Shown here in pieces: positions 1 through 64,000 of a stretch of 64,000 nucleotides of DNA. The notes beneath the pieces were generated by a model. It ran no database searches. It was given only the letters and a program-made list of their open reading frames with translations, and was not told where the DNA came from. A program made the translations under genes and the position numbers. Every line of letters starts with the position of its first letter. The stretch's first letter is position 1. The stretch is from Rufibacter tibetensis (GTDB lineage: Bacteria > Bacteroidota > Bacteroidia > Cytophagales > Hymenobacteraceae): positions 1,023,001 to 1,087,000 of the forward strand of contig NZ_CP012643.1 in NCBI RefSeq assembly GCF_001310085.1. Reading direction: 5' to 3'.

Positions 1-1
1 T

Positions 2-1150
2 GAAAACGGCTTGGATGGACTGGACAAGTTCTCCTTCATCCGCCGCAAAGAAAACTTCTCCGACCAGGAGCGCTATTCGGTAGTGACTGGCGGGGCTGGG
101 TTTGTGGGCACCAACTTAGCCAAGCGACTTTTAGAGCAAGGCAAACGCGTACTTATTTTCGATAACCTTTCCCGCACCGGCGTAGAGCGCAACCTGCAGT
201 GGCTGCACCAAAACTACGGCGACAAGCTGGAAGTGTATGTGGGCGATATCCGGGATTTGCATGCCGTGAAACGCGTCATGAAGTACGCCAATGAGGTGTA
301 TCATTTCGCGGCTCAGGTAGCGGTAACCACTTCCCTAACTGGCCCCATCCAGGACTTTGAAATCAATGCCCGTGGTGTGGTGAACGTGCTGGAAGCCATC
401 AGAGCCCAGGACAACCCACCGCCGTTGGTGTTTACGTCCACCAATAAAGTGTACGGCGGTCTGGAAGACCTTCGCTTCATCCAAAACGGCACCCGCTACA
501 ATCCCTCAGACAAGCACATCAAAGCCAATGGTATCTCTGAGGCGCGTCCGCTGGATTTTCATAGTCCGTACGGCTGCTCCAAAGGCGCTGCTGACCAGTA
601 CGTGGTAGACTACGCCAGAACCTATGGCATTCCGGCCGTGGTGTTTAGAATGAGCTGCATCTACGGCCCGCACCAATATGGCAACGAAGACCAGGGCTGG
701 GTGGCGCACTTCGCCATTAGAGCTATTGAGAATAAGGCCATCAGCATTTACGGCGATGGCAAGCAGGTGCGTGACATCCTGTTTGTGGAAGACCTGGTAG
801 ATGCGTTTTTGCTGGCGCAGGAGAACATGCAGGAGCTTTCGGGGCAGGCCTTCAACATTGGCGGTGGTGTGAAAAATACCACCAGTCTGCTTGAGTTGCT
901 GGATTTGATTGGCACCTACCGCGGCAAGAAAGTGAACCTAAGCTTCGGCGACTGGCGACCCGGCGACCAGCATTACTATGTGTCTGACATCCGCAAGTTC
1001 CACGAGGCCACCGGCTGGTACCCTAAAAACAGCGTGCAGGAAGGCGTAGCCAAACTCTACCAATGGCTGTGCGAGACCAGAGGCATTGAAGTCTCTTTGA
1101 AAGCTCCCGTAGCTGTGGAACAAGAAACCGATAACGTAGCAGTAGCATAA
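2..1150 (+). CDS. CDP-paratose 2-epimerase-like NAD-dependent sugar epimerase, 5' end outside window
   Basis: Extended short-chain dehydrogenase that should epimerise or otherwise rework a nucleotide-activated sugar in the cytoplasm. Counting from the TTG at 11, the Rossmann motif TGGAGFVG lies at residues 26-33, an acidic residue after beta-2 (IFDN) at 51, the STNKVYG motif at 143-149 and the catalytic Tyr187-xxx-Lys191 in SPYGCSK. STNKVYG plus the MSCIYGPHQ and GDGKQVRDILFVEDL stretches are what I know from the RfbE/CDP-paratose 2-epimerase branch. The reading frame is open to the first bases of the window and about 22 residues precede the first beta strand, so the true start is upstream and there may be an N-terminal extension or fusion. 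A GTG at 83 would cut into the first strand and is a poor start. It heads a same-strand run of sugar genes; the next gene begins 6 bases after its stop. Substrate is inferred only from family resemblance. Confidence 0.88.
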   Translation, partial: ENGLDGLDKFSFIRRKENFSDQERYSVVTGGAGFVGTNLAKRLLEQGKRVLIFDNLSRTGVERNLQWLHQNYGDKLEVYVGDIRDLHAVKRVMKYANEVYHFAAQVAVTTSLTGPIQDFEINARGVVNVLEAIRAQDNPPPLVFTSTNKVYGGLEDLRFIQNGTRYNPSDKHIKANGISEARPLDFHSPYGCSKGAADQYVVDYARTYGIPAVVFRMSCIYGPHQYGNEDQGWVAHFAIRAIENKAISIYGDGKQVRDILFVEDLVDAFLLAQENMQELSGQAFNIGGGVKNTTSLLELLDLIGTYRGKKVNLSFGDWRPGDQHYYVSDIRKFHEATGWYPKNSVQEGVAKLYQWLCETRGIEVSLKAPVAVEQETDNVAVA

Positions 1151-1156
1151 CTCATC

Positions 1157-2161
1157 ATGCAAACCGACCTATTCCAAGAAACCCTTCCCACCACTGAAGC
1201 CACCACCATGGCGGCGGCGGTGATTACCGCTCCCAAACAAGTAGAAATTCAGGAACTGGCGCTGCCAGAACCAAGCGCCACTCAAGTCCGCATAAAGCTG
1301 GAAGGCTGCGGGCTTTGCGCATCTAATATTCCCGTGTGGGAAGGCCGCGAGTGGTTCTCCTATCCTATCCCGGCCGGTAATCCGGGCCACGAAGGCTGGG
1401 GCATCATTGACGCCGTGGGCGCTGAGGTGAAAGACCTGAACGTAGGCGACCGCGTAGCCGCCCTTTCCTATAATTCCTATGCCGCTTATGACGTAGCCGA
1501 AGCCACCTCGCTGGTGATGTTACCAAAGTCCTTGGCGGGCAAACCGTTCCCCGGCGAGCCCTTGGGTTGCGCCATGAACATCTTCAAACGCTCTGACATT
1601 AAAGCAGGCCAGACCGTCGCTATTCTGGGCATCGGGTTTCTGGGAGCTTTACTCGTACAATTAGCCAAAGAGGCGGGCGCCAGGGTTATTGCCATCTCCC
1701 AGCGTCCGTTCTCTCTGGACATTGCCCAGCAATGCGGCGCCGATGAAATCATCCCGATGGATGACCACTACAAAATCATTGAGCGCGTGAAAGACCTCAC
1801 CGAAGGCGTTTTCTGTGACCGTGTGATTGAGTGCACCGGCAAAGAATGGCCCTTGAACCTAGCTGGCGAACTGTGCAAAGAGCGTGGCCGCCTCATCATT
1901 GCCGGCTTCCACCAGGACGGCATGCGCCAGGTGAACATACAGCTTTGGAACTGGCGCGGCCTGGACGTGATCAACGCTCACGAACGCGACCCGCAGATGT
2001 ACTTAGATGGTATCAAAGAAGCGGTAGAAGCTGTGGAAAGCGGCCGTTTGAAACCCGAGATGCTCTACACCCATACCTTCCCACTGGAGAAAATGGACGA
2101 GGCCTTCGCCGCCTTGACCGTTCGCCCGGACGGTTTCATGAAGGCGATTGTGACGATGTGA
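1157..2161 (+). CDS. Zinc-binding medium-chain dehydrogenase (MDR superfamily)
   Basis: A 334-residue alcohol/polyol-type dehydrogenase expected to oxidise or reduce a sugar or polyol hydroxyl with NAD(P). Catalytic zinc ligands are visible as Cys54 (GLCASN), His78-Glu79 (GHEGWG) and probably Cys138 (PLGCAMN). The nucleotide-binding loop GIGFLG is at 158-163. The four-cysteine lobe of the structural zinc site seen in classical alcohol dehydrogenases is absent; the region after Gly97 runs straight through (LSYNSYAAYDVAE), so this is a single-zinc type. ATG at 1157 gives about 17 extra residues before the core fold; the internal ATG at 1208 is a possible alternative start. Six bases separate it from the epimerase and a sugar oxidoreductase follows, so it probably belongs to the same nucleotide-sugar or glycoside pathway. 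The exact substrate cannot be read from sequence. Confidence 0.9.
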   Translation: MQTDLFQETLPTTEATTMAAAVITAPKQVEIQELALPEPSATQVRIKLEGCGLCASNIPVWEGREWFSYPIPAGNPGHEGWGIIDAVGAEVKDLNVGDRVAALSYNSYAAYDVAEATSLVMLPKSLAGKPFPGEPLGCAMNIFKRSDIKAGQTVAILGIGFLGALLVQLAKEAGARVIAISQRPFSLDIAQQCGADEIIPMDDHYKIIERVKDLTEGVFCDRVIECTGKEWPLNLAGELCKERGRLIIAGFHQDGMRQVNIQLWNWRGLDVINAHERDPQMYLDGIKEAVEAVESGRLKPEMLYTHTFPLEKMDEAFAALTVRPDGFMKAIVTM

Positions 2162-2183
2162 ATCTCGCATTAATGATTCGTAC

Positions 2184-2349
2184 GGACAGGTCGCGACCTG
2201 TCCTACCCGTTTCCCTACGCGGTGAACCACTCTTCATAGCAATGGGCAACGGGTATTCCTTTGAACAACCGTTTAGGACAGGTCGCGACCTGTCCCTACA
2301 ACCACAACAACCCGTTTCCCACCTCTTTTTTATAAAACAGGTGGGAAAC
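2184..2349. repeat. Palindromic repeat cluster (two copies of a 20-bp perfect palindrome plus a hairpin)
   Basis: The perfect palindrome GGACAGGTCGCGACCTGTCC occurs at 2184-2203 and again at 2276-2295, each followed by CTAC-type flanks and a CCCGTTTCCC stretch. Immediately after, GTTTCCCACCT (2314-2324) and its exact complement (2339-2349) form an 11-bp stem. The cluster fills the space between the dehydrogenase and the oxidoreductase. It looks like a REP-type intergenic element; no transposase is nearby. Confidence 0.8.
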
Positions 2350-2391
2350 CTTTTGCTTCTACAAAGAAGCTCAACCGAATCCTTTACTCTA

Positions 2392-3429
2392 ATGACTGAA
2401 GATACTTTACTAGAACCTACTCCAGAAGCAACTGCTTCTGCTTCAGATACCTTGAAACTCGGCTTTCTAGGCATCGGCTGGATTGGCCGTAACCGCATGG
2501 AAGCCATCGCCAATGCGGGCCTAGCCGAGGTAACCGCTGTGGTAGACCCGGCACCGCAAAACGTGGAGGAAGCGCAGAGAACTGCTCCTGCCGCCAAAGT
2601 GGGGGAAAGCATTGAAGATTTACTAACCGAAGATATAGACGGCGTTGTCATCGCTACGCCAAGCGCCTTCCATGCCGACCAATCTATCCAAGCTTTAGAG
2701 AGTGGAAAAGCCGTTTTCTGCCAAAAGCCATTAGGCAGATTTGCCGAGGAAACCAGACGCGTAGTGGAAGCAGCCCGCAAAGCTGATACGCTCTTAGGCG
2801 TGGACCTCTCCTACCGCAGCACCGTGGCCATGCGCAAAGTCTACGACCTGGTAAAATCCGGCGAACTGGGCGACATCTACGGCGTGGAACTGGTATTCCA
2901 TAACGCGTATGGTCCTGACAAACCCTGGTTCTACGACCCCAAGCTTTCTGGCGGTGGCTGTGTGATTGACCTAGGCGTGCACCTGGTGGATTTGGCGCTT
3001 TGGACCCTCAACTTCCCAGTCGTGGAAAGCGTGACCAGCAGCTTGTTCTCCAAAGGCCAACGCCTGACCTCTTCAGCAGAAACCGTAGAGGACTACGCTA
3101 CTGCCAGCATACAATTAGCCACTGGTCCGCACGTGCAATTGAGCTGTTCCTGGAACTTGCCCGCCGGGCAGGAAGCCATCATAAGTGCCACGTTCTACGG
3201 TACCAACGGCGGCGCGGCTTTCAAAAACGTGAACGGCTCTTTCTATGATTTCGTGGCCGAACGGTTCTGGGGCACTCAAACCGAGATCCTCGTTTCCCCG
3301 CCGGATACCTGGGGCGGACGAGCCGGGGTAGAGTGGGCGCAGCGCGTCGCCAAAGGCGAAAAATTTAACGAAGAAGCCGAGCAGTTTGTGAAAGTAGCAG
3401 AAGTACTGGACAAAATTTATGGTAGATAA
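2392..3429 (+). CDS. Gfo/Idh/MocA family oxidoreductase
   Basis: A 345-residue NAD(P)-dependent oxidoreductase of the glucose-fructose oxidoreductase / inositol dehydrogenase / rhizopine family, cytoplasmic. The Rossmann loop GIGWIG is at residues 27-32 and the conserved lysine motif that is usually EKP reads QKP here (111-113). The C-terminal half has the family's Gly-rich sheet (SGGGCVIDLGVHLVDLAL). The frame is open far upstream, back into the dehydrogenase gene, but the 2162-2391 stretch is occupied by palindromic repeats, so the ATG at 2392, just before the acidic leader and the Rossmann strand, is the sensible start. Its end overlaps the following GT4 gene by 11 bases, suggesting coupled translation. 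Family members act on free sugars, nucleotide sugars or inositol; with inositol-phosphate synthase in the same locus an inositol-type substrate is possible but unproven. Confidence 0.9.
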   Translation: MTEDTLLEPTPEATASASDTLKLGFLGIGWIGRNRMEAIANAGLAEVTAVVDPAPQNVEEAQRTAPAAKVGESIEDLLTEDIDGVVIATPSAFHADQSIQALESGKAVFCQKPLGRFAEETRRVVEAARKADTLLGVDLSYRSTVAMRKVYDLVKSGELGDIYGVELVFHNAYGPDKPWFYDPKLSGGGCVIDLGVHLVDLALWTLNFPVVESVTSSLFSKGQRLTSSAETVEDYATASIQLATGPHVQLSCSWNLPAGQEAIISATFYGTNGGAAFKNVNGSFYDFVAERFWGTQTEILVSPPDTWGGRAGVEWAQRVAKGEKFNEEAEQFVKVAEVLDKIYGR

Positions 3430-4543
3430 ACCGCATCGGCGCGTACTTATGACCACCGACAGCGTGGGTGGAGTCTGGACCTACAGTCTGGAGCTCATCC
3501 GTGCGTTGGCGCCGCATAACGTACACTTTTACCTCGCCACCATGGGTGCCGCCATCACCCTGCAACAACGGCAGGAATTGGTAGCCCTCACCAACGTGAC
3601 GGTGTACGAAAGTGAATACCAGCTGGAATGGATGGATAACCCCTGGGCTGAAGTAGATCAGGCCGGCGAGTGGCTCCTGGAACTAAGCGAACAGCTCAAT
3701 CCAGACCTCATCCACCTGAACAACTTCTGCCATGGCCAACTGCCCTGGAACAAGCCGGTGCTCATGGTCATTCATTCGTGCGTGCAGACTTGGTGGCGTG
3801 CCCTGAAAAGCGAAAATGCACCTTCAAACTGGAACACCTATTTTGAACGTGTGCGCGACGGGTTACACGCCGCTGATTTGGTGATAGCGCCTACCCAAGC
3901 CATGTTGGAAGAAGCCACTGCCGTTTATGGGCAGTTTACCAAAAAGAAGGTCATCAACAACGGTAGAGACCCCCATGCCTTTCACTTCGGGCAGAAGGAG
4001 CCGTTTATCTTCAGCATGGGACGCGTGTGGGATGAAGCCAAGAATATTGCCCTGCTCACCCAGGTAGCCGACCAGGTTTCCTGGCCTATATACATTGCTG
4101 GCGATGCCGTGCATCCATCCACTGGTGACAACAAGCTGTTCAAGAACGTCCATTTCCTAGGCAAGCTCTCGCAACGCGAAGTAGCTGATTGGCTTTCCCG
4201 CGCTTCGTTGTACGTGCTGCCTGCCATGTATGAGCCGTTCGGCCTGTCTATTCTGGAAGCCGCATTTTCGGGTTGTGCGTTAGTGTTAGGCAAGATTAAC
4301 AGCTTGAAAGAAATATGGGGCACCTCCGCGGAATACGTGAACACCAATGACGCCTACGGGCTTGCCACCATCCTCCAAAAACTGATCAAAGATGAATTCC
4401 TGCGCAACATCATGGCTTGCCGGGCGGTGAAAAAAGCACAGGACTATACCACAGAACTTATGGCCCAGGAGTACCTGCAAGCTTATGCTTCATTACCAAA
4501 ACGCGAGGCGGTAATTGCGCCTGATCCAGTGGAGACGTTGTAA
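3419..4543 (+). CDS. Glycosyltransferase family 4 protein
   Basis: A 374-residue retaining GT-B glycosyltransferase with the two-lobed layout of GT4. The N-terminal lobe carries the GGVWTYSLEL loop near residues 18-27 that binds the acceptor side, and the C-terminal lobe has the donor-binding EX7E motif, Glu272 to Glu280 within YEPFGLSILEAA. The ATG at 3419 lies inside the end of the preceding oxidoreductase gene (11-base overlap). No signal peptide or membrane segment is seen, so it should act at the cytoplasmic face on a soluble or lipid-linked acceptor. It is the first of four glycosyltransferases in a row. Donor and acceptor are unknown; the upstream nucleotide-sugar enzymes may supply its donor. 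Confidence 0.92.
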   Translation: MVDKPHRRVLMTTDSVGGVWTYSLELIRALAPHNVHFYLATMGAAITLQQRQELVALTNVTVYESEYQLEWMDNPWAEVDQAGEWLLELSEQLNPDLIHLNNFCHGQLPWNKPVLMVIHSCVQTWWRALKSENAPSNWNTYFERVRDGLHAADLVIAPTQAMLEEATAVYGQFTKKKVINNGRDPHAFHFGQKEPFIFSMGRVWDEAKNIALLTQVADQVSWPIYIAGDAVHPSTGDNKLFKNVHFLGKLSQREVADWLSRASLYVLPAMYEPFGLSILEAAFSGCALVLGKINSLKEIWGTSAEYVNTNDAYGLATILQKLIKDEFLRNIMACRAVKKAQDYTTELMAQEYLQAYASLPKREAVIAPDPVETL

Positions 4544-4564
4544 GGTTTCGCTTTAAAAAAACGG

Positions 4565-4733
4565 TATGGTTCAAGTCTGTGACTTGGACCTAAAATGACC
4601 TGAAGTTTGCAACTTCAGTGAGGCGACAGCCTCAAGACACACCTGCTGTTCAAATGAATTGCTGAAAAGCATAAGGTATACGGCAGTTACAAACTGCCAT
4701 CATTGTAGGTCCAAGTCACAGACTTGAACCATA
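4565..4733. repeat. Composite palindromic element with 28-bp perfect terminal inverted repeats
   Basis: Positions 4565-4592 and 4706-4733 are exact reverse complements (begins TATGGTTCAAGTCTGTGACT). Nested inside are three further palindromes: CTGAAGTT/AACTTCAG at 4600-4618, TGAGGC/GCCTCA at 4619-4634 and GGCAGTT/AACTGCC at 4682-4698. It fills most of the gap between two glycosyltransferase genes. No coding capacity is visible, so it would have to be mobilised in trans if mobile. Confidence 0.85.
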
Positions 4734-4753
4734 GAATAAAAAGAAAAATAGAA

Positions 4754-4784
4754 GTCTAGTTTCTAACATCTAGTTACTAGCATC
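4754..4784 (+). promoter_or_regulatory. Leader repeat, copy 1, upstream of CgeB-like gene
   Basis: A 31-base stretch starting GTCTAG and ending CATC, built from a repeated CTAnCATCTA-type unit, lies 15 bases before the ATG at 4799. An equivalent stretch (27 of 31 bases the same) lies 7 bases before the related gene at 7368. Conservation in front of two paralogous genes suggests a shared 5' leader or regulatory site, or a co-duplicated remnant. Confidence 0.5.
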
Positions 4785-4798
4785 AAACCTACAGAACT

Positions 4799-5938
4799 AT
4801 GAAACTGGTTTTATTTTACCACTCCCTCCTCTCAGACTGGAACCACGGCAATGCTCACTTCCTGCGCGGCATTGTGCAGGAACTCAAGAGCCGCGGCCAT
4901 GACGTGCAGGTCTATGAACCTAAAGACGGCTGGAGCCTCAGCAACCTCATCTCGCAATACGGCGAGGAGAAGATTGAGGAACTCCACCAATATTACCCGG
5001 GCCTGGACACCAACTTCTACGAGCTGGACACGCTCAATTTAGATGAGGTGCTGGCAGGTGCAGATTTGGTGCTAGTGCACGAATGGAACGACCATGACCT
5101 AGTGCGTTTGGTGGGCGAACATAGAAGCAAAAACAACTATCGGCTGCTCTTCCATGACACGCACCACCGTGCCGTGACCGAGCGCGAGAGCATGGCGGCT
5201 TACGACCTCAGCCACTATGACGGCGTACTGGCCTTCGGGAATGTCATCAAAGAATTGTACCTGAACGAAGGTTGGACGAAGAAAGCCTGGACCTGGCACG
5301 AAGCCGCCGATACCCGTATTTTCTATCCGCGTACCGCTACCGAGAAAGAAGGCGATTTAGTTTGGATTGGCAACTGGGGCGACGAAGAACGTACTGCCGA
5401 ACTACACGAATTCCTGCTGAACCCGGTGAAAGAACTGGGCCTGAAAGCCAAAGTATACGGCGTTCGGTACCCAGACCACGCTATTAAATCGCTGGCCGAG
5501 GCCGGTATTGAATACGGTGAGTGGCTGCCCAACTACAAAGCACCAGAGGTATTTGCCAAGTACAAAGTGACCGTGCACGTGCCGCGCAGGCCGTACGTAG
5601 AGGCTTTGCCGGGTATCCCCACCATCCGTCCGTTTGAGGCGCTGGCTTGCAGCATTCCGTTGATTACCGCGCCATGGGAAGATGCCGAACACCTATTCAC
5701 GCCTGGCCAAGATTTCCTGGTCGCCAAAAACGGTGAGGAAATGAAAAAACATCTACAAACTGTGTTGCAAGACCAACGGTTCACTCAAGACATGGTCGCC
5801 GACGGCCTGCGCACCATTAACCGCAGGCACTCCTGCTCGCACCGCGTGAACGAGTTGGAGGAGATCTGCGAAGAACTCGGCATCGCGCCCGAAAAAATCT
5901 ATCCATCTTCAAAATCCCCTGTGACCCATGCAGAATAA
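4799..5938 (+). CDS. CgeB-like glycosyltransferase (COG4641 type), paralogue 1
   Basis: A 379-residue GT-B-like protein of the CgeB/glycosyltransferase-1 group, no signal peptide or membrane segment. The N-terminus KLVLFYHSL with HGNAHFLRGIVQELKSRGHDV matches the opening of the two following paralogues. The C-terminal donor-binding region reads PTIRPFEALACSIPLITAPW at about residues 273-292, followed by a loop ending in DFLVAKNGEE, as in CgeB relatives. The middle HDTHHRAVTERE stretch is a plausible active-site loop. It begins after a composite repeat and a leader repeat, and its last 11 bases overlap the next paralogue. CgeB itself is linked to spore-surface polysaccharide in Bacillus; here the role is inferred to be serial glycosylation of the same product. 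Donor sugar unknown. Confidence 0.85.
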   Translation: MKLVLFYHSLLSDWNHGNAHFLRGIVQELKSRGHDVQVYEPKDGWSLSNLISQYGEEKIEELHQYYPGLDTNFYELDTLNLDEVLAGADLVLVHEWNDHDLVRLVGEHRSKNNYRLLFHDTHHRAVTERESMAAYDLSHYDGVLAFGNVIKELYLNEGWTKKAWTWHEAADTRIFYPRTATEKEGDLVWIGNWGDEERTAELHEFLLNPVKELGLKAKVYGVRYPDHAIKSLAEAGIEYGEWLPNYKAPEVFAKYKVTVHVPRRPYVEALPGIPTIRPFEALACSIPLITAPWEDAEHLFTPGQDFLVAKNGEEMKKHLQTVLQDQRFTQDMVADGLRTINRRHSCSHRVNELEEICEELGIAPEKIYPSSKSPVTHAE

Positions 5939-7055
5939 AAAGCTCAACATCGCCTTCTTCGGCTCTAGTCTGGTTTCCGCGTACTGGAACGGTGCCGCCA
6001 CCTACTACCGCGGCATCGTGCGGGCGCTGCATAACCGTGGCCACCAAGTGACTTTCTATGAACCCGATGCCTATCAGCGCCAGGAAAACCGCGACATTCC
6101 GGACCCCGAGTACGCCAAAGTAGTGGTGTATCCGGCCACCCAGGAAGCCGTGTACCAGATGCTGGAAGACGCGGCGTCCGCCGATGTGGTGGTTAAAGCC
6201 AGCGGCGTAGGCGTCTTTGACGAACTCTTGGAAGCTGAGGTGCTGAAACTACAAAGCCAGAACTGCCTCGTCATTTTCTGGGACGTGGACGCACCCGCCA
6301 CCTTGGACCGTGTAGAAAACGACCCCGCCGACCCGTTTAGAGCCCATGTTCCGCAATATGACCTTATTCTGACCTACGGCGGCGGCGACCCGGTCATCAA
6401 TGCCTACGCGAAATTAGTTGCCAAAAAATGCGTTCCGATTTACAACGCCTTGGACACTGCCACCCACTACCCAGTAGCCCCTGAAGAGCGATTCCAATGC
6501 GACCTCGCCTTCTTAGGAAACCGCCTGCCTGACCGTGAAGCCCGCGTAGAGCAGTTCTTTCTGGACGTAGCCACCAAATTACCAGAGCAGCAGTTCATCA
6601 TTGGCGGCAGTGGCTGGGGCGACAAACCCATGAGCGCGAATGTGAACTACATCGGCCACGTGTATACCAAAGAGCACAACGCCTTCAACTGCACGCCCAA
6701 AGCCGTCCTGAACATCAGCCGCGAGAGCATGGCTCGCTACGGCTTCTCGCCCGCCACCCGCGTGTTCGAGGCCGCCGGTGCCAGTGCCTGCATCATCACT
6801 GATTACTGGGAAGGCATCGACTTCTTCTTCGAGCCAGAAACCGAGATTTTGGTAGCCAAAGACGGTGCCGAAGTAGCCGAATTGCTACAAGGTTTAACAC
6901 CAGAACGCGCCAAAGCCATCGGCGAAGCTGCTTATAAAAAAGTCTTGGCCCAACACACCTACGGCCACCGCGCCGATGAACTGGAGCAGTTGCTCTTAAC
7001 TACACCACGCACTGCCACAGCCGCCCCTTCTTCGGCAGACGCCTTTGTGTCTTAA
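5928..7055 (+). CDS. CgeB-like glycosyltransferase (COG4641 type), paralogue 2
   Basis: A 375-residue paralogue of the genes on either side. It opens with NIAFFGSSLVSAYWNGAATY and has HNRGHQVTFYEPDA and NRDIPDPEYAK, which line up with the third paralogue almost position for position. The C-terminal motif RVFEAAGASACIITDYWEGI matches the RxFEAxAxxxxIIxDYWxG signature of the family. The start codon ATG at 5928 overlaps the end of paralogue 1, so the two are probably translated together. A strong terminator hairpin follows its stop, which separates it transcriptionally from paralogue 3. The Ala/Pro/Ser/Thr-rich tail is specific to this copy. Function by inference: glycosyl transfer in the same pathway. 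Confidence 0.87.
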   Translation: MQNKKLNIAFFGSSLVSAYWNGAATYYRGIVRALHNRGHQVTFYEPDAYQRQENRDIPDPEYAKVVVYPATQEAVYQMLEDAASADVVVKASGVGVFDELLEAEVLKLQSQNCLVIFWDVDAPATLDRVENDPADPFRAHVPQYDLILTYGGGDPVINAYAKLVAKKCVPIYNALDTATHYPVAPEERFQCDLAFLGNRLPDREARVEQFFLDVATKLPEQQFIIGGSGWGDKPMSANVNYIGHVYTKEHNAFNCTPKAVLNISRESMARYGFSPATRVFEAAGASACIITDYWEGIDFFFEPETEILVAKDGAEVAELLQGLTPERAKAIGEAAYKKVLAQHTYGHRADELEQLLLTTPRTATAAPSSADAFVS

Positions 7056-7058
7056 TGA

Positions 7059-7107
7059 ATTTTCCGTTCTGGGGCTGTTTTCAAAAATCAACCCCAGAAC
7101 GGAAAAT
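7059..7107 (+). terminator. Terminator hairpin after CgeB paralogue 2
   Basis: Sixteen-bp perfect stem, 7059-7074 with 7092-7107, beginning 3 bases after the stop codon; the loop contains TTTTCAAAAA. Read in the other direction the stem also ends in a T-run, so it could stop transcription both ways. Confidence 0.8.
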
Positions 7108-7114
7108 AGATGAA

Positions 7115-7320
7115 TCGCTGGCGCGAGCTTGCAGCTCGTGTCCGCACGTATGGCAAATTAACTTTTTGTCATCCTGAAAGGACCTTGTGAGCAAACGGCA
7201 ATGGTGTATCTCAAACACTTTCCTAGTTTGCCTACAAGATTCTTCCAAGATGACAAGAGTGTGTGAATCGAATATCACCAAGGATGCGTGCGGACACGAG
7301 CTGCAAGCTCGCGCCAGCGA
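7115..7320. repeat. Nested MITE-like element with 34-bp perfect terminal inverted repeats
   Basis: Positions 7115-7148 (starting TCGCTGGCGCGAGCTTGCAG) and 7287-7320 are exact reverse complements over 34 bases. The outer arms themselves hold a GAGCTTGCAGCTC palindrome. The 138-base interior contains a second, independent repeat (7166-7256). There is no ORF inside. It occupies nearly all of the space between CgeB paralogues 2 and 3. Confidence 0.85.
7166..7256. repeat. About 90-bp inverted repeat family (GTCATCCTGAAAGGACC type), copy 1
   Basis: Begins TTGTCATCCTGAAAGGACCT and ends with CCAAGATGACAA, so the ends are imperfect inverted repeats. Related copies lie at 12081-12170 and 24256-24348. 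This copy sits inside a larger inverted-repeat element. Confidence 0.75.
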
Positions 7321-7330
7321 ATAAATAAAA

Positions 7331-7361
7331 GTCTAGCATCTAACATCTAGATACTAACATC
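7331..7361 (+). promoter_or_regulatory. Leader repeat, copy 2, upstream of CgeB-like gene
   Basis: Thirty-one bases starting GTCTAGCATCTAACATCTAG, 27 of 31 matching the stretch at 4754-4784 before the related gene. It lies 6 bases before the ATG at 7368. Confidence 0.5.
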
Positions 7362-7367
7362 TTCCAC

Positions 7368-8495
7368 ATGAGTCAAAAACCGTTGAACATAGTCATCTTG
7401 GGTTTGTCTATTACCTCCAGTTGGGGCAATGGACATGCCACTACGTTTAGAGGCCTAGTGCGCGAGTTGCGCAACCGCGGCCACCACATCCTGTTCCTGG
7501 AGCGCGACGTACCGTGGTACGCCTCTAACCGTGATTTACCTAACCCGGAATATTGCCAAACCGAGTTGTACCAGTCACTGGAAGATCTACAGGCCCGCTT
7601 TGCGGAACAGGTGCGAGATGCTGATTTCGTGCTGGTGGGCTCATACGTACCCGAAGGCGTGACTGTGGGTGAATGGGCTATCCAGACCGCTAAAGGCGTG
7701 ACCGGCTTCTATGACATTGATACCCCGGTGACTTTGGCCAAACTGGCCCGCGAAGACTACGAGTACCTGCACCCGCGCCTCATACCGCAATACGACATGT
7801 ACTTGTCATTTACCGGCGGCCCTACGCTTGAGAAACTGGAAAAAGAGTTCGGTTCGCCCATGGCCCGGCCGCTGTACTGCTCGTTTGACCCGGAACTGTA
7901 CTTCCCTGAGCCGCAGGAAGAGAAAGTGTGGGACTTAGGGTATTTAGGCACGTACTCCGATGACCGTCAGCCGCCGCTGGAGAAACTGATGCTGGATGCT
8001 GCCCGCGAGTGGCCCATCGGCTCCTTCGTGGTGGCTGGTCCGCAGTACCCGGATTCCATTCAGTGGCCGGAGAACTGTGAGTACATCCACCACCTGCCGC
8101 CTGCCGAGCACCGCAAGTTCTACAACCGCCAGCGCTTCACCCAAAACATTACCCGCGCCGATATGATCAAGGCCGGCTACTCGCCCAGCGTGCGCCTCTT
8201 TGAAGCCGCCGCTTGCGGGACGCCCATCATTTCGGATTACTGGGACGGATTGAACGAGCTGTTTGAATTCGGGAAAGAGATCTTGGTCTCCTACTCCGCG
8301 GAGGACACATTGAACTTTCTGATCCATTTACCAGAAAACGATCGCACCTCAATCGCCGAACGCACCCGCCAGAAGGTTTTAACTTATCATACCGCCGCCC
8401 ACCGGGCCCAAGAGTTGGAAAGCTACATCTTGGAAGTCCTGAGTTCTGAGTCTAAAGCCCTGAAGGAAAAAAAGGAATTAGAGTTAGGAAGTTAG
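7368..8495 (+). CDS. CgeB-like glycosyltransferase (COG4641 type), paralogue 3
   Basis: A 375-residue paralogue of the two preceding genes, closest to paralogue 2: NGHATTFRGLVREL, NRGHHILFLERD and NRDLPNPEY align with NGAATYYRGIVRAL, NRGHQVTFYEPD and NRDIPDPEY. The C-terminal family motif is RLFEAAACGTPIISDYWDGL. ATG at 7368 is preceded by the leader repeat rather than by an overlapping gene, so unlike paralogue 2 this copy may have its own transcript start. A hairpin terminator follows at 8523. No membrane segment is visible. Tandem triplication suggests three successive or alternative sugar additions; this is inference. The Lys/Glu-rich tail is likely unstructured. Confidence 0.87.
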   Translation: MSQKPLNIVILGLSITSSWGNGHATTFRGLVRELRNRGHHILFLERDVPWYASNRDLPNPEYCQTELYQSLEDLQARFAEQVRDADFVLVGSYVPEGVTVGEWAIQTAKGVTGFYDIDTPVTLAKLAREDYEYLHPRLIPQYDMYLSFTGGPTLEKLEKEFGSPMARPLYCSFDPELYFPEPQEEKVWDLGYLGTYSDDRQPPLEKLMLDAAREWPIGSFVVAGPQYPDSIQWPENCEYIHHLPPAEHRKFYNRQRFTQNITRADMIKAGYSPSVRLFEAAACGTPIISDYWDGLNELFEFGKEILVSYSAEDTLNFLIHLPENDRTSIAERTRQKVLTYHTAAHRAQELESYILEVLSSESKALKEKKELELGS

Positions 8496-8522
8496 TTTTA
8501 CTTCAAGCTACGTGACTATCGT

Positions 8523-8554
8523 TTTCGGCCTGTTTTGAAAAAAGCAGGCCGAAA
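8523..8554 (+). terminator. Terminator hairpin after CgeB paralogue 3
   Basis: Ten-bp stem TTTCGGCCTG (8523-8532) with its complement at 8545-8554, loop TTTTGAAAAAAG, followed by TTGTTTT. It closes the first glycosyltransferase run. Confidence 0.75.
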
Positions 8555-8650
8555 TTGTTTTATGAAGTTAGCTAGTCCAAGTAAAGATGCTTGGCTTGCC
8601 CATAAACTGGATTCGCTTATCTTTAGCACATTTCTTTTTGCCTCTATTAT

Positions 8651-9292
8651 ATGAAAAGAATGAAACCATTGTTTAGAAAGCAAATAGCATTGTCGCTTTT
8701 AGTTACAGTTGTTTTATGTTCTTGCCACAATAATGAAGTAAGGAAAGACAATTCCGCTAATAATGCACAAAGGGTAGTTGCTCTACCCGAATCTGATTCT
8801 ACTAATTATAGTTTCAAAAATGACTTAAAAACGATAAAGGAATCAGCGGATACAAATTCAAGAAAGAAACTCATCTCTATTCCAAAATTTGAGGTTGAGG
8901 TACGGTTAAGTAATGCAGCCGAAAAGAAGCTAAAGGAGGATGGTGAAACTATAATTGTAGGAGCCGATTTCTCTGGAATTCCAAAAGATACGTCTTCAGA
9001 TTACTATCAACATCTTGGCTGGATTGAAGTTGCAGATGTTAGAAAAGAACTTAAGCATTCTAGACTTGCTACATTTGATAATTTGAAAATCCCTAAAGCA
9101 ATCTTAGACTCTCTAGCTGAAAAAGATTTTGAAGTAAATGTCTTTGTTATTAGCGGAAGAATATCCAGTCAAAACAATATCTTAGATTCTGACTTTATCA
9201 GTACAAGGATAAGCGAAATCGGAGGTAGCAGAATTATTGTTAAAGGAAAATTGATAGAAGAATTGGATGTTATTGACAGTATAACAAATTAG
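8651..9292 (+). CDS. Hypothetical lipoprotein, AT-rich
   Basis: A 213-residue protein I do not recognise. The N-terminus MKRMKPLFRK then a hydrophobic stretch and VLCSC gives an SPII lipobox with Cys25, so it should be a lipid-anchored envelope protein. The mature part is polar, without repeats or metal motifs, and has an alternating hydrophobic pattern (FEVEVRLS, TIIVGADFSG, EVNVFVISG, RIIVKGKLIEEL) that suggests a beta-rich fold. Its base composition and codon use are clearly more AT-rich than the GC-rich sugar genes on both sides, which suggests separate acquisition. It has no obvious operon partner: a terminator precedes it and the esterase after it is 48 bases away. Confidence 0.8.
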   Translation: MKRMKPLFRKQIALSLLVTVVLCSCHNNEVRKDNSANNAQRVVALPESDSTNYSFKNDLKTIKESADTNSRKKLISIPKFEVEVRLSNAAEKKLKEDGETIIVGADFSGIPKDTSSDYYQHLGWIEVADVRKELKHSRLATFDNLKIPKAILDSLAEKDFEVNVFVISGRISSQNNILDSDFISTRISEIGGSRIIVKGKLIEELDVIDSITN

Positions 9293-9340
9293 GTCTTGTT
9301 GTAAATTATTACATAATTCATAGAAAACTAAATACAGGAC

Positions 9341-10996
9341 ATGAACAACCGCATTCCTAAACTTTTATCCTTGCTACTGCTCGCCTTATTTTTAGCACCG
9401 GTAGCTAACGCCCAAACTAAAAAATCAACTTCTTCCACTTCTACCAACCAGGTTAAAACTGTTAACGGCGTGCTGGAAGGCACCTTAGAGAAAAGCGGCG
9501 TTCGCTCCTTCAAAGGCGTGCCGTTTGCCGCGCCACCAGTGGGCAATCTGCGCTGGCGGGAGCCGCAGCCGGTGAAGAACTGGCAGGGTGTTCGCAAGGC
9601 AACCCAATTTGGCCCGAGGGCGATGCAGTTGCCGGTGTTTGGTGATATGAATTTCCGGAGCAACGGCATGAGCGAAGACTGCCTATACCTGAATGTCTGG
9701 ACGCCAGCCAAGACCGGGAAAGAAAAGCTGCCCGTGCTGGTGTACTTCTATGGCGGTGGCTTTATTGCCGGCGATGGTTCTGAGCCGCGCTACGATGGCG
9801 AGAGCATGGCTACCAAAGGCATTGTCGCCATTACCGTAAACTACCGCCTGGGCGTGTTCGGGTTCATGGCGCACCCAGAAATCACCAAGGAATCTCCGCA
9901 CAAAGCTTCGGGCAACTACGGATACCTGGACCAAGCAGCGGCTTTGCGTTGGGTAAAGGCGAACATTGCTGCTTTTGGCGGTGACCCTAACAAAGTAACC
10001 ATTGCCGGAGAATCGGCGGGTTCCATCTCGGTGAGTGCGCAGATGGCGTCTCCCTTATCTAAAAACCTGATTGCGGGGGCTATTGGTGAAAGCGGTGCCT
10101 TGGTCAACTCCAGTTTGGGCCCTATTCCGTTAGCGGAGGCTGAGCAGAATGGAGTAAAATTCGCTTCCAGTATTGGGGCTCCTTCTTTGGCGCAACTGCG
10201 GGCCATGAACGCCACCCAACTGCTGAACGAGGTCGGCAAACCAGGCGTACCCCGTTTCTCAGCGAACATAGACGGCTACTTCTTCCCCAAATCGCCTGCC
10301 GCGGTCTTTGCCGCCGGTGAGCAGGCGAAGGTGCCCTTACTTGCAGGCTGGAACTCACAGGAAATGGACTACAAAGCGATCTTGGGACAGGAAGCACCCA
10401 CCAAAGAAAACTTCACCAAGGCCGTGCAACGACTATATGGCGAACGCGCCGAAGAAGTGCTGAAGCAATATGCTGCCACTACTGATGAAGAAGTGCTGCA
10501 AGCCGCTACTGATTTGGCCGGTGACCGTTTCATTTCTTACAGCACCTGGAAATGGATTGACTTGCACGCCAAGACCAGCGGCAAACCGGTGTACCGCTAC
10601 CTGTACTCCCGTCCCAGACCAGAGATGGTACCCGAGATGGGCAATGCTTCCGCTGGCCTGGCAGGAGGCGTGGTAAAAGACGCCAACGCGACTAAAGCTC
10701 CGCCCGCCCGGGGCGCCGTCCACTCCGCCGAGATTGAGTACGCCATGGGCAACCTGGCCACAAACAAAGTCTTCGCCTGGACGCCTGAGGACTATAAGGT
10801 CTCTAAAGTGATGCAGGACTACTTCGCCAACTTCATCAAAACCGGCAACCCCAACGGAGCAGGTTTGCCCAAGTGGCCTACCGTTACGCCAAACAACACA
10901 GTGCAATACCTGAACATTGACGTAAACACCCGCGCTGAAACGGAGAAAAACCGCGGACGCTACCTGTTGCAGGATGAGCTAAACACGAAGAAATAA
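9341..10996 (+). CDS. Secreted carboxylesterase type B (para-nitrobenzyl esterase family)
   Basis: A 551-residue alpha/beta-hydrolase of the carboxylesterase type B family. The first 25 residues form a Sec signal ending in ANAQ, so it is exported. The nucleophile elbow GESAGS places the catalytic serine at residue 225, the oxyanion-hole region reads YFYGGGFIAGDG, and MSEDCLYLNVWTP near the N-terminus is the classic family signature. The catalytic histidine is most likely the one in AVHSAEIEYAMGN near the C-terminus. Length is normal for the family. It would cleave ester bonds of lipids, acylated sugars or xenobiotics; in this neighbourhood de-acylation of carbohydrate is reasonable but not shown. 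A hairpin follows at 11029. Confidence 0.93.
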   Translation: MNNRIPKLLSLLLLALFLAPVANAQTKKSTSSTSTNQVKTVNGVLEGTLEKSGVRSFKGVPFAAPPVGNLRWREPQPVKNWQGVRKATQFGPRAMQLPVFGDMNFRSNGMSEDCLYLNVWTPAKTGKEKLPVLVYFYGGGFIAGDGSEPRYDGESMATKGIVAITVNYRLGVFGFMAHPEITKESPHKASGNYGYLDQAAALRWVKANIAAFGGDPNKVTIAGESAGSISVSAQMASPLSKNLIAGAIGESGALVNSSLGPIPLAEAEQNGVKFASSIGAPSLAQLRAMNATQLLNEVGKPGVPRFSANIDGYFFPKSPAAVFAAGEQAKVPLLAGWNSQEMDYKAILGQEAPTKENFTKAVQRLYGERAEEVLKQYAATTDEEVLQAATDLAGDRFISYSTWKWIDLHAKTSGKPVYRYLYSRPRPEMVPEMGNASAGLAGGVVKDANATKAPPARGAVHSAEIEYAMGNLATNKVFAWTPEDYKVSKVMQDYFANFIKTGNPNGAGLPKWPTVTPNNTVQYLNIDVNTRAETEKNRGRYLLQDELNTKK

Positions 10997-11028
10997 TTTT
11001 CAAACGCAATCATAGAAACAAATAAGGT

Positions 11029-11074
11029 CCTCTGCCAGAAAACAGCTTTTCTTAAGCTTCTTCTTCGGCAGAGG
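11029..11074 (+). terminator. Terminator after carboxylesterase
   Basis: CCTCTGCC (11029-11036) pairs with GGCAGAGG (11067-11074), followed by GCTTTCTCTTTTTA. Confidence 0.65.
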
Positions 11075-11159
11075 GCTTTCTCTTTTTATGCTTACTTTAG
11101 GCCAGATTTCTGAAAACCACTCCAGAAACACTAACCGAAACTCATCCCCCTTCCACCCT

Positions 11160-12038
11160 ATGAAAACAAAATTTACGCTTGGGTTCTTTGCCTGTCTGCT
11201 CACCTGCCTTAGTTTGTCTTCCTTCTTCGTGAAAAAAGAGTGGACGCCGCTGCTGGACAAGAACCTCTCACAGTGGGAAACTTACCTGAGCTACCGGCAT
11301 AAACTGGGCTACAATGGCAAGGTACCGGTAGATGCCCAAGGGAAAGAAATAGCGCCCATAGGCTACAACCAGAAAGGCCAGACGGTATTCACGTTTATGG
11401 AGGAGAAAGGCGAACCAATGCTGAAGGTAAGCGGTGAAGTGTACGGCTGTGTGTACACCAAGCAAGACTACGAGAACTACCACCTGAAACTGAAATACAA
11501 ATGGGGCCAGAACAAGTTTGAGCCTAGAAAAGACTTGTTGAAAGACTCGGGGGTGCTGTACCACTCCATCGGGAAGTCCGGTGTGGATTACTGGCGCGCC
11601 TGGATGCTCTCACAGGAATTCCAGATCATGGAGGGCCACACCGGTGATTACTGGAGCATCGCGAACTCCGCCATTGATATTAGGGCGTTTCTCCCCGAGG
11701 GCATGATGAACTCGGTAGCAGATGCCAAGCAGCCGTTCCTGAGCTTCGGCCGGGGCTCCGGCAGAGACGGCTTGTGCCTCCGCAGCGAAAACAAAGAAAG
11801 CAAGAACGGGGAGTGGACCGAGATTGAACTAATTTGCTTCAAGGGCAAAAGCCTGCATATTGTCAACGGTCAGGTGGTGATGGTGCTGCAAAACTCCCGC
11901 TACGTAGAAAACGACAAAACCATTCCGCTCACCAAAGGCAAAATCCAGATCCAAAGTGAAGCCGCCGAGGTGTACTACAAAGACATTTTAATCAAAGAAC
12001 TAGACGAGATGCCGAAACAGTATGCGGCGTATTTTTAA
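11160..12038 (+). CDS. Secreted DUF1080 protein (3-keto-disaccharide hydrolase-like fold)
   Basis: A 292-residue exported protein. The signal peptide is MKTKFTLGFFACLLTCLSLSSFF. The mature part starts WTPLLDKNLSQWE, the usual opening of DUF1080 domains, and continues with EVYGCVYTKQDYENYHLKLKY, GVLYHSIG, QEFQIMEGHTGDYW and a closing IQIQSEAAEVYYKDILIKEL, all hallmarks of this concanavalin-like beta-sandwich. Some members of the family are 3-keto-disaccharide hydrolases or carbohydrate-binding proteins. ATG at 11160 is preferred over an upstream in-frame ATG at 11088 because it starts exactly at the signal peptide. It sits with an esterase and a deacetylase, consistent with extracytoplasmic sugar processing. 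Confidence 0.88.
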   Translation: MKTKFTLGFFACLLTCLSLSSFFVKKEWTPLLDKNLSQWETYLSYRHKLGYNGKVPVDAQGKEIAPIGYNQKGQTVFTFMEEKGEPMLKVSGEVYGCVYTKQDYENYHLKLKYKWGQNKFEPRKDLLKDSGVLYHSIGKSGVDYWRAWMLSQEFQIMEGHTGDYWSIANSAIDIRAFLPEGMMNSVADAKQPFLSFGRGSGRDGLCLRSENKESKNGEWTEIELICFKGKSLHIVNGQVVMVLQNSRYVENDKTIPLTKGKIQIQSEAAEVYYKDILIKELDEMPKQYAAYF

Positions 12039-12080
12039 AGTAACTTATATGTTCATTCATAATGGAGAATCACTCCCTAC

Positions 12081-12170
12081 TGTCATCCTGAAAGGACCTT
12101 GTGGGCGAACTAAATAAGTGTTGTAGTAAGCGACATTACCGTTCGCTCACAAGATCTTTACAAGATGGCA
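12081..12170. repeat. About 90-bp inverted repeat family, copy 2
   Basis: Begins TGTCATCCTGAAAGGACCTT and ends ACAAGATGGCA; the inner arms GGGCGAAC and GTTCGCTC also pair. Same family as 7166-7256 and 24256-24348. Confidence 0.7.
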
Positions 12171-12212
12171 AAAAGAGGGGGACTTCATAAATAGAGTAGA
12201 ATATATAAATAC

Positions 12213-12274
12213 AAAAAGCCCCTGTGCTTTCAGCTTGTATTCTCAAAAACAAGCTGAAAGCACAGGGGCTTTTT
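12213..12274. terminator. Bidirectional terminator, 26-bp perfect stem
   Basis: 12213-12238 (AAAAAGCCCCTGTGCTTTCA and on) and 12249-12274 are exact complements with a 10-base loop and A/T runs at both ends. It lies between the convergent DUF1080 and deacetylase genes. Confidence 0.9.
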
Positions 12275-12290
12275 ACAACTACAAGCCTAA

Positions 12291-13085
12291 TTACTTCTTC
12301 GCCGAAGCAGTCGTTTTCATGTGTTTGGCCGCTTCTATGAACGTGGTGGTCCAGATGTCTTTCTCGTTCTTTTTCAAAAACTGAAGCAGTTTCCGGTGGG
12401 CCTCCAAAGATACGTTCAGGGAATGCTCCCCGCCTACGCCGTGGAACAGGAACACAATCATGCTGTTGGTTTCCATAGCCTTCTTCACCATGGCAATGAG
12501 TTCATCGCCGGTTTGGCCATTGATCATGAAGGAGCCTACGTTATAGAGGTCTGTGGTTGGTTTGTTTTGCACGTAAACACCTTGCACGCCGCGGGCGGCC
12601 ACCAGTTCTCCTTTTATACCGTCTACGTAAGACACGCCCGCTACCTTGGTATCGCCGCATGGATAGGCGAAGGTGCGCTCTTTTTTGCCGTCTAATGCTT
12701 CCAGAGCAGCGTTTGTCATTTTGATTTCATCAGTGATGCGGCGCACTGAGTACGTGGCCAGGTCATAGTCGGCGGTGACAAAGCTGCGGCCGGGTTGGCT
12801 GCCGTCACAGGGGTGGAACAAAGTATGGTTAGCGAGTTCGTGCTTGTTGGCAGCGACTTTCTTCCACTCGGGTAAACGTTTGGTGAACGGGCCGGCCGCG
12901 GCGGTCAGGTAGAAAGTGCCCTTCAATTTAAGGGAGTCCAGGGCCGGTACTACCTTGTCCAGGTGCACATTCAGGGCATCGTCATAGGTGAGCACCACGG
13001 CACACTTCTTCTTGTTCCAGTCTTGCGCGAAGACGGATACACTCACCAAACAGAACAGAAAAGTCAGAGTCTTTTTAAGAGTCAT
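12291..13085 (-). CDS. Secreted polysaccharide deacetylase family protein
   Basis: A 264-residue NodB-homology (carbohydrate esterase 4) protein with a signal peptide ending VFAQ around residue 21. The metal-site motif 1 is TYDDA (usually TFDDG) and motif 2 is NHTLFHP; FAYPCGD is motif 3 and VFLFHGVGG near residue 215 matches the final His motif. The family removes acetyl groups from polysaccharide or peptidoglycan N-acetyl-sugars outside the cytoplasm. TYDDA keeps both aspartates, so the enzyme is probably active. It is convergent with the DUF1080 gene and divergent from the methyltransferase, so it is transcribed alone. Substrate is not determined by sequence. Confidence 0.9.
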   Translation of the reverse strand: MTLKKTLTFLFCLVSVSVFAQDWNKKKCAVVLTYDDALNVHLDKVVPALDSLKLKGTFYLTAAAGPFTKRLPEWKKVAANKHELANHTLFHPCDGSQPGRSFVTADYDLATYSVRRITDEIKMTNAALEALDGKKERTFAYPCGDTKVAGVSYVDGIKGELVAARGVQGVYVQNKPTTDLYNVGSFMINGQTGDELIAMVKKAMETNSMIVFLFHGVGGEHSLNVSLEAHRKLLQFLKKNEKDIWTTTFIEAAKHMKTTASAKK

Positions 13086-13338
13086 TTTGTATTTCTAAAG
13101 GCTATAGCGATAAAGACAAGTTTGCTTCAAGTTACACCATCTCTGGTAGAATCAGAACATTTACCACCTGATTTTCAGAAAACAGCCTTCAAACAAGTCT
13201 CACTCCTGTTTTGCTTAGCTTGTAAATCCAAAATGACAGAATGCTTTATCTACTCAATCAGCATCATAAACATATAACTTTTACTATCCTGTTTTCCGTA
13301 AAAGCGGTTGAATTCACCTTCTAACCCAAGCAACACAT

Positions 13339-14154
13339 ATGGACCTAACACAGGAAATAGCACAACTAAGCCCCTGGTTTCATAACCTGCACCTCCCCGA
13401 TGGCACCCAGACTGCCCCCAATCATTCCTTAGGCGATTTCCCGTCTTTTAAGTGGGAACACATCAAAGATTATATCCCGCAGGACTTGAATGGCTGGCGC
13501 GTGCTAGACGTAGGCTGCAACGCAGGTTTCTACACCATGGAATTGGCCAAACGAGGAGCTTCGGTGCTGGGCATTGATGTGGACCCACACTATCTGCGGC
13601 AAGCCGCCTGGGTAGCCGAGAAGTTTGGGTTAGACGACAAGGTGGAGTTCCGGCAAATGCAGGTCTATGACGTGGCCCACTTACAGGAAACGTTTGATCT
13701 GATCTGGTACATGGGCGTGATGTATCACCTGCGCTACCCATTGCTGTCCTTAGATATTCTTTCGCAGAAAACCACCCGTATGATGGTGTTCCAAACCCTG
13801 ACTATGCCGGGTGAAGAAGTTGCTAAGATCCCGAATGATATTGATTTCAACGAGCGTGAGGTGATGCTGGAAGAAGGCTACCCTAAAATGGCCTTCATTG
13901 AAAACAAACTGGCCGGCGATGTCACCAATTGGTGGGCGCCCAACCACGCCTGTATTGAAGCCATGCTGCGCTCCTGCGGCCTCAAAGTCACCCAGAAACC
14001 CGACCATGAAATCTACGTCTGCGAGCCAGACCCCAACAACAAAAACAGTACCCACACCTGGAACAGTTCTGAACTGCTCTCGGCCACCGGACAAGCATGG
14101 CAAGAGGCCGTAGCCGCTAAAGTGGAAGGCAAAAACCGCACCCTCACCCGCTAG
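13339..14154 (+). CDS. CmoB-like SAM methyltransferase (Rta_06860 / TIGR04290 type)
   Basis: A 271-residue class I methyltransferase. The SAM-binding motif is VLDVGCNAGFYTMELAKRGA around residues 54-73, followed by an acidic GIDVD, and FDLIWYMGVMYHLRYP is the post-motif typical of CmoB, the tRNA U34 carboxymethyltransferase. It lacks CmoB's usual N-terminal region. From memory, proteins of this exact type (Rta_06860 family) occur next to CgeB-like glycosyltransferases, epimerases and xylosidase-like proteins in unrelated bacteria, so it is more likely to methylate a sugar product than tRNA; this is not something I could search. It stands alone between a divergent deacetylase and a strong terminator. 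Confidence 0.85.
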   Translation: MDLTQEIAQLSPWFHNLHLPDGTQTAPNHSLGDFPSFKWEHIKDYIPQDLNGWRVLDVGCNAGFYTMELAKRGASVLGIDVDPHYLRQAAWVAEKFGLDDKVEFRQMQVYDVAHLQETFDLIWYMGVMYHLRYPLLSLDILSQKTTRMMVFQTLTMPGEEVAKIPNDIDFNEREVMLEEGYPKMAFIENKLAGDVTNWWAPNHACIEAMLRSCGLKVTQKPDHEIYVCEPDPNNKNSTHTWNSSELLSATGQAWQEAVAAKVEGKNRTLTR

Positions 14155-14170
14155 TACCCGCTAAGAAAGT

Positions 14171-14218
14171 ATGCTCGATTTTGGCCGCTTTTCAGGAAAA
14201 GCGGCCAAAATCGAGCAT
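14171..14218 (+). terminator. Terminator after methyltransferase, 22-bp stem
   Basis: 14171-14192 pairs perfectly with 14197-14218 around a CAGG loop, with TTTTC and GAAAA flanking the loop, followed by CTTTGTTTTTTA. Confidence 0.9.
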
Positions 14219-14243
14219 CTTTGTTTTTTATTAGCTTAAAACC

Positions 14244-14801
14244 ATGTCAACCCCACGCCCCTGGCGATTGCTTCGCTCCCAGATTGCTTACCAACACAAG
14301 TGGTACACCTTACGCCGAGATGAGGTAGAATTGCCCAACGGCCACGTAGTAGATGATTTCTTTGTCAGCGAACGCCCCGATGGTGCGTACGTCTTCCCGG
14401 TAACCGAACAGAACGAAGTCATCTTTGTGCGCCAATACAAACACGCTGCCCAGAAAATCTTCTTAGAATTGCCGGCCGGCTCTTTCTTCCCCACCCAGGA
14501 AAAAGCCGAAGATGCCGCTACCCGCGAGTTACTGGAAGAAACCGGTGCCGTCCTCACCCAGGAGCTTACCCAACTGGCGGTCCTGCACGACAATCCGGCC
14601 AAGGACACCAACCGGCTGCACCTGTTTCTGGCGCAGAATGTACGTATAGAGCAGGCACAGATTTTAGATGTAACTGAAGACATTGAAGTAGTGCGGGTAC
14701 CCCTTGACCAGGTACTAAGCAAGGTATTGAACGGTGAAATCTGCGTGTCAGGTTCTGTGGCGTTGTGCTTCTTGGCCTTGCGGCATCTTGGGGCCATGTA
14801 A
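14244..14801 (+). CDS. NUDIX hydrolase, ADP-ribose pyrophosphatase-like
   Basis: A 185-residue cytoplasmic pyrophosphohydrolase. The Nudix box runs from Gly79 through Glu86 to REUxEExGU as RELLEETGA at 94-102; the spacing between the glycine and the first glutamate is one residue longer than the textbook G-x5-E. The N-terminus (YQHKWYTLRRDEVELPNG), the FVRQYKHA stretch and the LELPAG before the box are typical of ADP-ribose or nucleotide-sugar pyrophosphatases, which split NDP-sugars into NMP and sugar phosphate. In this sugar locus it could tune nucleotide-sugar levels, or it may simply be a housekeeping ADP-ribose hydrolase. It follows a terminator, so it has its own promoter. Confidence 0.9.
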   Translation: MSTPRPWRLLRSQIAYQHKWYTLRRDEVELPNGHVVDDFFVSERPDGAYVFPVTEQNEVIFVRQYKHAAQKIFLELPAGSFFPTQEKAEDAATRELLEETGAVLTQELTQLAVLHDNPAKDTNRLHLFLAQNVRIEQAQILDVTEDIEVVRVPLDQVLSKVLNGEICVSGSVALCFLALRHLGAM

Positions 14802-14952
14802 GCCGTAATACCAAAAACGCCCTCAAAACGGTCCTCAGAAAGAAATAAGAGCCAGACCTCAACCACAAGACCAAAACTAAGTATAGGGAATGTAATGGCA
14901 GAAGAACCGTACAAGGGACTTCTGCCCTACCTTTATATTATGTATCCCTACT

Positions 14953-15561
14953 ATGCTTAAAGACAGCAGCACAATGGCTGAAGTGAACGAGGGACATCTC
15001 CCTGACGAAAAGAAGAAAAAGAAGGACAAACTTGACAAGTCATCGCGGGGTGTGGAGACCATGTTCCGGATCACGGCGGCAAACCAAATGCGGCTGAGTG
15101 ACATGGCCGATAATAAAGCCCATATTCTGCTCACCATCAACTCCATCATTGTTTCCATCCTGCTTTCAGTGCTGTTCAGAAAACTGGACACCGAACCAGA
15201 ACTGCTTGTGCCGGCCATCCTTTTTCTGCTTACTTCCTTGAGCACCATGGTGCAAGCCATTCTGGTGACCATGCCCCGCATCAAGAAAGACCGACCTACG
15301 CACGAAGACCCAGCTACCGATAAGGTTAACCTCATGTTCTTCGGGGATTACCACAGCATGAGCTTGCTGGAGTACGAGGCCGGTATTACTGAGATGATGT
15401 CTAATTCCAAGAGTTTGTATGGCAGCATGATCAAAGACAATTACCACCTGGGTTTGGTGCTGCAGAAAAAGTACACCAGCCTGCGCTTTGCCTACATCTT
15501 CTTTATGGTGGGTTTTGTGATCTCGGTCTTTTCGTTTGTGGTAACTGAGTTGTTATTCTAG
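14953..15561 (+). CDS. PycTM (DUF5706) membrane protein, stand-alone Pycsar effector-like
   Basis: A 202-residue membrane protein. After a Lys-rich head (KKKKKDK at about 20-26) comes FRITAANQMRLSDMADNKAH, then a first membrane helix (about 57-75), a second (83-107), a soluble segment containing KVNLMFFGDYHSMSLLEYEA, and a C-terminal helix (about 176-202). These stretches match what I know of the PycTM domain, the membrane effector of Pycsar anti-phage signalling (cCMP/cUMP), including the ADxKAxxLL motif. Many Bacteroidota versions carry an N-terminal HD phosphohydrolase domain, which is missing here, and no pyrimidine cyclase gene is visible in the window. The ATG at 14974 is an alternative start. 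It may be an orphan effector or a family member with another role. Confidence 0.8.
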   Translation: MLKDSSTMAEVNEGHLPDEKKKKKDKLDKSSRGVETMFRITAANQMRLSDMADNKAHILLTINSIIVSILLSVLFRKLDTEPELLVPAILFLLTSLSTMVQAILVTMPRIKKDRPTHEDPATDKVNLMFFGDYHSMSLLEYEAGITEMMSNSKSLYGSMIKDNYHLGLVLQKKYTSLRFAYIFFMVGFVISVFSFVVTELLF

Positions 15562-15650
15562 GCAGAAGCACTTTTTCATAACTATCTTCAAGCCAAACTA
15601 TTCCGCACAACCTCTACTAAGAAAGGCAGGAGATTTCTCTCTCATTCCAT

Positions 15651-15673
15651 GCCTGGTTTTATGAAAACGAGGC
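15651..15673. repeat. Hairpin with TTTT-atg-AAAA core
   Basis: GCCTGGTTTT (15651-15660) and AAAACGAGGC (15664-15673) pair with one mismatch. It is one of several intergenic hairpins in the window with a TTTTC/GAAAA-type centre flanked by AGGCC/GGCCT-like arms. It lies in the 227-base gap before the DUF2254 gene. Confidence 0.5.
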
Positions 15674-15788
15674 CAAAGCCCAGGTTCATCTAAACAGTAC
15701 AGCCTGCATTTACAGTATTTATTCATCATCCCTGCAGATTTGCTTTTCGTTTTAGGCTTGCAAGGCGTACCGCCCGTTTGTGACCTCT

Positions 15789-17126
15789 ATGAATAAACTT
15801 TACAAGAGATTCTCCCAGATTTACCTTTCTGTTACCAGTAGTATTGCGCTTTGGCCCTCAGTCATTGCCTTGGGTTTTCTTTTGCTCGGGTTTTTCACCC
15901 TTTACTTTGAGCGTACCTTTTCGGCCGTTTACCTGGAGAAAAACTTCTTATTTCCCCTGAACAGTGAGCCAGAGAATGCCCGCCTGGTATTGAACACTAT
16001 CGCCTCCGGCACCATCTCTTTAATGGTGTTCAGCTTCTCAATGGTGATGATTGTCTTGAGCCAGGCCACCTCCAACCTCACTCCCAGGGTAATTCCGGGC
16101 CTTATCTCAGATAAGATGAACCAGTTGGTGCTGGGAGTTTACATAGGCACCATCCTGTACACGCTCATTATTATTCTAAGCTTTAAACCTGGCGAGGATA
16201 ACAACAGTGTTCCCATGCTGGGTATCCTGGTGGCAGTGGTCCTGTCCATTATCTGTATTGGCCTCTTCGTGTTCTTTATTCACTCCATTTCCAGAGCCAT
16301 AAAACCAGATACCATCTTAACGCGCATCTACACCCAGACCAAAGACGCGCTACAAAAGGAGGTGCAGAAAACCAAAGAGAATGAAGTATTGAAAAATCAA
16401 AAAGAACCTCTACACTGGATAGAGTTGCCCAGTAAAGAAGGAGGCTACCTGCGGCAGATAGAACTGGAGGCCTTAAACAAAATAGCGAAAAGAGAAGACC
16501 TCATGATTGAGGTTCCTATTCAAATCGGGAAGTTTGTGGTGCCTGGTTTGCCTTTCCTGCGCTTAAATAAAGACCTGCAGGGGAATGACACCCTACGGGA
16601 TGAAATCCAGGATTGCTTTATCTTCTCTCTGGAGGAGGTAGTGGCCTCAAATTTTGAGAACGGTTTGCGGCAGATTAGTGAGGTGGCGGTAAAAGCCTTG
16701 AGCCCCGGCATCAATGACCCAGGCACGGCGCTTAGTGCCATTGACTTTCTCACTTTGCTTTTTCTACAGAGAATGCAAAGTATTACGGCTAACTGCCTCC
16801 TAGATGAACACCAGCAGTTGCGGATCATCAAACGCCCTACTCCTTTAAATGAACTACTATACCGCTTTCTTACCCCCATCAGGACCTATGGCACGGCAGA
16901 CGTAATGGTGGTCCGCAAGCTGCTCATGTGTCTCCAGCACCTGTTCTATGCTGACAAAGAAGCCCGGCAACATACAGCAATATTCATCAAGCAAGTGAAC
17001 GTCATCAGAGACGACGCAGATCAAAACATCAAAAACCCAGAAGACCGCCATGAAATCAATCTGGTACTGGCGGGCATTCAAGAGAATATATCCAGCCCCG
17101 AAACATGTATCAAGCTGCTACCTTAA
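15789..17126 (+). CDS. DUF2254 membrane protein
   Basis: A 445-residue predicted inner-membrane protein. Four hydrophobic helices occupy roughly the first 170 residues (IALWPSVIALGFLLLGFFTL; a second around ISLMVFSFSMVMIVLS; a third around YIGTILYTLIIIL; a fourth around VAVVLSIICIGLFVFF), followed by a large cytoplasmic domain containing GYLRQIELEAL and SPGINDPGTALSAID, both typical of DUF2254. The function of the family is not established; a channel-like role has been suggested on fold grounds only. A GTG at 15780 is in frame, but ATG 15789 is preferred. Its 3' end overlaps the next gene by 22 bases, which implies translational coupling with a glycoside hydrolase. Confidence 0.88.
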   Translation: MNKLYKRFSQIYLSVTSSIALWPSVIALGFLLLGFFTLYFERTFSAVYLEKNFLFPLNSEPENARLVLNTIASGTISLMVFSFSMVMIVLSQATSNLTPRVIPGLISDKMNQLVLGVYIGTILYTLIIILSFKPGEDNNSVPMLGILVAVVLSIICIGLFVFFIHSISRAIKPDTILTRIYTQTKDALQKEVQKTKENEVLKNQKEPLHWIELPSKEGGYLRQIELEALNKIAKREDLMIEVPIQIGKFVVPGLPFLRLNKDLQGNDTLRDEIQDCFIFSLEEVVASNFENGLRQISEVAVKALSPGINDPGTALSAIDFLTLLFLQRMQSITANCLLDEHQQLRIIKRPTPLNELLYRFLTPIRTYGTADVMVVRKLLMCLQHLFYADKEARQHTAIFIKQVNVIRDDADQNIKNPEDRHEINLVLAGIQENISSPETCIKLLP

Positions 17127-18568
17127 AACCCGCTTCCGTTTCTAAAATTTCGTCCTTACCTGCTATCCCCTCTCTGCCCTGGATACAGGTGGCCCCAGAT
17201 GCCCCGTATTTTATCACGGAAGACGGACAGCCCTGGACCCCAATAGGCCAGAACGATGCCATTACCTGGCCCGAGCTGGAAGGCTTGTTTAGAAGAAAGA
17301 ACCTACAAGCTGTAGAAGATTACCTGGCCTACCTTTCGCAGCACGGTATCACGTGCCTCCGGCTCATGCTGGAGTACGCGCAAGTGCAGCACCGCTATTT
17401 TGAGAAACCGGCGGGTACGTTTAACCCCAGAATGGTTCAGCTCTGGGATGATTTGTTTGCCCTCTGCGCCAAGTATGGCTTGCGCATTCTGCTCACACCC
17501 TATGATACCTTCTGGATGTGGATCAAGTGGAAAAACCACCCTTACAACAAAAGCCTGGGTGGCCCTTGCGCGGGGCGCGGTCAATGGCTCTTGTGCCGAG
17601 ATACCATGGAAGCTATCAAGGCCCGACTCACGTTTGTGGTGGAACGCTGGGGTGGCAGCGGTGTACTCTTTGCCTGGGATCTCTGGAACGAAATGCACCC
17701 GGCACACATGGGCAACAGCTCAGCCAATTTTTCAGCAGCAGCTACTGAGCTAAGCGAACACGTGCGTAACTTGGAATTGCGCCTCTATGGCCGTTCGCAC
17801 CCGCAGACAGTGTCCATATTCGGACCAATTCTGCACACCCACCCAGACACCGCCGATACTATTTTCCGGCACCCGTTGCTTGATTTTGCCAGCACCCACT
17901 TCTACGATGCCAAGACCATTGACTACCCCAAAAACACGGTAGACTCAGCCATTAAGGTTGGAGAACTGGTACGCGAAGCCCTGGAACACGCTCCCGAGAA
18001 CCGTCCGTTCTTTGACAGCGAACACGGTCCCATTCACCTGTTCAAAGACAAGAAGCATACTTTAGCCCCGGAGTTTGACGATGAATATTTCCGGCACATC
18101 CAGTGGGCGCACCTGGCCTCTGGTGCAGCTGGGGGTGGGATGCGCTGGCCCAACCGTCATCCGCACACCTTAACCCCAGGCATGCGCGTGGCCCAGAAGA
18201 ACATGACTGGGTTTCTGGAGCTGATCGACTGGTCAACATTCAAGCGGAAGAACCTGAACCAGGAAATTAAGGTCTCGCAGCCCTCCTTCTCCGTTTTTGG
18301 CTGCGCCGATGGACAGCAAGCAGTGGTGTGGCTCTTACGCAAAGACGCGCTTTACCAACGCAAACGCCTCATGAACCCTACTGCAACTCCTCTCTCTGTA
18401 GAAGTACAGGTCCCCGGCATACAGGACGGCCGCTACCAGATTACCACCTGGAACACGTTAGAAGGCAATATGCGGGAGCAGTTTGAGATAGAAGTACAGA
18501 ATGGCAGTTGCAGCTTTACTGTGCCGGAAGTACGCACTGATGTAGCGATAGCGGTGGTAAAGAAATGA
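17105..18568 (+). CDS. Clan GH-A glycoside hydrolase (GH5/mannanase-like)
   Basis: A 487-residue TIM-barrel hydrolase without a signal peptide. The acid/base is expected at Glu196 in WDLWNEMHP (end of strand 4) and the nucleophile at Glu306 in FFDSEHGP (end of strand 7), the normal GH-A spacing. The N-terminus reads FITEDGQPWTPIGQND, the usual first-strand region of GH5-like enzymes, and CLRLMLEY follows. The C-terminal hundred residues look like a small beta-sandwich (AVVWLLRKDAL, GRYQITTWNTLEG). The start codon lies inside the DUF2254 gene. It would hydrolyse beta-linked glycans; lack of a signal peptide suggests a cytoplasmic role, perhaps on an intracellular glycoside made by this locus. 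Confidence 0.88.
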   Translation: MYQAATLKPASVSKISSLPAIPSLPWIQVAPDAPYFITEDGQPWTPIGQNDAITWPELEGLFRRKNLQAVEDYLAYLSQHGITCLRLMLEYAQVQHRYFEKPAGTFNPRMVQLWDDLFALCAKYGLRILLTPYDTFWMWIKWKNHPYNKSLGGPCAGRGQWLLCRDTMEAIKARLTFVVERWGGSGVLFAWDLWNEMHPAHMGNSSANFSAAATELSEHVRNLELRLYGRSHPQTVSIFGPILHTHPDTADTIFRHPLLDFASTHFYDAKTIDYPKNTVDSAIKVGELVREALEHAPENRPFFDSEHGPIHLFKDKKHTLAPEFDDEYFRHIQWAHLASGAAGGGMRWPNRHPHTLTPGMRVAQKNMTGFLELIDWSTFKRKNLNQEIKVSQPSFSVFGCADGQQAVVWLLRKDALYQRKRLMNPTATPLSVEVQVPGIQDGRYQITTWNTLEGNMREQFEIEVQNGSCSFTVPEVRTDVAIAVVKK

Positions 18569-18659
18569 TTCTCCCCTTGAGGGAAGAATCTGCGTTTTGC
18601 AGCGCTATTTTGTAGCAATAAATTACCTGAGTTGTTCAGCAGGAGTATTCACCCCCCTA

Positions 18660-18675
18660 CCCCCTTCAAAGGGGG
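18660..18675. terminator. Short GC-rich hairpin between convergent genes
   Basis: CCCCCTT (18660-18666) pairs with AAGGGGG (18669-18675). It sits in the 130-base gap between the convergent glycoside hydrolase and the small protein gene, so it may terminate both. Confidence 0.5.
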
Positions 18676-18698
18676 ACGGAATGCGTGTTATATGTGAC

Positions 18699-18983
18699 TC
18701 ACAAAAACGCCTGAACCAACTGTTCCCACTCTTCCTGCAACGTGCTGGTTGGCCTTGTTTTGCCGGCGCGTCTGTACCAATAGTCTGCGTTCCAGAGGTC
18801 GCCTTCTTTTCGGTGGAAGTAGGCGTGAATCCAAGCGGCGTTATGGTCAGGGAGGTCCTGGATGAGTTCATGTCCTTTTCCCCAGTTTCCGTGGGCATCA
18901 TACCACAGGGCTTGTAGGTAAACAGAGGCATCTGCTGGAGGTGTAGCGGCAGAAACGCTTTGCTGGAAAGCTGCAAAATCCAT
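18699..18983 (-). CDS. Small conserved hypothetical protein, Trp-rich
   Basis: A 94-residue soluble protein I cannot name. It is unusually rich in tryptophan and histidine, with ADASVYLQALWYDAHGNWGKGHELIQDL and then DLWNADYWYRRAGK, which reads like one and a half helical hairpin repeats of the TPR kind (small residue at the turn, paired helices). Composition and codon use match the surrounding genes, and its start and stop are clean, so I regard it as a real gene rather than a shadow. It lies downstream of and on the same strand as inositol-phosphate synthase, but 147 bases away with a hairpin in between. Confidence 0.75.
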   Translation of the reverse strand: MDFAAFQQSVSAATPPADASVYLQALWYDAHGNWGKGHELIQDLPDHNAAWIHAYFHRKEGDLWNADYWYRRAGKTRPTSTLQEEWEQLVQAFL

Positions 18984-19056
18984 AGAATTTCTTAAAACAG
19001 GTTAATGGAATATTAGGCTGTTTTGGCAGGAAGCGGCTGACTGCTCCTGAAAGCAG

Positions 19057-19110
19057 ACGTCCCTTGTTTCTAAGCTGAATGTAGGAAATCAACTTAAAAA
19101 CAAAGGACGT
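19057..19110. other. Imperfect hairpin downstream of inositol-phosphate synthase
   Basis: ACGTCC..TTGTTT.TAAG.TGA (19057-19078) pairs, with a few mismatches, with 19089-19110. The T-run follows on the + side, so as a terminator it would act best on + transcripts although the nearest upstream gene is on the minus strand. Confidence 0.45.
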
Positions 19111-19130
19111 TTTTTATGCAACTGGTACTG

Positions 19131-20456
19131 TTACATGGTCTCTATCAAGTCCTGGTAGTAATCCATGCCCAGGTGCGTGATCAGGTCTTCGCCCATCATG
19201 TGACGTAGGGTGTTTTGCAGTTTGATCAACTGCTTGAAGATGTCGTGCTCTGGGTTGAGACCTTCGGCGGTTTGCGGAGACTTGAAGTAGAACGACAGCC
19301 ACTCCTGAATACCAGACATTCCGGCTCTCTTTGCCAGGTCACCAAACAAGGCCAGATCTAATACCAGCGGGGCTGCTAAGATAGAGTCACGGCACAAGAA
19401 GTTGATCTTGATCTGCATCTGGTAGCCCAACCACCCGAAGATGTCAATGTTATCCCAGCTTTCTTTGTTGTCACCGTGCGGAGGGTAATAGTTGATGCGT
19501 ACTTTATGGTAGATGTCGCCATATAATTCTGGGTTCATCTCGGGCTGCAGAATGTCTTCCAAGACGCTCAGTTTAGAGACTTCTTTGGTTTTGAAGTTGT
19601 CTGGGTCATCCAGCACCAGACCGTCGCGGTTACCCAAGATATTGGAGGAAAACCAGCCTTTCACGCCCAGGGCTCTGGCTTGCAGACCAGGGGCCAGAAT
19701 GGTTTTCATCAGGGTTTGACCCGTCTTGAAATCTTTGCCCCCAATTGGAGTTTCAGTTTGTCTAGCCAATTCCAGGAGGGCCGGAATATCACAGGTTAAG
19801 TTGGGGGCTCCATTCATGAACGGCACGCCCAACTTAATGGCCGCGTAGGCATAAATCATAGATGGCGCAATTGCCGGATTATTGTTTTGCAAGCCTTCCT
19901 CAAACGCAGCAAGGGTTTCGTGCACGGCAGAGGACTCAATGTATTTCTCAGTAGAACCGCACCACACCATCACCAGGCGGGCACAGTCATTGGCTTCCTT
20001 GAAGTTCTCAATGTCATCCATCAGAGCCTTGGCCAGATCAGCTTTGGTAGCGGCCTCTTTGATGTGGTCACCGTCCAGGTTGGCGATGTATGCCTTGTCA
20101 AATACCGCTTTCATGGGCTTGATGGCTTCCAATTCGGCTTTCACGGCGTGCAGCATCATCGGCTCAATCACCTTGGCTTTCATGGCCGCTTCAAACACGT
20201 TGTCTGAGTACACATCCCATCCGCCGAAGACAATATCATTCAGGTGGGCAAGCGGAACAAAGTCTTTGATTTTAGGATGGCGGTTCTCGGTACGCTTTCC
20301 TAACCGGATGTTGCCCATCTGGGTTAAGGAACCAACCGGCTGCGCCAGCTCTTTTTTAACGGCTTCTACCCCGGCAATCAGCGTGGTAGCGACCGCGCCT
20401 AGTCCAGGCATCAACAAACCTAATTTTCCTTCTGCTTTTTGTACGACATTATGCAT
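19131..20456 (-). CDS. ino1: myo-Inositol-1(3)-phosphate synthase
   Basis: A 441-residue NAD-dependent enzyme that converts glucose 6-phosphate to inositol 3-phosphate. The start of the Rossmann fold reads GLLMPGLGAVATTLIAGVEA; downstream are NLDGDHIKEAATK, the strongly conserved TPIGGKDFKTGQT (usually GDDFKSGQT) and SSNILGNRDGLVLDD (usually NHLGNNDG), with catalytic lysines KDFK and the later KVRINYYPP stretch. The frame is open 38 codons further upstream, but those codons lack family similarity and the ATG at 20456 starts right at the conserved N-terminus. It is a single gene here. Inositol phosphate feeds inositol lipids, inositol glycosides or compatible solutes; its presence inside a glycosyltransferase locus suggests an inositol-containing product, which is inference. 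Confidence 0.95.
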   Translation of the reverse strand: MHNVVQKAEGKLGLLMPGLGAVATTLIAGVEAVKKELAQPVGSLTQMGNIRLGKRTENRHPKIKDFVPLAHLNDIVFGGWDVYSDNVFEAAMKAKVIEPMMLHAVKAELEAIKPMKAVFDKAYIANLDGDHIKEAATKADLAKALMDDIENFKEANDCARLVMVWCGSTEKYIESSAVHETLAAFEEGLQNNNPAIAPSMIYAYAAIKLGVPFMNGAPNLTCDIPALLELARQTETPIGGKDFKTGQTLMKTILAPGLQARALGVKGWFSSNILGNRDGLVLDDPDNFKTKEVSKLSVLEDILQPEMNPELYGDIYHKVRINYYPPHGDNKESWDNIDIFGWLGYQMQIKINFLCRDSILAAPLVLDLALFGDLAKRAGMSGIQEWLSFYFKSPQTAEGLNPEHDIFKQLIKLQNTLRHMMGEDLITHLGMDYYQDLIETM

Positions 20457-20703
20457 GTAACACGAGTTTATGGGTGGGGAATGATGATTGTTTTTCTCAG
20501 TAATGAATCCTAAGAAAGGTTTTAGTAAATAGGTAACAGGTAAGAAGAAGGCTTTCAATGGCAGGCTCAACTGTAAAGCAAAACCATCAGAATACCTTTG
20601 TTTTAGGGCTTCTTTTCATAAAATGGTCGTAAAATCCGGGATTTACAACCTTCTTGAAAGCTTCTACTCACCTCAGGTAAACCGCATTACTCTTTTTTTG
20701 CGC

Positions 20704-21306
20704 CTAAGGTTGTAATTCGCCAGTGTCATTTATTAGAAGAATCCGAGCCGTTTCTTCGTATACTTCAATTATGCTCACGCTGGCCGGACTGATCTCCAGG
20801 CGCTGAAACATATCCAGCGGAATGCCGGCGTAATAAGCCACGGCCGCTTTAATCAAATCTGAGTGGCTCACCACGGCCACGGTTTCGTGCGGATGTTTGG
20901 CGCACAGTTTCTGTAAACCGGCCATAAAACGGGCCTGCGCCTCCAGCATCATCTCACCACCCGGGATGCGGGTGAAGCTTCTGAAGGTGTTAAAGCGTTG
21001 GAATTCTGCGTTGCCGGACAACTCTTCGAAGACAAGATTCGTCCAGTCGCCAAAGTTTAACTCTAGAAAAGCCTCGTCTATGCTGGTCTGGAGCCCTTGC
21101 GCCTGAGCCAGAAAGTCGGCGGTTTGCCTGGTTCGCTCCAGTGGGCTACTGTATATAGCGGAGATAGGCAGATGGGAAAGCCGCTGGGCCAATTGCCGGG
21201 CCTGAGCTTCTCCTTCTTCGTTTAAAAGGACACCCGGCGTACGGCCAGAAAGACGCTTGCCCACCGAGTTGGTAGTAGCGTGACGGATCAGTAAAAGTTT
21301 GGTCAT
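20704..21306 (-). CDS. Histidine phosphatase family protein
   Basis: A 200-residue phosphohydrolase of the phosphoglycerate-mutase-like branch. The phospho-acceptor motif LLIRHATT is at residues 4-11, followed by LSGRTPGVLLNEEG, the second motif IYSSPLERTRQTA and the distal catalytic histidine in VVSHSDLIKAA. TGA-type family members such as CobC, GpmB and others hydrolyse small phosphate esters; specificity cannot be read. The ATG at 21306 begins three residues before the first strand; an in-frame extension to 21351 has no family support. It is upstream of and on the same strand as inositol-phosphate synthase, separated by 247 bases, so it could dephosphorylate that enzyme's product, but no experiment or close context proves it. 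Confidence 0.9.
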   Translation of the reverse strand: MTKLLLIRHATTNSVGKRLSGRTPGVLLNEEGEAQARQLAQRLSHLPISAIYSSPLERTRQTADFLAQAQGLQTSIDEAFLELNFGDWTNLVFEELSGNAEFQRFNTFRSFTRIPGGEMMLEAQARFMAGLQKLCAKHPHETVAVVSHSDLIKAAVAYYAGIPLDMFQRLEISPASVSIIEVYEETARILLINDTGELQP

Positions 21307-21533
21307 GAAGCTGATTTGTAGACACAGGTGTTTTCTTCCTGTTTTAAGCAAAGTAGCACTAAAAGAGAGAATGCCGTGTCTTTAAACGGCTCAGGGGTAA
21401 AACCGTTCTGCTGTTATGATTTTGCCAATAAGTAGCCTCTGCTTGGCCTTTCCGGTTATCTCGCTAGTAAAATGACCTTATTAATGATTTTAGAGGATCT
21501 ATATATAACCTAAACTAAAAATCAGCCGTTCGC

Positions 21534-22745
21534 ATGAATCAGCAGGACACCTGCTTTCAGCATTATCCCCTCTTCTGGCTACTCCTTCAACTAAGGCACT
21601 GGGCAGAAGCACAACACAAACTCAGAAAAGCATTGGAGAATACGAGAAACAAACCTGTTTTAAAGATTGGAGTCTTAACCTTTCACCGCTGTATCAATTA
21701 TGGAAGCTACTGGCAGGCGCGCTGTCTGGCCGAGGGTTTACAAGCGCGCGGCCATGAGGCCGTGATCCTGGACCACGACTCACGCCGGGTGAACCTGGTA
21801 GAATGGAAATGCGCGTTTCAGCCGGTATTGCCAACGCCGGTTCCAGCCTCAGACCGTCCGCTGTACCGCACGAAAATCCGGAAGTTTTTTGACGTGTTTG
21901 ACACCTTGCCGCTTTCGCCCCGTTTTGAGCTGGACAACCCAGAAGAGATGGAGGAATACGATGTGGTAGTGGTGGGCAGCGATGAAGTCTGGAACATGTC
22001 GCACCCGTGGTACGGCCGTTGCCCCATTTTTTACGGCGATGGCGTGAAAGCGCAACACCTCATTTCGTACGCAGCCAGTTTCGGAAATTATGACGCCTCC
22101 TGGGGTCTGGAGCAAGACTGGGCCGAGAAACTTCGGAACAACTTTGACGCTATCTCGGTACGCGATGCTAACTCACAGACCATTATCCAGAACGCCCTCG
22201 GGTTTGAGCCCGAAATGGTGCTGGACCCCTGTCTGCAGTTCCCCATCACGCCTGATGAAAGAGACCATGAAATCCTGAATAGACGGTACGTAGCCGTATA
22301 CGGCCATAACTTCACTGAGTCTTTCGCCCGCGAAATCCGGCAGTACGCTGACAGCCAGAACCTGCCGCTCATCAGCTTCGGATACCGCAACGACTGGGCC
22401 GACGAGCAATGGATCACCACCGATCCGCATGATTTTGCGCATTTCATGGCTAAAGCCGAGGCGGTGGCTACCAACTTCTTCCACGGTTGCGTGTTTGCCT
22501 TACGCAACGCCAAGCCGTTTGTGTGTGAGTCCTCGCCGTACCGGAGGCATAAACTGCAAGGCCTAATGGCCAAGATTGGCGGCGAGAAACATTTGCTTCC
22601 GGAAGGCACGCCTTCCACAATTTACAAAACCCTGTTAAGCGAAACATTGAACCCGGGTATCCTGCAGAAGATTGACCAGTTGCGCCAAACTTCCAACGCG
22701 TACCTTGACCGGGCCCTGGTGTTAACTCAAGTGCAAGCAGTATGA
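21534..22745 (+). CDS. Polysaccharide pyruvyl transferase family protein
   Basis: A 403-residue enzyme of the CsaB/PS_pyruv_trans family, which transfers pyruvate from phosphoenolpyruvate to form a ketal on a sugar. Family marks are the N-terminal KIGVLTFHRCINYGSYWQA, VVVGSDEVWNM in the middle, YAASFGNYD, SVRDANSQTI, DPCLQFP and near the end ATNFFHGCVFALRNAKPFV. The first 40 residues before LKIGVL are not conserved and could reflect a later start. The stop overlaps the start of the FrhB-type gene (ATGA), so the two form a coupled pair; this pairing is common in polysaccharide loci. It would add a negatively charged pyruvate to the locus product. Confidence 0.9.
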   Translation: MNQQDTCFQHYPLFWLLLQLRHWAEAQHKLRKALENTRNKPVLKIGVLTFHRCINYGSYWQARCLAEGLQARGHEAVILDHDSRRVNLVEWKCAFQPVLPTPVPASDRPLYRTKIRKFFDVFDTLPLSPRFELDNPEEMEEYDVVVVGSDEVWNMSHPWYGRCPIFYGDGVKAQHLISYAASFGNYDASWGLEQDWAEKLRNNFDAISVRDANSQTIIQNALGFEPEMVLDPCLQFPITPDERDHEILNRRYVAVYGHNFTESFAREIRQYADSQNLPLISFGYRNDWADEQWITTDPHDFAHFMAKAEAVATNFFHGCVFALRNAKPFVCESSPYRRHKLQGLMAKIGGEKHLLPEGTPSTIYKTLLSETLNPGILQKIDQLRQTSNAYLDRALVLTQVQAV

Positions 22746-24130
22746 AGGAATTGGTAAGCCCCCGTGATATTGTTACATCTGGTTTGTGCATTGGCTGCGG
22801 CAGTTGCGTGGCCCAGGCCAATCGGCCAGACACCCGCATGGACTTTGACGGGTATGGACAGCTGAAGCCGAAGGGAGACCCGCAGTGGTTTAAAACCAAA
22901 TCGGAAAGCTTTTCCAGAACCTGCCCGTTCTCGCCCAAAGCCAAGAATGAAGACTATTTAGCCGCGAACCTCTACCCTACTGCCCCGGTGGTGGATGCTG
23001 CGCTGGGAAGGTTCCAAACCGCTTACGTAGGCCACGTAGCCGAAGAAGACTTCCGGATGCAGGGCAGCTCCGGCGGCATGGTTACCTGGGTAGCCACCGA
23101 GCTGATGCGCCAAGGGTTGATTGACGGCGTGGCCCACGTCATTGCCACGGAAGACCCGCAGGAAGACGGCCGTTTTTTCAAGTACCGCATCGCGCGTACC
23201 GAGGCCGAGATCCGCGAGGGAGCTAAGTCGCGGTACTACCCTATTGAGCTGTCAGAGGTGCTCTCATTGGTGAAAGAGGTACCCGGCCGCTATGCCGTGG
23301 TGGGGATTCCGTGCTTTATCAAGGCCGTGCAGTTGCTGCGCGAAGAAGACCCCATCATCCGGGAACGCATTCAGTACACCCTCGGGCTTTTCTGCGGACA
23401 CATGAAGAGCGCCCGCTTTGTGGAAAGCTTTGCCTGGCAGCTGAACGTGCCGGTAGACCAGGTAGATAAGGTAGATTACCGCCAGAAAGACCCTAGCCGC
23501 CCAGCCAACTGGTACACCGCCAAACTTACCCTAAAAGACGGCCAAATTGTGAACCGTGACTGGTGGCACCTCGCGGACGGTGATTGGGGCGCCGGTTTCT
23601 ACATGAACTCGGCCTGCAACTACTGCGATGACGTAGTGGCGGAGACGTCAGATATCTCCTTCGGCGATGCCTGGGTAGAGCCGTATTCCTCTGATGGGCG
23701 CGGCACCAATGTGGTGGTGGTCCGTTCGCCTTTGGTAGACAAACTGGTGGCCAATGCCATCCAGGAAGGTAGGCTGCAATTAGAGACCGTAGATGCCAAA
23801 TTTATAGAGCAAACGCAGGCCGCCGGTTTTCGCCAACGCCGCGAAGGGTTGGCCTACCGCCTGACCTGGAGCCGTAGCGGCGTCACACCCTGCAAACGCG
23901 TTACCCCTGATGACAAAACCCCTACCCGCCAGCGCAAACTCATCTACCGGATGCGTTATCATATCTCGGCGGGCAGCCACAAGATGGCTAAACTAGCGCA
24001 CCAATTAAATGCGCCCAAACTGTACATCAACTGGGCCCGCATTGCGCTCGCCTCTTACCATGGATTTGCCTACCATCAAGGCAATTTTACTGAGATCAAG
24101 AATCGGTATAAACAGCTAAAAGGCCAATAA
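22742..24130 (+). CDS. Coenzyme F420 hydrogenase/dehydrogenase beta-subunit family (FrhB-type) protein
   Basis: A 462-residue iron-sulfur flavoprotein-like protein. It opens with the cysteine motif GLCIGCGSC (residues about 15-23), a shortened ferredoxin-type cluster site, plus CPF some 45 residues later. The FrhB C-terminal domain shows GSSGGMVTWVATEL, VGIPCFIKAVQLLR, LFCGHMKSARFV and NYCDDVVAETSDISFGDAW. Bacteroidota do not generally make F420; members in polysaccharide loci next to pyruvyl transferases are of unknown reaction, possibly a flavin-dependent reduction of a sugar intermediate. The start overlaps the pyruvyl transferase stop by four bases. The last four codons and the stop lie inside a perfect hairpin. 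Confidence 0.88.
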   Translation: MKELVSPRDIVTSGLCIGCGSCVAQANRPDTRMDFDGYGQLKPKGDPQWFKTKSESFSRTCPFSPKAKNEDYLAANLYPTAPVVDAALGRFQTAYVGHVAEEDFRMQGSSGGMVTWVATELMRQGLIDGVAHVIATEDPQEDGRFFKYRIARTEAEIREGAKSRYYPIELSEVLSLVKEVPGRYAVVGIPCFIKAVQLLREEDPIIRERIQYTLGLFCGHMKSARFVESFAWQLNVPVDQVDKVDYRQKDPSRPANWYTAKLTLKDGQIVNRDWWHLADGDWGAGFYMNSACNYCDDVVAETSDISFGDAWVEPYSSDGRGTNVVVVRSPLVDKLVANAIQEGRLQLETVDAKFIEQTQAAGFRQRREGLAYRLTWSRSGVTPCKRVTPDDKTPTRQRKLIYRMRYHISAGSHKMAKLAHQLNAPKLYINWARIALASYHGFAYHQGNFTEIKNRYKQLKGQ

Positions 24131-24171
24131 AAAAGCGGAGGGAAAACCCTCCGCTTTTTTATTGGCCTTTT
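24118..24171 (+). terminator. Terminator hairpin, 25-bp stem that includes the FrhB stop codon
   Basis: 24118-24142 pairs perfectly with 24147-24171 around an AAAA loop, with a GC core GCGGAGGG and a T-run. The TAA at 24128-24130 and the preceding codons are part of the left arm. Confidence 0.9.
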
Positions 24172-24255
24172 GCAAAAATGGGTTTAAAACAAAGGAGCTC
24201 TTCCTATTAAGGAGAGCATCATTCTTCTTTTATTGAATGCCCCTCCTCTCCCTTC

Positions 24256-24348
24256 TTGTCATCTTGGAAAGATCTTATGGGCGAACAGTAGTGGCGCGCT
24301 TAGTTAAGGCCATTCTAGTTCTCTCACAAGGTCCTTTCAAGATGATAA
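24256..24348. repeat. About 90-bp inverted repeat family, copy 3, running into the GT9 gene
   Basis: Starts TTGTCATCTTGGAAAGATCT and ends CCTTTCAAGATGATAA; it is the reverse-oriented relative of the copies at 7166-7256 and 12081-12170. Its last 12 bases encode the final residues and stop codon of the minus-strand GT9 gene. Confidence 0.75.
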
Positions 24349-25278
24349 AGGAGTGGATTGTGCCTTGTCCTGTAGCTTCTCCAACTCACCCACTACTCGT
24401 GTGATCACACCTGCCCAATCATCGGCTACTTCCTGACGGAATAGGCGTGCGGTAGGGTACCAGGGACTGTCTTCGCGGTCATCCATCCAGCGCCAGTCGG
24501 CGTGGTAGTGCAGGAGGGTCCAGACGGGAACGTTCAAGGCTCCGGCCAGGTGCACGGGCATTGAATCCACAGAAATCAACAGATCCAAGCCTTTGATGAC
24601 GCGGGCATAGTCGTACAAACTGAACTGGCCGGGGTGAATCCCGAACCCTTCCTGCCAACTGGCATTAGGGGCATTTTCTTGCAGAATGTAAAGATTGATG
24701 TCTTGTACCTCGGCTAAAGGAGCCAGAAAGTGAAACGGAATAGACCGGTGTGGATTCCAGTCACCGGGTTTCCAGACCAGGCCCACGTTCAGCTTTCCTT
24801 CTTCTCCGGGAAGCGGCAGGGGTTCTACCTTTAGATAGGGAATCTGGGACGGAATTGTGTTTACCGTGGTTCGGAAAATGTGGGTTAGTTCCATAACTTC
24901 CACGTCCACGTCGTACTCCACCTCTGGGGTGCCGTCATGCAGGGGCAGGAGCCGGTCTATGGTGGGGATGGTCTCCAGAAGCGGAATCAAGGGAGCTTGT
25001 GCCCACACAATAACCTCCTTGGCAATAGCCTTAATCAACGGTGCGAACCGGATAAACTGGATGGTGTCCCCCAAGCCATGGTAGCAGCGCACCAGCACCC
25101 GTTTGCCTTGCAGCGAAGAGCCGTCCCACACGTATTGGAAATGCCTTGGTAAGTGCCAGCAGGGCTTGCCGGCGCGTTCTTTTAAGACGGCATCGCTGTG
25201 TTTCCAAGCGCCTTCAAATGTTCCCCGGCGCATGTTCAGCATCCAAACATCAGTTTCTTCCTGAGTTTCCTGACTCAT
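24337..25278 (-). CDS. Glycosyltransferase family 9-like (heptosyltransferase superfamily) protein
   Basis: A 313-residue GT-B protein. The N-lobe contains GLGDTIQFIRFAPLI at about 69-83, the usual GDxxxxxPxL-type opening of the GT9 family, and the C-lobe has LNVGLVWKPGDWNPHRSIPF, then YDYARVIKGLDLLISVDSMPVHLAGALNVPVW, the conserved GT9 donor-site run. The first about 55 residues look like the tail of a TPR-type helix pair (RGTFEGAWKHSDAVLKERAGKPCW). ATG at 25278 is the only suitable start. The C-terminal LSS and the stop fall inside a repeat element. It should add a sugar using an ADP- or GDP-type donor. It is transcribed with, but separated by a hairpin from, the xylosidase-like gene upstream. 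Confidence 0.87.
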   Translation of the reverse strand: MSQETQEETDVWMLNMRRGTFEGAWKHSDAVLKERAGKPCWHLPRHFQYVWDGSSLQGKRVLVRCYHGLGDTIQFIRFAPLIKAIAKEVIVWAQAPLIPLLETIPTIDRLLPLHDGTPEVEYDVDVEVMELTHIFRTTVNTIPSQIPYLKVEPLPLPGEEGKLNVGLVWKPGDWNPHRSIPFHFLAPLAEVQDINLYILQENAPNASWQEGFGIHPGQFSLYDYARVIKGLDLLISVDSMPVHLAGALNVPVWTLLHYHADWRWMDDREDSPWYPTARLFRQEVADDWAGVITRVVGELEKLQDKAQSTPLSS

Positions 25279-25304
25279 AAAATAGTGGGTGGAATGTTAG
25301 AAAG

Positions 25305-25360
25305 AAGCATCTCTGTTTAGGCCTTGTTTTAAGTAAAACGAGCGCTAAACAGAGATGCTT
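25305..25360 (-). terminator. Hairpin between xylosidase-like and GT9 genes
   Basis: AAGCATCTCTGTTTAG (25305-25320) pairs perfectly with 25345-25360; the loop contains TTTTAAGTAAAAC. It follows the xylosidase-like stop codon on the minus strand. Confidence 0.75.
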
Positions 25361-25380
25361 TAGACTTGTATTTGAAAGAA

Positions 25381-26265
25381 CTAAGCGTATCTACGCATCA
25401 TAAGCGCGCAGAAATCTGCAAATTCTTCTACGTTTTGGGGTGGGCTGGTGTGGTGCGGCTGTAGGCCTTTGTGTTCTGGGGTAAAGCAGAACGTAGCAGT
25501 TACGTCAAACTCATCCAGCTTTTTCATGACGTGGTCAAACCATTTTTCCGCATCCGGACGGAGCCAATCGGCCCAGCTCAAGCCGGTACGCAGCTTCTTC
25601 ACGCCTAAGTCCCGGAGGTGCTGCACGGCGGCATCTAAGCGGTGGTCTTCAAAGTGGAACCACTGGCAGATGCCCATTTCTGGGGTGTAATCTGAAAAGT
25701 ATTTATGAGACAGTTTAGGAGATCCGTCTTCGCGCAGCAAGCCCATGTGGAAATGGCGGTAGTACGAAGAACCTTCGGCTTCGCGGTGGCGCGTGGTGGC
25801 TTCCCAGGCTTGCGGCAAATCATAGAGGCTGTACCAGAAAATGCGGTCCACGCGGCCCATGAGCAACTCGGCCGTTTTCTGAAGTCCGAACTCCTGCACT
25901 TCCTCGGCCCCGAAGGACGAAATACCCACTTCGGTTACCCACACGGGCAAGTCGGTTACGGCTTCAATCTCGGCGATCTTGTCAGGCCACTCATGGATGC
26001 TCCAAAGGTTCCAATCCAGCGGAAAACCGTGTACGGCCACGGCGTTGAGGTCATCTAAGGTTCCCTGGTCTTTTAACTTGATGATGAAATTGGGGTCAAT
26101 GGGCGAAATACCACCTAACACGCGAAGAACGTCTGGCTTCTCGGCTTTACAGGCTTGGGCGCCTAGTTTCACCATTTCGGAGAAGATCTTCCAGTCCGGA
26201 TCAATCTCGTACGCCCAGTGTGATTTGTTGTTTGGTTCGTTCCAGAATTTAACTGCTTCTATCAT
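25381..26265 (-). CDS. Xylosidase-like glycoside hydrolase with circularly permuted TIM-barrel motif order
   Basis: A 294-residue protein that resembles GH39-like beta-xylosidases. The acid/base motif WNEP, normally in the middle of the chain at strand 4, is at residues 8-11 (Glu10) here; the nucleophile motif WVTEVG follows with Glu112; HGFPLDW and FWYSLYDL are the strand 6 and 8 stretches. The segments that normally open the barrel, KKLRTGLSWADWLRP (223-238), FDVTATFCFTP (253-263) and HHTSPP with EFADFCALMMRRY (271-293), come last. Joining the C-terminus to the N-terminus restores the usual order, so this is a circular permutation rather than a truncation. No signal peptide. A TAA sits just upstream in frame, so the start is real. 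Confidence 0.85.
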   Translation of the reverse strand: MIEAVKFWNEPNNKSHWAYEIDPDWKIFSEMVKLGAQACKAEKPDVLRVLGGISPIDPNFIIKLKDQGTLDDLNAVAVHGFPLDWNLWSIHEWPDKIAEIEAVTDLPVWVTEVGISSFGAEEVQEFGLQKTAELLMGRVDRIFWYSLYDLPQAWEATTRHREAEGSSYYRHFHMGLLREDGSPKLSHKYFSDYTPEMGICQWFHFEDHRLDAAVQHLRDLGVKKLRTGLSWADWLRPDAEKWFDHVMKKLDEFDVTATFCFTPEHKGLQPHHTSPPQNVEEFADFCALMMRRYA

Positions 26266-26268
26266 AGT

Positions 26269-26409
26269 TTATTTCTTAGCATCTCTTTTGGCCGGGTGAA
26301 CGGCCCAGGGTTTGGCGCGGTAATCAGGAAAAGGCAGCAGAAACGCCAACCCGCTCACCTGTTGACAGACGGTGCAGGCACCAGCATCAACATTCCTTGG
26401 CTGAGTCAT
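26269..26409 (-). CDS. Small CxxC ORF directly upstream of the permuted hydrolase
   Basis: A 46-residue ORF, ATG at 26409 and TAA at 26269-26271, ending only 3 bases before the ATG of the xylosidase-like gene. The product begins MTQPRNVDAGACTVCQQVSG and continues FLLPFPDYRAKPWAVHPAKR to a Lys-rich end. It has one CxxC pair (CTVC), which could bind metal as a dimer or be redox-active. Tight spacing and a natural-looking composition argue for a real, co-translated small protein; there is no family I can assign. It could also be a chance ORF. Confidence 0.5.
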   Translation of the reverse strand: MTQPRNVDAGACTVCQQVSGLAFLLPFPDYRAKPWAVHPAKRDAKK

Positions 26410-26499
26410 TGCCTACTACGCACATGACCCGGCACCGTTACAAGACATTAAAATAATACTATGTACCTGAAGCGTGAACAACTTGAAATCTGCTCCAAT

Positions 26500-27300
26500 T
26501 CACCGCTGGAGGATTCTCTTCAGTTCTGTTAGATAGGCCGGATTGCTGCTCATACCATTGTGGGTCTGCCCCTTCAGGGTGATGAGGGTGTCTTCGGGCT
26601 TCATGAGCTTTTTCAACTTCAGCGATGAACCGTAATAGATGATTTCATCTTCCTCGCCATGGAAGATTACCACCGGCATGGTGCATTGTTGAATGAACTT
26701 GTTTGTTTCAAAGGGGTACTTCAACACAAACGTTGGGATCACGGGAAAGTAATGCCGCATGAGGTCTTTGAGGTTGTAGTAAGGCGCCTGCAGGATCAAC
26801 AACCTGGGTTTGTTTGTTGAAGCAATTTTGGCGGCAGGTCCGGACCCGATGGAGTAGCCTAGCACCACAATGTCATTCTCATTATAGCGGGTTTTCAGGA
26901 GATCGTACGCAGCTTGCATGTCCTGGTAGAACTGTTTCTCGCCTCTGATTTTGCCTTCGCTTTTGCCGTATCCTCTGTAATCAAGCATGAAAACGTCATA
27001 CTCCAGGGCGGTATAGATGGGGGCCACGTCGCTCCAGGAGTGGATAGAACCTGCATTACCGTGCAGGTAGAAAACTACTCCTTTGGGATTGGCGGCTTTA
27101 AACAAGACGGCGCTGAGCAGCACGTTGTCTTTTGTTTCCACGCCTATTTCTTCAAAAGGCTGGTCAAACGTAAACCTGAAATTTTTACCTAGTTTTTCAG
27201 GAAAGAAGATGAGGCTCTCCTGAATGAAATACAAAAGGGCGCAAACCCCTGCATACAATAATACTGTTGCTTTTAAAATAGAAACTATCATTCCTCTCAT
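26500..27300 (-). CDS. Membrane-anchored alpha/beta hydrolase (BEM46/ABHD-like)
   Basis: A 266-residue serine hydrolase. One N-terminal membrane helix (about 4-28, VSILKATVLLYAGVCALLYF) anchors it, followed by the ESLIFFPEKLG motif typical of BEM46/ABHD13-type proteins. HGNAG (80-84) forms the oxyanion hole, LDYRGYGKSEG follows, the nucleophile is Ser150 in GYSIGS, the acid is probably Asp in HGEEDEIIYYG and the histidine is in GQTHNGMS. Family members hydrolyse esters or thioesters of lipids and proteins. Transcribed alone on the minus strand; no local partner indicates its substrate. Confidence 0.9.
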   Translation of the reverse strand: MRGMIVSILKATVLLYAGVCALLYFIQESLIFFPEKLGKNFRFTFDQPFEEIGVETKDNVLLSAVLFKAANPKGVVFYLHGNAGSIHSWSDVAPIYTALEYDVFMLDYRGYGKSEGKIRGEKQFYQDMQAAYDLLKTRYNENDIVVLGYSIGSGPAAKIASTNKPRLLILQAPYYNLKDLMRHYFPVIPTFVLKYPFETNKFIQQCTMPVVIFHGEEDEIIYYGSSLKLKKLMKPEDTLITLKGQTHNGMSSNPAYLTELKRILQR

Positions 27301-27371
27301 CTGTTCTGGTATCCTTCCACACTATGAACTTCCCTGCTAGAGGAGGGAGAAAACCCAATGAGCAGGTAGCT

Positions 27372-28100
27372 TTAGAGGATTCTTTCTGCTACCTCCTGGG
27401 TTTGGGTGTCTACCATGAGTATACCTTCAACGGTGGAGTTCAGTTGCCCCAAGAGTTCGCCCTTGTTATTCCAGATAGAGGAGTTACCGGCACATTCCTA
27501 GCCATCGGCAGGGCCTACTGAATTAGCCATGGACACGGTCATGCCATAAGTTTGGGCAATGTGTGACAAGCGTTGGGTGGCTTTATCAATTCCGTTTTCA
27601 AATTTAGCCACACTGGCCAGGTAAACGTTGGCTCCTTTCGCGAAGGCATTCTCTGCATGCGCCGGAACCGAAAGTTCGTAGCAAATAGCCAATGCAATGC
27701 CGTGATGGTCTCCAAGGAAATCTGAGACGTTTTGCCCCGGGATAAAGTACGGTTCTTCGTCTGCATGGAGGTACTTCTTTGAGTACGTTTTCCGCTCTTG
27801 GTTTGGCTGGAACAGCACCATACTGATGCAGGTGCCCGCCTTATGTTTGATAGGTACACCTACACCAATGGTGAGCTGATGGGCATCACTAGTTTTTTGG
27901 AAGTCCTTAAACCTGCTATCCTCTGGGTGTGTGGCTAAGGTTTTCGCTAAGGTTGGTTCATAACCGGTTAAAGAAAGCTCCGGGAAAATGATGGTGTTTG
28001 CTTTCATTAAGACCGCCAGATCAATGAGCTTTTTGTGCGCCTCAATGTTCCGCTGGATATCTCCGGTGACAGGTCTTGTCTGAGCTACACAAATTTTCAT
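27372..28100 (-). pseudogene. Carbon-nitrogen hydrolase (nitrilase superfamily) interrupted by an in-frame TAG
   Basis: A nitrilase-fold amidohydrolase with the complete catalytic triad in the first part: Glu41 (FPELSLTGYEP), Lys near 108-109 (YSKKYLHADEE) and Cys140 (AICYELSVP). After 200 residues, at NSVGPADG, a TAG stands at 27498-27500. The same frame then continues without interruption for 41 codons (E-C-A-G-N-S-S-I-W-N, KGELLGQLNSTVEGIL, DTQTQEVAERIL) to TAA at 27372-27374. Family members read GFECAGNSSIW here, so one Phe codon appears changed to a stop. The truncated protein lacks the last two strands. Either a recent nonsense mutation, readthrough, or a sequence error. Start ATG at 28100 fits the family N-terminus MKICVAQTRPVTGD. 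Confidence 0.85.
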
Positions 28101-28225
28101 TCTATTGCTGATGTTAAGAATAAATTGGCAAGTACATTACTACTTTCCTTTTAAAACTCTTTTTCTGAAAAACTCCTGAAATTAGGTTCCCGAACTATGG
28201 TTTATACAAATGAGTAAGACGTTTT

Positions 28226-28885
28226 CTATTTATTTATATACGGGTCAATTTCCTGTAGTTTAAACGGAATTGATGTTCCACCAACATTAAAACATGCACC
28301 TGAAAGCTCAAACTCTGCATGGAAAACAAGCTGGTTAGCTTCAAAGTCAATTCTTAGTTCATTTATCTTGAAATCACGGATTGGCTCCACTCCCTCAAAG
28401 CACTCATTTGATTCTGGGTCTTTTAAGTACACCAGGTAGTTTGCTTTTATTTTCTCGTTTATCCTTTTAAGCAAATCATCTTGTCTTTGGTTAAAGAGCG
28501 ATGAATTGTCTATCACCTTGTATTCACCCTTTTCTAATTTGAAGAGGCTATTTCTATAACTGTAGCGACCTTTGAAGTCAGGTGTTCCTGTAGTAATGGT
28601 TTTGTAATTTCTATAAGTGCAGGTTCTGATTATGATGGGATCTTCAGATTCAGGATTCTTTTCCTCTTCCTCTAGGCACGTCGCAGTATAGCTAGATGGT
28701 TTTGGCTCACCTTCATTCTGGTTTTCTACTATTAGGTTCTCTGAAGCAGTAGTTTCTGCCAAAACAGTAGGCACATTTCCTTTTAAGATTGTAATAGACT
28801 CTGCTGGAGCAGGCTTGCTGTCTCCGCAGTAAGTAAAAAGAAATAATGATGTTATTGCGAGCACTACTTTGTGATAGTTCTTCAT
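28226..28885 (-). CDS. Hypothetical lipoprotein, AT-rich
   Basis: A 219-residue protein with no family I recognise. The signal and lipobox LFTYC (Cys20) mark it as a lipoprotein. The mature chain has a central RTCTYRNYKTI section with several cysteines (also TATCLEEEE and ESNECFEGVE, LSGACFNVGG), so disulfides are possible outside the cytoplasm. The C-terminal half alternates hydrophobic and polar residues (FEANQLVFHAEFELSG), suggesting beta structure. It is the first of five AT-rich, same-strand genes of unknown function between 28.2 and 31.6 kb, each followed by its own spacer. Confidence 0.8.
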   Translation of the reverse strand: MKNYHKVVLAITSLFLFTYCGDSKPAPAESITILKGNVPTVLAETTASENLIVENQNEGEPKPSSYTATCLEEEEKNPESEDPIIIRTCTYRNYKTITTGTPDFKGRYSYRNSLFKLEKGEYKVIDNSSLFNQRQDDLLKRINEKIKANYLVYLKDPESNECFEGVEPIRDFKINELRIDFEANQLVFHAEFELSGACFNVGGTSIPFKLQEIDPYINK

Positions 28886-28970
28886 CTCAATTGAAGGTGA
28901 CTTCTCTTATTCTTTAGCTTGCAAAAAGCGACGCACAGGGCGGTTAGTCTAAGGTGCCGTTTAGACATTG

Positions 28971-29477
28971 TTACCTACTATCTTTCTTTTTTATTGTGCT
29001 GTCTCTAACCTCCCCATAATAACTTTTTTCCCACTCTGATATATCTTGCTCCTGGATCTCTTTCAACCAGGCCTCATCAGATTTAGACTTTTGTGTGAAG
29101 ATGGAGAGGAATATGCAAGCATAAAAGAAAAGGCTTAATGCAATAACCCTTAACCACTGTTTATGCATCCTGAGATATCCTTCGCGTTTAAGATTCCAAT
29201 CCCATAAAATGGTACCAGGGAGCTGAAAGAACATGAGAATTAGTTCAACCGGATTGTAGCGCATTAAAGCCCTTTTTCTCTTTTCACCCCGAAGCTCGAC
29301 CTTTAGATACCAGTTATATTTTTCAAGCCATTGGAGCTGTTCCTCCAAGCTGATCCCTCTTTTGTTCAACTCTGTTTTGGCTTGCTCTACAGCCTCAAGT
29401 TGCCAGGAATTAGGAAAGCAAACGATTTCGAGAAGGTCTTCAGTTTCCCTTTCTTTTATAGGCGGATTGAATTCCAT
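28971..29477 (-). CDS. Hypothetical membrane protein, AT-rich
   Basis: A 168-residue protein. An N-terminal cytoplasmic part of about 75 residues contains helical stretches (LEAVEQAKTELNKRGISLEEQLQWLEKYNW) of the kind seen in small regulatory heads, followed by a possible membrane-dipping stretch VELILMFFQLPGTILWDW and one clear membrane helix VIALSLFFYACIFLSIF near 128-145, and a charged tail. I do not recognise a family. It sits 85 bases downstream of the preceding lipoprotein gene's start, with a GTCTAA/TTAGAC palindrome in the gap. Low GC relative to the housekeeping genes suggests acquisition together with its neighbours. Confidence 0.7.
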   Translation of the reverse strand: MEFNPPIKERETEDLLEIVCFPNSWQLEAVEQAKTELNKRGISLEEQLQWLEKYNWYLKVELRGEKRKRALMRYNPVELILMFFQLPGTILWDWNLKREGYLRMHKQWLRVIALSLFFYACIFLSIFTQKSKSDEAWLKEIQEQDISEWEKSYYGEVRDSTIKKKDSR

Positions 29478-29571
29478 TTATTCAAGCGTGCAGGTAACGT
29501 ATTTATATAAGCATTGTGTTAAGCCACCGACCAACAGGTGACAGCCTAGCACTATATGGGGGCATTCTTCT

Positions 29572-30201
29572 TTATTTTTTATAGTACTCCTCAATCACTC
29601 TTTCTAAATCTCTGTTCTGCCTGTCATACAAAAGAGTCAGTTTCGTTTCAAATGATTGAATAGAAACCTCTTTCTGCCAGCCTTTGTCAATGGAGGGGAA
29701 AGTTTTGTTCAATCTTTCTAAGAATTGAAACCAACCTGGTGTGTCCTCATTTATATTAAAGCTTTGTCCATGTATAGTAAATACATCCAAGCAAATTACA
29801 TCATAAGTGTACAGGTCTTGTTTGTAAGCCACTATCGTATTCAACTCACTCCAGCTCAAAGCCAGATCCTCTTCCTCAATGGTTACTACAAAGCCATTGT
29901 CCAGATAATCAAAGACACCTAAATTATTATACCTTTTTTGGTAGTCTACTTCTCCATACTCTTTTGCAAGCTTGCTAGCTGGCCTAATAAAGAGCGTCTT
30001 TGGGTTGAACAACAGATAAAGTCCGTTTATAACACCGAAACCAAATAGTAATAATGTGGTCCAGAAGCTAAAAGGACTTTCTTTTCTATCTACAAAAGCA
30101 ATGGCTGAAAAAACGAAAAGTCCTGAGGTAATAGTTAACGCAATTGTTTTCCAAATACTTTCAAAGATTATCTCCCTTTTCTCAAAATCCTCAAATTTCA
30201 T
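29572..30201 (-). CDS. Hypothetical membrane protein, AT-rich
   Basis: A 209-residue protein with two membrane helices near the N-terminus (about 19-37, TIALTITSGLFVFSAIAFV, and 46-65, FWTTLLLFGFGVINGLYLLF) followed by a soluble domain of about 140 residues. The soluble part (YDVICLDVFTIHGQSFNINED, WFQFLERLNKTFPSIDKGWQ) resembles in layout the PH-like membrane proteins common in Bacteroidota, but this is a structural impression only. ATG at 30201 starts MKFEDFEKRE; an in-frame ATG at 30216 is less likely. One of five AT-rich single-gene units in this stretch. Confidence 0.7.
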   Translation of the reverse strand: MKFEDFEKREIIFESIWKTIALTITSGLFVFSAIAFVDRKESPFSFWTTLLLFGFGVINGLYLLFNPKTLFIRPASKLAKEYGEVDYQKRYNNLGVFDYLDNGFVVTIEEEDLALSWSELNTIVAYKQDLYTYDVICLDVFTIHGQSFNINEDTPGWFQFLERLNKTFPSIDKGWQKEVSIQSFETKLTLLYDRQNRDLERVIEEYYKK

Positions 30202-30311
30202 ATTTTGAATGCACACACCGGCTTGGCTTTGGAGGATTTATGCACTAAAGCAACTGTTAGGTGACGTAATTCTATTTCTGATTTAGTTAAGCTGTTTATG
30301 GCTAAAATATA

Positions 30312-31082
30312 CTACATAGCTCCATAACTAAAGTCTATTAATTCTTTGGTTGCAGGGTCAAAGTATGCCCTATCCCCTAAATAGCAGCAGTTCAAATCTA
30401 CCCTTATCACGTTTCTTCCGTCCAGCGTATCTGCTACAATATTTCTTACTCCATAAGTACAAGGAACATCAGAGTACTTACTTTCCTGTTCTTTGAGGTA
30501 AATGCACACTTTGTATAGGTAGCCGTTCACATCATCTTCCTTTAGCTCGCACTTACACTCTGTAATCTCCCTCTTAGGCTCTACTAGGGGAGTCATCTTT
30601 TGAATATTCACTGGCAAGCTATTGAAACCGAACCTTAATTCACGACCTCCAACATTCTGCACAAATTCACTTCTTGGCTGCTTGTCTCGAAACCTTGGTT
30701 TTAGCTTATATTCAATTCTAACCGGAAACAGCACAAGTTGGGCAGTATAGACCTTTTCAACAGAAGGCTTCGGCAAGGATAGCGTATCCATATGCTTTTC
30801 TATGAATGACACTGGAAAGTTATCATGCCCTATAGGATGAAACCAAAAGCCATTACCTAAGTTGTTCGTTTTAAAATCACCTAGCCAGTCACTTTTATTT
30901 ATATCCTTGGCTGAAACGAAATACCAATTATTTGATCCTGTTAAACTTTCTACTGTCTTAACTATAAAGCCCTCCTGAACTATAATTTCGTCATAGTTTG
31001 ACTTATTATTCTGCTCTTTCTTTTTGCAGCCATTAAGAAAAACTAAAAACAAAATAAAAAGACATAACCACTTATTTTTCAT
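30312..31082 (-). CDS. Hypothetical lipoprotein, AT-rich
   Basis: A 256-residue lipoprotein: MKNKWLCLFILFLVFLNGCKK gives a lipobox Cys19 followed by lysines and a long Asn/Lys linker. The rest has no repeats; cysteines in TECKCELKEDD, KVCIYL, VPCTYG and LNCCYLG suggest disulfide bonds in the periplasm or at the surface. It ends RAYFDPATKELIDFSYGAM. Not recognised. Genes of this size and composition in such settings are sometimes immunity or stress lipoproteins, but nothing here shows it. Confidence 0.75.
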   Translation of the reverse strand: MKNKWLCLFILFLVFLNGCKKKEQNNKSNYDEIIVQEGFIVKTVESLTGSNNWYFVSAKDINKSDWLGDFKTNNLGNGFWFHPIGHDNFPVSFIEKHMDTLSLPKPSVEKVYTAQLVLFPVRIEYKLKPRFRDKQPRSEFVQNVGGRELRFGFNSLPVNIQKMTPLVEPKREITECKCELKEDDVNGYLYKVCIYLKEQESKYSDVPCTYGVRNIVADTLDGRNVIRVDLNCCYLGDRAYFDPATKELIDFSYGAM

Positions 31083-31154
31083 CTAGTGACCCCTACTTAT
31101 TAGCATGGTTCATGAGGGAGTTTGCAAGCTTGCGTCTTTTGCTTCTTATACCCC

Positions 31155-31219
31155 ACAACTGCCTCGTGCAAGCGGTGGCGGAGAACGTCGGACGATGTTG
31201 CCGTTTACGCCATGTTGGC
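31155..31219. repeat. Imperfect palindromic spacer downstream of the 31225 gene
   Basis: ACAACTGCCTCGTGCAAGCG at 31155 and the complement of CCGTTTACGCCATGTTGGC (31201-31219) pair imperfectly around a GC-rich centre. A related AACAATG..TAAACGGC string (minus strand) occurs in the spacer at about 28945-28968. Such spacers recall recombination sites of gene cassettes, but integron attC core boxes are not clearly present. Confidence 0.35.
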
Positions 31220-31224
31220 AAGCT

Positions 31225-31578
31225 TTATTCTTCTCGTAATACTGGAATAAACTTCATCCATCCAGTGTCAAAAGCACGATAATATAACAATGAGTTATTG
31301 TGCCAAAATACATCGATCACCTCACCAATCTCAAAAGGTTCAGATTTGTTGTTTGCGTATTTGAGTTTCACTAGACCAACATTTCTCTCTTGTAATATCC
31401 TTACGTATGAATAACAGAGTTTTGTGTAATCATTCCTAAACGGCCCCCTTTCCCACCTAAATTCAATTACTTCAGCCTGTAATATCTCAGAACTGCTTCT
31501 GATTTTATAGAAATGTTTTTTGTCATATAGCATCAAGCCCAAGCTAAATGCAACCATTACCGCTAAAACGACCCACAT
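31225..31578 (-). CDS. Hypothetical small membrane protein, AT-rich
   Basis: A 117-residue protein. One membrane helix at the very N-terminus (MWVVLAVMVAFSLGLMLYD) followed by a soluble beta-rich part (SEILQAEVIEFRWERGP, LCYSYVRILQERNVGLVKLKYANN, EIGEVIDVFWHNNSLLYYRAF). The pattern of a helix plus a small OB/SH3-like beta domain recalls DUF3592-type proteins, but the second membrane helix of that family is absent. Fifth and last of the AT-rich run; the gene before it on this strand (gamma carbonic anhydrase) returns to ordinary composition. Confidence 0.7.
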   Translation of the reverse strand: MWVVLAVMVAFSLGLMLYDKKHFYKIRSSSEILQAEVIEFRWERGPFRNDYTKLCYSYVRILQERNVGLVKLKYANNKSEPFEIGEVIDVFWHNNSLLYYRAFDTGWMKFIPVLREE

Positions 31579-31720
31579 TTTTGCGTGAATTTAGTTTATA
31601 TTAATTGTGCCAACTACCGCATGACCATGACCAGAGTGCGTTCTGTTTATTAGCCTTATACCTGCACCTCTACCTCTGTATTTTACACTTTCTACCTGCT
31701 TTCTGAAAACCAGGCCAGAA

Positions 31721-32251
31721 TCAGGAACCCTCACCCGTTCCTTCCTGAAACCAGCTGGCGTACAGCACATAGTTATCGGCGGTTTGGGCCATGCCTGAGA
31801 TTTGCTCTGGCGTAAGGGCTTTTACTTTTTTGGCGGGTACTCCGGCGTAGATGAAGCCACGCTCGCACAGAGTTTTCTCCAGAACTACTGCCCCGGCGGC
31901 AATGATGCAATGTTCCTGTACCACGGCGTTGTCCATGACAATGGCACCCATGCCAATGAGTACATTGTCTTCAATGGTGCAGCCGTGCACAATGGCGTTA
32001 TGCCCAATGCTCACGTTGCTGCCAATGATGGTAGCGGTTTTTAAATAGGTGCAGTGAATGACAGCCCCGTCCTGAATGTTGGTCTTGTTGCCAATGCGGA
32101 TCAGGTTTACATCGCCGCGCACTACGGCGTTAAACCAAACGGTGCACTGGTCGCCCAGCACCACATCTCCGGCAATGGTGGCGTTGGGGGCAATGAAACA
32201 GTTATTTCCAATGGTAGGGTGAACTCCTTTAACGGGCAGAATGACAGGCAT
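31721..32251 (-). CDS. Gamma carbonic anhydrase-like hexapeptide-repeat protein
   Basis: A 176-residue left-handed beta-helix protein of the YrdA/PaaY/CaiE group. Hexapeptide repeats are clear from about residue 12 to 135 (for example NATIAGDVVLG, TATIIGSNVSIG). The metal-ligand histidines are in DGAVIHCT, SIGHNAIVHGC. The Arg/Asp of the active-site loop are in VVRGDVN. Family members are zinc or iron carbonic anhydrases or related thioesterases/acyl-carrier proteins; exact activity is uncertain. Not obviously in an operon; the next upstream gene on the same strand is 135 bases away. Confidence 0.93.
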   Translation of the reverse strand: MPVILPVKGVHPTIGNNCFIAPNATIAGDVVLGDQCTVWFNAVVRGDVNLIRIGNKTNIQDGAVIHCTYLKTATIIGSNVSIGHNAIVHGCTIEDNVLIGMGAIVMDNAVVQEHCIIAAGAVVLEKTLCERGFIYAGVPAKKVKALTPEQISGMAQTADNYVLYASWFQEGTGEGS

Positions 32252-32386
32252 AGTGTGAATGGATTTAGCAGTCTAATTTGATGGGATTTGGGACAAAAGG
32301 TAGAGAAAATAAAAGAGGAAATCACCTAGATTATAGGGCAGAATTCTGATATTAAGACATCAAGTGGAGATCTGCAGGCAAAATCT

Positions 32387-33367
32387 TCAGGAAAGCATGC
32401 GCTTCCAGGTACCTTTTCTAAGGTTATATTTCAAGGTACTGGGCAAGGCTTTCCACCAGTAGCTGTTCATTTCTACGGCGAAACTGGGTTGCATGTAGCA
32501 GTTGATGGTGCAGCCCTCGCAGGCAGGTAATCGGCCTTCCAACGCTATCAGTTTCTTAACCTCTTCTGATTTGTAAAGTGCCAGGAGGTTGCCAGAGATG
32601 GGAAATTTCTGGGCACCCAAATGGTAACAAGGTAGCACCAACTCATTTTCAGGCGAGATGACCAGGGTAGTGCTGGCCGCTTTACAGACAGGCTTGTCAA
32701 TGTGGTTGCCGCCGTCTTTCCGAAGCTTTACAAAAGCCTCGTTCAAGTACACCCATTTCTGCTTACTGAACTTGACCAGGTAACCCAGCTCCGCCTCAGA
32801 AAGCTGCTCTCCGGTTTCAACTTGGTTGTATTCAAACGCCGGGTTCAACAACAGCATCAGGTTGTTAGGCAGGCAGATCTCCTGGTACACCCGCTCTATC
32901 TGGTGTAGGTTGTGCTTGAAAACCGTAAACAGAATATCAGGCCGTTCGCTTAGGCTTTTGGCCACTTTTATGGATTCCAGCACGAAATCAAAACAGGCCA
33001 CTCCCCTGCCGGTGTCGTGCTCGTTTTTATCCGCGGAATCCAGCGAGAAGTGCAGCATGTCTACCTTGCCTTTGAGGCGCTCAGCCCATTTAGGGTACAA
33101 CAGCCCATTGGTGGTGAGAGTGGTGATAAAGCCTAATTTTTGAGCCTCCTCCAGGAACTGGTCAATTTGCCGGTGCAGCAAGGGTTCGCCACCGGTAAAG
33201 TCCACTACGTTCACGCCTAGCTTGCGCAGATCGGCCAGGTTTTGTTTCACATCCTCCAGCTGGATGTACGGAGACGGCTTCTCCCAAATGTCGCAGAAGG
33301 AGCATTTGGCATTGCAGCGGTACGTCACGTAGTAATTGGCCAGAACTGGATGATGGATTAAGCGCAT
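32387..33367 (-). CDS. Radical SAM protein with C-terminal cysteine domain
   Basis: A 326-residue radical SAM enzyme. The CxxxCxxC cluster motif is CNAKCSFC (Cys18, Cys22, Cys25), followed by VVDFTGGEPLLH, the SAM-binding GGE motif. The C-terminal part has CKAAST, LPCYHLG and CEGCTINCYMQ, a SPASM-like set of cysteines likely to bind an auxiliary cluster. The C-terminus ends in Trp/Lys-rich SYWWKALPSTLKYNLRK, suggesting membrane or glycan association. Related proteins act in peptide or sugar modification, but no precursor peptide or partner is visible nearby. Transcribed alone. Confidence 0.9.
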   Translation of the reverse strand: MRLIHHPVLANYYVTYRCNAKCSFCDIWEKPSPYIQLEDVKQNLADLRKLGVNVVDFTGGEPLLHRQIDQFLEEAQKLGFITTLTTNGLLYPKWAERLKGKVDMLHFSLDSADKNEHDTGRGVACFDFVLESIKVAKSLSERPDILFTVFKHNLHQIERVYQEICLPNNLMLLLNPAFEYNQVETGEQLSEAELGYLVKFSKQKWVYLNEAFVKLRKDGGNHIDKPVCKAASTTLVISPENELVLPCYHLGAQKFPISGNLLALYKSEEVKKLIALEGRLPACEGCTINCYMQPSFAVEMNSYWWKALPSTLKYNLRKGTWKRMLS

Positions 33368-33544
33368 TCTCTTCTTTTAAACAGATGCCAGAGCAGATGC
33401 AAGGTACGCATTCCATCTGGAAATAGGGCGTGATGAAATTGGACTCCCCCTGTGAGAAACAACAAGAGCAGTTTCACTTTGGAAAGCACCTTAAAAGGGG
33501 AAGTTCTTTTTTGCTCCTTTCCTGAAATTAGACTTAAAACAGAA

Positions 33545-34258
33545 TTACTTGTCTATTCCTTTCAACCGAACATCGGCGTAATAATTACAAATGTTCTGAA
33601 GCACACACACCTCGCACTTGGGGGAATTCCAGGTGCAGATTTTCTGTCCGTGTTTGAGCATGTGGCGGTGCAGGTTATAGAGCACTAGGGCATCTTTGGG
33701 CAACATGTCCAGTAAAATCTGGTGCGCTTTGTCATGCGTGACCTTGACGCCAATGAGGCCTACCCGCTGGCTGATGCGGTGCACGTGCGTGTCTACCGGA
33801 AACACCGGCTTGTGGAAATTAAACAAAAGCACCAACGTAGCGGTTTTCAGCCCCACCCCAGGCAAAGACATAAGCCAGGCCATGGCCTCGGGCACGTCCA
33901 GGTCGTTCAGGAAATCAAGTGAAAAGTCTGACCGCTCTGCCTGTATCAGGCGAAGCGCCTTCTGAATATTAACAGCTTTGGCGCCCGGGAACTCCGCTGG
34001 GGTTAACGCCTGGGTGAGTTCTTCTACCGGGGCATCCATGACAGCTTCCCAGGTAGGAAATTTTTCCAGCATCTGAAAGTAAGCCTTCTCCTCATTGGCA
34101 TGCGTAGTCCGGTGCGACAGCATGGTGGAAATAAGTTCGCGCATGGGGTCGCGGCGCGGATAACCGGAAAGATGGCCGAAAACTTCATTCAATCGTATAT
34201 GAACCTGCCATATCTTTTCTGCGGGAGTAAGTTGCTGATGTGCTTCAGCCATAGTCAT
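33545..34258 (-). CDS. Endonuclease III-type DNA glycosylase
   Basis: A 237-residue base-excision repair enzyme. The helix-hairpin-helix reads LPGVGLKTATLVLL with the catalytic lysine, the catalytic aspartate is in FPVDTHVHRIS, and the C-terminal 4Fe-4S cluster ligands C-x6-C-x2-C-x5-C are present in CTWNSPKCEVCVLQNIC. The enzyme removes oxidised pyrimidines and nicks the abasic site. It differs from canonical Nth in some loop lengths (NAEPREL..), and belongs to the Nth-like branch common in Bacteroidota. Both ATG 34258 and 34252 are possible starts. Divergent from the MBL hydrolase gene. Confidence 0.92.
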   Translation of the reverse strand: MTMAEAHQQLTPAEKIWQVHIRLNEVFGHLSGYPRRDPMRELISTMLSHRTTHANEEKAYFQMLEKFPTWEAVMDAPVEELTQALTPAEFPGAKAVNIQKALRLIQAERSDFSLDFLNDLDVPEAMAWLMSLPGVGLKTATLVLLFNFHKPVFPVDTHVHRISQRVGLIGVKVTHDKAHQILLDMLPKDALVLYNLHRHMLKHGQKICTWNSPKCEVCVLQNICNYYADVRLKGIDK

Positions 34259-34358
34259 TTACTTTTTCCCCTAAACGAGCCCCCGATAGTAAAGTTTATG
34301 TCAAGAACCCTTATCACCTTAGTGCATCAAGAATGGTCATACGTATTACTAAACAACT

Positions 34359-35081
34359 ATGAAATTTAAATTCTTAGGGACAGGCGGAGCTTTTGACATA
34401 GACTATGGAAACTCCGCAGCACTGGTAGAATTCAAAGACCAGACTATCTTATTAGACTGTGGCTTCACCGTTTACCCCACCCTGCGGAAACATCAGCTTA
34501 CCCGTGGCATTACCTACATTCTGCTTACGCACCTGCATAATGACCATACTGGCAGCTTAGCCAACATACTGCTACACTGCTATTACTTTAACACCCACTG
34601 CCGTCCTACCATCCTGTACCCCGATGATGATTTCCGGGATGAGTTGTATGAATTTCTGCGGTTCCAGCTTCAAAAGCCGGAACAGTATGTAGACTTTGCG
34701 CCCCTTTCTGAGGTGCCCGGCATCATCGCCCTTGACACTTTTGGCCTGCACGCCGAAAAACTACAATCCTACGCTTTCATTTTTGAGGAAGAAGACGGAG
34801 ACCGGGTGGTCTACTCTGGTGATCTTGGCCAGCCAGATGCGCTTTTCGCCTATTTACGCGGAATGCCTCCCAAAGCCACCACCATTTACCACGATATCAC
34901 CTTTTCTGAGGAAAACATTGCCCATACCTATTATAAAAAGCTGATTCCATTGGCGCAGGATTACCAAATTTACGGCTACCACTGTGACCCCTTAAAGAAC
35001 CCTACTGACAACCCGTTGCCCTTGGTGTTCAATCAGCCGGAACTCATGTTACCAGCCAGGTTGCAGGAAGCTGTGAACTAA
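34359..35081 (+). CDS. MBL-fold metallo-hydrolase (RNase Z-like)
   Basis: A 240-residue metallo-beta-lactamase fold hydrolase. The start MKFKFLGTGGAFDIDYGNSA is typical of RNase Z/ElaC-like and phosphodiesterase-like proteins; the metal motif HxHxDH is His58, His60, Asp62, His63 in THLHNDHTGS. The later YSGDLG carries the bridging aspartate. No RNase Z exosite arm is evident, so it may be a small MBL hydrolase of other specificity. It is in its own transcript: divergent from endonuclease III and closed by a terminator at 35134. Confidence 0.9.
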   Translation: MKFKFLGTGGAFDIDYGNSAALVEFKDQTILLDCGFTVYPTLRKHQLTRGITYILLTHLHNDHTGSLANILLHCYYFNTHCRPTILYPDDDFRDELYEFLRFQLQKPEQYVDFAPLSEVPGIIALDTFGLHAEKLQSYAFIFEEEDGDRVVYSGDLGQPDALFAYLRGMPPKATTIYHDITFSEENIAHTYYKKLIPLAQDYQIYGYHCDPLKNPTDNPLPLVFNQPELMLPARLQEAVN

Positions 35082-35133
35082 CAAAACCATCAACAATTGG
35101 TTATCATCCTTACAAAGTATCAATAGAAATCCG

Positions 35134-35152
35134 TCCGCAGCTTCCCTGCGGA
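35134..35152 (+). terminator. Terminator after MBL hydrolase
   Basis: TCCGCAG (35134-35140) pairs with CTGCGGA (35146-35152), followed by TTTTCTAC. Confidence 0.65.
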
Positions 35153-35203
35153 TTTTCTACGCCACTGGGTTTTCTTTAAAAGCCTTTTAAGAACTACTTC
35201 TGC

Positions 35204-35845
35204 ATGACCTTCACCTTCGCAACAGATAAAGAGCATACTCACTTTCGTCAAAGTCCGCTGCTAATTGCCTATGTTGTCATTTTTGGGTTGTTCTGGACTT
35301 ACACCGGCTTTACTTCCTCAGATCCCAAAAACTGGTGGCTGGAGAACACGCTCACTTTTACGGCCATCATCTTTCTGGTAGCCTTTTACAAGCACTTCCG
35401 GTTTTCAGATTTCAGTTACACCTGCATCTTCCTGTACTTGATGCTGCACGTGTACGGAAGCCAGCATAACTACGCACTGAACCCTTTTGGCTTCTGGGTG
35501 CAAGAGCAGTTGGATTTAGAGCGCAACCACTATGACCGGCTGGTACATTTTGGGTTTGGGTTCTTTTTAGCGTATCCTATGCACGAGGTCTTTAAGCGAG
35601 TAACCCCAATGCGTCCTTTTTTCACGTATGCCTTACCAGTTGAATTAACGGTAAGCATGGGAGCCTTTTATGAATTAATGGAGTGGGCCGTGGCCGATAT
35701 ATTTTTCCCGGCCCGCGGAATGGCTTTTTTAGGTACACAGGGCGACATCTGGGATGCGCAGAAAGACATTGCCGTTGCTTTACTAGGTGCTCTCATCACC
35801 ATGTCAGCCGTAGGTTTCACTCGCCGGAAAGAAAAACGCCTCTGA
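35204..35845 (+). CDS. DUF2238 (YjdF-like) inner-membrane protein
   Basis: A 213-residue polytopic membrane protein with about six hydrophobic helices. Family marks are the YDRLVHFGFGFFLAYPMHEV motif in the middle, ELMEWAVADIFFP, and FLGTQGDIWDAQKDIAVALLGA near the end, with conserved His, Glu and Asp residues facing a presumed membrane pocket. The function of DUF2238/YjdF proteins is not established. Its stop codon lies within the left arm of a long hairpin. It is transcribed alone and convergent with the following lipoprotein gene. Confidence 0.9.
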   Translation: MTFTFATDKEHTHFRQSPLLIAYVVIFGLFWTYTGFTSSDPKNWWLENTLTFTAIIFLVAFYKHFRFSDFSYTCIFLYLMLHVYGSQHNYALNPFGFWVQEQLDLERNHYDRLVHFGFGFFLAYPMHEVFKRVTPMRPFFTYALPVELTVSMGAFYELMEWAVADIFFPARGMAFLGTQGDIWDAQKDIAVALLGALITMSAVGFTRRKEKRL

Positions 35846-35896
35846 TTCGTTTTAGGCCTATTTTTGATAAAATAGACCTGAAACAGATCAGAGGCG
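35837..35896. terminator. Bidirectional terminator covering the DUF2238 stop codon
   Basis: A 60-base near-perfect hairpin: CGCCTCTGAT at the left end pairs with ATCAGAGGCG at 35887-35896, and inner arms CTATTTT/AAAATAG surround a TGAT loop. The TGA stop at 35843-35845 is in the left arm. It separates convergent genes. Confidence 0.8.
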
Positions 35897-35923
35897 AAAG
35901 TGTCTTAAAGGCTGCTGAGGAGA

Positions 35924-36589
35924 TCAATCGTCATATTTGATTTTGATGTCGTTTCCTTCAATCTTCACCTTACCGCGGGGCGTTTCAATTTTAGTTTCTT
36001 CGGTTGAGATCTTGATTTTAGTATCACCGGCTACGTACTTCACATCTTTAGAGGCACGGCGGTAGTAGTTCTGCCGCTTAAGCCAATAATTCTTCAACTC
36101 AGGCAAATCCATTCTGTTAGACCGGCGGGCATCTATGGCCAGAGAGCGTTGCAGCTGCACCCGGGTAGGCCGCACATATTTCTTCTTTGCCGGGCTTGCT
36201 TTGGCAGCGGTGGCTCCCGATGTTTTAGTTTCTGTAACAGCTGCACTGGTCTTGGCAGAAGAAGCTGTTTCGGTTCTGGTGGTGGAAGAAGTAGAAGTTC
36301 TGTTCCCCGCTGCTGGGGCAGAGCTGTTTTGTGTTGTGGCATCTGAGGCTTCTGCATCATTAAGGTAACTTTCCTGGCCATAGGTAGAAGCATCCTCCCC
36401 CATGTTGTTGGCATACTCTGCCTCTGACATTGCGGTGTCAATTTCCAAGGTGTCTGGCGTAAGCACCAGCGTATCTTCTACAGAGGTGTTGGGCAACTCT
36501 GCCACTGCTTCTTTGTCTTTTACCCGCTCGCACGCGCCCAATACAGAAAGCACCAGCATGAGAAAGAGTGATTTTATCAATTTGTCCAT
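35924..36589 (-). CDS. Hypothetical lipoprotein with Ser/Thr/Ala-rich linker
   Basis: A 221-residue lipoprotein: MDKLIKSLFLMLVLSVLGAC, lipobox Cys20. After an acidic region (EVEDTLVLTPDTLEIDT-like) comes a low-complexity linker of about 60 residues dominated by Ser, Thr and Ala (roughly 90-150), then a basic domain with RPTRVQLQRSL and a C-terminal run of short beta repeats, KIKISTEETKIETPRGKVKIEGNDIKIKYDD, in which KI.I/KIE recurs four times. The architecture suggests an envelope-anchored protein whose basic, repeat-rich end binds an acidic surface or nucleic acid. Not a family I can name. Confidence 0.82.
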   Translation of the reverse strand: MDKLIKSLFLMLVLSVLGACERVKDKEAVAELPNTSVEDTLVLTPDTLEIDTAMSEAEYANNMGEDASTYGQESYLNDAEASDATTQNSSAPAAGNRTSTSSTTRTETASSAKTSAAVTETKTSGATAAKASPAKKKYVRPTRVQLQRSLAIDARRSNRMDLPELKNYWLKRQNYYRRASKDVKYVAGDTKIKISTEETKIETPRGKVKIEGNDIKIKYDD

Positions 36590-36765
36590 TCCTTATTCCT
36601 ATTGATTTTCTCCCTAAACGCTAGAAACGCCCTTAGGTTAACATAAAATGCAATTTCTTATGTTGCTCTGGTGCACGCTTCAAAAAGGAGTTTACAACCC
36701 ATTTTCTGAAATTCAGCACCTAAAAAAATTCCTTTGGGTCAAGGATGAAACTGTTAGGACATAAA

Positions 36766-36791
36766 AAAGGCTAGCCAAACGGCTAGCCTTT
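36766..36791 (-). terminator. Terminator after OmpA-type gene
   Basis: AAAGGCTAGCC (36766-36776) and its complement (36781-36791) form an 11-bp stem with AAAC loop; read on the minus strand it is followed by a T-run (A-run at 36763-36768 on +). Confidence 0.85.
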
Positions 36792-36813
36792 CAAAGAAAA
36801 TGATGTTCAGTTC

Positions 36814-37530
36814 TTATTTGATCTCACCACGCTCAGCAGCTTTCTTCAGTTCTTCACTAGCGAAGATGGCTACCTCTACACGACGGTTCTGCTGACGACC
36901 GGCAGCAGTTGTGTTGTCAGCTACTGGTTGGGTTGAACCGTAACCACGGGTCTGAAGACGGTTAGGCTCTACTCCTAAAGAGATAGCGTAGTTGGCAACA
37001 GCCTGGGCTCTGCGCTCAGACAATGGCTGGTTGATGGCATCAGTACCGGTATTATCGGCGTGCCCTTCAATCAGTACGTTGGTGCCTGGGTACTTCTTCA
37101 ACGTCTCAGCTAATTTCTGGATATCAGCTCTGGAAGAAGACTGTAACTCAGCAGAGTTAGTAGCGAAAAGAAGACCTGCATCAAAAGTTACTTTGATACC
37201 TTCACCTACCCGTTCTACCTCAGCATTCTTCATTTCACGCTCAAGTTCCTCGGCTTGTTTGTCCATGCGGCGACCAATCACGGCACCAGTGGCACCCCCA
37301 ACAGCAGCCCCAATGATGGCTCCACGGGCAGTGTTACCGGTAGCTTTACCAACAATACCACCTAAAATAGCACCACCACCAGCTCCTAAGATACCGCCCT
37401 TAGTGGTTTTGTTCATGCCTTTCTTCTGGGTGGTTGAAGTTGGAGTGCTAGCCGTCTGACTTGATTTGCAGGAAGAGAAAAGTAAGCTCCCTACTAACAT
37501 GGCGGTGAATGTTCCTTTCAAAAATTTCAT
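36814..37530 (-). CDS. OmpA-domain lipoprotein with glycine zipper
   Basis: A 238-residue outer-membrane lipoprotein (lipobox LFSSC, Cys21). Residues about 45-90 form a glycine-zipper segment (GGILGAGGGAILGGIVGKATG, GAIIGAAVGGATGAVIG), which can insert in or associate with membranes. The C-terminal OmpA/MotB domain (about 110-230) carries the peptidoglycan-binding motif NVLIEGHADNTG and LSERRAQAVANYAIS and the closing QQNRRVEVAI. The protein should bridge the outer membrane to the cell wall. Same strand as accD but 210 bases away. Composition is Bacteroidota-typical. Confidence 0.93.
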   Translation of the reverse strand: MKFLKGTFTAMLVGSLLFSSCKSSQTASTPTSTTQKKGMNKTTKGGILGAGGGAILGGIVGKATGNTARGAIIGAAVGGATGAVIGRRMDKQAEELEREMKNAEVERVGEGIKVTFDAGLLFATNSAELQSSSRADIQKLAETLKKYPGTNVLIEGHADNTGTDAINQPLSERRAQAVANYAISLGVEPNRLQTRGYGSTQPVADNTTAAGRQQNRRVEVAIFASEELKKAAERGEIK

Positions 37531-37683
37531 AGTGTTTTTTTTTGTGTGTAAAAGAAGCTAAAAAGGTAATGTGATTGGGTTTAGTTCAACAACGGAGATA
37601 CATACTGATTTATTCAAAAATTGTTCAGATATAGTCTCCAATCTATATGCTCATCTATAATAATCGTGCCAGATAAAAACCAA

Positions 37684-37716
37684 AAAAGACCCGCCTTTAA
37701 GAGGAACAGGTCTTTT
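37684..37716 (-). terminator. Terminator after accD
   Basis: AAAAGACC (37684-37691) pairs with GGTCTTTT (37709-37716). It lies directly after the accD stop on the minus strand. Confidence 0.55.
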
Positions 37717-37739
37717 CAGCTTATTTCTGAAGCACAGCC

Positions 37740-38636
37740 TTATTTAACGGCTGCTTGATTGGAGGCCGTCTCTGTAGCGGCCGAAGTTTCCTCGGGGCGC
37801 AACAACGTAATCAGGTCTGCAATACGCTGCTTTAACTCTTTGCGGTGCACAATGAAGTCCAGGAAGCCGTGCTCTAATACAAACTCTGCGCTCTGGAAAC
37901 CTTTAGGCAGGTCTTTGCCTATGGTTTCTTTGATAACCCTGGGTCCGGCAAAACCAATCAAGGCACCCGGCTCAGAGATATTGAAATCTCCCAACATAGC
38001 AAAGGAAGCAGTTACGCCCCCAGTGGTAGGGTCGGTCAATAATGAAATGTACGGCACCTTCTCCTCAGACAACAAGGCCAGTTTGGCCGAGGTCTTTGCC
38101 ATTTGCATTAGGGAGTAGCCCGCCTCCATCATCCGGGCACCGCCCGACTTGGAGATCATCATAAACGGGATTTTGTGCTTGCGGCTATAGTCAATGGCCC
38201 GGGAGATTTTCTCGCCTACCACTGAGCCCATAGAACCACCAATAAAGTTGAAGTCCATACAGGCCACCACCAGATCAAGGTCATTGATGGTACCGTGGGC
38301 AGTACGTACGGCGTCTTTCAGGTTAGTTTTGCGCTGGGTGGCAACAATACGGTCTGGGTACGGCTTCGTGTCCACGAAATTCAATGGATCTGAAGAACTC
38401 AGGTTCTCATCCAGTTCCTGGAAACGGTTCTCATCAAACAATATCTCAAAGTACTCGTGGGAATTGATGCGGTCATGAAAATCGCATTTGGCACACGTAT
38501 ACAGCTGTTGCCGATGCTCAGCGGTGCTGATGACGGTCTTACATTCGGGGCACTTGTGCCACAAGCCGTCCGGCGTTTCTTTTTTCTGCTCCGTTGGGGT
38601 GACGATCCCTTTTTCTACTCTTTTAAACCAAGCCAT
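37740..38636 (-). CDS. accD: Acetyl-CoA carboxylase, carboxyltransferase subunit beta
   Basis: A 298-residue enzyme subunit that transfers the carboxyl group from biotin carboxyl carrier to acetyl-CoA, the first step of fatty acid synthesis. The N-terminal zinc finger is Cys29-x2-Cys32 and Cys48-x2-Cys51. The carboxyltransferase fold shows [12 protein letters not shown], the family motif [21 protein letters not shown] and [18 protein letters not shown], and [10 protein letters not shown] near the C-terminus. Length is normal. It is transcribed alone; a TATCTTTG box lies 74 bases upstream of the ATG on the same strand. Confidence 0.96.
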
Positions 38637-38709
38637 ATGATGCTCTAAAGGTTTTTTTCAACAATGAAGCCTCCAGTGGGGAAACCGCAAGCAGTTAGTT
38701 TTGAACGTG

Positions 38710-38717
38710 CAAAGATA
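38710..38717 (-). promoter_or_regulatory. Candidate -7 box of the accD promoter
   Basis: Read on the minus strand the sequence is TATCTTTG, a full match to the Bacteroidota -7 consensus TAnnTTTG. No TTG at the expected -33 spacing is seen (TTA instead), so this is a half-supported promoter. Confidence 0.45.
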
Positions 38718-39310
38718 AAAAAGAAAAGGTAGCTCCCTAACCCCCGGCTAAAACACACCTTTTCTTCTCAGAAGTGTACGTACTTTGAATGAAAGCCATA
38801 GGTTTTAGTTATCATGAATTCTAAAACCGTTTTCTTTCAAGGTAAGCATACTACATACGTGCAAGCCAGGCAGAAGCTCCCTTTTAGGGCCCTTTCCTGA
38901 AAACTGTGGTAAATGTACAGCCATGACAAGCCAGGGCAACTTTCCGGCGTCAGATCTTCTTAAAAATGCATCATTCAACCTCAGTTAAATGGAAGCAAAG
39001 CAGGTTGATTAATCACTTTGGTTTATCCTGATTCTGATGTAACTATTCACATGTTAGGTTTTACTTCCAACTAATACAGGCAACACCGTTTTAGGCGTAC
39101 GCCTCGGGCACCTAAGGTTATTTTCATTAATTCTCAACTTAGCGCACGCATTTACAGTACGTTACGAGGGCAGACAACTAAATTGGCATTCTGTGGGCAA
39201 TTATTATTTATTTGCGTCCGTTTGCTAGGCAAGGTCAAATTTGTGAGCCGGCCTTCTCAAAATGATCTCTTATTTTTGTCACCGTTAACCCATACCTTAA
39301 CTTAAACCCT
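38718..39310. other. Gene-free intergenic stretch between accD and an OmpA-type gene
   Basis: About 590 bases with no convincing ORF or RNA. The first 11 residues MKAIGFSYHEF at 38789 are a fragment-like ORF. A candidate -7 box TATTTTTG (39271-39278) lies 33 bases before the OmpA-type ATG but without a good -33 partner. Divergent promoters of the two flanking genes are expected here. Confidence 0.6.
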
Positions 39311-40021
39311 ATGAAGAAAACACGTTTCGCCTCATCCGCCGCTGCCTTGGTTTTAGGAGTAGCCGTTCTTGGTTCTTGTGTCTCATCTAAGAAATACAAA
39401 GAGCTGGAAGCAAGCAAAAATGCGCTGGAACAAGAAAAAGCGACTGCCCAGCGCAGCCTGGAACAAGCCAACGCTGATCTGCGTGACCGTGATGCCAAAC
39501 TGGCCCAGTACCAGCAGCAAATTGCCCAGAAAGAAAGAATCTTAAATGAATTAAGAGAATCTGTGAACGAGGCCCTGGCCGGTTTTAAAGAGCAAGGACT
39601 GACCGTTGCCGTTAGAGAAGGCAAAGTTTATGTGACCATGCCAGAGAAACTTCTGTTTGCCTCTGGTTCTACCAAAGTAAACCCGAACGGGCAATCTGCT
39701 CTAGGCAAATTGGCCAACGCTATTAAATCACAGCGCGATACAGAGATTGTCATCGAAGGCCACACCGATGACGTAGCCGTAGCCTCTGCAAACGTCACTT
39801 TCAAAGACAACTGGGATTTGAGCGTGCTTAGAGCAACAGAAATCACGCGTCTGCTTATCAACAACGGAGTTCCGCCGCAAATGGTAGTACCTGCCGGCCG
39901 TGGACAGTACACCCCGGTAGCCATGACCCGTACCCCTGAAGCCCGTCAAAGCAACCGCCGCACTGAAATCATTTTAGCTCCTAACTTTGATAAAATCCTG
40001 AAGCTGATTCAGACAAACTAA
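39311..40021 (+). CDS. OmpA-family lipoprotein with coiled-coil linker, paralogue A
   Basis: A 236-residue outer-membrane lipoprotein: lipobox VLGSC, Cys23. Residues about 27-85 are a heptad-like charged coiled coil (ELEASKNALEQEKATAQRSL, QQQIAQKERILNELRESV), and the C-terminal OmpA domain holds IVIEGHTDDVAVASANVTFK and SNRRTEIILAP. The domain includes NWDLSVLRATEITRLL, a stretch shared almost unchanged with the next gene. It should tether the outer membrane to peptidoglycan. Closed by a terminator hairpin at 40087, so it is a single-gene transcript. Confidence 0.93.
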   Translation: MKKTRFASSAAALVLGVAVLGSCVSSKKYKELEASKNALEQEKATAQRSLEQANADLRDRDAKLAQYQQQIAQKERILNELRESVNEALAGFKEQGLTVAVREGKVYVTMPEKLLFASGSTKVNPNGQSALGKLANAIKSQRDTEIVIEGHTDDVAVASANVTFKDNWDLSVLRATEITRLLINNGVPPQMVVPAGRGQYTPVAMTRTPEARQSNRRTEIILAPNFDKILKLIQTN

Positions 40022-40086
40022 GTATAGTTTACCCATTTCTTCTATTTATTGCCAGAAGGAATTTTAAATACGAAACAGCATTAATT

Positions 40087-40117
40087 AAAGAAGCCGGCCG
40101 TACAGTCCGGCTTCTTT
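40087..40117 (+). terminator. Terminator after OmpA paralogue A
   Basis: AAAGAAGCCGG (40087-40097) pairs with CCGGCTTCTTT (40107-40117). Confidence 0.8.
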
Positions 40118-40167
40118 CGTTTTGTAGAGAATTTGGCTAAAAGCATCCAAAAACGTGTTCCTTCATT

Positions 40168-40197
40168 TTGGGTGGGAACCTCTAGCCCTTATCTTTG
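40168..40197 (+). promoter_or_regulatory. Bacteroidota-type promoter of OmpA paralogue B
   Basis: TTG at 40168-40170, 19 bases, then TATCTTTG at 40190-40197: a full match to the TTG-N19-TAnnTTTG pattern of this phylum. The 5' leader to the ATG at 40307 would be about 100 bases. Confidence 0.75.
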
Positions 40198-40306
40198 ACC
40201 AACAACGGTATTTCTACCTAGACTAACCCAACTACTTTTCCAACGCTTTTTGGTTGGGAAACCACTAAACCCTAGAATTTGCATTTTTAACTTTACCTAG
40301 CCTGTC

Positions 40307-41302
40307 ATGTTCAAACACTCCCTCTACCGGTATGCCGGTGTGGCCCTTTTAAGCACCTGCCTGCTGAGCTCCTGCACCACTACCAAGAAGTACAATGCTT
40401 TGTTAGCTCAGAAAGTAAAACTGGAGCGCGAGAAAGCAGATTGCCAGAGTGCCCTTTCCAGAACCACCAGAGAACGCTCTGACCTTTCAAAACAAGTAAC
40501 CGAACTCACCGAAGCCCGTGCCCAACTGGCCGCCGACACCTCTTTGCTGAGCAACACGCTCCGCAAGAGCCAAAGCGTGTACGCCGACCTGAGCAGCACT
40601 TACGACAAGCTCATTAAAAACCATGATCGCCTCATGTCTAACAGCGCGCTGGAGTCATCCAAATTGTCTAAAGACTTAGCCCGACGCGAGGAAGAACTGA
40701 AGAAGCTTAATGAGACGCTCACCAAAAACCGCTCTCAATTAGACCAGTTGAGCAGCGACCTGAAATCACGGGAAGAGCGCCTGAACGAATTGGAGCGTAT
40801 TCTGGCGGAGAAAGACAAGGCGGTAAACGCCCTCCGTACTAAGGTAAGCAATGCCTTACTGGGCTTCAACAGCAAAGACCTTTCAGTAGACGTGAGAAAC
40901 GGGAAAGTGTATGTGTCTTTGTCTGAGCAGTTGCTGTTCAAATCTGGCTCCACCAAAGTAGACGCCAAAGGGCAAGATGCCTTGCGCAAACTGGCCGCTG
41001 CTCTCAAAGACCAGCAGGATGTAAACGTAGTGGTAGAAGGTCACACCGATGACGTACCTGTGGCCCGGGGTACCCTTGGGATGCAAGACAACTGGGACCT
41101 GAGCGTATTACGCGCCACGGAAATAACCCGGATTCTCACCTCTGCCGGTTTGGCCGGTACTAAAATCACGCCTTCGGGCCGGGCCGAAAACGTTCCTTTG
41201 GATGCTGCTAAAACAGCAGATGCCCGCCAGAAGAACCGTCGCACCGAAATCATCCTCACTCCTAAACTAGACGAACTGTTCCAGATTTTGGAAGCGAATT
41301 AG
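40307..41302 (+). CDS. OmpA-family lipoprotein with long coiled coil, paralogue B
   Basis: A 331-residue outer-membrane lipoprotein: lipobox LLSSC, Cys23. A long coiled coil spans about 28-180 (KVKLEREKADCQSALSRTTRERSDLSKQV; SKDLARREEELKKLNETLTK; DLKSREERLNELERILAEKDKAVN), longer than in paralogue A. The OmpA domain carries VVEGHTDDVPVARG, NWDLSVLRATEITRIL and KNRRTEIILTP. It is a second, independently promoted copy of the same architecture; the two may set different outer-membrane to cell-wall spacings. A terminator follows. Confidence 0.93.
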   Translation: MFKHSLYRYAGVALLSTCLLSSCTTTKKYNALLAQKVKLEREKADCQSALSRTTRERSDLSKQVTELTEARAQLAADTSLLSNTLRKSQSVYADLSSTYDKLIKNHDRLMSNSALESSKLSKDLARREEELKKLNETLTKNRSQLDQLSSDLKSREERLNELERILAEKDKAVNALRTKVSNALLGFNSKDLSVDVRNGKVYVSLSEQLLFKSGSTKVDAKGQDALRKLAAALKDQQDVNVVVEGHTDDVPVARGTLGMQDNWDLSVLRATEITRILTSAGLAGTKITPSGRAENVPLDAAKTADARQKNRRTEIILTPKLDELFQILEAN

Positions 41303-41349
41303 CACTGAGGCTACTCCTATTTAAGAGCAGTTTTTAAAATTCATTGCCT

Positions 41350-41376
41350 AAACGCCGGTTCACTCAGCCGGCGTTT
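41350..41376 (+). terminator. Terminator after OmpA paralogue B
   Basis: AAACGCCGG (41350-41358) pairs with CCGGCGTTT (41368-41376), followed by TCTTTT. Confidence 0.8.
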
Positions 41377-41569
41377 TCTTTTCCCTAAGGGTTTATTCAA
41401 GGAGGTCAAAAGTGCCTACTCTGTTTCTCAAGAAACCCGCCGGCTGTATTTGCGTTGTTTTCCCTGCTAGCGGTTCCCCTCTTTCACAAACAAGGAAAAG
41501 AGTTTACCTTTAGCCCTACATCCCCCTGTTTTTCACCTCGGATTGTACCTTTTAACACGAAAAACTTTC

Positions 41570-42034
41570 ATGAGCAAAATAATCATCCGCAGTTTCGCAG
41601 ACCTGCAGCAGTATGAAGGCACTGAAATTGGTGTATCTGATTACCATACCATCACCCAGGAGCAAATCAACATCTTCGCTGACGCCACCCTGGACCACCA
41701 ATGGATTCATCTGGACGCAGAACGGGCTAAAACGGAGTCGCCGTTCGGGAGCACCATTGCCCACGGCTACTTAACGGTATCCTTGCTGCCGTACCTGTGG
41801 GGTCAGATTATCTCCATTGAGAACCTAAAGATGCAGGTGAACTATGAGATTGAGAGCTTACGGTTCAACCAAGCAGTAACGGTAGATAGTGCGCTGCGCC
41901 TGCGGGTAAAATTGCTTTCGGCCGTAAACCTGAGAGGCGTCATCAAAGCTCGCTTAGAAGTTACCATGGAGATTGAAAACAGCAAAAAGCCTGCTTTTAC
42001 CGGTGTCATCACGTTCCTGTATCATTTTAATTAA
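41570..42034 (+). CDS. MaoC-family hot-dog dehydratase
   Basis: A 154-residue hot-dog fold protein. The catalytic Asp/His signature of R-hydratases is visible in FADATLDHQWIHLD (hydratase motif, Asp and His), followed by ERAKTESPFGSTIAHGYLTVSLLP, the standard MaoC core with the SPF and AHG motifs. Family members hydrate enoyl-CoA or act in fatty acid and polyhydroxyalkanoate metabolism. ATG 41570 (MSKIIIRSF) is chosen; a TTG at 41543 is in frame but adds nothing conserved. Transcribed alone. Confidence 0.92.
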   Translation: MSKIIIRSFADLQQYEGTEIGVSDYHTITQEQINIFADATLDHQWIHLDAERAKTESPFGSTIAHGYLTVSLLPYLWGQIISIENLKMQVNYEIESLRFNQAVTVDSALRLRVKLLSAVNLRGVIKARLEVTMEIENSKKPAFTGVITFLYHFN

Positions 42035-42130
42035 AGCAAAGAACACACACTAATTAGCTGACACCCTTATCCTCTAATTAGTTTTGAAAACAAAACTCCT
42101 ACGATTAAGCACCCTTTAAATAACACCTGC

Positions 42131-42730
42131 GTGAAATTACTTTTAACCAGATTTTTATCCCTTTTACTAATCTTTTCGATTTCTTCTTTTAAGAACCCAA
42201 ACTTCATCATCACTGAAAAATATCAACAGGGATATTATATTGGTAACACAGGAAAAGTAGAGGGATACATTTATTTCTCTTATGATAATTATGAAAAATT
42301 TAGCTTCAAAAAAGAACTCAAAGATAAAAGGAGCCTTAAAAGAGTTGGTGAAATCACAAGCTTTTTTGTAGATGGAAAAACATTCAAAGTCATTAACAAC
42401 CTTAACTTAAGAATTGGCATTTGGAATATTTCAGCCCAAAGAGCTTTTGCAGAAGTCATGGTAGAAGGACCAGTTAATCTTTACAAGGTTTACTCACGGG
42501 TAGGGAATGGAAATATGAGTAATCCAGGGGCTATTGAATTAATAAATTATATAGTAGAAAAAGATAACAAGAAATACGCTTATGCTAACGAGCAAACTGG
42601 TAAGTTCAAAAGGGAAGCGGCAGAACTATTTAAAGACAGAGAAGACATTGTTGAAAAAATAAAAAATGGAAAGTATGCTTTAAAAAATATCCTAGATTTA
42701 GTTAATGATTATAACAGCACAAAAATTTAA
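42131..42730 (+). CDS. Hypothetical exported protein, AT-rich
   Basis: A 199-residue protein of unknown family. The first 20 residues (KLLLTRFLSLLLIFSISSF) form a signal peptide; the start codon is GTG (42131), as no ATG lies near. The mature chain begins with short beta strands (YYIGNTGKVEGYIYFSYDNYEKFSF) and ends in a Lys-rich helical segment (KREAAELFKDREDIVEKIKNGK). Its AT-rich composition contrasts with the MaoC and oxidoreductase genes on either side, so it may be a recent arrival. Closed by a terminator at 42782. Confidence 0.75.
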   Translation: MKLLLTRFLSLLLIFSISSFKNPNFIITEKYQQGYYIGNTGKVEGYIYFSYDNYEKFSFKKELKDKRSLKRVGEITSFFVDGKTFKVINNLNLRIGIWNISAQRAFAEVMVEGPVNLYKVYSRVGNGNMSNPGAIELINYIVEKDNKKYAYANEQTGKFKREAAELFKDREDIVEKIKNGKYALKNILDLVNDYNSTKI

Positions 42731-42781
42731 GTCTTAACTCTTCGCTCACTCACCTCAAAAATCTTTAGTTCTTAAAACACT

Positions 42782-42815
42782 AACGCGCTACTTCGCCAAA
42801 GCTGAGTAGCGCGTT
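42782..42815 (+). terminator. Terminator after hypothetical gene
   Basis: AACGCGCTACT (42782-42792) pairs with AGTAGCGCGTT (42805-42815), followed by TCTTTTAC. Confidence 0.8.
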
Positions 42816-43009
42816 TCTTTTACAAGGCTTTACCTTCTCCTCAAGCAAAATAATAGCTGCTTAATGTGTTTTTACATTACTTCTGAAATACTTTAAAGAC
42901 AGGTCATTTGAAGGAATGTATCAAAATCTTCGCTCTTCTAAAAATAGCTTTTACATCAAACCCTTCGGTAGAAGAAGAAGTATGAATGACTTTGCCAAAG
43001 AACATAACC

Positions 43010-44077
43010 ATGAGCACTCTCTTTTCTCCCCTTCAAATCAAAAGCATACAGCTAAAAAATAGAATTGTCGTTTCTCCCATGTGCCAATACTCCAGCCAGG
43101 ACGGGTTCGCAAACGACTGGCACCTGGTGCATTTGGGAAGCCGGGCTGTGGGTGGCGCAGGTTTGATTTTACTGGAAGCCACCGCTGTTTCGCCGGAAGG
43201 CCGCATTACACCAGATGATCTGGGTATCTGGAAAGACGAGCACCTCCCTGAACTGAAACGGATTGTCTCGTTCCTGGAGGCAAACGGTTCAGTAGCCGGT
43301 ATCCAATTAGCCCATGCTGGTCGCAAAGCCAGCCACCGTGCCCCCTGGAAAGGAGGAAACGCGCTGCACCCCGGCGAAGAAGGTGCCTGGACTACTGTAG
43401 CGCCCAGTGCCATTCCGTTTCAGGAAGGTGGCATCACACCTGTGGCACTGGACCAGGAAGGTATCCGGAAAGTGCTGGCAGATTTTAAAGCGGCGGCAGC
43501 CCGAGCTTTAGAGGCCGGTTTTAAAGTGGTAGAGATTCACGGCGCCCATGGTTATCTTCTGCACGAGTTCTTTTCGCCGCTCAGCAACCACCGCACTGAT
43601 GCCTACGGCGCCTCCTTTGAAAACCGGGTCCGGTTGCTTCTGGAAGTAGTGGATTCTGTGCAGGAAGTCTGGCCAGCAGAGTATCCGCTGTTTGTAAGAA
43701 TCTCGGCTACTGACTGGACGCCAGATGGCTGGAACGAAGAAGACTCTGTTGCTTTGGCCAGGTTGCTGAAAGAGAAAGGCGTAGATTTAATTGACACCTC
43801 CACGGGCGGAAACGTACCCAAAGTACGCATTCCTGTAGGGCCTGGCTATCAAGTTCGTTTTGCTGAGAAAATCAAAAAAGAGGCCCAAATCATGACTGGC
43901 GCTGTGGGCATGATCACCACTGCGCAGGAAGCGGAAGAAATCATTTCCAGCGGCCAGGCAGATGTGGTGCTCCTCGCCCGCGAATTGCTCCGCGACCCCT
44001 ATTTCCCACTGCGGGCTGCCAAACAACTAGGCGTAGAACTGGAATGGCCAGCTCAATACCAAAGAGCCAGAGATTAA
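43010..44077 (+). CDS. NADH:flavin oxidoreductase, old yellow enzyme family (YqjM-like)
   Basis: A 355-residue FMN-dependent ene-reductase. It shows LFSPLQIKSIQLKNRIVVSPMCQYSS (shared by YqjM-type enzymes, with the Cys near the flavin), WHLVHLGSRAVGGAGLILLEATAVSPEGR, the catalytic H-x-x-H-type region QLAHAGRKAS and EIHGAHGYLLHEFFSPLSNHRTD, and closing ADVVLLARELLRDPYFPLRAA. It reduces alpha,beta-unsaturated carbonyls with NAD(P)H. ATG 43010 is preferred over 42986. Transcribed alone with its own terminator region. Confidence 0.94.
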   Translation: MSTLFSPLQIKSIQLKNRIVVSPMCQYSSQDGFANDWHLVHLGSRAVGGAGLILLEATAVSPEGRITPDDLGIWKDEHLPELKRIVSFLEANGSVAGIQLAHAGRKASHRAPWKGGNALHPGEEGAWTTVAPSAIPFQEGGITPVALDQEGIRKVLADFKAAAARALEAGFKVVEIHGAHGYLLHEFFSPLSNHRTDAYGASFENRVRLLLEVVDSVQEVWPAEYPLFVRISATDWTPDGWNEEDSVALARLLKEKGVDLIDTSTGGNVPKVRIPVGPGYQVRFAEKIKKEAQIMTGAVGMITTAQEAEEIISSGQADVVLLARELLRDPYFPLRAAKQLGVELEWPAQYQRARD

Positions 44078-44142
44078 TCTATGGTTGTGTGCCAATCAAA
44101 GGATAAAAAACTAACATTCCCTTTTTCAAACTTTTGGCCGAA

Positions 44143-44191
44143 GCCTCGGCTGGCTGGCAAAGGAAGCAGAACTTTGTCCGCCAGCCGAGGC
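44143..44191. repeat. Palindrome downstream of the old yellow enzyme gene
   Basis: GCCTCGGCTGGC (44143-44154) pairs with GCCAGCCGAGGC (44180-44191). It lies between the convergent oxidoreductase and NTF2-like genes; a second REP-like short palindrome. Could act as a terminator but lacks a T-run. Confidence 0.55.
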
Positions 44192-44270
44192 GGGGCCTTG
44201 CGGCCGTGAGCACTTACCGCCGAAATTGGAACTGCAAAGCTCAGTTACTTTGAAAGGACGTAAACCTGCT

Positions 44271-44702
44271 TTACAACTTATAAGCTTGACGGGCCAAAAG
44301 CCTCCAGTCGCCACCTTCTTTTGCCCACACCAGCAGCACACCCAATTTCACAGTTCCGGGCTTGTCGCTGTCATTGGTCTGCCCAGATAATTGGTGCCGA
44401 ACAATGGCTGTTTTGCCCGTCACCTGAACGGTTTGGTTTGCCAGGTCAATGCTTATGAAGTCAGATTGACCACTTACAATGGCTTGCACGAAGGCGGCTT
44501 TGTCTTCCAGTTTGCCGCTGGAATGCCCATAACTCAGGCTGTTTGAAGTAACCGCTTCCAGGTCCTTGCGCTCTCCAGAGATCATAGCTTGCTTCAGTTT
44601 TTCTACGGCAGCGGCTACCTTCTTTTCCTCTTTAGATTGTGCCTGCACCAACAGGCTAAGCATCATACATAAGCCCAAGAGGGCAACTACTTTCTTAGTC
44701 AT
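44271..44702 (-). CDS. Exported NTF2-like / DUF4440 protein
   Basis: A 143-residue protein with a signal peptide (MTKKVVALLGLCMMLSLLVQAQ) and a small cone-shaped NTF2-like fold: KVAAAVEKLKQAMISGERKDLEAVTSNSLSYGHSSG and IDLANQTVQVTGKTAIVRHQL with VLLVWAKEGGDWRLLARQAYKL at the end, typical of DUF4440. Such proteins bind small molecules or act as SnoaL-like domains; substrate unknown. ATG 44702 starts at the signal peptide; the in-frame ATG at 44729 is not conserved. Confidence 0.88.
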   Translation of the reverse strand: MTKKVVALLGLCMMLSLLVQAQSKEEKKVAAAVEKLKQAMISGERKDLEAVTSNSLSYGHSSGKLEDKAAFVQAIVSGQSDFISIDLANQTVQVTGKTAIVRHQLSGQTNDSDKPGTVKLGVLLVWAKEGGDWRLLARQAYKL

Positions 44703-44853
44703 ACACGTATGGGTTAGGGTTCTTTCCAAGATTTTCTGCCGGAAGCGTCATTACAAGACACCTCAAGATAGGCATACTTTCCATGCGAAACAGCGTCTAT
44801 CTGTTTTAAGGCTGTTTTCCGGATACCACCTGCGTTTCAGACTTCAGAAAATC

Positions 44854-45537
44854 TCAGAGCTTTAGGGGAGGCTCAGCGTCTGGGTTCCAGACCTGGTAAG
44901 CCAGTTCATTCAGGGCCAAGCGAGCATAGCGGAAACCTTCCGCCAGTTGGTGATAGATCTGGGACAGCTCTAATTGAGAGGCCAATTTGTGGTGGGCAGC
45001 AGTACGGAAACTGGTGCGGCCTACCTCTTCATAAAAGGAAAAGTCTGGGGCTCCGCGCTGTTGCCGGCGTTCAATCCAGGCCCTGAACATACCCGACAGA
45101 AAAAGCGCATAATTTCCGATGTGCACCCGAATCAAAAAAGCCTCGGCAGCCGATGCGGTAGTTAAAGCCTCCAGCATCTCCGCAATGTAATGGAATTGGT
45201 GCGGCAGTTTCTCATGGGGTGAGTGCATGCTTTGCACCGTAGAAAATCTCCAGAGAAGCGCACCCAGGTAATCGGCCAGGTCACGGTCTTCTATGCCTTG
45301 TCGGCGCAGCGCCGTGCGGGCCAGTACATAAAAGTATAGCTGTTGTGATACTTCCACGTGCCCTTTCTTAGAAGACAAGGTCTTTGCCAGCACCTCGTTG
45401 TCCAGCATTTCATCTCGGCACTCGGGATCACTCAGCAACTCCACCAAACTTACCTGACTTCCTTTTCTGGATAGGACCCGCGCCACAAACTCAAAATCTG
45501 CGGCCGTAAACTGGGCCCGGCAATTTGCTAATACCAT
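44854..45537 (-). CDS. Hypothetical helical protein
   Basis: A 227-residue soluble protein with no family I can name. It is almost entirely helical: FTAADFEFVARVLSRKGSQVSLVELL, ALRRQGIEDRDLADYLGALLWRFST, FLIRVHIGNYALFLSGMFRAWIERRQQRG, SQLELSQIYHQLAEGFRYARLALNELAY. A central stretch of charged residues plus a clear Trp/Phe core suggests a compact all-alpha fold. Composition matches the core genome, and the neighbours are unrelated, so function is unknown. Confidence 0.78.
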   Translation of the reverse strand: MVLANCRAQFTAADFEFVARVLSRKGSQVSLVELLSDPECRDEMLDNEVLAKTLSSKKGHVEVSQQLYFYVLARTALRRQGIEDRDLADYLGALLWRFSTVQSMHSPHEKLPHQFHYIAEMLEALTTASAAEAFLIRVHIGNYALFLSGMFRAWIERRQQRGAPDFSFYEEVGRTSFRTAAHHKLASQLELSQIYHQLAEGFRYARLALNELAYQVWNPDAEPPLKL

Positions 45538-45833
45538 GGGTCTCGCTCCTTTCCATTGACTCCTGTAAAACTTCGGATTGAATTCTGGCTAGATGAGCAC
45601 GCCAGATTTTCTTTTGTTATAAAAACGAAGCCCTATTTTAGAAAGTTATCGCGCAAGGGCTAAATATATTTTATCTGACGTTTAGAGGTGCATTGCTAAA
45701 AATCGGCGTTAAACCTACCTCCTACTTTTTGGGCTGCTCTCTGTATTAACGATTCTTATTTAGTGCATATTTAATTATCGGGGCAGTACCTGATTGTTTC
45801 AGGGCTCCTTTCACAAAAACAGACCTGAAACAA

Positions 45834-45866
45834 AAAGCCCTGCTGGATTATCTCCAACAGGGCTTT
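45834..45866 (-). terminator. Terminator downstream of the cystathionine synthase gene
   Basis: AAAGCCCTGCTGGA (45834-45847) pairs, with one mismatch, with 45853-45866; on the minus strand the stem ends in TTTTTGTTTC. A second small stem GTTTCAGG/CCTGAAAC lies at 45796-45831. Confidence 0.75.
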
Positions 45867-45886
45867 GATTATAGATTCCTATGAGG

Positions 45887-47026
45887 TTATCCGATGGCCT
45901 GCTCCAAATCGGCGACCAAATCTTCTACATCTTCAATGCCTACGCTTAACCTGATGAGCGAGTCAGACAAACCGCCTTTCAGACGCTCTACCTGCGGAAT
46001 GCTGGCGTGCGTCATGGTAGCGGGGTGTCCGCATAATGATTCTACGCCGCCCAAGGATTCTGCCAACGCAAAATAATGCAGTTTCTCCAGTACCTGGATT
46101 GCATCTTCCATCCGATCACCTTTCAACTCAAAAGAGATCATCCCCCCGAAATCGCGCATCTGCTCTTTGGCAATCTGGTGGTTAGGATGATCTTCAAAGC
46201 CTGGCCAGAACACTCTACCCACTTTAGGGTGTTGACGCAGGTAGTCGGCAACGACTCTTCCGTTCTCACAGTGGCGCTGCATGCGTACGTGCAGGGTCTT
46301 CAAGCCTCTTAGCACTAGGAAACAGTCCTGCGGACCTGGAGTGCCACCGCAGGCGTTCTGGATGAAGGCCAGGCGTTGGGCCAGTTCATCGTCCTGTACC
46401 ACAATGGCGCCCATCACCACATCTGAGTGACCGGCCATGTACTTGGTTAGGGAGTGCATGACAATATCAGCGCCTAAATCAATCGGAGTTTGCAGGTACG
46501 GTGTGGAGAAGGTGTTGTCCACCACCAGCAGCAGGTTTCGTCTTTTGCAGATTTCGGCAGCACCTTTGATGTCAATTATGTTAAGGAGCGGGTTAGTGGG
46601 CGTTTCTACCCAAATCATTTTGGTGTTCTCCGTTACATACTGGTCTATGTTACTGATTTCGGCCATAGACACAAACTGGAACTTGATGCCATACTCCTGA
46701 AATACCTTGGTGAAGATGCGGTAGGTACCACCGTACAGGTCGTTTGTAGCAATCACCTCATCGCCGGGTCTCAACATTTTGATGATGCAGTCAGTAGCTG
46801 CCATACCTGAGGCAAAGCAGAGGCCATGCTTGCCGTTTTCCAGGGCAGCCAACGCATTTTGCAGCGCAGTTCTAGTAGGATTATGCGTACGGGAATACTC
46901 ATAGCCGTTGTGGTCTCCGGGAGAGCGCTGCACATACGTGGAGGTTTGGTAAATGGGCGTCATGATGGCGCCAGTGGTAGGATCTGGCTCTACGCCAGCG
47001 TGTATGGTCTTGGTTCCGAATTTCAT
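45887..47026 (-). CDS. Cystathionine gamma-synthase-type PLP enzyme (trans-sulfuration)
   Basis: A 379-residue cystathionine gamma-synthase/lyase family protein. The PLP lysine is Lys195 in MHSLTKYMAGHSDVVMG; ETPTNPLLNIIDIKG, VDNTFSTPYLQTP, and near the C-terminus ESLGGVESLCGHPATMTHAS and SVGIEDVEDLVADLEQA are family hallmarks. The reaction is either synthesis of cystathionine from an acylated homoserine and cysteine or its cleavage; the sequence fits both MetB and MetC/CGL types, so the symbol is left open. A 13-bp direct repeat sits just upstream. Confidence 0.95.
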   Translation of the reverse strand: MKFGTKTIHAGVEPDPTTGAIMTPIYQTSTYVQRSPGDHNGYEYSRTHNPTRTALQNALAALENGKHGLCFASGMAATDCIIKMLRPGDEVIATNDLYGGTYRIFTKVFQEYGIKFQFVSMAEISNIDQYVTENTKMIWVETPTNPLLNIIDIKGAAEICKRRNLLLVVDNTFSTPYLQTPIDLGADIVMHSLTKYMAGHSDVVMGAIVVQDDELAQRLAFIQNACGGTPGPQDCFLVLRGLKTLHVRMQRHCENGRVVADYLRQHPKVGRVFWPGFEDHPNHQIAKEQMRDFGGMISFELKGDRMEDAIQVLEKLHYFALAESLGGVESLCGHPATMTHASIPQVERLKGGLSDSLIRLSVGIEDVEDLVADLEQAIG

Positions 47027-47044
47027 AGGGTCTTATACGGTGGT

Positions 47045-47076
47045 ATGGATGCAAGTTAGAAAAATGGATGCAAGTT
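47045..47076 (-). promoter_or_regulatory. 13-bp direct repeat upstream of the trans-sulfuration gene
   Basis: ATGGATGCAAGTT occurs at 47045-47057 and 47064-47076, 19 bases apart start to start, the first copy 18 bases before the ATG at 47026. Possible operator or start-site duplication. Confidence 0.4.
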
Positions 47077-47151
47077 TCCAGTTTGTCTAAACTCAGCGGT
47101 TGGAGCGTATTTCCCGTACTTTGGTAGAAATACCCGATATTCGTCGCGCTT

Positions 47152-47847
47152 ATGTGGAAGAAACTCCTGGAACAAAATACTGGTACGCTTCTTTACTCTT
47201 TATTGCTTGTTGTAATTCCAGTGCTGGCCAGTTCCGGTCTGGCACTTTGGCTGTATCATAATACTGCCTTGTTAGAATCCCTTTCGCCATTACAGCAAAT
47301 TTTCTACTTTTTGGTGGTTTCCCTTACCATGGCGTTTGCCATTACCCCAACTACGTTTGTTGCATTGGCTACAGGCTTCTTCTTCGGGTGGACTGCTTTC
47401 ATAGGAGTGGTAGTCTCTTATGGGTTTGCTGCCCTCATTGGCTACACGGTGGCAAAACTTATTGACCATGGAAAGATGACCACCTTCCTACATCAGTTCC
47501 CTAAAGCGGAAGGCGTAATGAACGAGCTCCGCGAACAAAGCATGAGTTTGATTATCCTGACCCGCATTTCCCCGGTTCTGCCGTTCGCATTTATGACCTT
47601 TGTATTGTCGTTAGTGCAGGTACCCCGCGGACGATTCCTGCTGGCCAGTATGCTGGGAATGTTGCCGCGTACGATCTTCTTCTTCTGGATGGGCACCCAG
47701 GCCCAAGACTTGCTGGCCCTCTTGCAAGACCCAAACGCTGGCACGTCTGGCAAGCTTTTATTGGGTGCACTGGTGGTGATTTCTTTGGGAGGCTTGTATT
47801 TCTTACTCAACCATGCCATCAAAAAAGCCTTATCCAGAAGCAGATAG
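47152..47847 (+). CDS. VTT-domain (TVP38/TMEM64, DedA-like) membrane protein
   Basis: A 231-residue protein with about five membrane helices and the VTT core: FVALATGFFFGWTAFIGVVVSYGFAALIGYTVA, then NELREQSMSLIILTRISPVLPFAFMTFVLSLVQV and GRFLLASMLGMLPRTIFFFWMG. The motif R-x-S/P-x-x-P in the second helix pair is typical of the TVP38/TMEM64 group. Such proteins are lipid scramblases or undecaprenyl-phosphate transport factors in the DedA sense; the exact role here is not known. Convergent/neighbour to a tRNA. Confidence 0.9.
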   Translation: MWKKLLEQNTGTLLYSLLLVVIPVLASSGLALWLYHNTALLESLSPLQQIFYFLVVSLTMAFAITPTTFVALATGFFFGWTAFIGVVVSYGFAALIGYTVAKLIDHGKMTTFLHQFPKAEGVMNELREQSMSLIILTRISPVLPFAFMTFVLSLVQVPRGRFLLASMLGMLPRTIFFFWMGTQAQDLLALLQDPNAGTSGKLLLGALVVISLGGLYFLLNHAIKKALSRSR

Positions 47848-47878
47848 CATTTTTTTGAAGATTTTTTTGAGCTAAGTC

Positions 47879-47909
47879 TTGCGCAACACCGTAAAAGCAT
47901 CTACCTTTG
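47879..47909 (+). promoter_or_regulatory. Promoter of the tRNA gene
   Basis: TTG at 47879-47881, 20 bases, then TACCTTTG at 47902-47909, matching the Bacteroidota consensus; the tRNA starts 15 bases later. Confidence 0.8.
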
Positions 47910-47924
47910 CATCACTAAATAACT

Positions 47925-47998
47925 GGTCACGTAGCTCAACTGGATAGAGCATCTGACTACGAATCAGAAGGTTTGGGGTTCGACTCCCTACGCGACCA
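47925..47998 (+). tRNA. tRNA-Arg (anticodon ACG)
   Basis: A complete cloverleaf: acceptor 5' GGTCACG, D-arm GCTCAACTGGATAGAGC, anticodon arm TCTGA-CTACGAA-TCAGA with anticodon ACG, T-arm with TTCGACT loop, acceptor 3' CGCGACC and discriminator A. The acceptor has one mismatch, A5 opposite C68. CCA is not encoded. The T-loop has TTCGA as expected. A strong terminator follows. Confidence 0.95.
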
Positions 47999-48010
47999 CA
48001 GCAAGTAAAT

Positions 48011-48043
48011 AAAAGCCCTGTAAGAAAAACTTACAGGGCTTTT
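48011..48043 (+). terminator. Terminator of the tRNA transcript
   Basis: Perfect 14-bp stem AAAAGCCCTGTAAG (48011-48024) and its complement (48030-48043), loop AAAAA, followed by TGTTTTT. Confidence 0.9.
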
Positions 48044-48242
48044 TGTTTTTACAGGTTCGACGGATAGATGCTTTTTTGAGGCTAATATTATGTATTCCCT
48101 TTTTCAATAGCATAAACGTTTTGAGGATTGATTTCCAAATCAACCTTTAAAACTAAGAACCCATTGATCAGCTTAGTTTAAAGCCCAAAGGTTTGTGGTC
48201 ACATCCTGGCTCATACTAAGCTGCAAAACTTAGTTCAACCTG

Positions 48243-49493
48243 CTATTCCAGGACGAACACCTTACGGCTGTAGCTACCCTTTGTAGTTTTTAATTCTATG
48301 ATATGAAAGCCTTTTGAGAAACGTATGGTAGGTTCATTCTTGTACACTTCTATGGTTTCTTGCTTATTGCCTATCATGATGTAGGTGGAAATGCTCACTG
48401 GTGTTTCATCAGTTGTAATAGCAAATCCATAAAATGATTGAGAAGATGCTGCTGATTTTGAGGCGATCACCTTTGAATATTCATATTTTCCATCAAAATC
48501 TACCTGTTTAAGGCGGTAGTATTTTGACTTGCTGTAGTCTTTATATGAGTAGTTCTTTACAGTACTGCTGCTTCCAGCTGATTTAACCTGTGCTATTTTG
48601 GTAAAGGTTTTACCATCACCGCTGCGCTCAACATCAAAATAATCAGAGTTGATTTCTGAGGCCGTACTCCATTCAATATGATTGTAATTGCTCTTTGTAG
48701 TGACAATGAATTTGGTGAGCGTGACAGGAAGCGGATTGTTACAGGCTATGAAAGGGGGCGCCATGGGAGTTAATACTTGCCTTGACACACCACTTCCTAT
48801 GTTACTTCCACCTGTGTTATCGAACATCTCTCCGGTAGCAGAACTCGCGTCATAGAAAATCATTTCACCATCATTCGCACCATGCCCTATGCTACCGTTT
48901 CCTATACATTCGGTTCTGCCCGTGAAGTAGAAAGTGCCCTTCTTTCCATTGATGGTACAGCTTATCTTAATACCGGTACCCTCTATTCTGCCGTTATTTA
49001 TGACATGAGCAGAGCCATTGGTGTGAATACCATTGTCTGTGTCAACATCATCAGCATTGAACTTTAAAAACCCGTTATTAGTAAGCAGTGTATTGATCCT
49101 GAATGTGTTGGTATTGACTAACATTGTACACTCATTCCGGATAAAGCCATTGTTGAAATTCACATTATCACCAACATAGAAGGGCGATAGAATAAACATG
49201 CTGTGGTTGGTAAGCTTTGTATTCTGTAAGTTTCCGAAAAACTCAAAGGTCCCAAAGTTAACGATCACATTATCTCTCCCACCTATCCTATCCCTCAATT
49301 TAAGGGTTCCATAGTTTATGATGGTCAGTTCGTTAAAGCCACCAGTGAAATCACAAACAGCTCCTGCTTCCACAATGATAACATCACCATTTGACAGGTT
49401 CAATTCCCCAGTGTGGTTACCAGTGTAGGTGTACGTGGTAGCGAAAGCGATATTCGCTACCAAAATTAGATGTAGAGTAAGTGTTGCTTTCAT
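48243..49493 (-). CDS. Secreted protein with T9SS-type C-terminal region
   Basis: A 416-residue exported protein. The signal peptide is MKATLTLHLILVANIAFA. The middle is a long beta-rich region rich in Asn and Gly without a named family (ELNLSNGDVIIVEAGAVCDFTGGFN, LTNNGFLKFNADD, NGGIHTNGSAHVINN-like repeats). From about 285 the module PLPVTLTKFI, IEWSTASEINSDYFDVERSG, KYYRLKQVDFDGKYEYSKV is the segment that normally precedes a T9SS C-terminal domain in this phylum, and the last about 60 residues (KGFHIIELKTTKGSYSRKVFVLE) resemble such a sorting tail. Composition is more AT-rich than the core genes. Target outside the cell, function unknown. Confidence 0.85.
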   Translation of the reverse strand: MKATLTLHLILVANIAFATTYTYTGNHTGELNLSNGDVIIVEAGAVCDFTGGFNELTIINYGTLKLRDRIGGRDNVIVNFGTFEFFGNLQNTKLTNHSMFILSPFYVGDNVNFNNGFIRNECTMLVNTNTFRINTLLTNNGFLKFNADDVDTDNGIHTNGSAHVINNGRIEGTGIKISCTINGKKGTFYFTGRTECIGNGSIGHGANDGEMIFYDASSATGEMFDNTGGSNIGSGVSRQVLTPMAPPFIACNNPLPVTLTKFIVTTKSNYNHIEWSTASEINSDYFDVERSGDGKTFTKIAQVKSAGSSSTVKNYSYKDYSKSKYYRLKQVDFDGKYEYSKVIASKSAASSQSFYGFAITTDETPVSISTYIMIGNKQETIEVYKNEPTIRFSKGFHIIELKTTKGSYSRKVFVLE

Positions 49494-49634
49494 GATGTAG
49501 GTACATAAATAATATAATTTATTATTGTTTAATTGATATTAATAAGTTAACTACCTCAAAGCCGATAAGCAATAAAAAAGGGATAAACTATAGTCAATTA
49601 CCCACTTTTTACTTACTAATGGGTATAAAAAAGC

Positions 49635-49689
49635 AAGCCAACTAAGTCAAGGTCTTCTGATCTACAGAAGAAATTGACTTAGTTGGCTT
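49635..49689. terminator. Hairpin in the gene-free region
   Basis: AAGCCAACTAAGTCAA (49635-49650) pairs perfectly with 49674-49689, with a small TTCTG/CAGAA stem in the loop. No gene ends at it on the + side; on the minus side it is upstream of the 48243-49493 gene. Confidence 0.6.
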
Positions 49690-50547
49690 TAGCCTTAATT
49701 AAACTCTAATTCTAATTTGTGAGTGAAGAGAAGGGAATGGCCAACAAACAGATTAGTGAGAAACATACTCTTTTATCCGCATGACACCTCTGTTTGTCTT
49801 CGCTAAAGATACCATCAGACTCTCTGCCTAGAACAATTCCCCTGATCCGCAAGACAAGAGCTAAAGAATTGGGAGATCTGTTCAGGAGCTGGTCAATACA
49901 GGTTGACTTATCAGCTCCAGTAAAAAGGTGATACTGCTTCCTGTTTACAGAAGTTTACTTTTGTGAAGAAATCTGTGCAAACACACGTAAGCTCTGAACC
50001 ACAATGCAATCAGGCCGGGTTCTGCTTCTTACACTCAATTAGCAAGTGAGGATACATTCTATATCTTCCCAGCAACTAAGTAAACTGCTTTTTAGTGGTG
50101 AATTCTCTTTAAGCATTTGCTTCTGGCATAGGTGCAAGTGTTGACCATTGGAATCAAAGAATTGACTGTGATGGGGTGATTAAGGAATGCTTTTTACACA
50201 GCACGGTGCGAATCAAAAAAATAGTTCTTCGACCTACTCTACTAACCCCAGCCAATTGTTTGGCACCCAGGAACGTCCTTTTTGCCTGAAATCAATGTTT
50301 GTAACCCAACTGGTACAATCTGATTTTACTAATGGTATTTGCCTTTCATCTTGATGTTTAACATTAAAAGGGTGGTACTTGGGGTTCTTAGTAAATCAAA
50401 CACACCCTAGTAAAACACAATCTAAATCTCAGATAAATACTTAAAACTAAGTATTGTTTGAAGTAAATTACTTATAAATATTTACAGAATAAATTTAATA
50501 ATTTCTACAAATCAAGTAGTGTTTCCTATTATATTTGCTTTGAAGCA

Positions 50548-50594
50548 CTACTTACCTATTACTTAGTTTTACTACTTACCCATTACTTAGTTTT
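50548..50594. repeat. 24-bp tandem repeat, two copies
   Basis: CTACTTACCTATTACTTAGT at 50548 and CTACTTACCCATTACTTAGT at 50572 (each runs to TTTT, one base different) lie side by side. Confidence 0.7.
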
Positions 50595-50913
50595 CTAGCT
50601 CTATTCACATAAAAAAGTCAAGTAGAAGACTTGGCAGCATTATTATTTGCCTTACAAAAGGCGTGGCTCTTCACTTTTTCAGGTGAAAATTTGAGGCCCC
50701 TGCTTCTGTAACAGGAAGCACCTGACATCATTACCATATATTAATCAACACCTTACAAAAACACATAGATAGATTATGTCTACTAAGGATTGCTGCGCCG
50801 TGTACAATCTTATAGACTAAAACAAAACTCAATTTTTAGGTACCACATGCAGAATCATTAAAAATTAAAATCACCATTAATCATTTATACCAAATTCCAC
50901 CTAAACAAATCTT

Positions 50914-53040
50914 ATGAAATTTACTTGTACAAGTATTACTCCCCCACTATCCACAAATCAAAGGCATACTGCTTCTAGAGCTTTTCACTGGTTCTGCGCT
51001 TTGTTAGGCTTTCTCTGGCTATGCCCCACCTCTGCCTTTCTTCAAGCTAAGCCCAAGGCGACCACCAGTTTCCACTCCAACACGTCCGTCGTCTTTACTG
51101 ACGGTCCAAAATACACCCCGATAGATGTGTCAGCTATTGAAGCTTTGATAGGAAAGAAAGTCGTTAGCGTTGCTAAAGGCAATGGTCTACCAGCTGGACC
51201 ACTAAGCTTGGAGAATTCTGAACACACACTTGCCCTCGCATTTGATGGAACTGTCTATTCTTGGGGAAATGGGAGGTATGGCCAGCTGGGTAGTGAAACC
51301 TATTATTCAGCTACCCCTCTTCAAGTGCTAGGCCTTTCCGGGATAAAGGCAATCGCCGCCGGTGGGTACCATTCGCTTGCCATTGGGGCGGACGGCTCTG
51401 TTTATGCCTGGGGCCTAAACGCGTCGGGCCAGATAGAATAAACGAACGTTCGAGTATACAATGTGCCGAAAAAGATAGAAGGGCTCTCCAACATAAAGGC
51501 TATCGCTGGAGGGGGCTTACACTCACTGGCCATGGACGGGGAAGGAAATGTCTTCTCCTGGGGAGAGGGCGGGAACAACCTTGATTTCTTTTATACTTAT
51601 TACAACGGGCGAGGGCAATTAGCCCGTGTCCTTTCCAGTGCAAAAGCAATCGCGGCGGGTAATTACCATTCACTTGCCATTTTAGAGGATGGATCTGTTT
51701 ATGAATGGGGGCATTATATGTCAACTCAAATGCAAGCCCTAAATCCAGGCCGTAAAGTACCATTTTGGTTTCCGCCAAGGGGAAACAAAGTACAAGGCCT
51801 CGGCGGGGTCAAAGCAATCTCTGCTGGCTCCTTCAATTCCCTAGCCTTGGGAATGGATGGCAAAGTATATGGGTGGGGCTATACCACAAAAGAGCATGAG
51901 GCAATAGGAACCATGCCATGGGGTGAGACGACTTCATATAGATACTCTGAGTACTCCTCGTCGTTTGCTGCAGTGCAGTTGGAGATACCGTTTCCCGCCT
52001 CATGCGTTGATCCCGTTGTTTCCTTTACTGCCTCACCAACAGTCTTAGGCTCTGCCACAACTTTTACGGATCTCACGACTAATGCGGCTCCTGATGCAGC
52101 CTATTCATGGGATTTCGATGGAGATGGCATAGCGGACAGCTACTCAAAGGGGAACGCAACCTTTACTTATCCAGCTCCTGGAACATACTCTGCGAGATTG
52201 ACAGTAGGGAATGGAATCTGTGAACAAAGTTTCTCTTTACAAGTGAATGTGCAGGCTCCTCCTATCGCCTCATTCGTAACAGGAGGAGGGAAATTCCCTT
52301 CACCAGCTGGCGCCTACAAACCTGCCCCAGATACTAACCCAGCCATGCCGTATGTATCTCCCGCCGGGGAAGCTACTTTCAACTTGACTTCAAAATATGA
52401 GAAAGGAAACCTGACACCTATTGGAGCCACCCACATCAAATTCAAGCTGGCTAACATGAATTTTGAGAGCACCGCACAGGAGTGGTTGACTGTATCTGGC
52501 TCATTAGCTCAATACCAAGGATCAGGCAAAATTAACGGCACAGGCAACTACGGGTACCTGGTGATGGCCGTTGATGGGGATGGAAAAGGCAATGACAAGG
52601 GAGACCGGCTAAGGGTCAAGATTTGGGACAAGAGAACCGGCTTTATGGTTTACGATAACGAGAGGGAAGGAACTGCTGGAGGTGCCCCCTCCACTGCCAT
52701 AACCCAAGGCTCCATTGTTATACACCAAGCTAACATTAAATCTATAGGGTCTAAAGCAGTAGCGACTTTAGAGCCATCTCTACAGTTGCACCAAAACATA
52801 CCTAACCCTTTCAGCGGCAGCACTCACATAAATTTTGAGGTAAAAGAGAGCGCAGCAGTTTCCCTTAAAGTGTACAACCTCATGGGTCAAGAAGTGGCCA
52901 CCTTATTCAATGGAACAGCCGAAGCAGGCAAATTGTATGAAACAACCTTACAGTCTGGCAACCTGGCCGGAGGAGTGTACTACTACACCCTATCCAATGG
53001 AGGCTGGAAAGTGACCAAACGTATGGTGTTGAACAAATAA
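50914..53040 (+). pseudogene. RCC1-repeat / PKD / T9SS secreted protein interrupted by an in-frame TAA
   Basis: A surface or secreted protein of about 708 codons if read through. Part one (176 codons) has a signal-like start (AFHWFCALLGFLWLCPTSAFLQA) and two RCC1-type repeats (DGTVYSWGNGRYGQLG; DGSVYAWGLNASGQIE). A TAA stands at 51439-51441; the frame then continues without further stops, and part two (from 51463, starting with GTG) carries four more RCC1 repeats (GEGNVFSWGEG, DGSVYEWG, DGKVYGWG), a PKD domain (SFTASPTVLGSATTFTDLT, AAYSWDFDGDGIADSYSKGN) and a C-terminal T9SS sorting domain ending KVYNLMGQEV.. GGVYYYTLSNGGWKVTKRMVL. Either a fresh nonsense mutation or a sequence error. Confidence 0.85.
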
Positions 53041-53062
53041 GGCTTCAATTTTTGAATCATTT

Positions 53063-53094
53063 AACAGGGGCAGCTCTCATGGGCCGCCCCTGTT
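53063..53094 (+). terminator. Terminator after the RCC1-repeat gene
   Basis: AACAGGGGC (53063-53071) pairs with GCCCCTGTT (53086-53094), with an inner GC/GC pair, followed by TCTTTTT. Confidence 0.8.
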
Positions 53095-53192
53095 TCTTTT
53101 TACACTGAGCAATTTTTAGTGGAATACGTTTAAGCTAGATATCCTCTCTGACCAGAGTATACCTTAAAAGCTCTACTGTCTTTTTAGTTTAA

Positions 53193-54347
53193 ATGAATCT
53201 CAACATGCTCTTGTCTGGTTATGCGGCCATCATTACCCTGGCTTGGGTTTGCGCCAGCATTTACTTATTAGTAAACTGCCGCAAAGTGCAATTCCTGAAA
53301 GATATGTCCCCAAATCTTAATATGGTTGAGCCGCGGGTGGCAATAATAGTTGCCGTAAAAGATGAGGAGGCAGAACTTGAGGAAGCATTGATCAGTGTCT
53401 GTCAACTGGATTATAAAAATTTAAGGATCATTGTGGTGAATGACCGCTCAACTGATAGAACTCCAGAAATCCTCCAAAAAATAGCGCAGGAAAACCCGGT
53501 CATCACAGTTATTACCATTGAAGAACTTCCCAAAGGATGGCTAGGCAAAAGCCATGCTCTGTACCAGGGCTACAAAGCATCGGCAGAGGAATGGCTTCTT
53601 TTCACCGATGCAGACGTCATCTTTGGCCGGCAAGCCTTAAAGAAAGCCATGCACTATGTAACCGAACACCAGTTAGATCACCTGGCGGTCTTGCCTGAAA
53701 TAACTTCCCGCTCTGCTCTTTTCAAAGCCATGATGAGTACATTTTCCATGATGCTGGAGTTCAGGCAACGCCCCTGGGACATACGAAACCCTGCTTCCAA
53801 GGCATCCATAGGCATTGGTGCCTTTAACCTGGTCAGGCGTTCTGCTTACGAGAAAGCCGGTACCCATACTGCTTTTTCCCTTCGGCCAGACGATGACCTG
53901 AAACTGGGAGAACGTATAAAAGCAGCAGGTCTCCGGCCAGATGTGCTGTACGGCGAAAAAGAAGTGTCTTTGGAGTGGTATACCAGCCTGAATGAATTCG
54001 TGAACGGGCTCATGAAGAACACCTTTTCCATTTCAAACTACCATTTACCCACCGCCATAGGCATGGCCTTGGCTACCTTCCTGGTTTTTGTACTCCCCAT
54101 GCCTTTTTTGCTGTTATCAGGCGGGTACAACTTCATCCTTGCTTTGGTCATGCTCACTTCCCAGATCTTCCTGATGCTTTTCAAACCCGGAATCCATGGT
54201 AAATGGTGGCACGCCCTCATGATTCCGTTTGCAGGAGCGGTGATCGTTTACATTCTCCTCAAATCGGCTTTTATCACAATAAAACAAGGTGGAATTTATT
54301 GGCGCGACAGCTTTTATCCTTTGGCAGAGTTAAAGAAGCAGCGATAA
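53193..54347 (+). CDS. Membrane-bound glycosyltransferase family 2 protein
   Basis: A 384-residue GT2 enzyme. The N-terminal helix (IITLAWVCASIYLLVNC) is followed by the GT-A domain: VAIIVAVKDEEAELEEALIS, VVNDRSTDRTPEIL with the donor-binding Asp, WLLFTDADVIF as the DxD motif, and LRPDDDLKLGERIKAAG. Two or three membrane helices close the protein (LATFLVFVLPMPFLLLSGGY, ILALVMLTSQIFLMLF, AGAVIVYILLK). This layout matches HpnB/CrtQ-like membrane glycosyltransferases of hopanoid and carotenoid pathways; acceptor unknown. Alone in its transcript. Confidence 0.9.
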   Translation: MNLNMLLSGYAAIITLAWVCASIYLLVNCRKVQFLKDMSPNLNMVEPRVAIIVAVKDEEAELEEALISVCQLDYKNLRIIVVNDRSTDRTPEILQKIAQENPVITVITIEELPKGWLGKSHALYQGYKASAEEWLLFTDADVIFGRQALKKAMHYVTEHQLDHLAVLPEITSRSALFKAMMSTFSMMLEFRQRPWDIRNPASKASIGIGAFNLVRRSAYEKAGTHTAFSLRPDDDLKLGERIKAAGLRPDVLYGEKEVSLEWYTSLNEFVNGLMKNTFSISNYHLPTAIGMALATFLVFVLPMPFLLLSGGYNFILALVMLTSQIFLMLFKPGIHGKWWHALMIPFAGAVIVYILLKSAFITIKQGGIYWRDSFYPLAELKKQR

Positions 54348-54444
54348 GAATGACGCAACCTTTCCAAATGCCTTTGGTTAGGGCACTTGACTTATTTAAG
54401 AGTACAAGCCATTTACCGGGGCTTTTTCGGAAACAAGGTTTATT

Positions 54445-56640
54445 CTACTTCTGGGGCAAAAACAACGTGAATTTAGTGCCCTCTCCTACCCGGCTGTTTA
54501 CTTCTACGTGACCGCCCATGGCATCAAGATGGCTTTTAATCAAGAAGAGCCCCATTCCCCTACCCTCCTGTTCTGTGTGAAACCGTTTGTAAAGTTTAAA
54601 GATGTGGTCTTTCGCTTTGCCCATGTCAAACCCTGAACCGTTGTCTGAAAAGGAAATGACCATACTATTCTCATCGTATTCAAAGCACTTGATACATATC
54701 TCCAAACTTCGCTTCTCTGAGCGGTACTTGATGGCGTTTGAGAGTAAATTGTAGAAAATGCTGTGTAAATAGGCTTTGTTAGCTTTCACACTTCTGTCTT
54801 TCTCAACGTCAATGATCACCTTTGCTCCCGTGGAGGCAATTGGTTCTTTAAAGGATGACAGCGCCTGCTCAAAAACGCTGAGAATGTTTACCTGCTCTAA
54901 CTCAAGGTTGCCTTTGCTATCTCTGATACCAAGAATGGTGTTCACGTCACGCAGAACGGCATCCAATTTGGCTATGCTCTGCCGCAGGAAAGAGAGCGAT
55001 TTATCAAATACTTCTGAGTTTCGCTCCATATGCGTCAGGAGATCCACCAAACCCAAGGCGTTGGCCACTGGTCCTCTGAGGTTATGGGAAATAATGTAGG
55101 AGAATTGCTGTAAATCACTTCTTTGCCGGTATAGGTCGTTGGCCAGCTTTGATAGTTCCAGTTCAGAATGCTTCAGGGCTGTGATGTCTGTTTGCACGAC
55201 CACATACCTGGTTAACTTTCCAGCTTCGTCAAAGGTGGGACTAATTTCCACGCTCACCCATAGGCCTTCCCCCTCTTTTGTGCGGTTCAGGACCTCAAAG
55301 GAAACTGGCTCTCCGCGGAGAAGTCTTCCATCTACGAACGCATAGATAGAGCTGTCTGTTTTAGGATGGTGGAGCAGTTCTGGTGGCCTCATGCCAACTG
55401 CCTCTTCTAAGGTATACCCGTGCAGCCTGGTGAAGCCTTCGTTCACCCATTCAATAATGCCCTTGTTGTCTAAAATCAGTACCCCGTTGTTTGACTTACT
55501 AGCCACCAATGATAGTTTCTCAAGCTCTTTCTGCGCGGACACCTTATCAGTAATGTCATCAAAATAAATGGACAGACCTTCTTCAGACGGATAGGCCTTT
55601 ACCTGAAACCATTTGTCATGACCAGCGAGAAAGGTAGTGAAGCGCATGGTATTACCCGTTTTCATGGCGCGGTGATACTGGGCATACGACTCCCCACCCA
55701 CTTCCTCCGGGAAGATCTCCCAGATACTTACCCCTATGTGCTTACTACTGTCAAAGGGAAGCAGACGCTCTGCTTCGCGGTTAAGGAAGGTGATTCGCCA
55801 GTCTTTATCAATGGTCAGAAAAGCATCAGTGATACTGGCGAGTGTAGTTTTTAGTTGTTGGGCCTGCCTCTGAATGGTTTTAAAGGCATGCACTTTAGAA
55901 GTGATGTCCTTGGCAATAGTTTGGGCACCTATTACCTCATCATTCACACAAACGGGGTACTTGATGGTATCAAACACCCGTTTTTCAAGGTCAAAAACTA
56001 TCTCTACTTCTTTTCTGAGGGTACTGCCTAGAAAAACTTCCTCCAAAGAGAGCATGGCATCGGCAGCCAACTCCGGCGGCAAGAACGAAGCAGCAGTACG
56101 ATTGATCGCCTCTTCATTGGAAACTTCCCAAACCTCACAGAAACTTTTATTTACCTCCGTTATAAGCCCCTCTCTGTTTTCCAGGAAAACAACATCTGGA
56201 TTATTCTCAAAAAGGGCTTTGTACTTTTGCTCACTCTCCTCCATCCTGCGCCGGTGTTCCTCCAGTTCAGTAATGTCCCGGGCCACGCAGTAAAGCGTAC
56301 TGTCCTCCTCTGACCACGCCGCAGACCATAAAATGGGGATTACAGTTCCATTTTTATGAATCAGGCGATTTTCAAAATCTCTTTTCTTTGTACCTCCAAC
56401 GGCCACCTGTACCGCATTGAGCGTCCTTTCCTGGTCTTCCTGGTGAACCAAAGTGGTATAATGGCGTCCTACTATTTCCCAACTTTCATACCCCAACATG
56501 CCTGCACTGGCCTGACTGGCATAGGTATAGAACCCGTCAGCGTTTATGGTGCAGATCATATCCAAAGACAGTTGCGCCAACTTATCCCATTTGATGGCAC
56601 TTCCACCACTCTGCAAAGACGTAACCATGTTATCAGCCAC
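54445..56640 (-). CDS. Cytosolic multi-PAS hybrid-free histidine kinase
   Basis: A 731-residue sensor kinase with four PAS/PAC units in tandem (first around 20-130, second 140-265, third 270-370, fourth 380-500; each shows DITELEEHRRR-type or DITSKV/DITALK PAC ends). The kinase core has the HisKA box with the phospho-acceptor His in FSYIISHNLRGPVAN, and the ATPase N-box NLLSNAIKYR, G1 DNGSGF and G2 GRGMGLFLIK. No membrane segment, signal peptide or receiver domain, so it senses a cytoplasmic cue such as redox, light or a small ligand and passes phosphate to an unknown partner. No response regulator is adjacent. Confidence 0.95.
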   Translation of the reverse strand: MADNMVTSLQSGGSAIKWDKLAQLSLDMICTINADGFYTYASQASAGMLGYESWEIVGRHYTTLVHQEDQERTLNAVQVAVGGTKKRDFENRLIHKNGTVIPILWSAAWSEEDSTLYCVARDITELEEHRRRMEESEQKYKALFENNPDVVFLENREGLITEVNKSFCEVWEVSNEEAINRTAASFLPPELAADAMLSLEEVFLGSTLRKEVEIVFDLEKRVFDTIKYPVCVNDEVIGAQTIAKDITSKVHAFKTIQRQAQQLKTTLASITDAFLTIDKDWRITFLNREAERLLPFDSSKHIGVSIWEIFPEEVGGESYAQYHRAMKTGNTMRFTTFLAGHDKWFQVKAYPSEEGLSIYFDDITDKVSAQKELEKLSLVASKSNNGVLILDNKGIIEWVNEGFTRLHGYTLEEAVGMRPPELLHHPKTDSSIYAFVDGRLLRGEPVSFEVLNRTKEGEGLWVSVEISPTFDEAGKLTRYVVVQTDITALKHSELELSKLANDLYRQRSDLQQFSYIISHNLRGPVANALGLVDLLTHMERNSEVFDKSLSFLRQSIAKLDAVLRDVNTILGIRDSKGNLELEQVNILSVFEQALSSFKEPIASTGAKVIIDVEKDRSVKANKAYLHSIFYNLLSNAIKYRSEKRSLEICIKCFEYDENSMVISFSDNGSGFDMGKAKDHIFKLYKRFHTEQEGRGMGLFLIKSHLDAMGGHVEVNSRVGEGTKFTLFLPQK

Positions 56641-56976
56641 TTTTTCTACTTAAACCCTGAAGATACAATAAACGGTTTTTATTTGATTTATTGAGCTTCA
56701 CAGATATCTAAACACCGATGGCTTTGCACCCGCCTCAAGCACACAAAAGCGTACTGCTTATTTCATAGGGAACAGTCTTTATGTATTAAAAAGGAGTAGT
56801 ATGCTTTATAGCCCCTTTTCATAAAAGAGAGTTGAAAAGGCCCAATTTCAATACAAACCAAAGAGAAGCTCCGCTTTTATACAAGTGAGTTCTTAAAGAC
56901 ATCAGTGGCATTAAAGATAAACTCCCAAACATCATCCTTGAGCATCCAAAATGACAAATACCCACTAACAGAATGT

Positions 56977-57024
56977 AAATGGCCCTTGCTACAGGAAATG
57001 TTTTTCCTGTAGCAAGGGCCATTT
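56977..57024 (-). terminator. Terminator hairpin, 22-bp perfect stem
   Basis: 56977-56998 (AAATGGCCCTTGCTACAGGA and on) pairs exactly with 57003-57024 around a TGTT loop. On the minus strand it follows the stop of the 57117-57554 gene; T-runs end both arms. Confidence 0.85.
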
Positions 57025-57116
57025 ATGGGGCGTATTTGATTTGAGGTACTGGTTATAACACCAGCTATGCTCTATTCTTTTCTCACCAGAGAAGAGGCTG
57101 GCTACTTTAGTAAAGC

Positions 57117-57554
57117 TTATGCCGCATACATGGGCTCCTTTTTACGGACAGCCAACTTTTGCCCAATGGAAAGCAGCCAGCGTTCTGCGGCCAATTGGCT
57201 TTCAAATATTTCCACCTTTACATTCCGTACGTCTAACCGTGAACCGTAATCAGAGGTTAGGTTACTTTTGGGAGGCTTCACCCAAGCAAAGTAGGCGCAG
57301 GATGTTTGGTCCAGGTGCATAAACCCAATAGTGGCTGCCCAGATAGCGGTTGCTTTCCAGTGGGAGGTAACATTTGAGTTATTATTGAGGATCATGTTAC
57401 ATTTTTCCTTTTCCAGCAACCCCAAAAGTTGTTGGCATCCATCCAGCACGTTCTGCTTGGTTACGTCTCCCCACCAGTCTACGTAAAGGATTTTTGTCTC
57501 AGGATCTACTCCAATGGTCACATAAGGCTCAATTAACAAGATTGTTCTACCCAT
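57117..57554 (-). CDS. Hypothetical STAS/SpoIIAA-like protein
   Basis: A 145-residue cytoplasmic protein. The layout of a short strand, TIGVDPETKILYVDWWGDVT, then QNVLDGCQQLLGLLEKEKCNMILNNNSNVT and VEIFESQLAAERWLLS is what SpoIIAA/STAS-type domains look like, with two helices and a central sheet, but the catalytic serine environment is not obvious. It may sense nucleotides or bind a partner kinase; the histidine kinase gene is the next gene on the same strand, 476 bases away with a terminator in between. Function not established. Confidence 0.72.
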   Translation of the reverse strand: MGRTILLIEPYVTIGVDPETKILYVDWWGDVTKQNVLDGCQQLLGLLEKEKCNMILNNNSNVTSHWKATAIWAATIGFMHLDQTSCAYFAWVKPPKSNLTSDYGSRLDVRNVKVEIFESQLAAERWLLSIGQKLAVRKKEPMYAA

Positions 57555-58113
57555 AACAGCGAAAGTTTATAGTGGAGCTTTGTTTTAAGAGGTTTTATGA
57601 AATATAGAATAAATTCTCCTACCTTAAAACAAGGGTAAGAGTTTCTGTTTTTGCCACACTTTTGAAAATTTCCATCAATTTAACATGTTATTTATCAGTT
57701 GCTTTGGTAAAAACAGGCTTTAAACATGCTTTCAGACTTATACCTTTTAAAATACTTTTCACCGGAGGGTGTTTTTATAATCCTACCTCTTTTGCTCAAA
57801 TGACCTCCAGGGGTAAATTTTTCATTTTCCAAAGGCTGTACTTTTGCAGCAGCAGCTCTTCTTAACAATTACATAACATAGCAGTAATATTCAGGCAATA
57901 CCATGGGTCTACTTTTGCAGCAGGAAAAGACAATGACTCTAAGCCTGCTGACTACAGGCTTAAACATCAAGGTTTTTGAAATGGTAAAATGAGGGTGAAA
58001 GCACTATCCTGCTAAAGCTGATTTGACCCATCCCGCGGTTCTTCTATTCTGACCAAATACAGGAATTGTGTTATTTCTTTCATTTTAACCTTTATTTACC
58101 ACCCTTTTTGCTT
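57555..58113. other. Intergenic region upstream of the phosphate-uptake genes
   Basis: No convincing ORF. TACTTTTGCAGCAG occurs twice, at 57839-57852 and 57910-57923; TACTTTTG fits the -7 consensus in both, but no -33 TTG is found at the right distance. The region should hold the promoter of the porin/pst operon and the divergent small gene. No obvious Pho box was recognised. Confidence 0.55.
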
Positions 58114-59388
58114 ATGTTCTCACCCATAAACAAAAGAGTACTAGGAACTTGTTTTCTAAAAATAAGTGCTATTGCTGCTTTTATGCTTTCTGCCCCAACT
58201 GCGCAGGCGCAAGTAACCACTACCTCTGCACAAGACTCAGTGATAGCTCAACCTAAAGCCCCAGAGGCTGCTCCTAAAGCGCATTGGTATGATAAAATAT
58301 CGCTTCGCGGATACGTGCAAATCAGGTACAACCGCCTGCTGGAAACCAACCCGCAGTTGAAAACAGAATATGACAAATCTGTTGGCGACAAAGGCGGATT
58401 CCTGATCAGACGGGCTCGTATGGTGTTCAGCGGAAATGTGCATGAACGTGTGTATATCTACATTCAACCAGACTTTGCCTCCACTCCATCCGGCAGTTCT
58501 GCCATCCACTTTGTCCAACTCAGAGACGCTTACTTTGATTTGTCCCTTGACAAACAAAAGGAGTTTAGACTACGGGTGGGCCAAAGCAAGGTGCCTTACG
58601 GGTTTGAGAACATGCAATCAAGCCAGAACCGCCTTACCCTTGACCGGAACGATGCCCTGAACAGTGCCTTGCCTAATGAACGTGATTTAGGTGTGATGTT
58701 CTACTGGGCCCCAGACCACATCAGAAAAAGATTCAGTGAATTGGCGAACGGCCGCATGAAAGGCTCTGGTGACTACGGCGTGTTTGGGTTAGGTATTTAC
58801 AACGGCCAAACCGCCAACCGCCAGGAAGCCAACAATAATCAACACATAGTAGCGCGTCTTGCCTATCCTTTCGCGTTCAAGAACGGTCAGATAGTGGAGC
58901 CCGGCATCCAGGCCTACACCGGTTTGTACACCGTTACCTCAGACCAATTGAGCAGCAGTGCCATCAAAGGAGGAGACTTCAGAGACGAACGAGTGGCCGC
59001 CAGCTTGGTGGTGTATCCGCAACCGTTTGGCTTTCAGGCAGAATATAACGTGGGCAGAGGCCCAGAATTTGACCCAGCCACTAAAACCATCCAGACCAAA
59101 TCTTTAACCGGCGGTTATGCTCAGGCTATGTACGCCTTCTCTATAGGAGACCACAACTTTATACCGTTTTTGAAAGCCCAATTTTATGAAGGAGGCAAGA
59201 AAGCGGAAACCGATGCCCGGTACAACAAAGTATATGAAACGGAAATTGGGTTAGAGTGGCAGCCATTGGCTAACTTTGAGTTGGCCACCCAATACACCAT
59301 CTCAGACCGGACTACCAAAGATGCCCGGGCACTTAACAATCGTCAGCACGGCCGATTCTTACGGTTACAAGCTCAATTTAACTTTTAA
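58114..59388 (+). CDS. OprO/OprP-like phosphate-selective porin
   Basis: A 424-residue outer-membrane beta-barrel. Signal peptide ends at AQAQ near residue 31. The mature chain has the family openings RGYVQIRYNRLLETNPQL and DKGGFLIRRARMVFSGNVHERVYIYIQPD, and alternating barrel strands to the end, FLRLQAQFNF. OprO/P porins select phosphate or pyrophosphate anions. ATG 58114 is chosen over 58066 because the signal peptide starts there. Directly followed by pstS (28-base gap), so it delivers phosphate to the periplasmic binding protein. Confidence 0.92.
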   Translation: MFSPINKRVLGTCFLKISAIAAFMLSAPTAQAQVTTTSAQDSVIAQPKAPEAAPKAHWYDKISLRGYVQIRYNRLLETNPQLKTEYDKSVGDKGGFLIRRARMVFSGNVHERVYIYIQPDFASTPSGSSAIHFVQLRDAYFDLSLDKQKEFRLRVGQSKVPYGFENMQSSQNRLTLDRNDALNSALPNERDLGVMFYWAPDHIRKRFSELANGRMKGSGDYGVFGLGIYNGQTANRQEANNNQHIVARLAYPFAFKNGQIVEPGIQAYTGLYTVTSDQLSSSAIKGGDFRDERVAASLVVYPQPFGFQAEYNVGRGPEFDPATKTIQTKSLTGGYAQAMYAFSIGDHNFIPFLKAQFYEGGKKAETDARYNKVYETEIGLEWQPLANFELATQYTISDRTTKDARALNNRQHGRFLRLQAQFNF

Positions 59389-59416
59389 GCCGATTACAAA
59401 TAACTGACGTAAAAGC

Positions 59417-60415
59417 ATGAAAACTACATCTATGAAATCAATTAAAACCCAGGTAAGCAGCTTATTGGTGGCTACTTTACTTCTAGGCGCTTGTGGTGGA
59501 AATACCAAAGAAAGCAATGGCACCGATAGCGGCGAAAACGTAACTGGCAGCATCCAGATTGACGGTTCTTCTACAGTTTACCCAGTTACCGAAGCTGTGG
59601 CGGAGGAATTCAGAACCGAAGCGCCTGACGTAAAAGTGACCGTGGGCGTGTCTGGTACCGGTGGCGGATTCAAGAAATTTGTGCGCGGTGAAACCGACAT
59701 GAACAATTCTTCCCGCTCAATCAAAGAGGAGGAAGCCAAACAAGCTCAGGAAGCCAACATTTCTTTCATTGAGTTGCCTATCACCTATGACGGCCTAACC
59801 GTAGTGGTACACCCAGAAAACACCTGGGCTACCACCATGACAGTGGCTGAGCTGAAGAAAATCTGGGAGCCCGCCGCTCAAGGTAAGATTACCAGATGGA
59901 ACCAGATTCGTCCGGAGTGGCCAAACCAAGAAATTCATTTGTTTGGCGCAGGTGTAGAGTCAGGCACATATGACTACTTTACAGAAGCTATTGTAGGAGA
60001 AAGCCACGCCAGCCGCGGAGATTATACCGCCTCTGAAGATGACAACGTGCTGGTACAAGGCGTGTCTACCGACAAAAATGCTTTAGGCTTCTTTGGGTAC
60101 GCATATTACCTGGAGAACAAAGGCAAATTGAAAGCGGTAGCAATTGATGACCAGAACGATGCTAACGGAAAAGGACCTATCATGCCATCTGTTGAAACTG
60201 TGAAAAACGGCACCTATGCCCCGCTTTCCAGACCGCTGTTCATCTACGTAAACTCTAAAGCTGCCAGCAGACCAGAGGTAGTGAAGTTTGTCAACTTCTA
60301 CCTTGACAATGCCAGCGAGCTAAGCAGCGAAGTAGGTTACATTCCGCTTCCGGCAGAGGAGATCAAAAAACAGAAACAGAAATTTCAGGAGTTTGCCTCT
60401 GGCTTGAAGAAATAA
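59417..60415 (+). CDS. pstS: Phosphate ABC transporter substrate-binding lipoprotein
   Basis: A 332-residue PstS. Lipobox LLGAC (Cys26) anchors it on the periplasmic side. Phosphate-binding segments are [36 protein letters not shown] and [17 protein letters not shown], as in PstS/SphX. It captures phosphate for the PstCAB transporter. ATG 59417 is used; 59432 is a near alternative start. A 34-bp perfect hairpin lies between this gene and pstC, which may set a higher pstS level or stop most transcription. Confidence 0.95.
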
Positions 60416-60424
60416 CCAATTACC

Positions 60425-60506
60425 ACCGGTATCACCAACTGCCACCTGCTTTTAAGTCGTATTCTTGAAATAGACTTAAAAGCAGGTGGCAGTTGGTGAT
60501 ACCGGT
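60425..60506 (+). terminator. 34-bp perfect hairpin between pstS and pstC
   Basis: 60425-60458 (ACCGGTATCACCAACTGCCA and on) pairs exactly with 60473-60506, with a 14-base AT-rich loop. No T-run follows directly, so it may be a processing or attenuation site rather than a full stop; pstCAB lie 120 bases on. Confidence 0.75.
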
Positions 60507-60630
60507 TTCCTAAAAATAATTTATCCTGTTGCTGTGCTGAGCAAGCAAAATAACCAGCAAAAGACATTTATCTTTGTTTTAAATAGGCAAAGCATTACTA
60601 TAGCTTTGCCACACCTAAACTCCCAGCAGG

Positions 60631-61506
60631 TTGAAACTATCGGAGAAAATCATTGAGAGTCTGTTATGGTTGGCTGCCGTCATTACCATTCTGATCACCG
60701 CAGGAATTATTTGGGTGCTACTGGCAGGCTCCATTCCCTTCTTCCAGGAAGTTTCGGTGATAGAGTTCCTCACCGAAAAGGAATGGACGCCTCTTTTCGC
60801 TCAGAAGCACTTTGGTATTCTGCCTTTAGTGGCGGGTACTTTTCTGACCACCGCCATTGCAATTGCCGTGGCTCTGCCTATTGGCTTAACCATTGCCGTA
60901 TACCTAAACGAGTACGCTCCTGGCAGTCTGAAGCGGAGCATCAAACCTTTGCTTGAAATTTTGGCTACCATTCCTACAGTAGTCTATGGTTTCTTTGCCC
61001 TTACTGTGGTAACCCCGTTTCTACAAAGCTTTATACCCGGGCTGGCCGGGTTCAATGCGCTATCAGCGGGCATTGTCATGGGCATCATGATCATTCCTAT
61101 GATTTCTTCTTTGAGCGAAGATGCCATCAGTTCAGTACCAAAATCTTTGCGCGAGGCTTCGTACGGCATGGGTTCCACCCGCTTGCAGACGGCGTTCAGG
61201 GTGATGGTACCGGCCGCTTCCTCGGGCATTATTGTATCTGTGATTCTGGCTATTTCTAGGGCAGTAGGTGAAACCATGATTGTGGCCATTGCTGCCGGGC
61301 AGCAACCGCGCCTGACGCTGAACCCGCTGGTACCTATTGAAACCATTACTACCTACATTGTACAGGTAAGCCTAGGCGACGTACCCCACGGTTCACTGGA
61401 GTACCGGACCATTTTTGCGGCAGGTATTGTTCTGTTCGTTTTTACCTTCGGGCTGAACAATCTCAGCTTCTGGATCAAAAAGAAATATCAGGAGAAGTAT
61501 GACTAG
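60631..61506 (+). CDS. pstC: Phosphate ABC transporter permease PstC
   Basis: A 291-residue inner-membrane permease with about six helices. The substrate-channel motif and the EAA-loop region are visible in [26 protein letters not shown] with the usual conserved Gly, and the family pattern [34 protein letters not shown] early on. Start codon is TTG (60631), the only in-frame start before the first helix. It overlaps pstA by 8 bases at the end. Confidence 0.94.
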
Positions 61507-62356
61507 ATCCTCCATCAATCAGCTAAAGGACAAAGCCTTTCAGTTCTTTGGCGTCTTATGCATGCTCATTGGACTCGTATTTCTGGCAGCCCTCCTGATA
61601 GACATTATTTCAAGAGGCATGAGCCGCATTGACTGGGATTTCTTAACCAGCTTACCCTCCAGAAGAGCCAGCCGGTCAGGTATTCTAACAGCTTGGGCAG
61701 GCACCTTGTGGATTTTGCTCCTAACCAGTATCATTGCTTTTCCGTTGGGTATCTCAGCGGGGGTGTATTTAGAAGAATATACCCGCAAAACTAAGCTATC
61801 TTCGTTTTTGGAAATCAACATCGCCAACTTGGCGGGTGTGCCGTCCATTATCTATGGACTGCTGGGTTTAGAGATTTTTGTGCGGCAGATGGGCTTAGGC
61901 AGCAGTTTGTTGGCTGGTGCCTTAACCCTCTCGCTACTGATCTTACCCATCGTGATTGTAACCACCCGCGAGGCGCTGAAGGCCGTTCCGCAAAGCGTTC
62001 GCCAAGGATCATATGCCTTGGGGGCCACCAAATGGCAGACTATCTGGCGGCAGGTGCTGCCTGCTTCGTTCGGCGGCATTTTGACGGGCGTCATTCTAGC
62101 GCTTTCCAGAGCCGTGGGTGAGGCCGCCCCGTTGATTGTGGTTGGTGCCTTGGCGTATGTGCCCTTTGTGCCTTCCTCCCCCAACGATGAATTTACCGTA
62201 CTGCCCATCCAGATCTTCAACTGGACTTCCCGGCCTCAGGCCGAGTTCCTGGTGAATGCAGCAGCGGCTATTATTATGTTATTGTTCATCACCTTCCTGC
62301 TGAATGGCATTGCCGTTTACCTGCGTAACAGGCAGCAGAAAAAAATTAAGTGGTAA
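61499..62356 (+). CDS. pstA: Phosphate ABC transporter permease PstA
   Basis: A 285-residue permease partner of PstC, about six helices. [29 protein letters not shown]-type and [38 protein letters not shown] are the family's membrane and EAA-loop signatures. Its start lies within the pstC end, and it is followed after 10 bases by pstB, so the three are translated together. Confidence 0.94.
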
Positions 62357-62366
62357 GCGTACCGGC

Positions 62367-63131
62367 ATGAGTAAGAAACAGATCAAATTAGAAGCAAAAG
62401 ACGTGCACGCCTACTACGGCGATTTTCATGCGCTCCGGGGCATTAACATTGTCATGGAAGAGAATACCGTCACTGCTTTCATAGGACCCTCTGGTTGTGG
62501 AAAATCAACGTTCCTGCGGCTGTTCAACCGCATGAATGACTACATTGATGGCTTCAAAACCGAAGGAGAGATTCTGCTGGACGGCGATAACATCTACGCC
62601 AAAAGTGTGCTGGTAGACGAGCTGCGGAAGAAAGTGGGCATGGTGTTTCAAAAGCCCAACCCCTTTCCGAAGAGTATTTTCGAGAACGTAGTGTACGGCC
62701 TCAAAATACAAGGTGTCTCAGACAAAGCAACACTAGTAGAGGCCGCTGAGAAATCTTTGCAGCAGGCAGCGCTTTGGAACGAGGTAAAAGACAACCTAAA
62801 TAAGTCTGCGCTGGCATTGTCTGGCGGGCAGCAACAACGTTTGTGCATTGCTCGGGCACTGGCCATCTCCCCATCTGTGCTGTTGATGGATGAACCTGCC
62901 TCGGCCTTGGACCCTATCTCCACCGCCAAAATTGAAGAATTAATTCATCAATTAAAGGAGCAGTACACCATAGTCATAGTGACTCACAACATGCAGCAAG
63001 CCGGTAGGGTAAGCGATACCACTGCTTTCTTTTACCTGGGTGAACTGGTGGAACATGCCAAAACTAAAACCATCTTCACCAATCCTAAAGACAAGCGTAC
63101 CCAAGATTATATTACAGGCCGGTTTGGGTAA
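62367..63131 (+). CDS. pstB: Phosphate ABC transporter ATP-binding protein PstB
   Basis: A 254-residue ATPase. Walker [10 protein letters not shown] at 40-48, the signature [15 protein letters not shown], and Walker [15 protein letters not shown] are all present; the PstB-specific [21 protein letters not shown] and [20 protein letters not shown] follow. ATG 62367 is the start (the longer frame from 62304 runs into pstA). It drives phosphate import and, with PhoU, phosphate sensing. Confidence 0.96.
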
Positions 63132-63292
63132 GCGACAGTTTCATTATGAAACATTGATTTGACTTCGCTACCTTTTGGGCCTGTTTTCTTAGAAGTCGCC
63201 CTGAAACAAATATGCCAGATTGCAAGAACTTTTCTGGTTTTCTTGTTATCTATACAAACAGTTTTTACCTCAACTGCAGAAAAGCTTTCAAC

Positions 63293-63976
63293 ATGAACCA
63301 TTTAGACAAAGAGCTCCTCGCCATCAAAGACAAAGTAAATGAAATGTGGAGTTTGGTAGAGTTTCAGGTACTTGCAGGAAAAGACGCTCTCCTAAATGGG
63401 GATGAGGAGCTAACCAATAAAATCATAAAGCGTGGCAAAAAAGTAAATGCATATGACATCAAGATTGACCGCATGTGCGAGAACATCTTTGCGTTGTATA
63501 ATCCCGTGGCAGTTGACCTGCGGTGGCTGATGGCTATCTTAAAGATAAACTCTAATATAGAACGCATTGGAGATTCCTCTGAAAGCATTGCGCAATTAAT
63601 TAAAGAAGCCGGTACTCCCATTGACCCTGCCCTACTGGAAACTACGCGGGTATTGGAAATGTATGATGCCGCTGAAGCTATGTTAGCAGACGTGCAACGT
63701 GCGTTTTATGAGGAAAATACAGAACTGGCGCGCGAAATCATTAAGAAAGATAAAATACTGAATAAGATTCATTTAAAAACAGACAAGGTCATCATTAAAT
63801 ATATTCAGGCAAACCCTGAGAACATTGCCCAAAGTTTGAAAGTCTCTGGCATCATCCGGAAACTGGAGCGAATAGGCGACCAAATCACCAACATTGCCGA
63901 GGAAATCATCTTCTATGTAGACGCCAAGGTGGTGAAGCACAAACAAAAAAAGAAACGAAATAAAGATTCTGAGTAG
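63293..63976 (+). CDS. phoU: Phosphate signalling regulator PhoU
   Basis: A 227-residue all-helical PhoU. Two repeats of the PhoU domain are visible, each with an acidic metal-binding stretch: DRMCENIFALYNPVAVDLRWLMAILKINSNIERIGDSSESIAQLI and DKVIIKYIQANPENIAQSLKVSGIIRKLERIGDQITNIAEEIIFYV. PhoU links the Pst transporter to the phosphate-sensing histidine kinase; no PhoR/PhoB pair is in this window. ATG 63293 is used; the longer frame from 63212 is unlikely. Confidence 0.94.
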   Translation: MNHLDKELLAIKDKVNEMWSLVEFQVLAGKDALLNGDEELTNKIIKRGKKVNAYDIKIDRMCENIFALYNPVAVDLRWLMAILKINSNIERIGDSSESIAQLIKEAGTPIDPALLETTRVLEMYDAAEAMLADVQRAFYEENTELAREIIKKDKILNKIHLKTDKVIIKYIQANPENIAQSLKVSGIIRKLERIGDQITNIAEEIIFYVDAKVVKHKQKKKRNKDSE

Positions 63977-64000
63977 TTCTGAAGTTTTACATAGACCAGT

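Follow-up and report, generated by a model that had tools for sequence, protein, structure and literature searches.

A conserved gene cluster for a putative methylated glycoside, joined in one variant to an inositol module with a circularly permuted glycosidase

Introduction

In Bacillus, CgeB-type glycosyltransferases have been associated with maturation of the spore surface. Synthesis of surface polysaccharides commonly involves pyruvyl transferase/FrhB pairs and PslG-like glycosidases, and PslG itself participates in the synthesis of a polysaccharide. Circular permutation of a glycosidase is exemplified by family GH70, related to GH13 and not to clan A. Here we analyse a locus of Rufibacter tibetensis in which CgeB-type transferases, a pyruvyl transferase/FrhB pair and a permuted glycosidase-like barrel are found close together. 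The window, meaning the whole stretch of DNA analysed, is 64,000 nucleotides long. An original prediction held positions 2-26409 to be a single glycoside locus and perhaps an undescribed pathway. Literature searches by family names and key words found no paper on the gene set, and searches under the protein model names TIGR04290 and TIGR04295 found no description of the pathway, its product or the permuted glycosidase, in agreement with the latter suggestion.

Gene content of the window

All of the sugar-active families predicted for the window were located with Pfam where they had been placed. Counts of loci refer to the comparison described in the next section.

1..1150 (epimerase frame 11-1150), + strand: C-terminal part of a 687-residue glycosidase-barrel/2-epimerase fusion, cut by the left edge of the window
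1157..2161, + strand: Zn-dependent dehydrogenase, core gene (ADH_zinc_N, 65 bits; 49/62 loci)
2392..3429 (start inferred; open frame 1831-3429), + strand: Gfo/Idh/MocA oxidoreductase, core gene (Pfam, in a scan that included a false N-terminal stretch)
3419..4543, + strand: GT4-type glycosyltransferase, core gene (Pfam; 57/62 loci)
4799..5938, + strand: CgeB-type glycosyltransferase 1, core gene (PF13524, 117 bits; 59/62 loci)
5928..7055, + strand: CgeB-type glycosyltransferase 2, core gene (PF13524, 134 bits; 60/62 loci)
7368..8495, + strand: CgeB-type glycosyltransferase 3, core gene (PF13524, 122 bits; 62/62 loci)
13339..14154, + strand: CmoB-like methyltransferase TIGR04290 (meth_Rta_06860), core gene (352 bits, cut-off 300)
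17105-18568: clan-A-like hydrolase (weak; Apiosidase E = 0.0052, below cut-off)
19131..20570, - strand: inositol-phosphate synthase, long type, inositol module (PF07994, 348 bits)
20704..21351, - strand: histidine phosphatase adjoining the synthase (PF00300, 174 bits)
21534..22745, + strand: PS_pyruv_trans, polysaccharide pyruvyl transferase family, optional (Pfam)
22742..24130, + strand: FrhB-type protein paired with the pyruvyl transferase, optional (Pfam)
24337..25278, - strand: GT9-like protein, optional (26 bits, cut-off 22)
25381..26265, - strand: circularly permuted clan-A-like glycosidase barrel, inositol module

All three CgeB-type proteins exceeded the 25-bit cut-off of Glyco_trans_1_2 (PF13524). 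A simple hydropathy window gave no clear membrane segment in the core proteins of the window, the dehydrogenase peaking at 1.88.

The predicted epimerase is present, but as the C-terminal half of a 687-residue fusion. The fusion joins a glycosidase-like barrel to a CDP-tyvelose-2-epimerase-like half; its frame starts 914 bases upstream of the window's left edge, preceded by an SDR gene and a second epimerase gene, both outside it. The closest solved structures to the epimerase half are those of CDP-tyvelose 2-epimerase (308 and 306 bits; the next, 126), and the best structural match of the unpermuted barrel is PslG (E 1.7e-14). In a set of 59 genomes (the window's own and 58 relatives), TIGR04290 above its cut-off and the unpermuted barrel were found in the same 21. 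An open frame of 686-704 residues, fitting the fusion, was present in 20 of the 21 barrel-bearing genomes; in genome G023 the barrel sits in a frame of just 354 residues.

The single locus of the original prediction was not upheld throughout its length. Eight intervening genes (8651-13085 and 14244-18568) lie outside the conserved set: the protein gene at 8651, a carboxylesterase, a 3-keto-disaccharide hydrolase, a polysaccharide deacetylase, NUDIX, PycTM, DUF2254 and the hydrolase at 17105-18568. None had a match beyond the window's own family among the loci compared, and all look like passengers.

A core conserved across phyla

Eighty loci, representing 14 named phyla, were gathered with the TIGR04290 methyltransferase as query, which is therefore present in all of them by design; whole-genome searches covered 50 of the 80 genomes. 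The core count excluded the 18 of 80 loci that had less than 9 kb of upstream DNA. In the 62 that remained, the complete core of nine genes (epimerase, 2-epimerase, Zn-dehydrogenase, Gfo/Idh/MocA, GT4, three CgeB-type transferases and the methyltransferase) was found in 42, with one gene order in 40. Core identity between phyla was commonly 55-70%. The original prediction of one pathway had named a search for the gene set across genomes as its check; the genes were indeed found together, their order mostly kept, in different phyla. Chance grouping is excluded because the core recurs in 14 named phyla, and it is near certain that the core genes form one pathway. That the set is retained at such identity between phyla suggests that its product benefits many bacteria. 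Sinorhizobium meliloti 1021 and 2011 carry the cluster too, and Rhizobium etli CFN 42 has the variant that shows no inositol module over the stretch read; the product can be sought in these strains.

The Rta_06860-type protein named in the original prediction proved to be the window's own CmoB-like methyltransferase. Its similarity to CmoB (50 bits) spans a segment of about 135 residues that includes the SAM-binding core. Methyl transfer is a putative function, and a CmoB-like carboxymethyl-transferring reaction may be an alternative.

Breakdown of a glycoside would fit the two or three glycosidase-like proteins, the 3-keto-disaccharide hydrolase within the window and the Gfo/Idh/MocA protein, whose nearest solved structure (103 bits) is DgpA, an enzyme of glycoside breakdown; however, the constant part of the locus comprises four glycosyltransferases, nucleotide-sugar epimerases and a methyltransferase, and the 3-keto-disaccharide hydrolase was matched in close kin of the window only, making a degradative role extremely unlikely. 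The association of CgeB-type transferases with the Bacillus spore surface would favour decoration of a protein, but inositol synthesis would not be expected in that case, and clustering of unmatched open reading frames gave no evident conserved acceptor, in a cursory search whose largest family may yet include one. We regard protein decoration as very improbable.

A cell-surface glycan deserves more weight. The cluster could build a glycan that caps a glycolipid, lipopolysaccharide or exopolysaccharide or forms a side branch on it, with export machinery encoded elsewhere, as the pyruvyl transferase/FrhB pair, the PslG-like glycosidases usual in such loci and the PslG fold of the unpermuted barrel would suggest. 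Against it, the annotations of nine loci list no flippase, polymerase, ligase or polysaccharide exporter inside the cluster, although gene tables from the plasmid collection are incomplete and an exporter could be unlisted. A surface glycan is possible but, on balance, doubtful.

The inositol module

A second module consists of the inositol-phosphate synthase, the histidine phosphatase, the permuted glycosidase and sometimes the pyruvyl transferase/FrhB pair. It joins the core in alphaproteobacteria and Burkholderiales-type loci as well as in Rufibacter. The permuted glycosidase was found in 22 of 50 genomes. A synthase of either type was present in all 22 named genomes with the permuted glycosidase and in 4 of the 28 without it, a comparison in which kinship is not accounted for. 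The two genes lie 78-132 bases apart in 10 of the 22, 2.6-12 kb apart in six and on different contigs in six. Among ten alphaproteobacterial plasmid loci, five carried both and five neither. Within the window's family the tie is weak, because four of the six TIGR04290-positive relatives lacking the permuted glycosidase still carry a synthase; the window's own genome has a second inositol-phosphate synthase elsewhere.

Homologues of the histidine phosphatase were found in alphaproteobacterial, Ignavibacteria and Fibrobacter loci. Outside the window's family, pyruvyl transferase and FrhB were matched in only 3 of 10 alphaproteobacterial loci (S. meliloti, Paracoccus and Ensifer, the Ensifer pyruvyl transferase being cut by the edge of the stretch), and GT9 only once (Paracoccus, 36%). 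The predicted methyl and pyruvyl decoration is supported in part: the methyltransferase is constant, by choice of query, and the pyruvyl transferase/FrhB pair is optional. Similarly, the predicted inositol-based glycoside is favoured for one variant, to which the synthase is tied, and not for all loci. Most loci with the fused barrel lack a synthase, and therefore inositol cannot belong to every product.

Core and module might instead be two adjoining pathways, the second an independent route of inositol and the permuted glycosidase. Many core loci lack the module, and in two genomes of one genus (G018 and G023) the permuted glycosidase-synthase pair is on the core's contig at a distance of more than 1 Mb. 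Yet the permuted glycosidase was found in none of the 38 relatives without TIGR04290 and in none of 295 further genomes from the phylum, and the modules are joined in the three groups of loci named above; two separate pathways thus appear improbable.

Mycothiol biosynthesis was ruled out: the Paracoccus synthase scored 450 bits, below the cut-off of 638, and none of the 50 genomes scored above it.

The permuted glycosidase

The protein predicted to be permuted is a true circular permutant. Each of the 25 homologues aligns to the unpermuted profile in two segments whose order is exchanged, so that none has the usual clan-A strand order, and the reciprocal rotation control gave the expected result in 40 of 42 cases. 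A motif filter removed 4 of the 25 permuted sequences from the first rotation test and from the glycosidase tree; the final rotation test used all 25. Two duplicate stretches from S. meliloti (L146, L147) were excluded from the sets used for glycosidases and motifs. The glycosidase tree had long branches at L114, L122, L076 and L111.

The predicted model has eight strands in a (beta/alpha)8 barrel (mean pLDDT 80.4, pTM 0.84); its alignment held only 8 sequences, and in four stretches pLDDT falls below 50. The acid/base motif NEP occurs in 24 of the 25 sequences and the nucleophile motif W[VIA]TE in 21, the remaining four reading W-V-S-E. Foldseek returned 8 matches at E<=0.001, with no natural clan-A glycosidase among them. 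The sequence match to PslG is weak (E 0.022); on membership of GH39, the PslG family, the sole Pfam match was Glyco_hydro_cc at 18.9 bits, below the cut-off of 21. Several records annotate the protein simply as 'beta-xylosidase'. A broken gene was ruled out: the permuted form is present in 14 other genomes of the 59 at 80-91% identity, and its 60-74% identity in other phyla also counts against that explanation. The protein is a natural case in which the ends of a catalytic barrel have moved to a site beside the acid/base residue.

Permuted glycosidase and fused barrel seldom occurred in one genome. Of 50 genomes, 22 had the fusion without the permuted glycosidase, 14 an unfused epimerase with it, two an unfused epimerase without it and three the fusion with it; in the other nine the 2-epimerase was unseen in the locus (Fisher p 1.9e-6, kinship ignored). 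A tree of 42 rows gave three independent pairs on well-supported branches and none contrary, a number with which a sign test cannot reach 0.05. We do not claim that one simply substitutes for the other, because the tie of the permuted glycosidase to the inositol synthase is tighter.

Stress-type promoter motifs in rhizobia

The EcfG-type (general stress response) motif GGAAC-N16/17-NGTT preceded the first epimerase gene in 7 of 10 alphaproteobacterial loci (3 of 41 others) and the dehydrogenase gene in 6 of 8 (0 of 49 others), as compared to 1.3% in shuffles. The two counts are not independent, because in Rhizobiaceae these genes share one divergent region. Among alphaproteobacterial loci the motif also preceded synthase genes in two of five and the pyruvyl transferase in neither of two. 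Operons in Rhizobiaceae begin at such motifs, and by this promoter evidence the Rhizobiaceae copies probably belong to the EcfG regulon. Cluster terms were not found in the main texts of PMC6180224, PMC3616915 and PMC3892343, and in that of PMC8877191 gave just one reference. In the text available from PMC6599016, Sphingomonas melonis glycosyltransferases #3505-3509 are EcfG-dependent; from that text they could not be linked to the cluster. A link to UDP-apiose was set aside, the accessible part of PMC5607165 reporting no conserved flanks.

A proposed pathway

We give even chances to a single, two-part biosynthetic pathway for a methylated small glycoside, inositol-linked in one variant and stress-induced in rhizobia. 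The order of steps that we infer is as follows: the core, with its pair of nucleotide-sugar epimerases (of which one is often fused to a glycosidase-like barrel), Zn-dehydrogenase, Gfo/Idh/MocA enzyme, GT4, three CgeB-type transferases and methyltransferase, would assemble and methylate a small glycoside or oligosaccharide, and would probably do so in the cytosol. A cytosolic product is favoured by the lack of listed export genes in the nine annotated clusters and of clear membrane segments in the window's core proteins, and a biosynthetic role by the PslG fold of the unpermuted barrel. The module (synthase, histidine phosphatase and permuted glycosidase, with optional pyruvyl transferase, FrhB and GT9) would provide inositol, either as acceptor or as building block; on the inositol-linked glycan, the permuted glycosidase may trim or transfer. 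In Rhizobiaceae, the general stress response would turn the pathway on, and the product would therefore probably be a stress protectant. More tentatively, and with somewhat less than even confidence, we suggest that the product represents a hitherto undescribed kind of stress metabolite in bacteria. It would be a cytosolic oligosaccharide, methylated and based on inositol, general-stress-induced in rhizobia, whose gene set spread horizontally through more than a dozen phyla and whose permuted glycosidase would be a biosynthetic transglycosidase or editing enzyme at the inositol end.

Comparison with known systems

TIGR04290 and TIGR04295 (B12_rSAM_oligo) are both hypothetical-equivalog protein models in NCBIfam. 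TIGR04295 occurs inside the same core on a Geminicoccaceae plasmid and was matched in two further loci (L095, L099); it had no match in the window's cluster over the stretch compared. CDP-tyvelose 2-epimerase is the closest relative of the window's epimerase half, for which C2 epimerisation of a CDP-sugar is a putative activity; unlike that enzyme, the window's epimerase is fused to a barrel. The alphaproteobacterial short-type synthase is nearest to mycothiol_INO1 (TIGR03450), and inositol would be glycosylated in both mycothiol-type synthesis and the pathway proposed here; however, the window's own synthase is of the long type, and several transferases and a methyltransferase presumably stand in place of the mycothiol enzymes. 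Both catalytic motifs of the permuted glycosidase are common to PslG of Pseudomonas aeruginosa and the clan-A glycosidases, but in the window the stand-alone barrel is permuted, its unpermuted counterpart forms a fusion with an epimerase, and both adjoin CgeB-type genes. With GH70 it shares a catalytic barrel whose ends have moved; GH70 is kin to GH13, whereas the permuted glycosidase is clan-A-like.

Gene content and conserved core

Every sugar-related family named in the original prediction was confirmed in the window, which belongs to a 5.41 Mb genome and has its closest named loci in Rufibacter, Hymenobacteraceae. The CmoB-like protein is TIGR04290 ('meth_Rta_06860'), in line with the original prediction. 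The 'epimerase' at the left edge is not a whole protein: it is part of a 687-residue fusion that begins 914 bases upstream of the window, with a glycosidase-like barrel in residues 1 to about 328 and, in the remainder, an epimerase nearest CDP-tyvelose 2-epimerase. Farther upstream of the fusion, outside the window, are an SDR and another epimerase.

Relatives of TIGR04290 were sought with a four-sequence alignment as query and one genome per species; the 80 loci kept, the best of at least 570 confirmed relatives, represent 14 named phyla, with a single record left unassigned. The co-occurrence proposed as a check on the gene set was borne out in different phyla: among the 62 loci in which 9 kb or more of sequence precedes the methyltransferase, 42 contained all nine core genes (match threshold at least 60 bits), and 40 of these 42 shared a single order (epimerase, 2-epimerase, Zn-dehydrogenase, Gfo/Idh/MocA, GT4, CgeB1, CgeB2, CgeB3, methyltransferase). 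Outside the family (the window's close kin in Hymenobacteraceae), identity to the window's proteins was commonly 55-70%, lower for GT4. Some core genes were missed in Rufibacter loci because passenger genes shift them past the 10-kb flank.

Among the loci compared, the passengers 8651 protein, carboxylesterase, 3-keto-disaccharide hydrolase, deacetylase, PycTM and DUF2254 found matches in Rufibacter-type loci only; for NUDIX and the 17105-18568 hydrolase, matches were confined to the family. By this comparison the eight genes, from the 8651 protein to the hydrolase, are outside the conserved set, and the proposal that the whole stretch from 2 to 26409 forms one glycoside locus was not supported, these eight being matched in the window's kin only. 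The PycTM-type protein is a two-helix membrane protein (14953-15561; Pfam 101 bits; PADLOC PycTM 1e-19), followed by the DUF2254 membrane protein (15780-17126).

In a set of 59 genomes (the window's own and 58 relatives), the genomes with a TIGR04290 score above cut-off and those with the unpermuted barrel were the same 21; 20 of the 21 had an open frame of 686-704 residues, suiting the fusion, and the remaining one had 354. In a sample of 296 genomes over the phylum the system was present in the window's own genome only, a sporadic distribution. Shared presence and absence together with sporadic spread is what is expected of genes that are acquired and lost as one set; we infer horizontal transfer. 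The barrel domain of the fusion in Xanthomonas sacchari R1 (L063:7989-11245) is split over two overlapping frames; this copy may be disrupted or mis-sequenced.

An inositol module

The comparison took in ten alphaproteobacterial plasmid loci, each from a different species or strain (L064, L065, L148-L155), and all ten had a UDP-glucuronate-decarboxylase-like gene. Inositol-3-phosphate synthase, histidine phosphatase and the permuted glycosidase (permGH; 25381-26265, minus strand, in the window) were found together in five (S. meliloti, two Roseomonas, Paracoccus, Ensifer); neither synthase nor permGH lay within the stretch of the other five. Pyruvyl transferase and FrhB were listed in the S. 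meliloti, Paracoccus and Ensifer loci, and the single GT9 match among the ten was in Paracoccus (36%). Since the module is found in these loci, the window's synthase, phosphatase, permGH and pyruvyl pair correspond to a module present in another phylum.

Counting either the long (PF07994) or the short (TIGR03450-like) type, the synthase was present in all 22 of the 50 named genomes that carry permGH, as compared to 4 of the 28 that lack it (Fisher p 1.7e-10, kinship ignored). The two genes were 78-132 bases apart in 10 of the 22, 2.6-12 kb apart in 6, and on different contigs in 6. In the 59-genome set the synthase accompanied permGH in 15/15 genomes (one as fragments only) versus 7/44 without permGH, and the two lay within about 10 kb in 10 of the 15. 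Against this association, four of six TIGR04290-positive relatives without permGH had a synthase, and several genomes had two or three. Inositol cannot be in every product, as most loci elsewhere with the fused barrel have no synthase. The window's own genome encodes a second long-type synthase away from the locus (G000:C1:3282358-3283578).

The permuted barrel

PermGH (294 residues) starts at the strand bearing the acid/base glutamate (FWNEPNN), and its C-terminal end corresponds to the N-terminal third of the unpermuted homologue. Against a profile built from 42 unpermuted homologues, each of the 25 permuted sequences matched in two segments whose order was exchanged. Rotation in silico raised the best single match in 25/25 (mean 146 to 240 bits), as one piece in 24/25, and the reverse rotation test held in 40 of the 42 unpermuted homologues. 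The acid/base motif was retained in 24/25 and the nucleophile motif in 25/25. In a tree including 21 permuted sequences, the permuted forms fell on one side of a branch (SH-aLRT 100), which fits a single origin.

The AlphaFold model of permGH is an eight-strand barrel (mean pLDDT 80, pTM 0.84), for which a Foldseek search of solved structures gave eight hits at E ≤ 0.001. These are generic or designed barrels; natural GH5 enzymes came in only from E 0.0024. For an unpermuted planctomycete homologue (model pLDDT 73) the top match was PslG (E 1.7e-14). Matches at E ≤ 0.001 numbered 529, and those listed, 50 in all, were glycoside-active barrels. In loci of Planctomycetota and Chthoniobacterales, unpermuted stand-alone homologues adjoin the methyltransferase. 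Loci L108, L109, L112, L128 and L129 have unpermuted stand-alone relatives of the barrel beside the methyltransferase, in the position that permGH takes up in other loci; these are possibly the form that gave rise to the permuted gene.

Putative regulation in rhizobia

Motifs of the EcfG type (consensus GGAAC-N16-CGTT, according to a passage in PMC7083833) preceded the first epimerase in 7/10 alphaproteobacterial loci (six Rhizobiaceae, one Geminicoccaceae) versus 3/41 others, and the dehydrogenase in 6/8 versus 0/49; these counts overlap, since the two genes use one divergent region in Rhizobiaceae. The rate in shuffled alphaproteobacterial upstream regions was 1.3%. Inside the operon the motif was scarce (0/10 before CgeB2, GT4 and 2-epimerase; 1/10 before the methyltransferase); it preceded the synthase in 2/5 and the pyruvyl transferase in 0/2 alphaproteobacterial loci. 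The motif-free loci were the two Roseomonas and Paracoccus. A term search of published main texts found no expression data for the cluster. Just past the S. meliloti pSymB cluster (L064:28401-31800) are several further EcfG-type motifs near DUF1003/DUF3618/BON/DUF4142-type genes. The S. meliloti cluster appears to sit as if in a general-stress neighbourhood.

Proposed pathway

We infer the reaction steps, the product and a protective role as follows: epimerases would supply activated sugars; the four transferases (one GT4, three of the CgeB type) would assemble a short chain; the dehydrogenase pair (Zn-dehydrogenase and Gfo/Idh/MocA) would oxidize or invert a ring carbon; and the methyltransferase would add a cap. 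The Gfo/Idh/MocA enzyme is closest to DgpA, which oxidizes glycosides at C3. In one variant, inositol (from the synthase and phosphatase) would be joined in, and permGH would edit the product or transfer on it. The gene tables of nine annotated clusters, although incomplete, show no flippase, polymerase, ligase or polysaccharide exporter inside the cluster, which favours a soluble product. The Geminicoccaceae cluster has a TIGR04295 B12-type radical SAM protein and neither dehydrogenase in its stretch, which suggests variable decoration. TIGR04295 proteins lie within the core or alongside it, adjacent to GT4, at L150:9125-10420 and in L095 and L099, and loci bearing them may be a variant with a different decoration.

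NCBIfam models exist for two of the proteins (TIGR04290, TIGR04295). Nothing was found on these families or this gene set in the open-access papers searched; they may be described elsewhere, for instance in subscription journals. What is new to us is the pathway made up of these known enzyme families, and the permuted clan-A barrel is a known fold in a new form.
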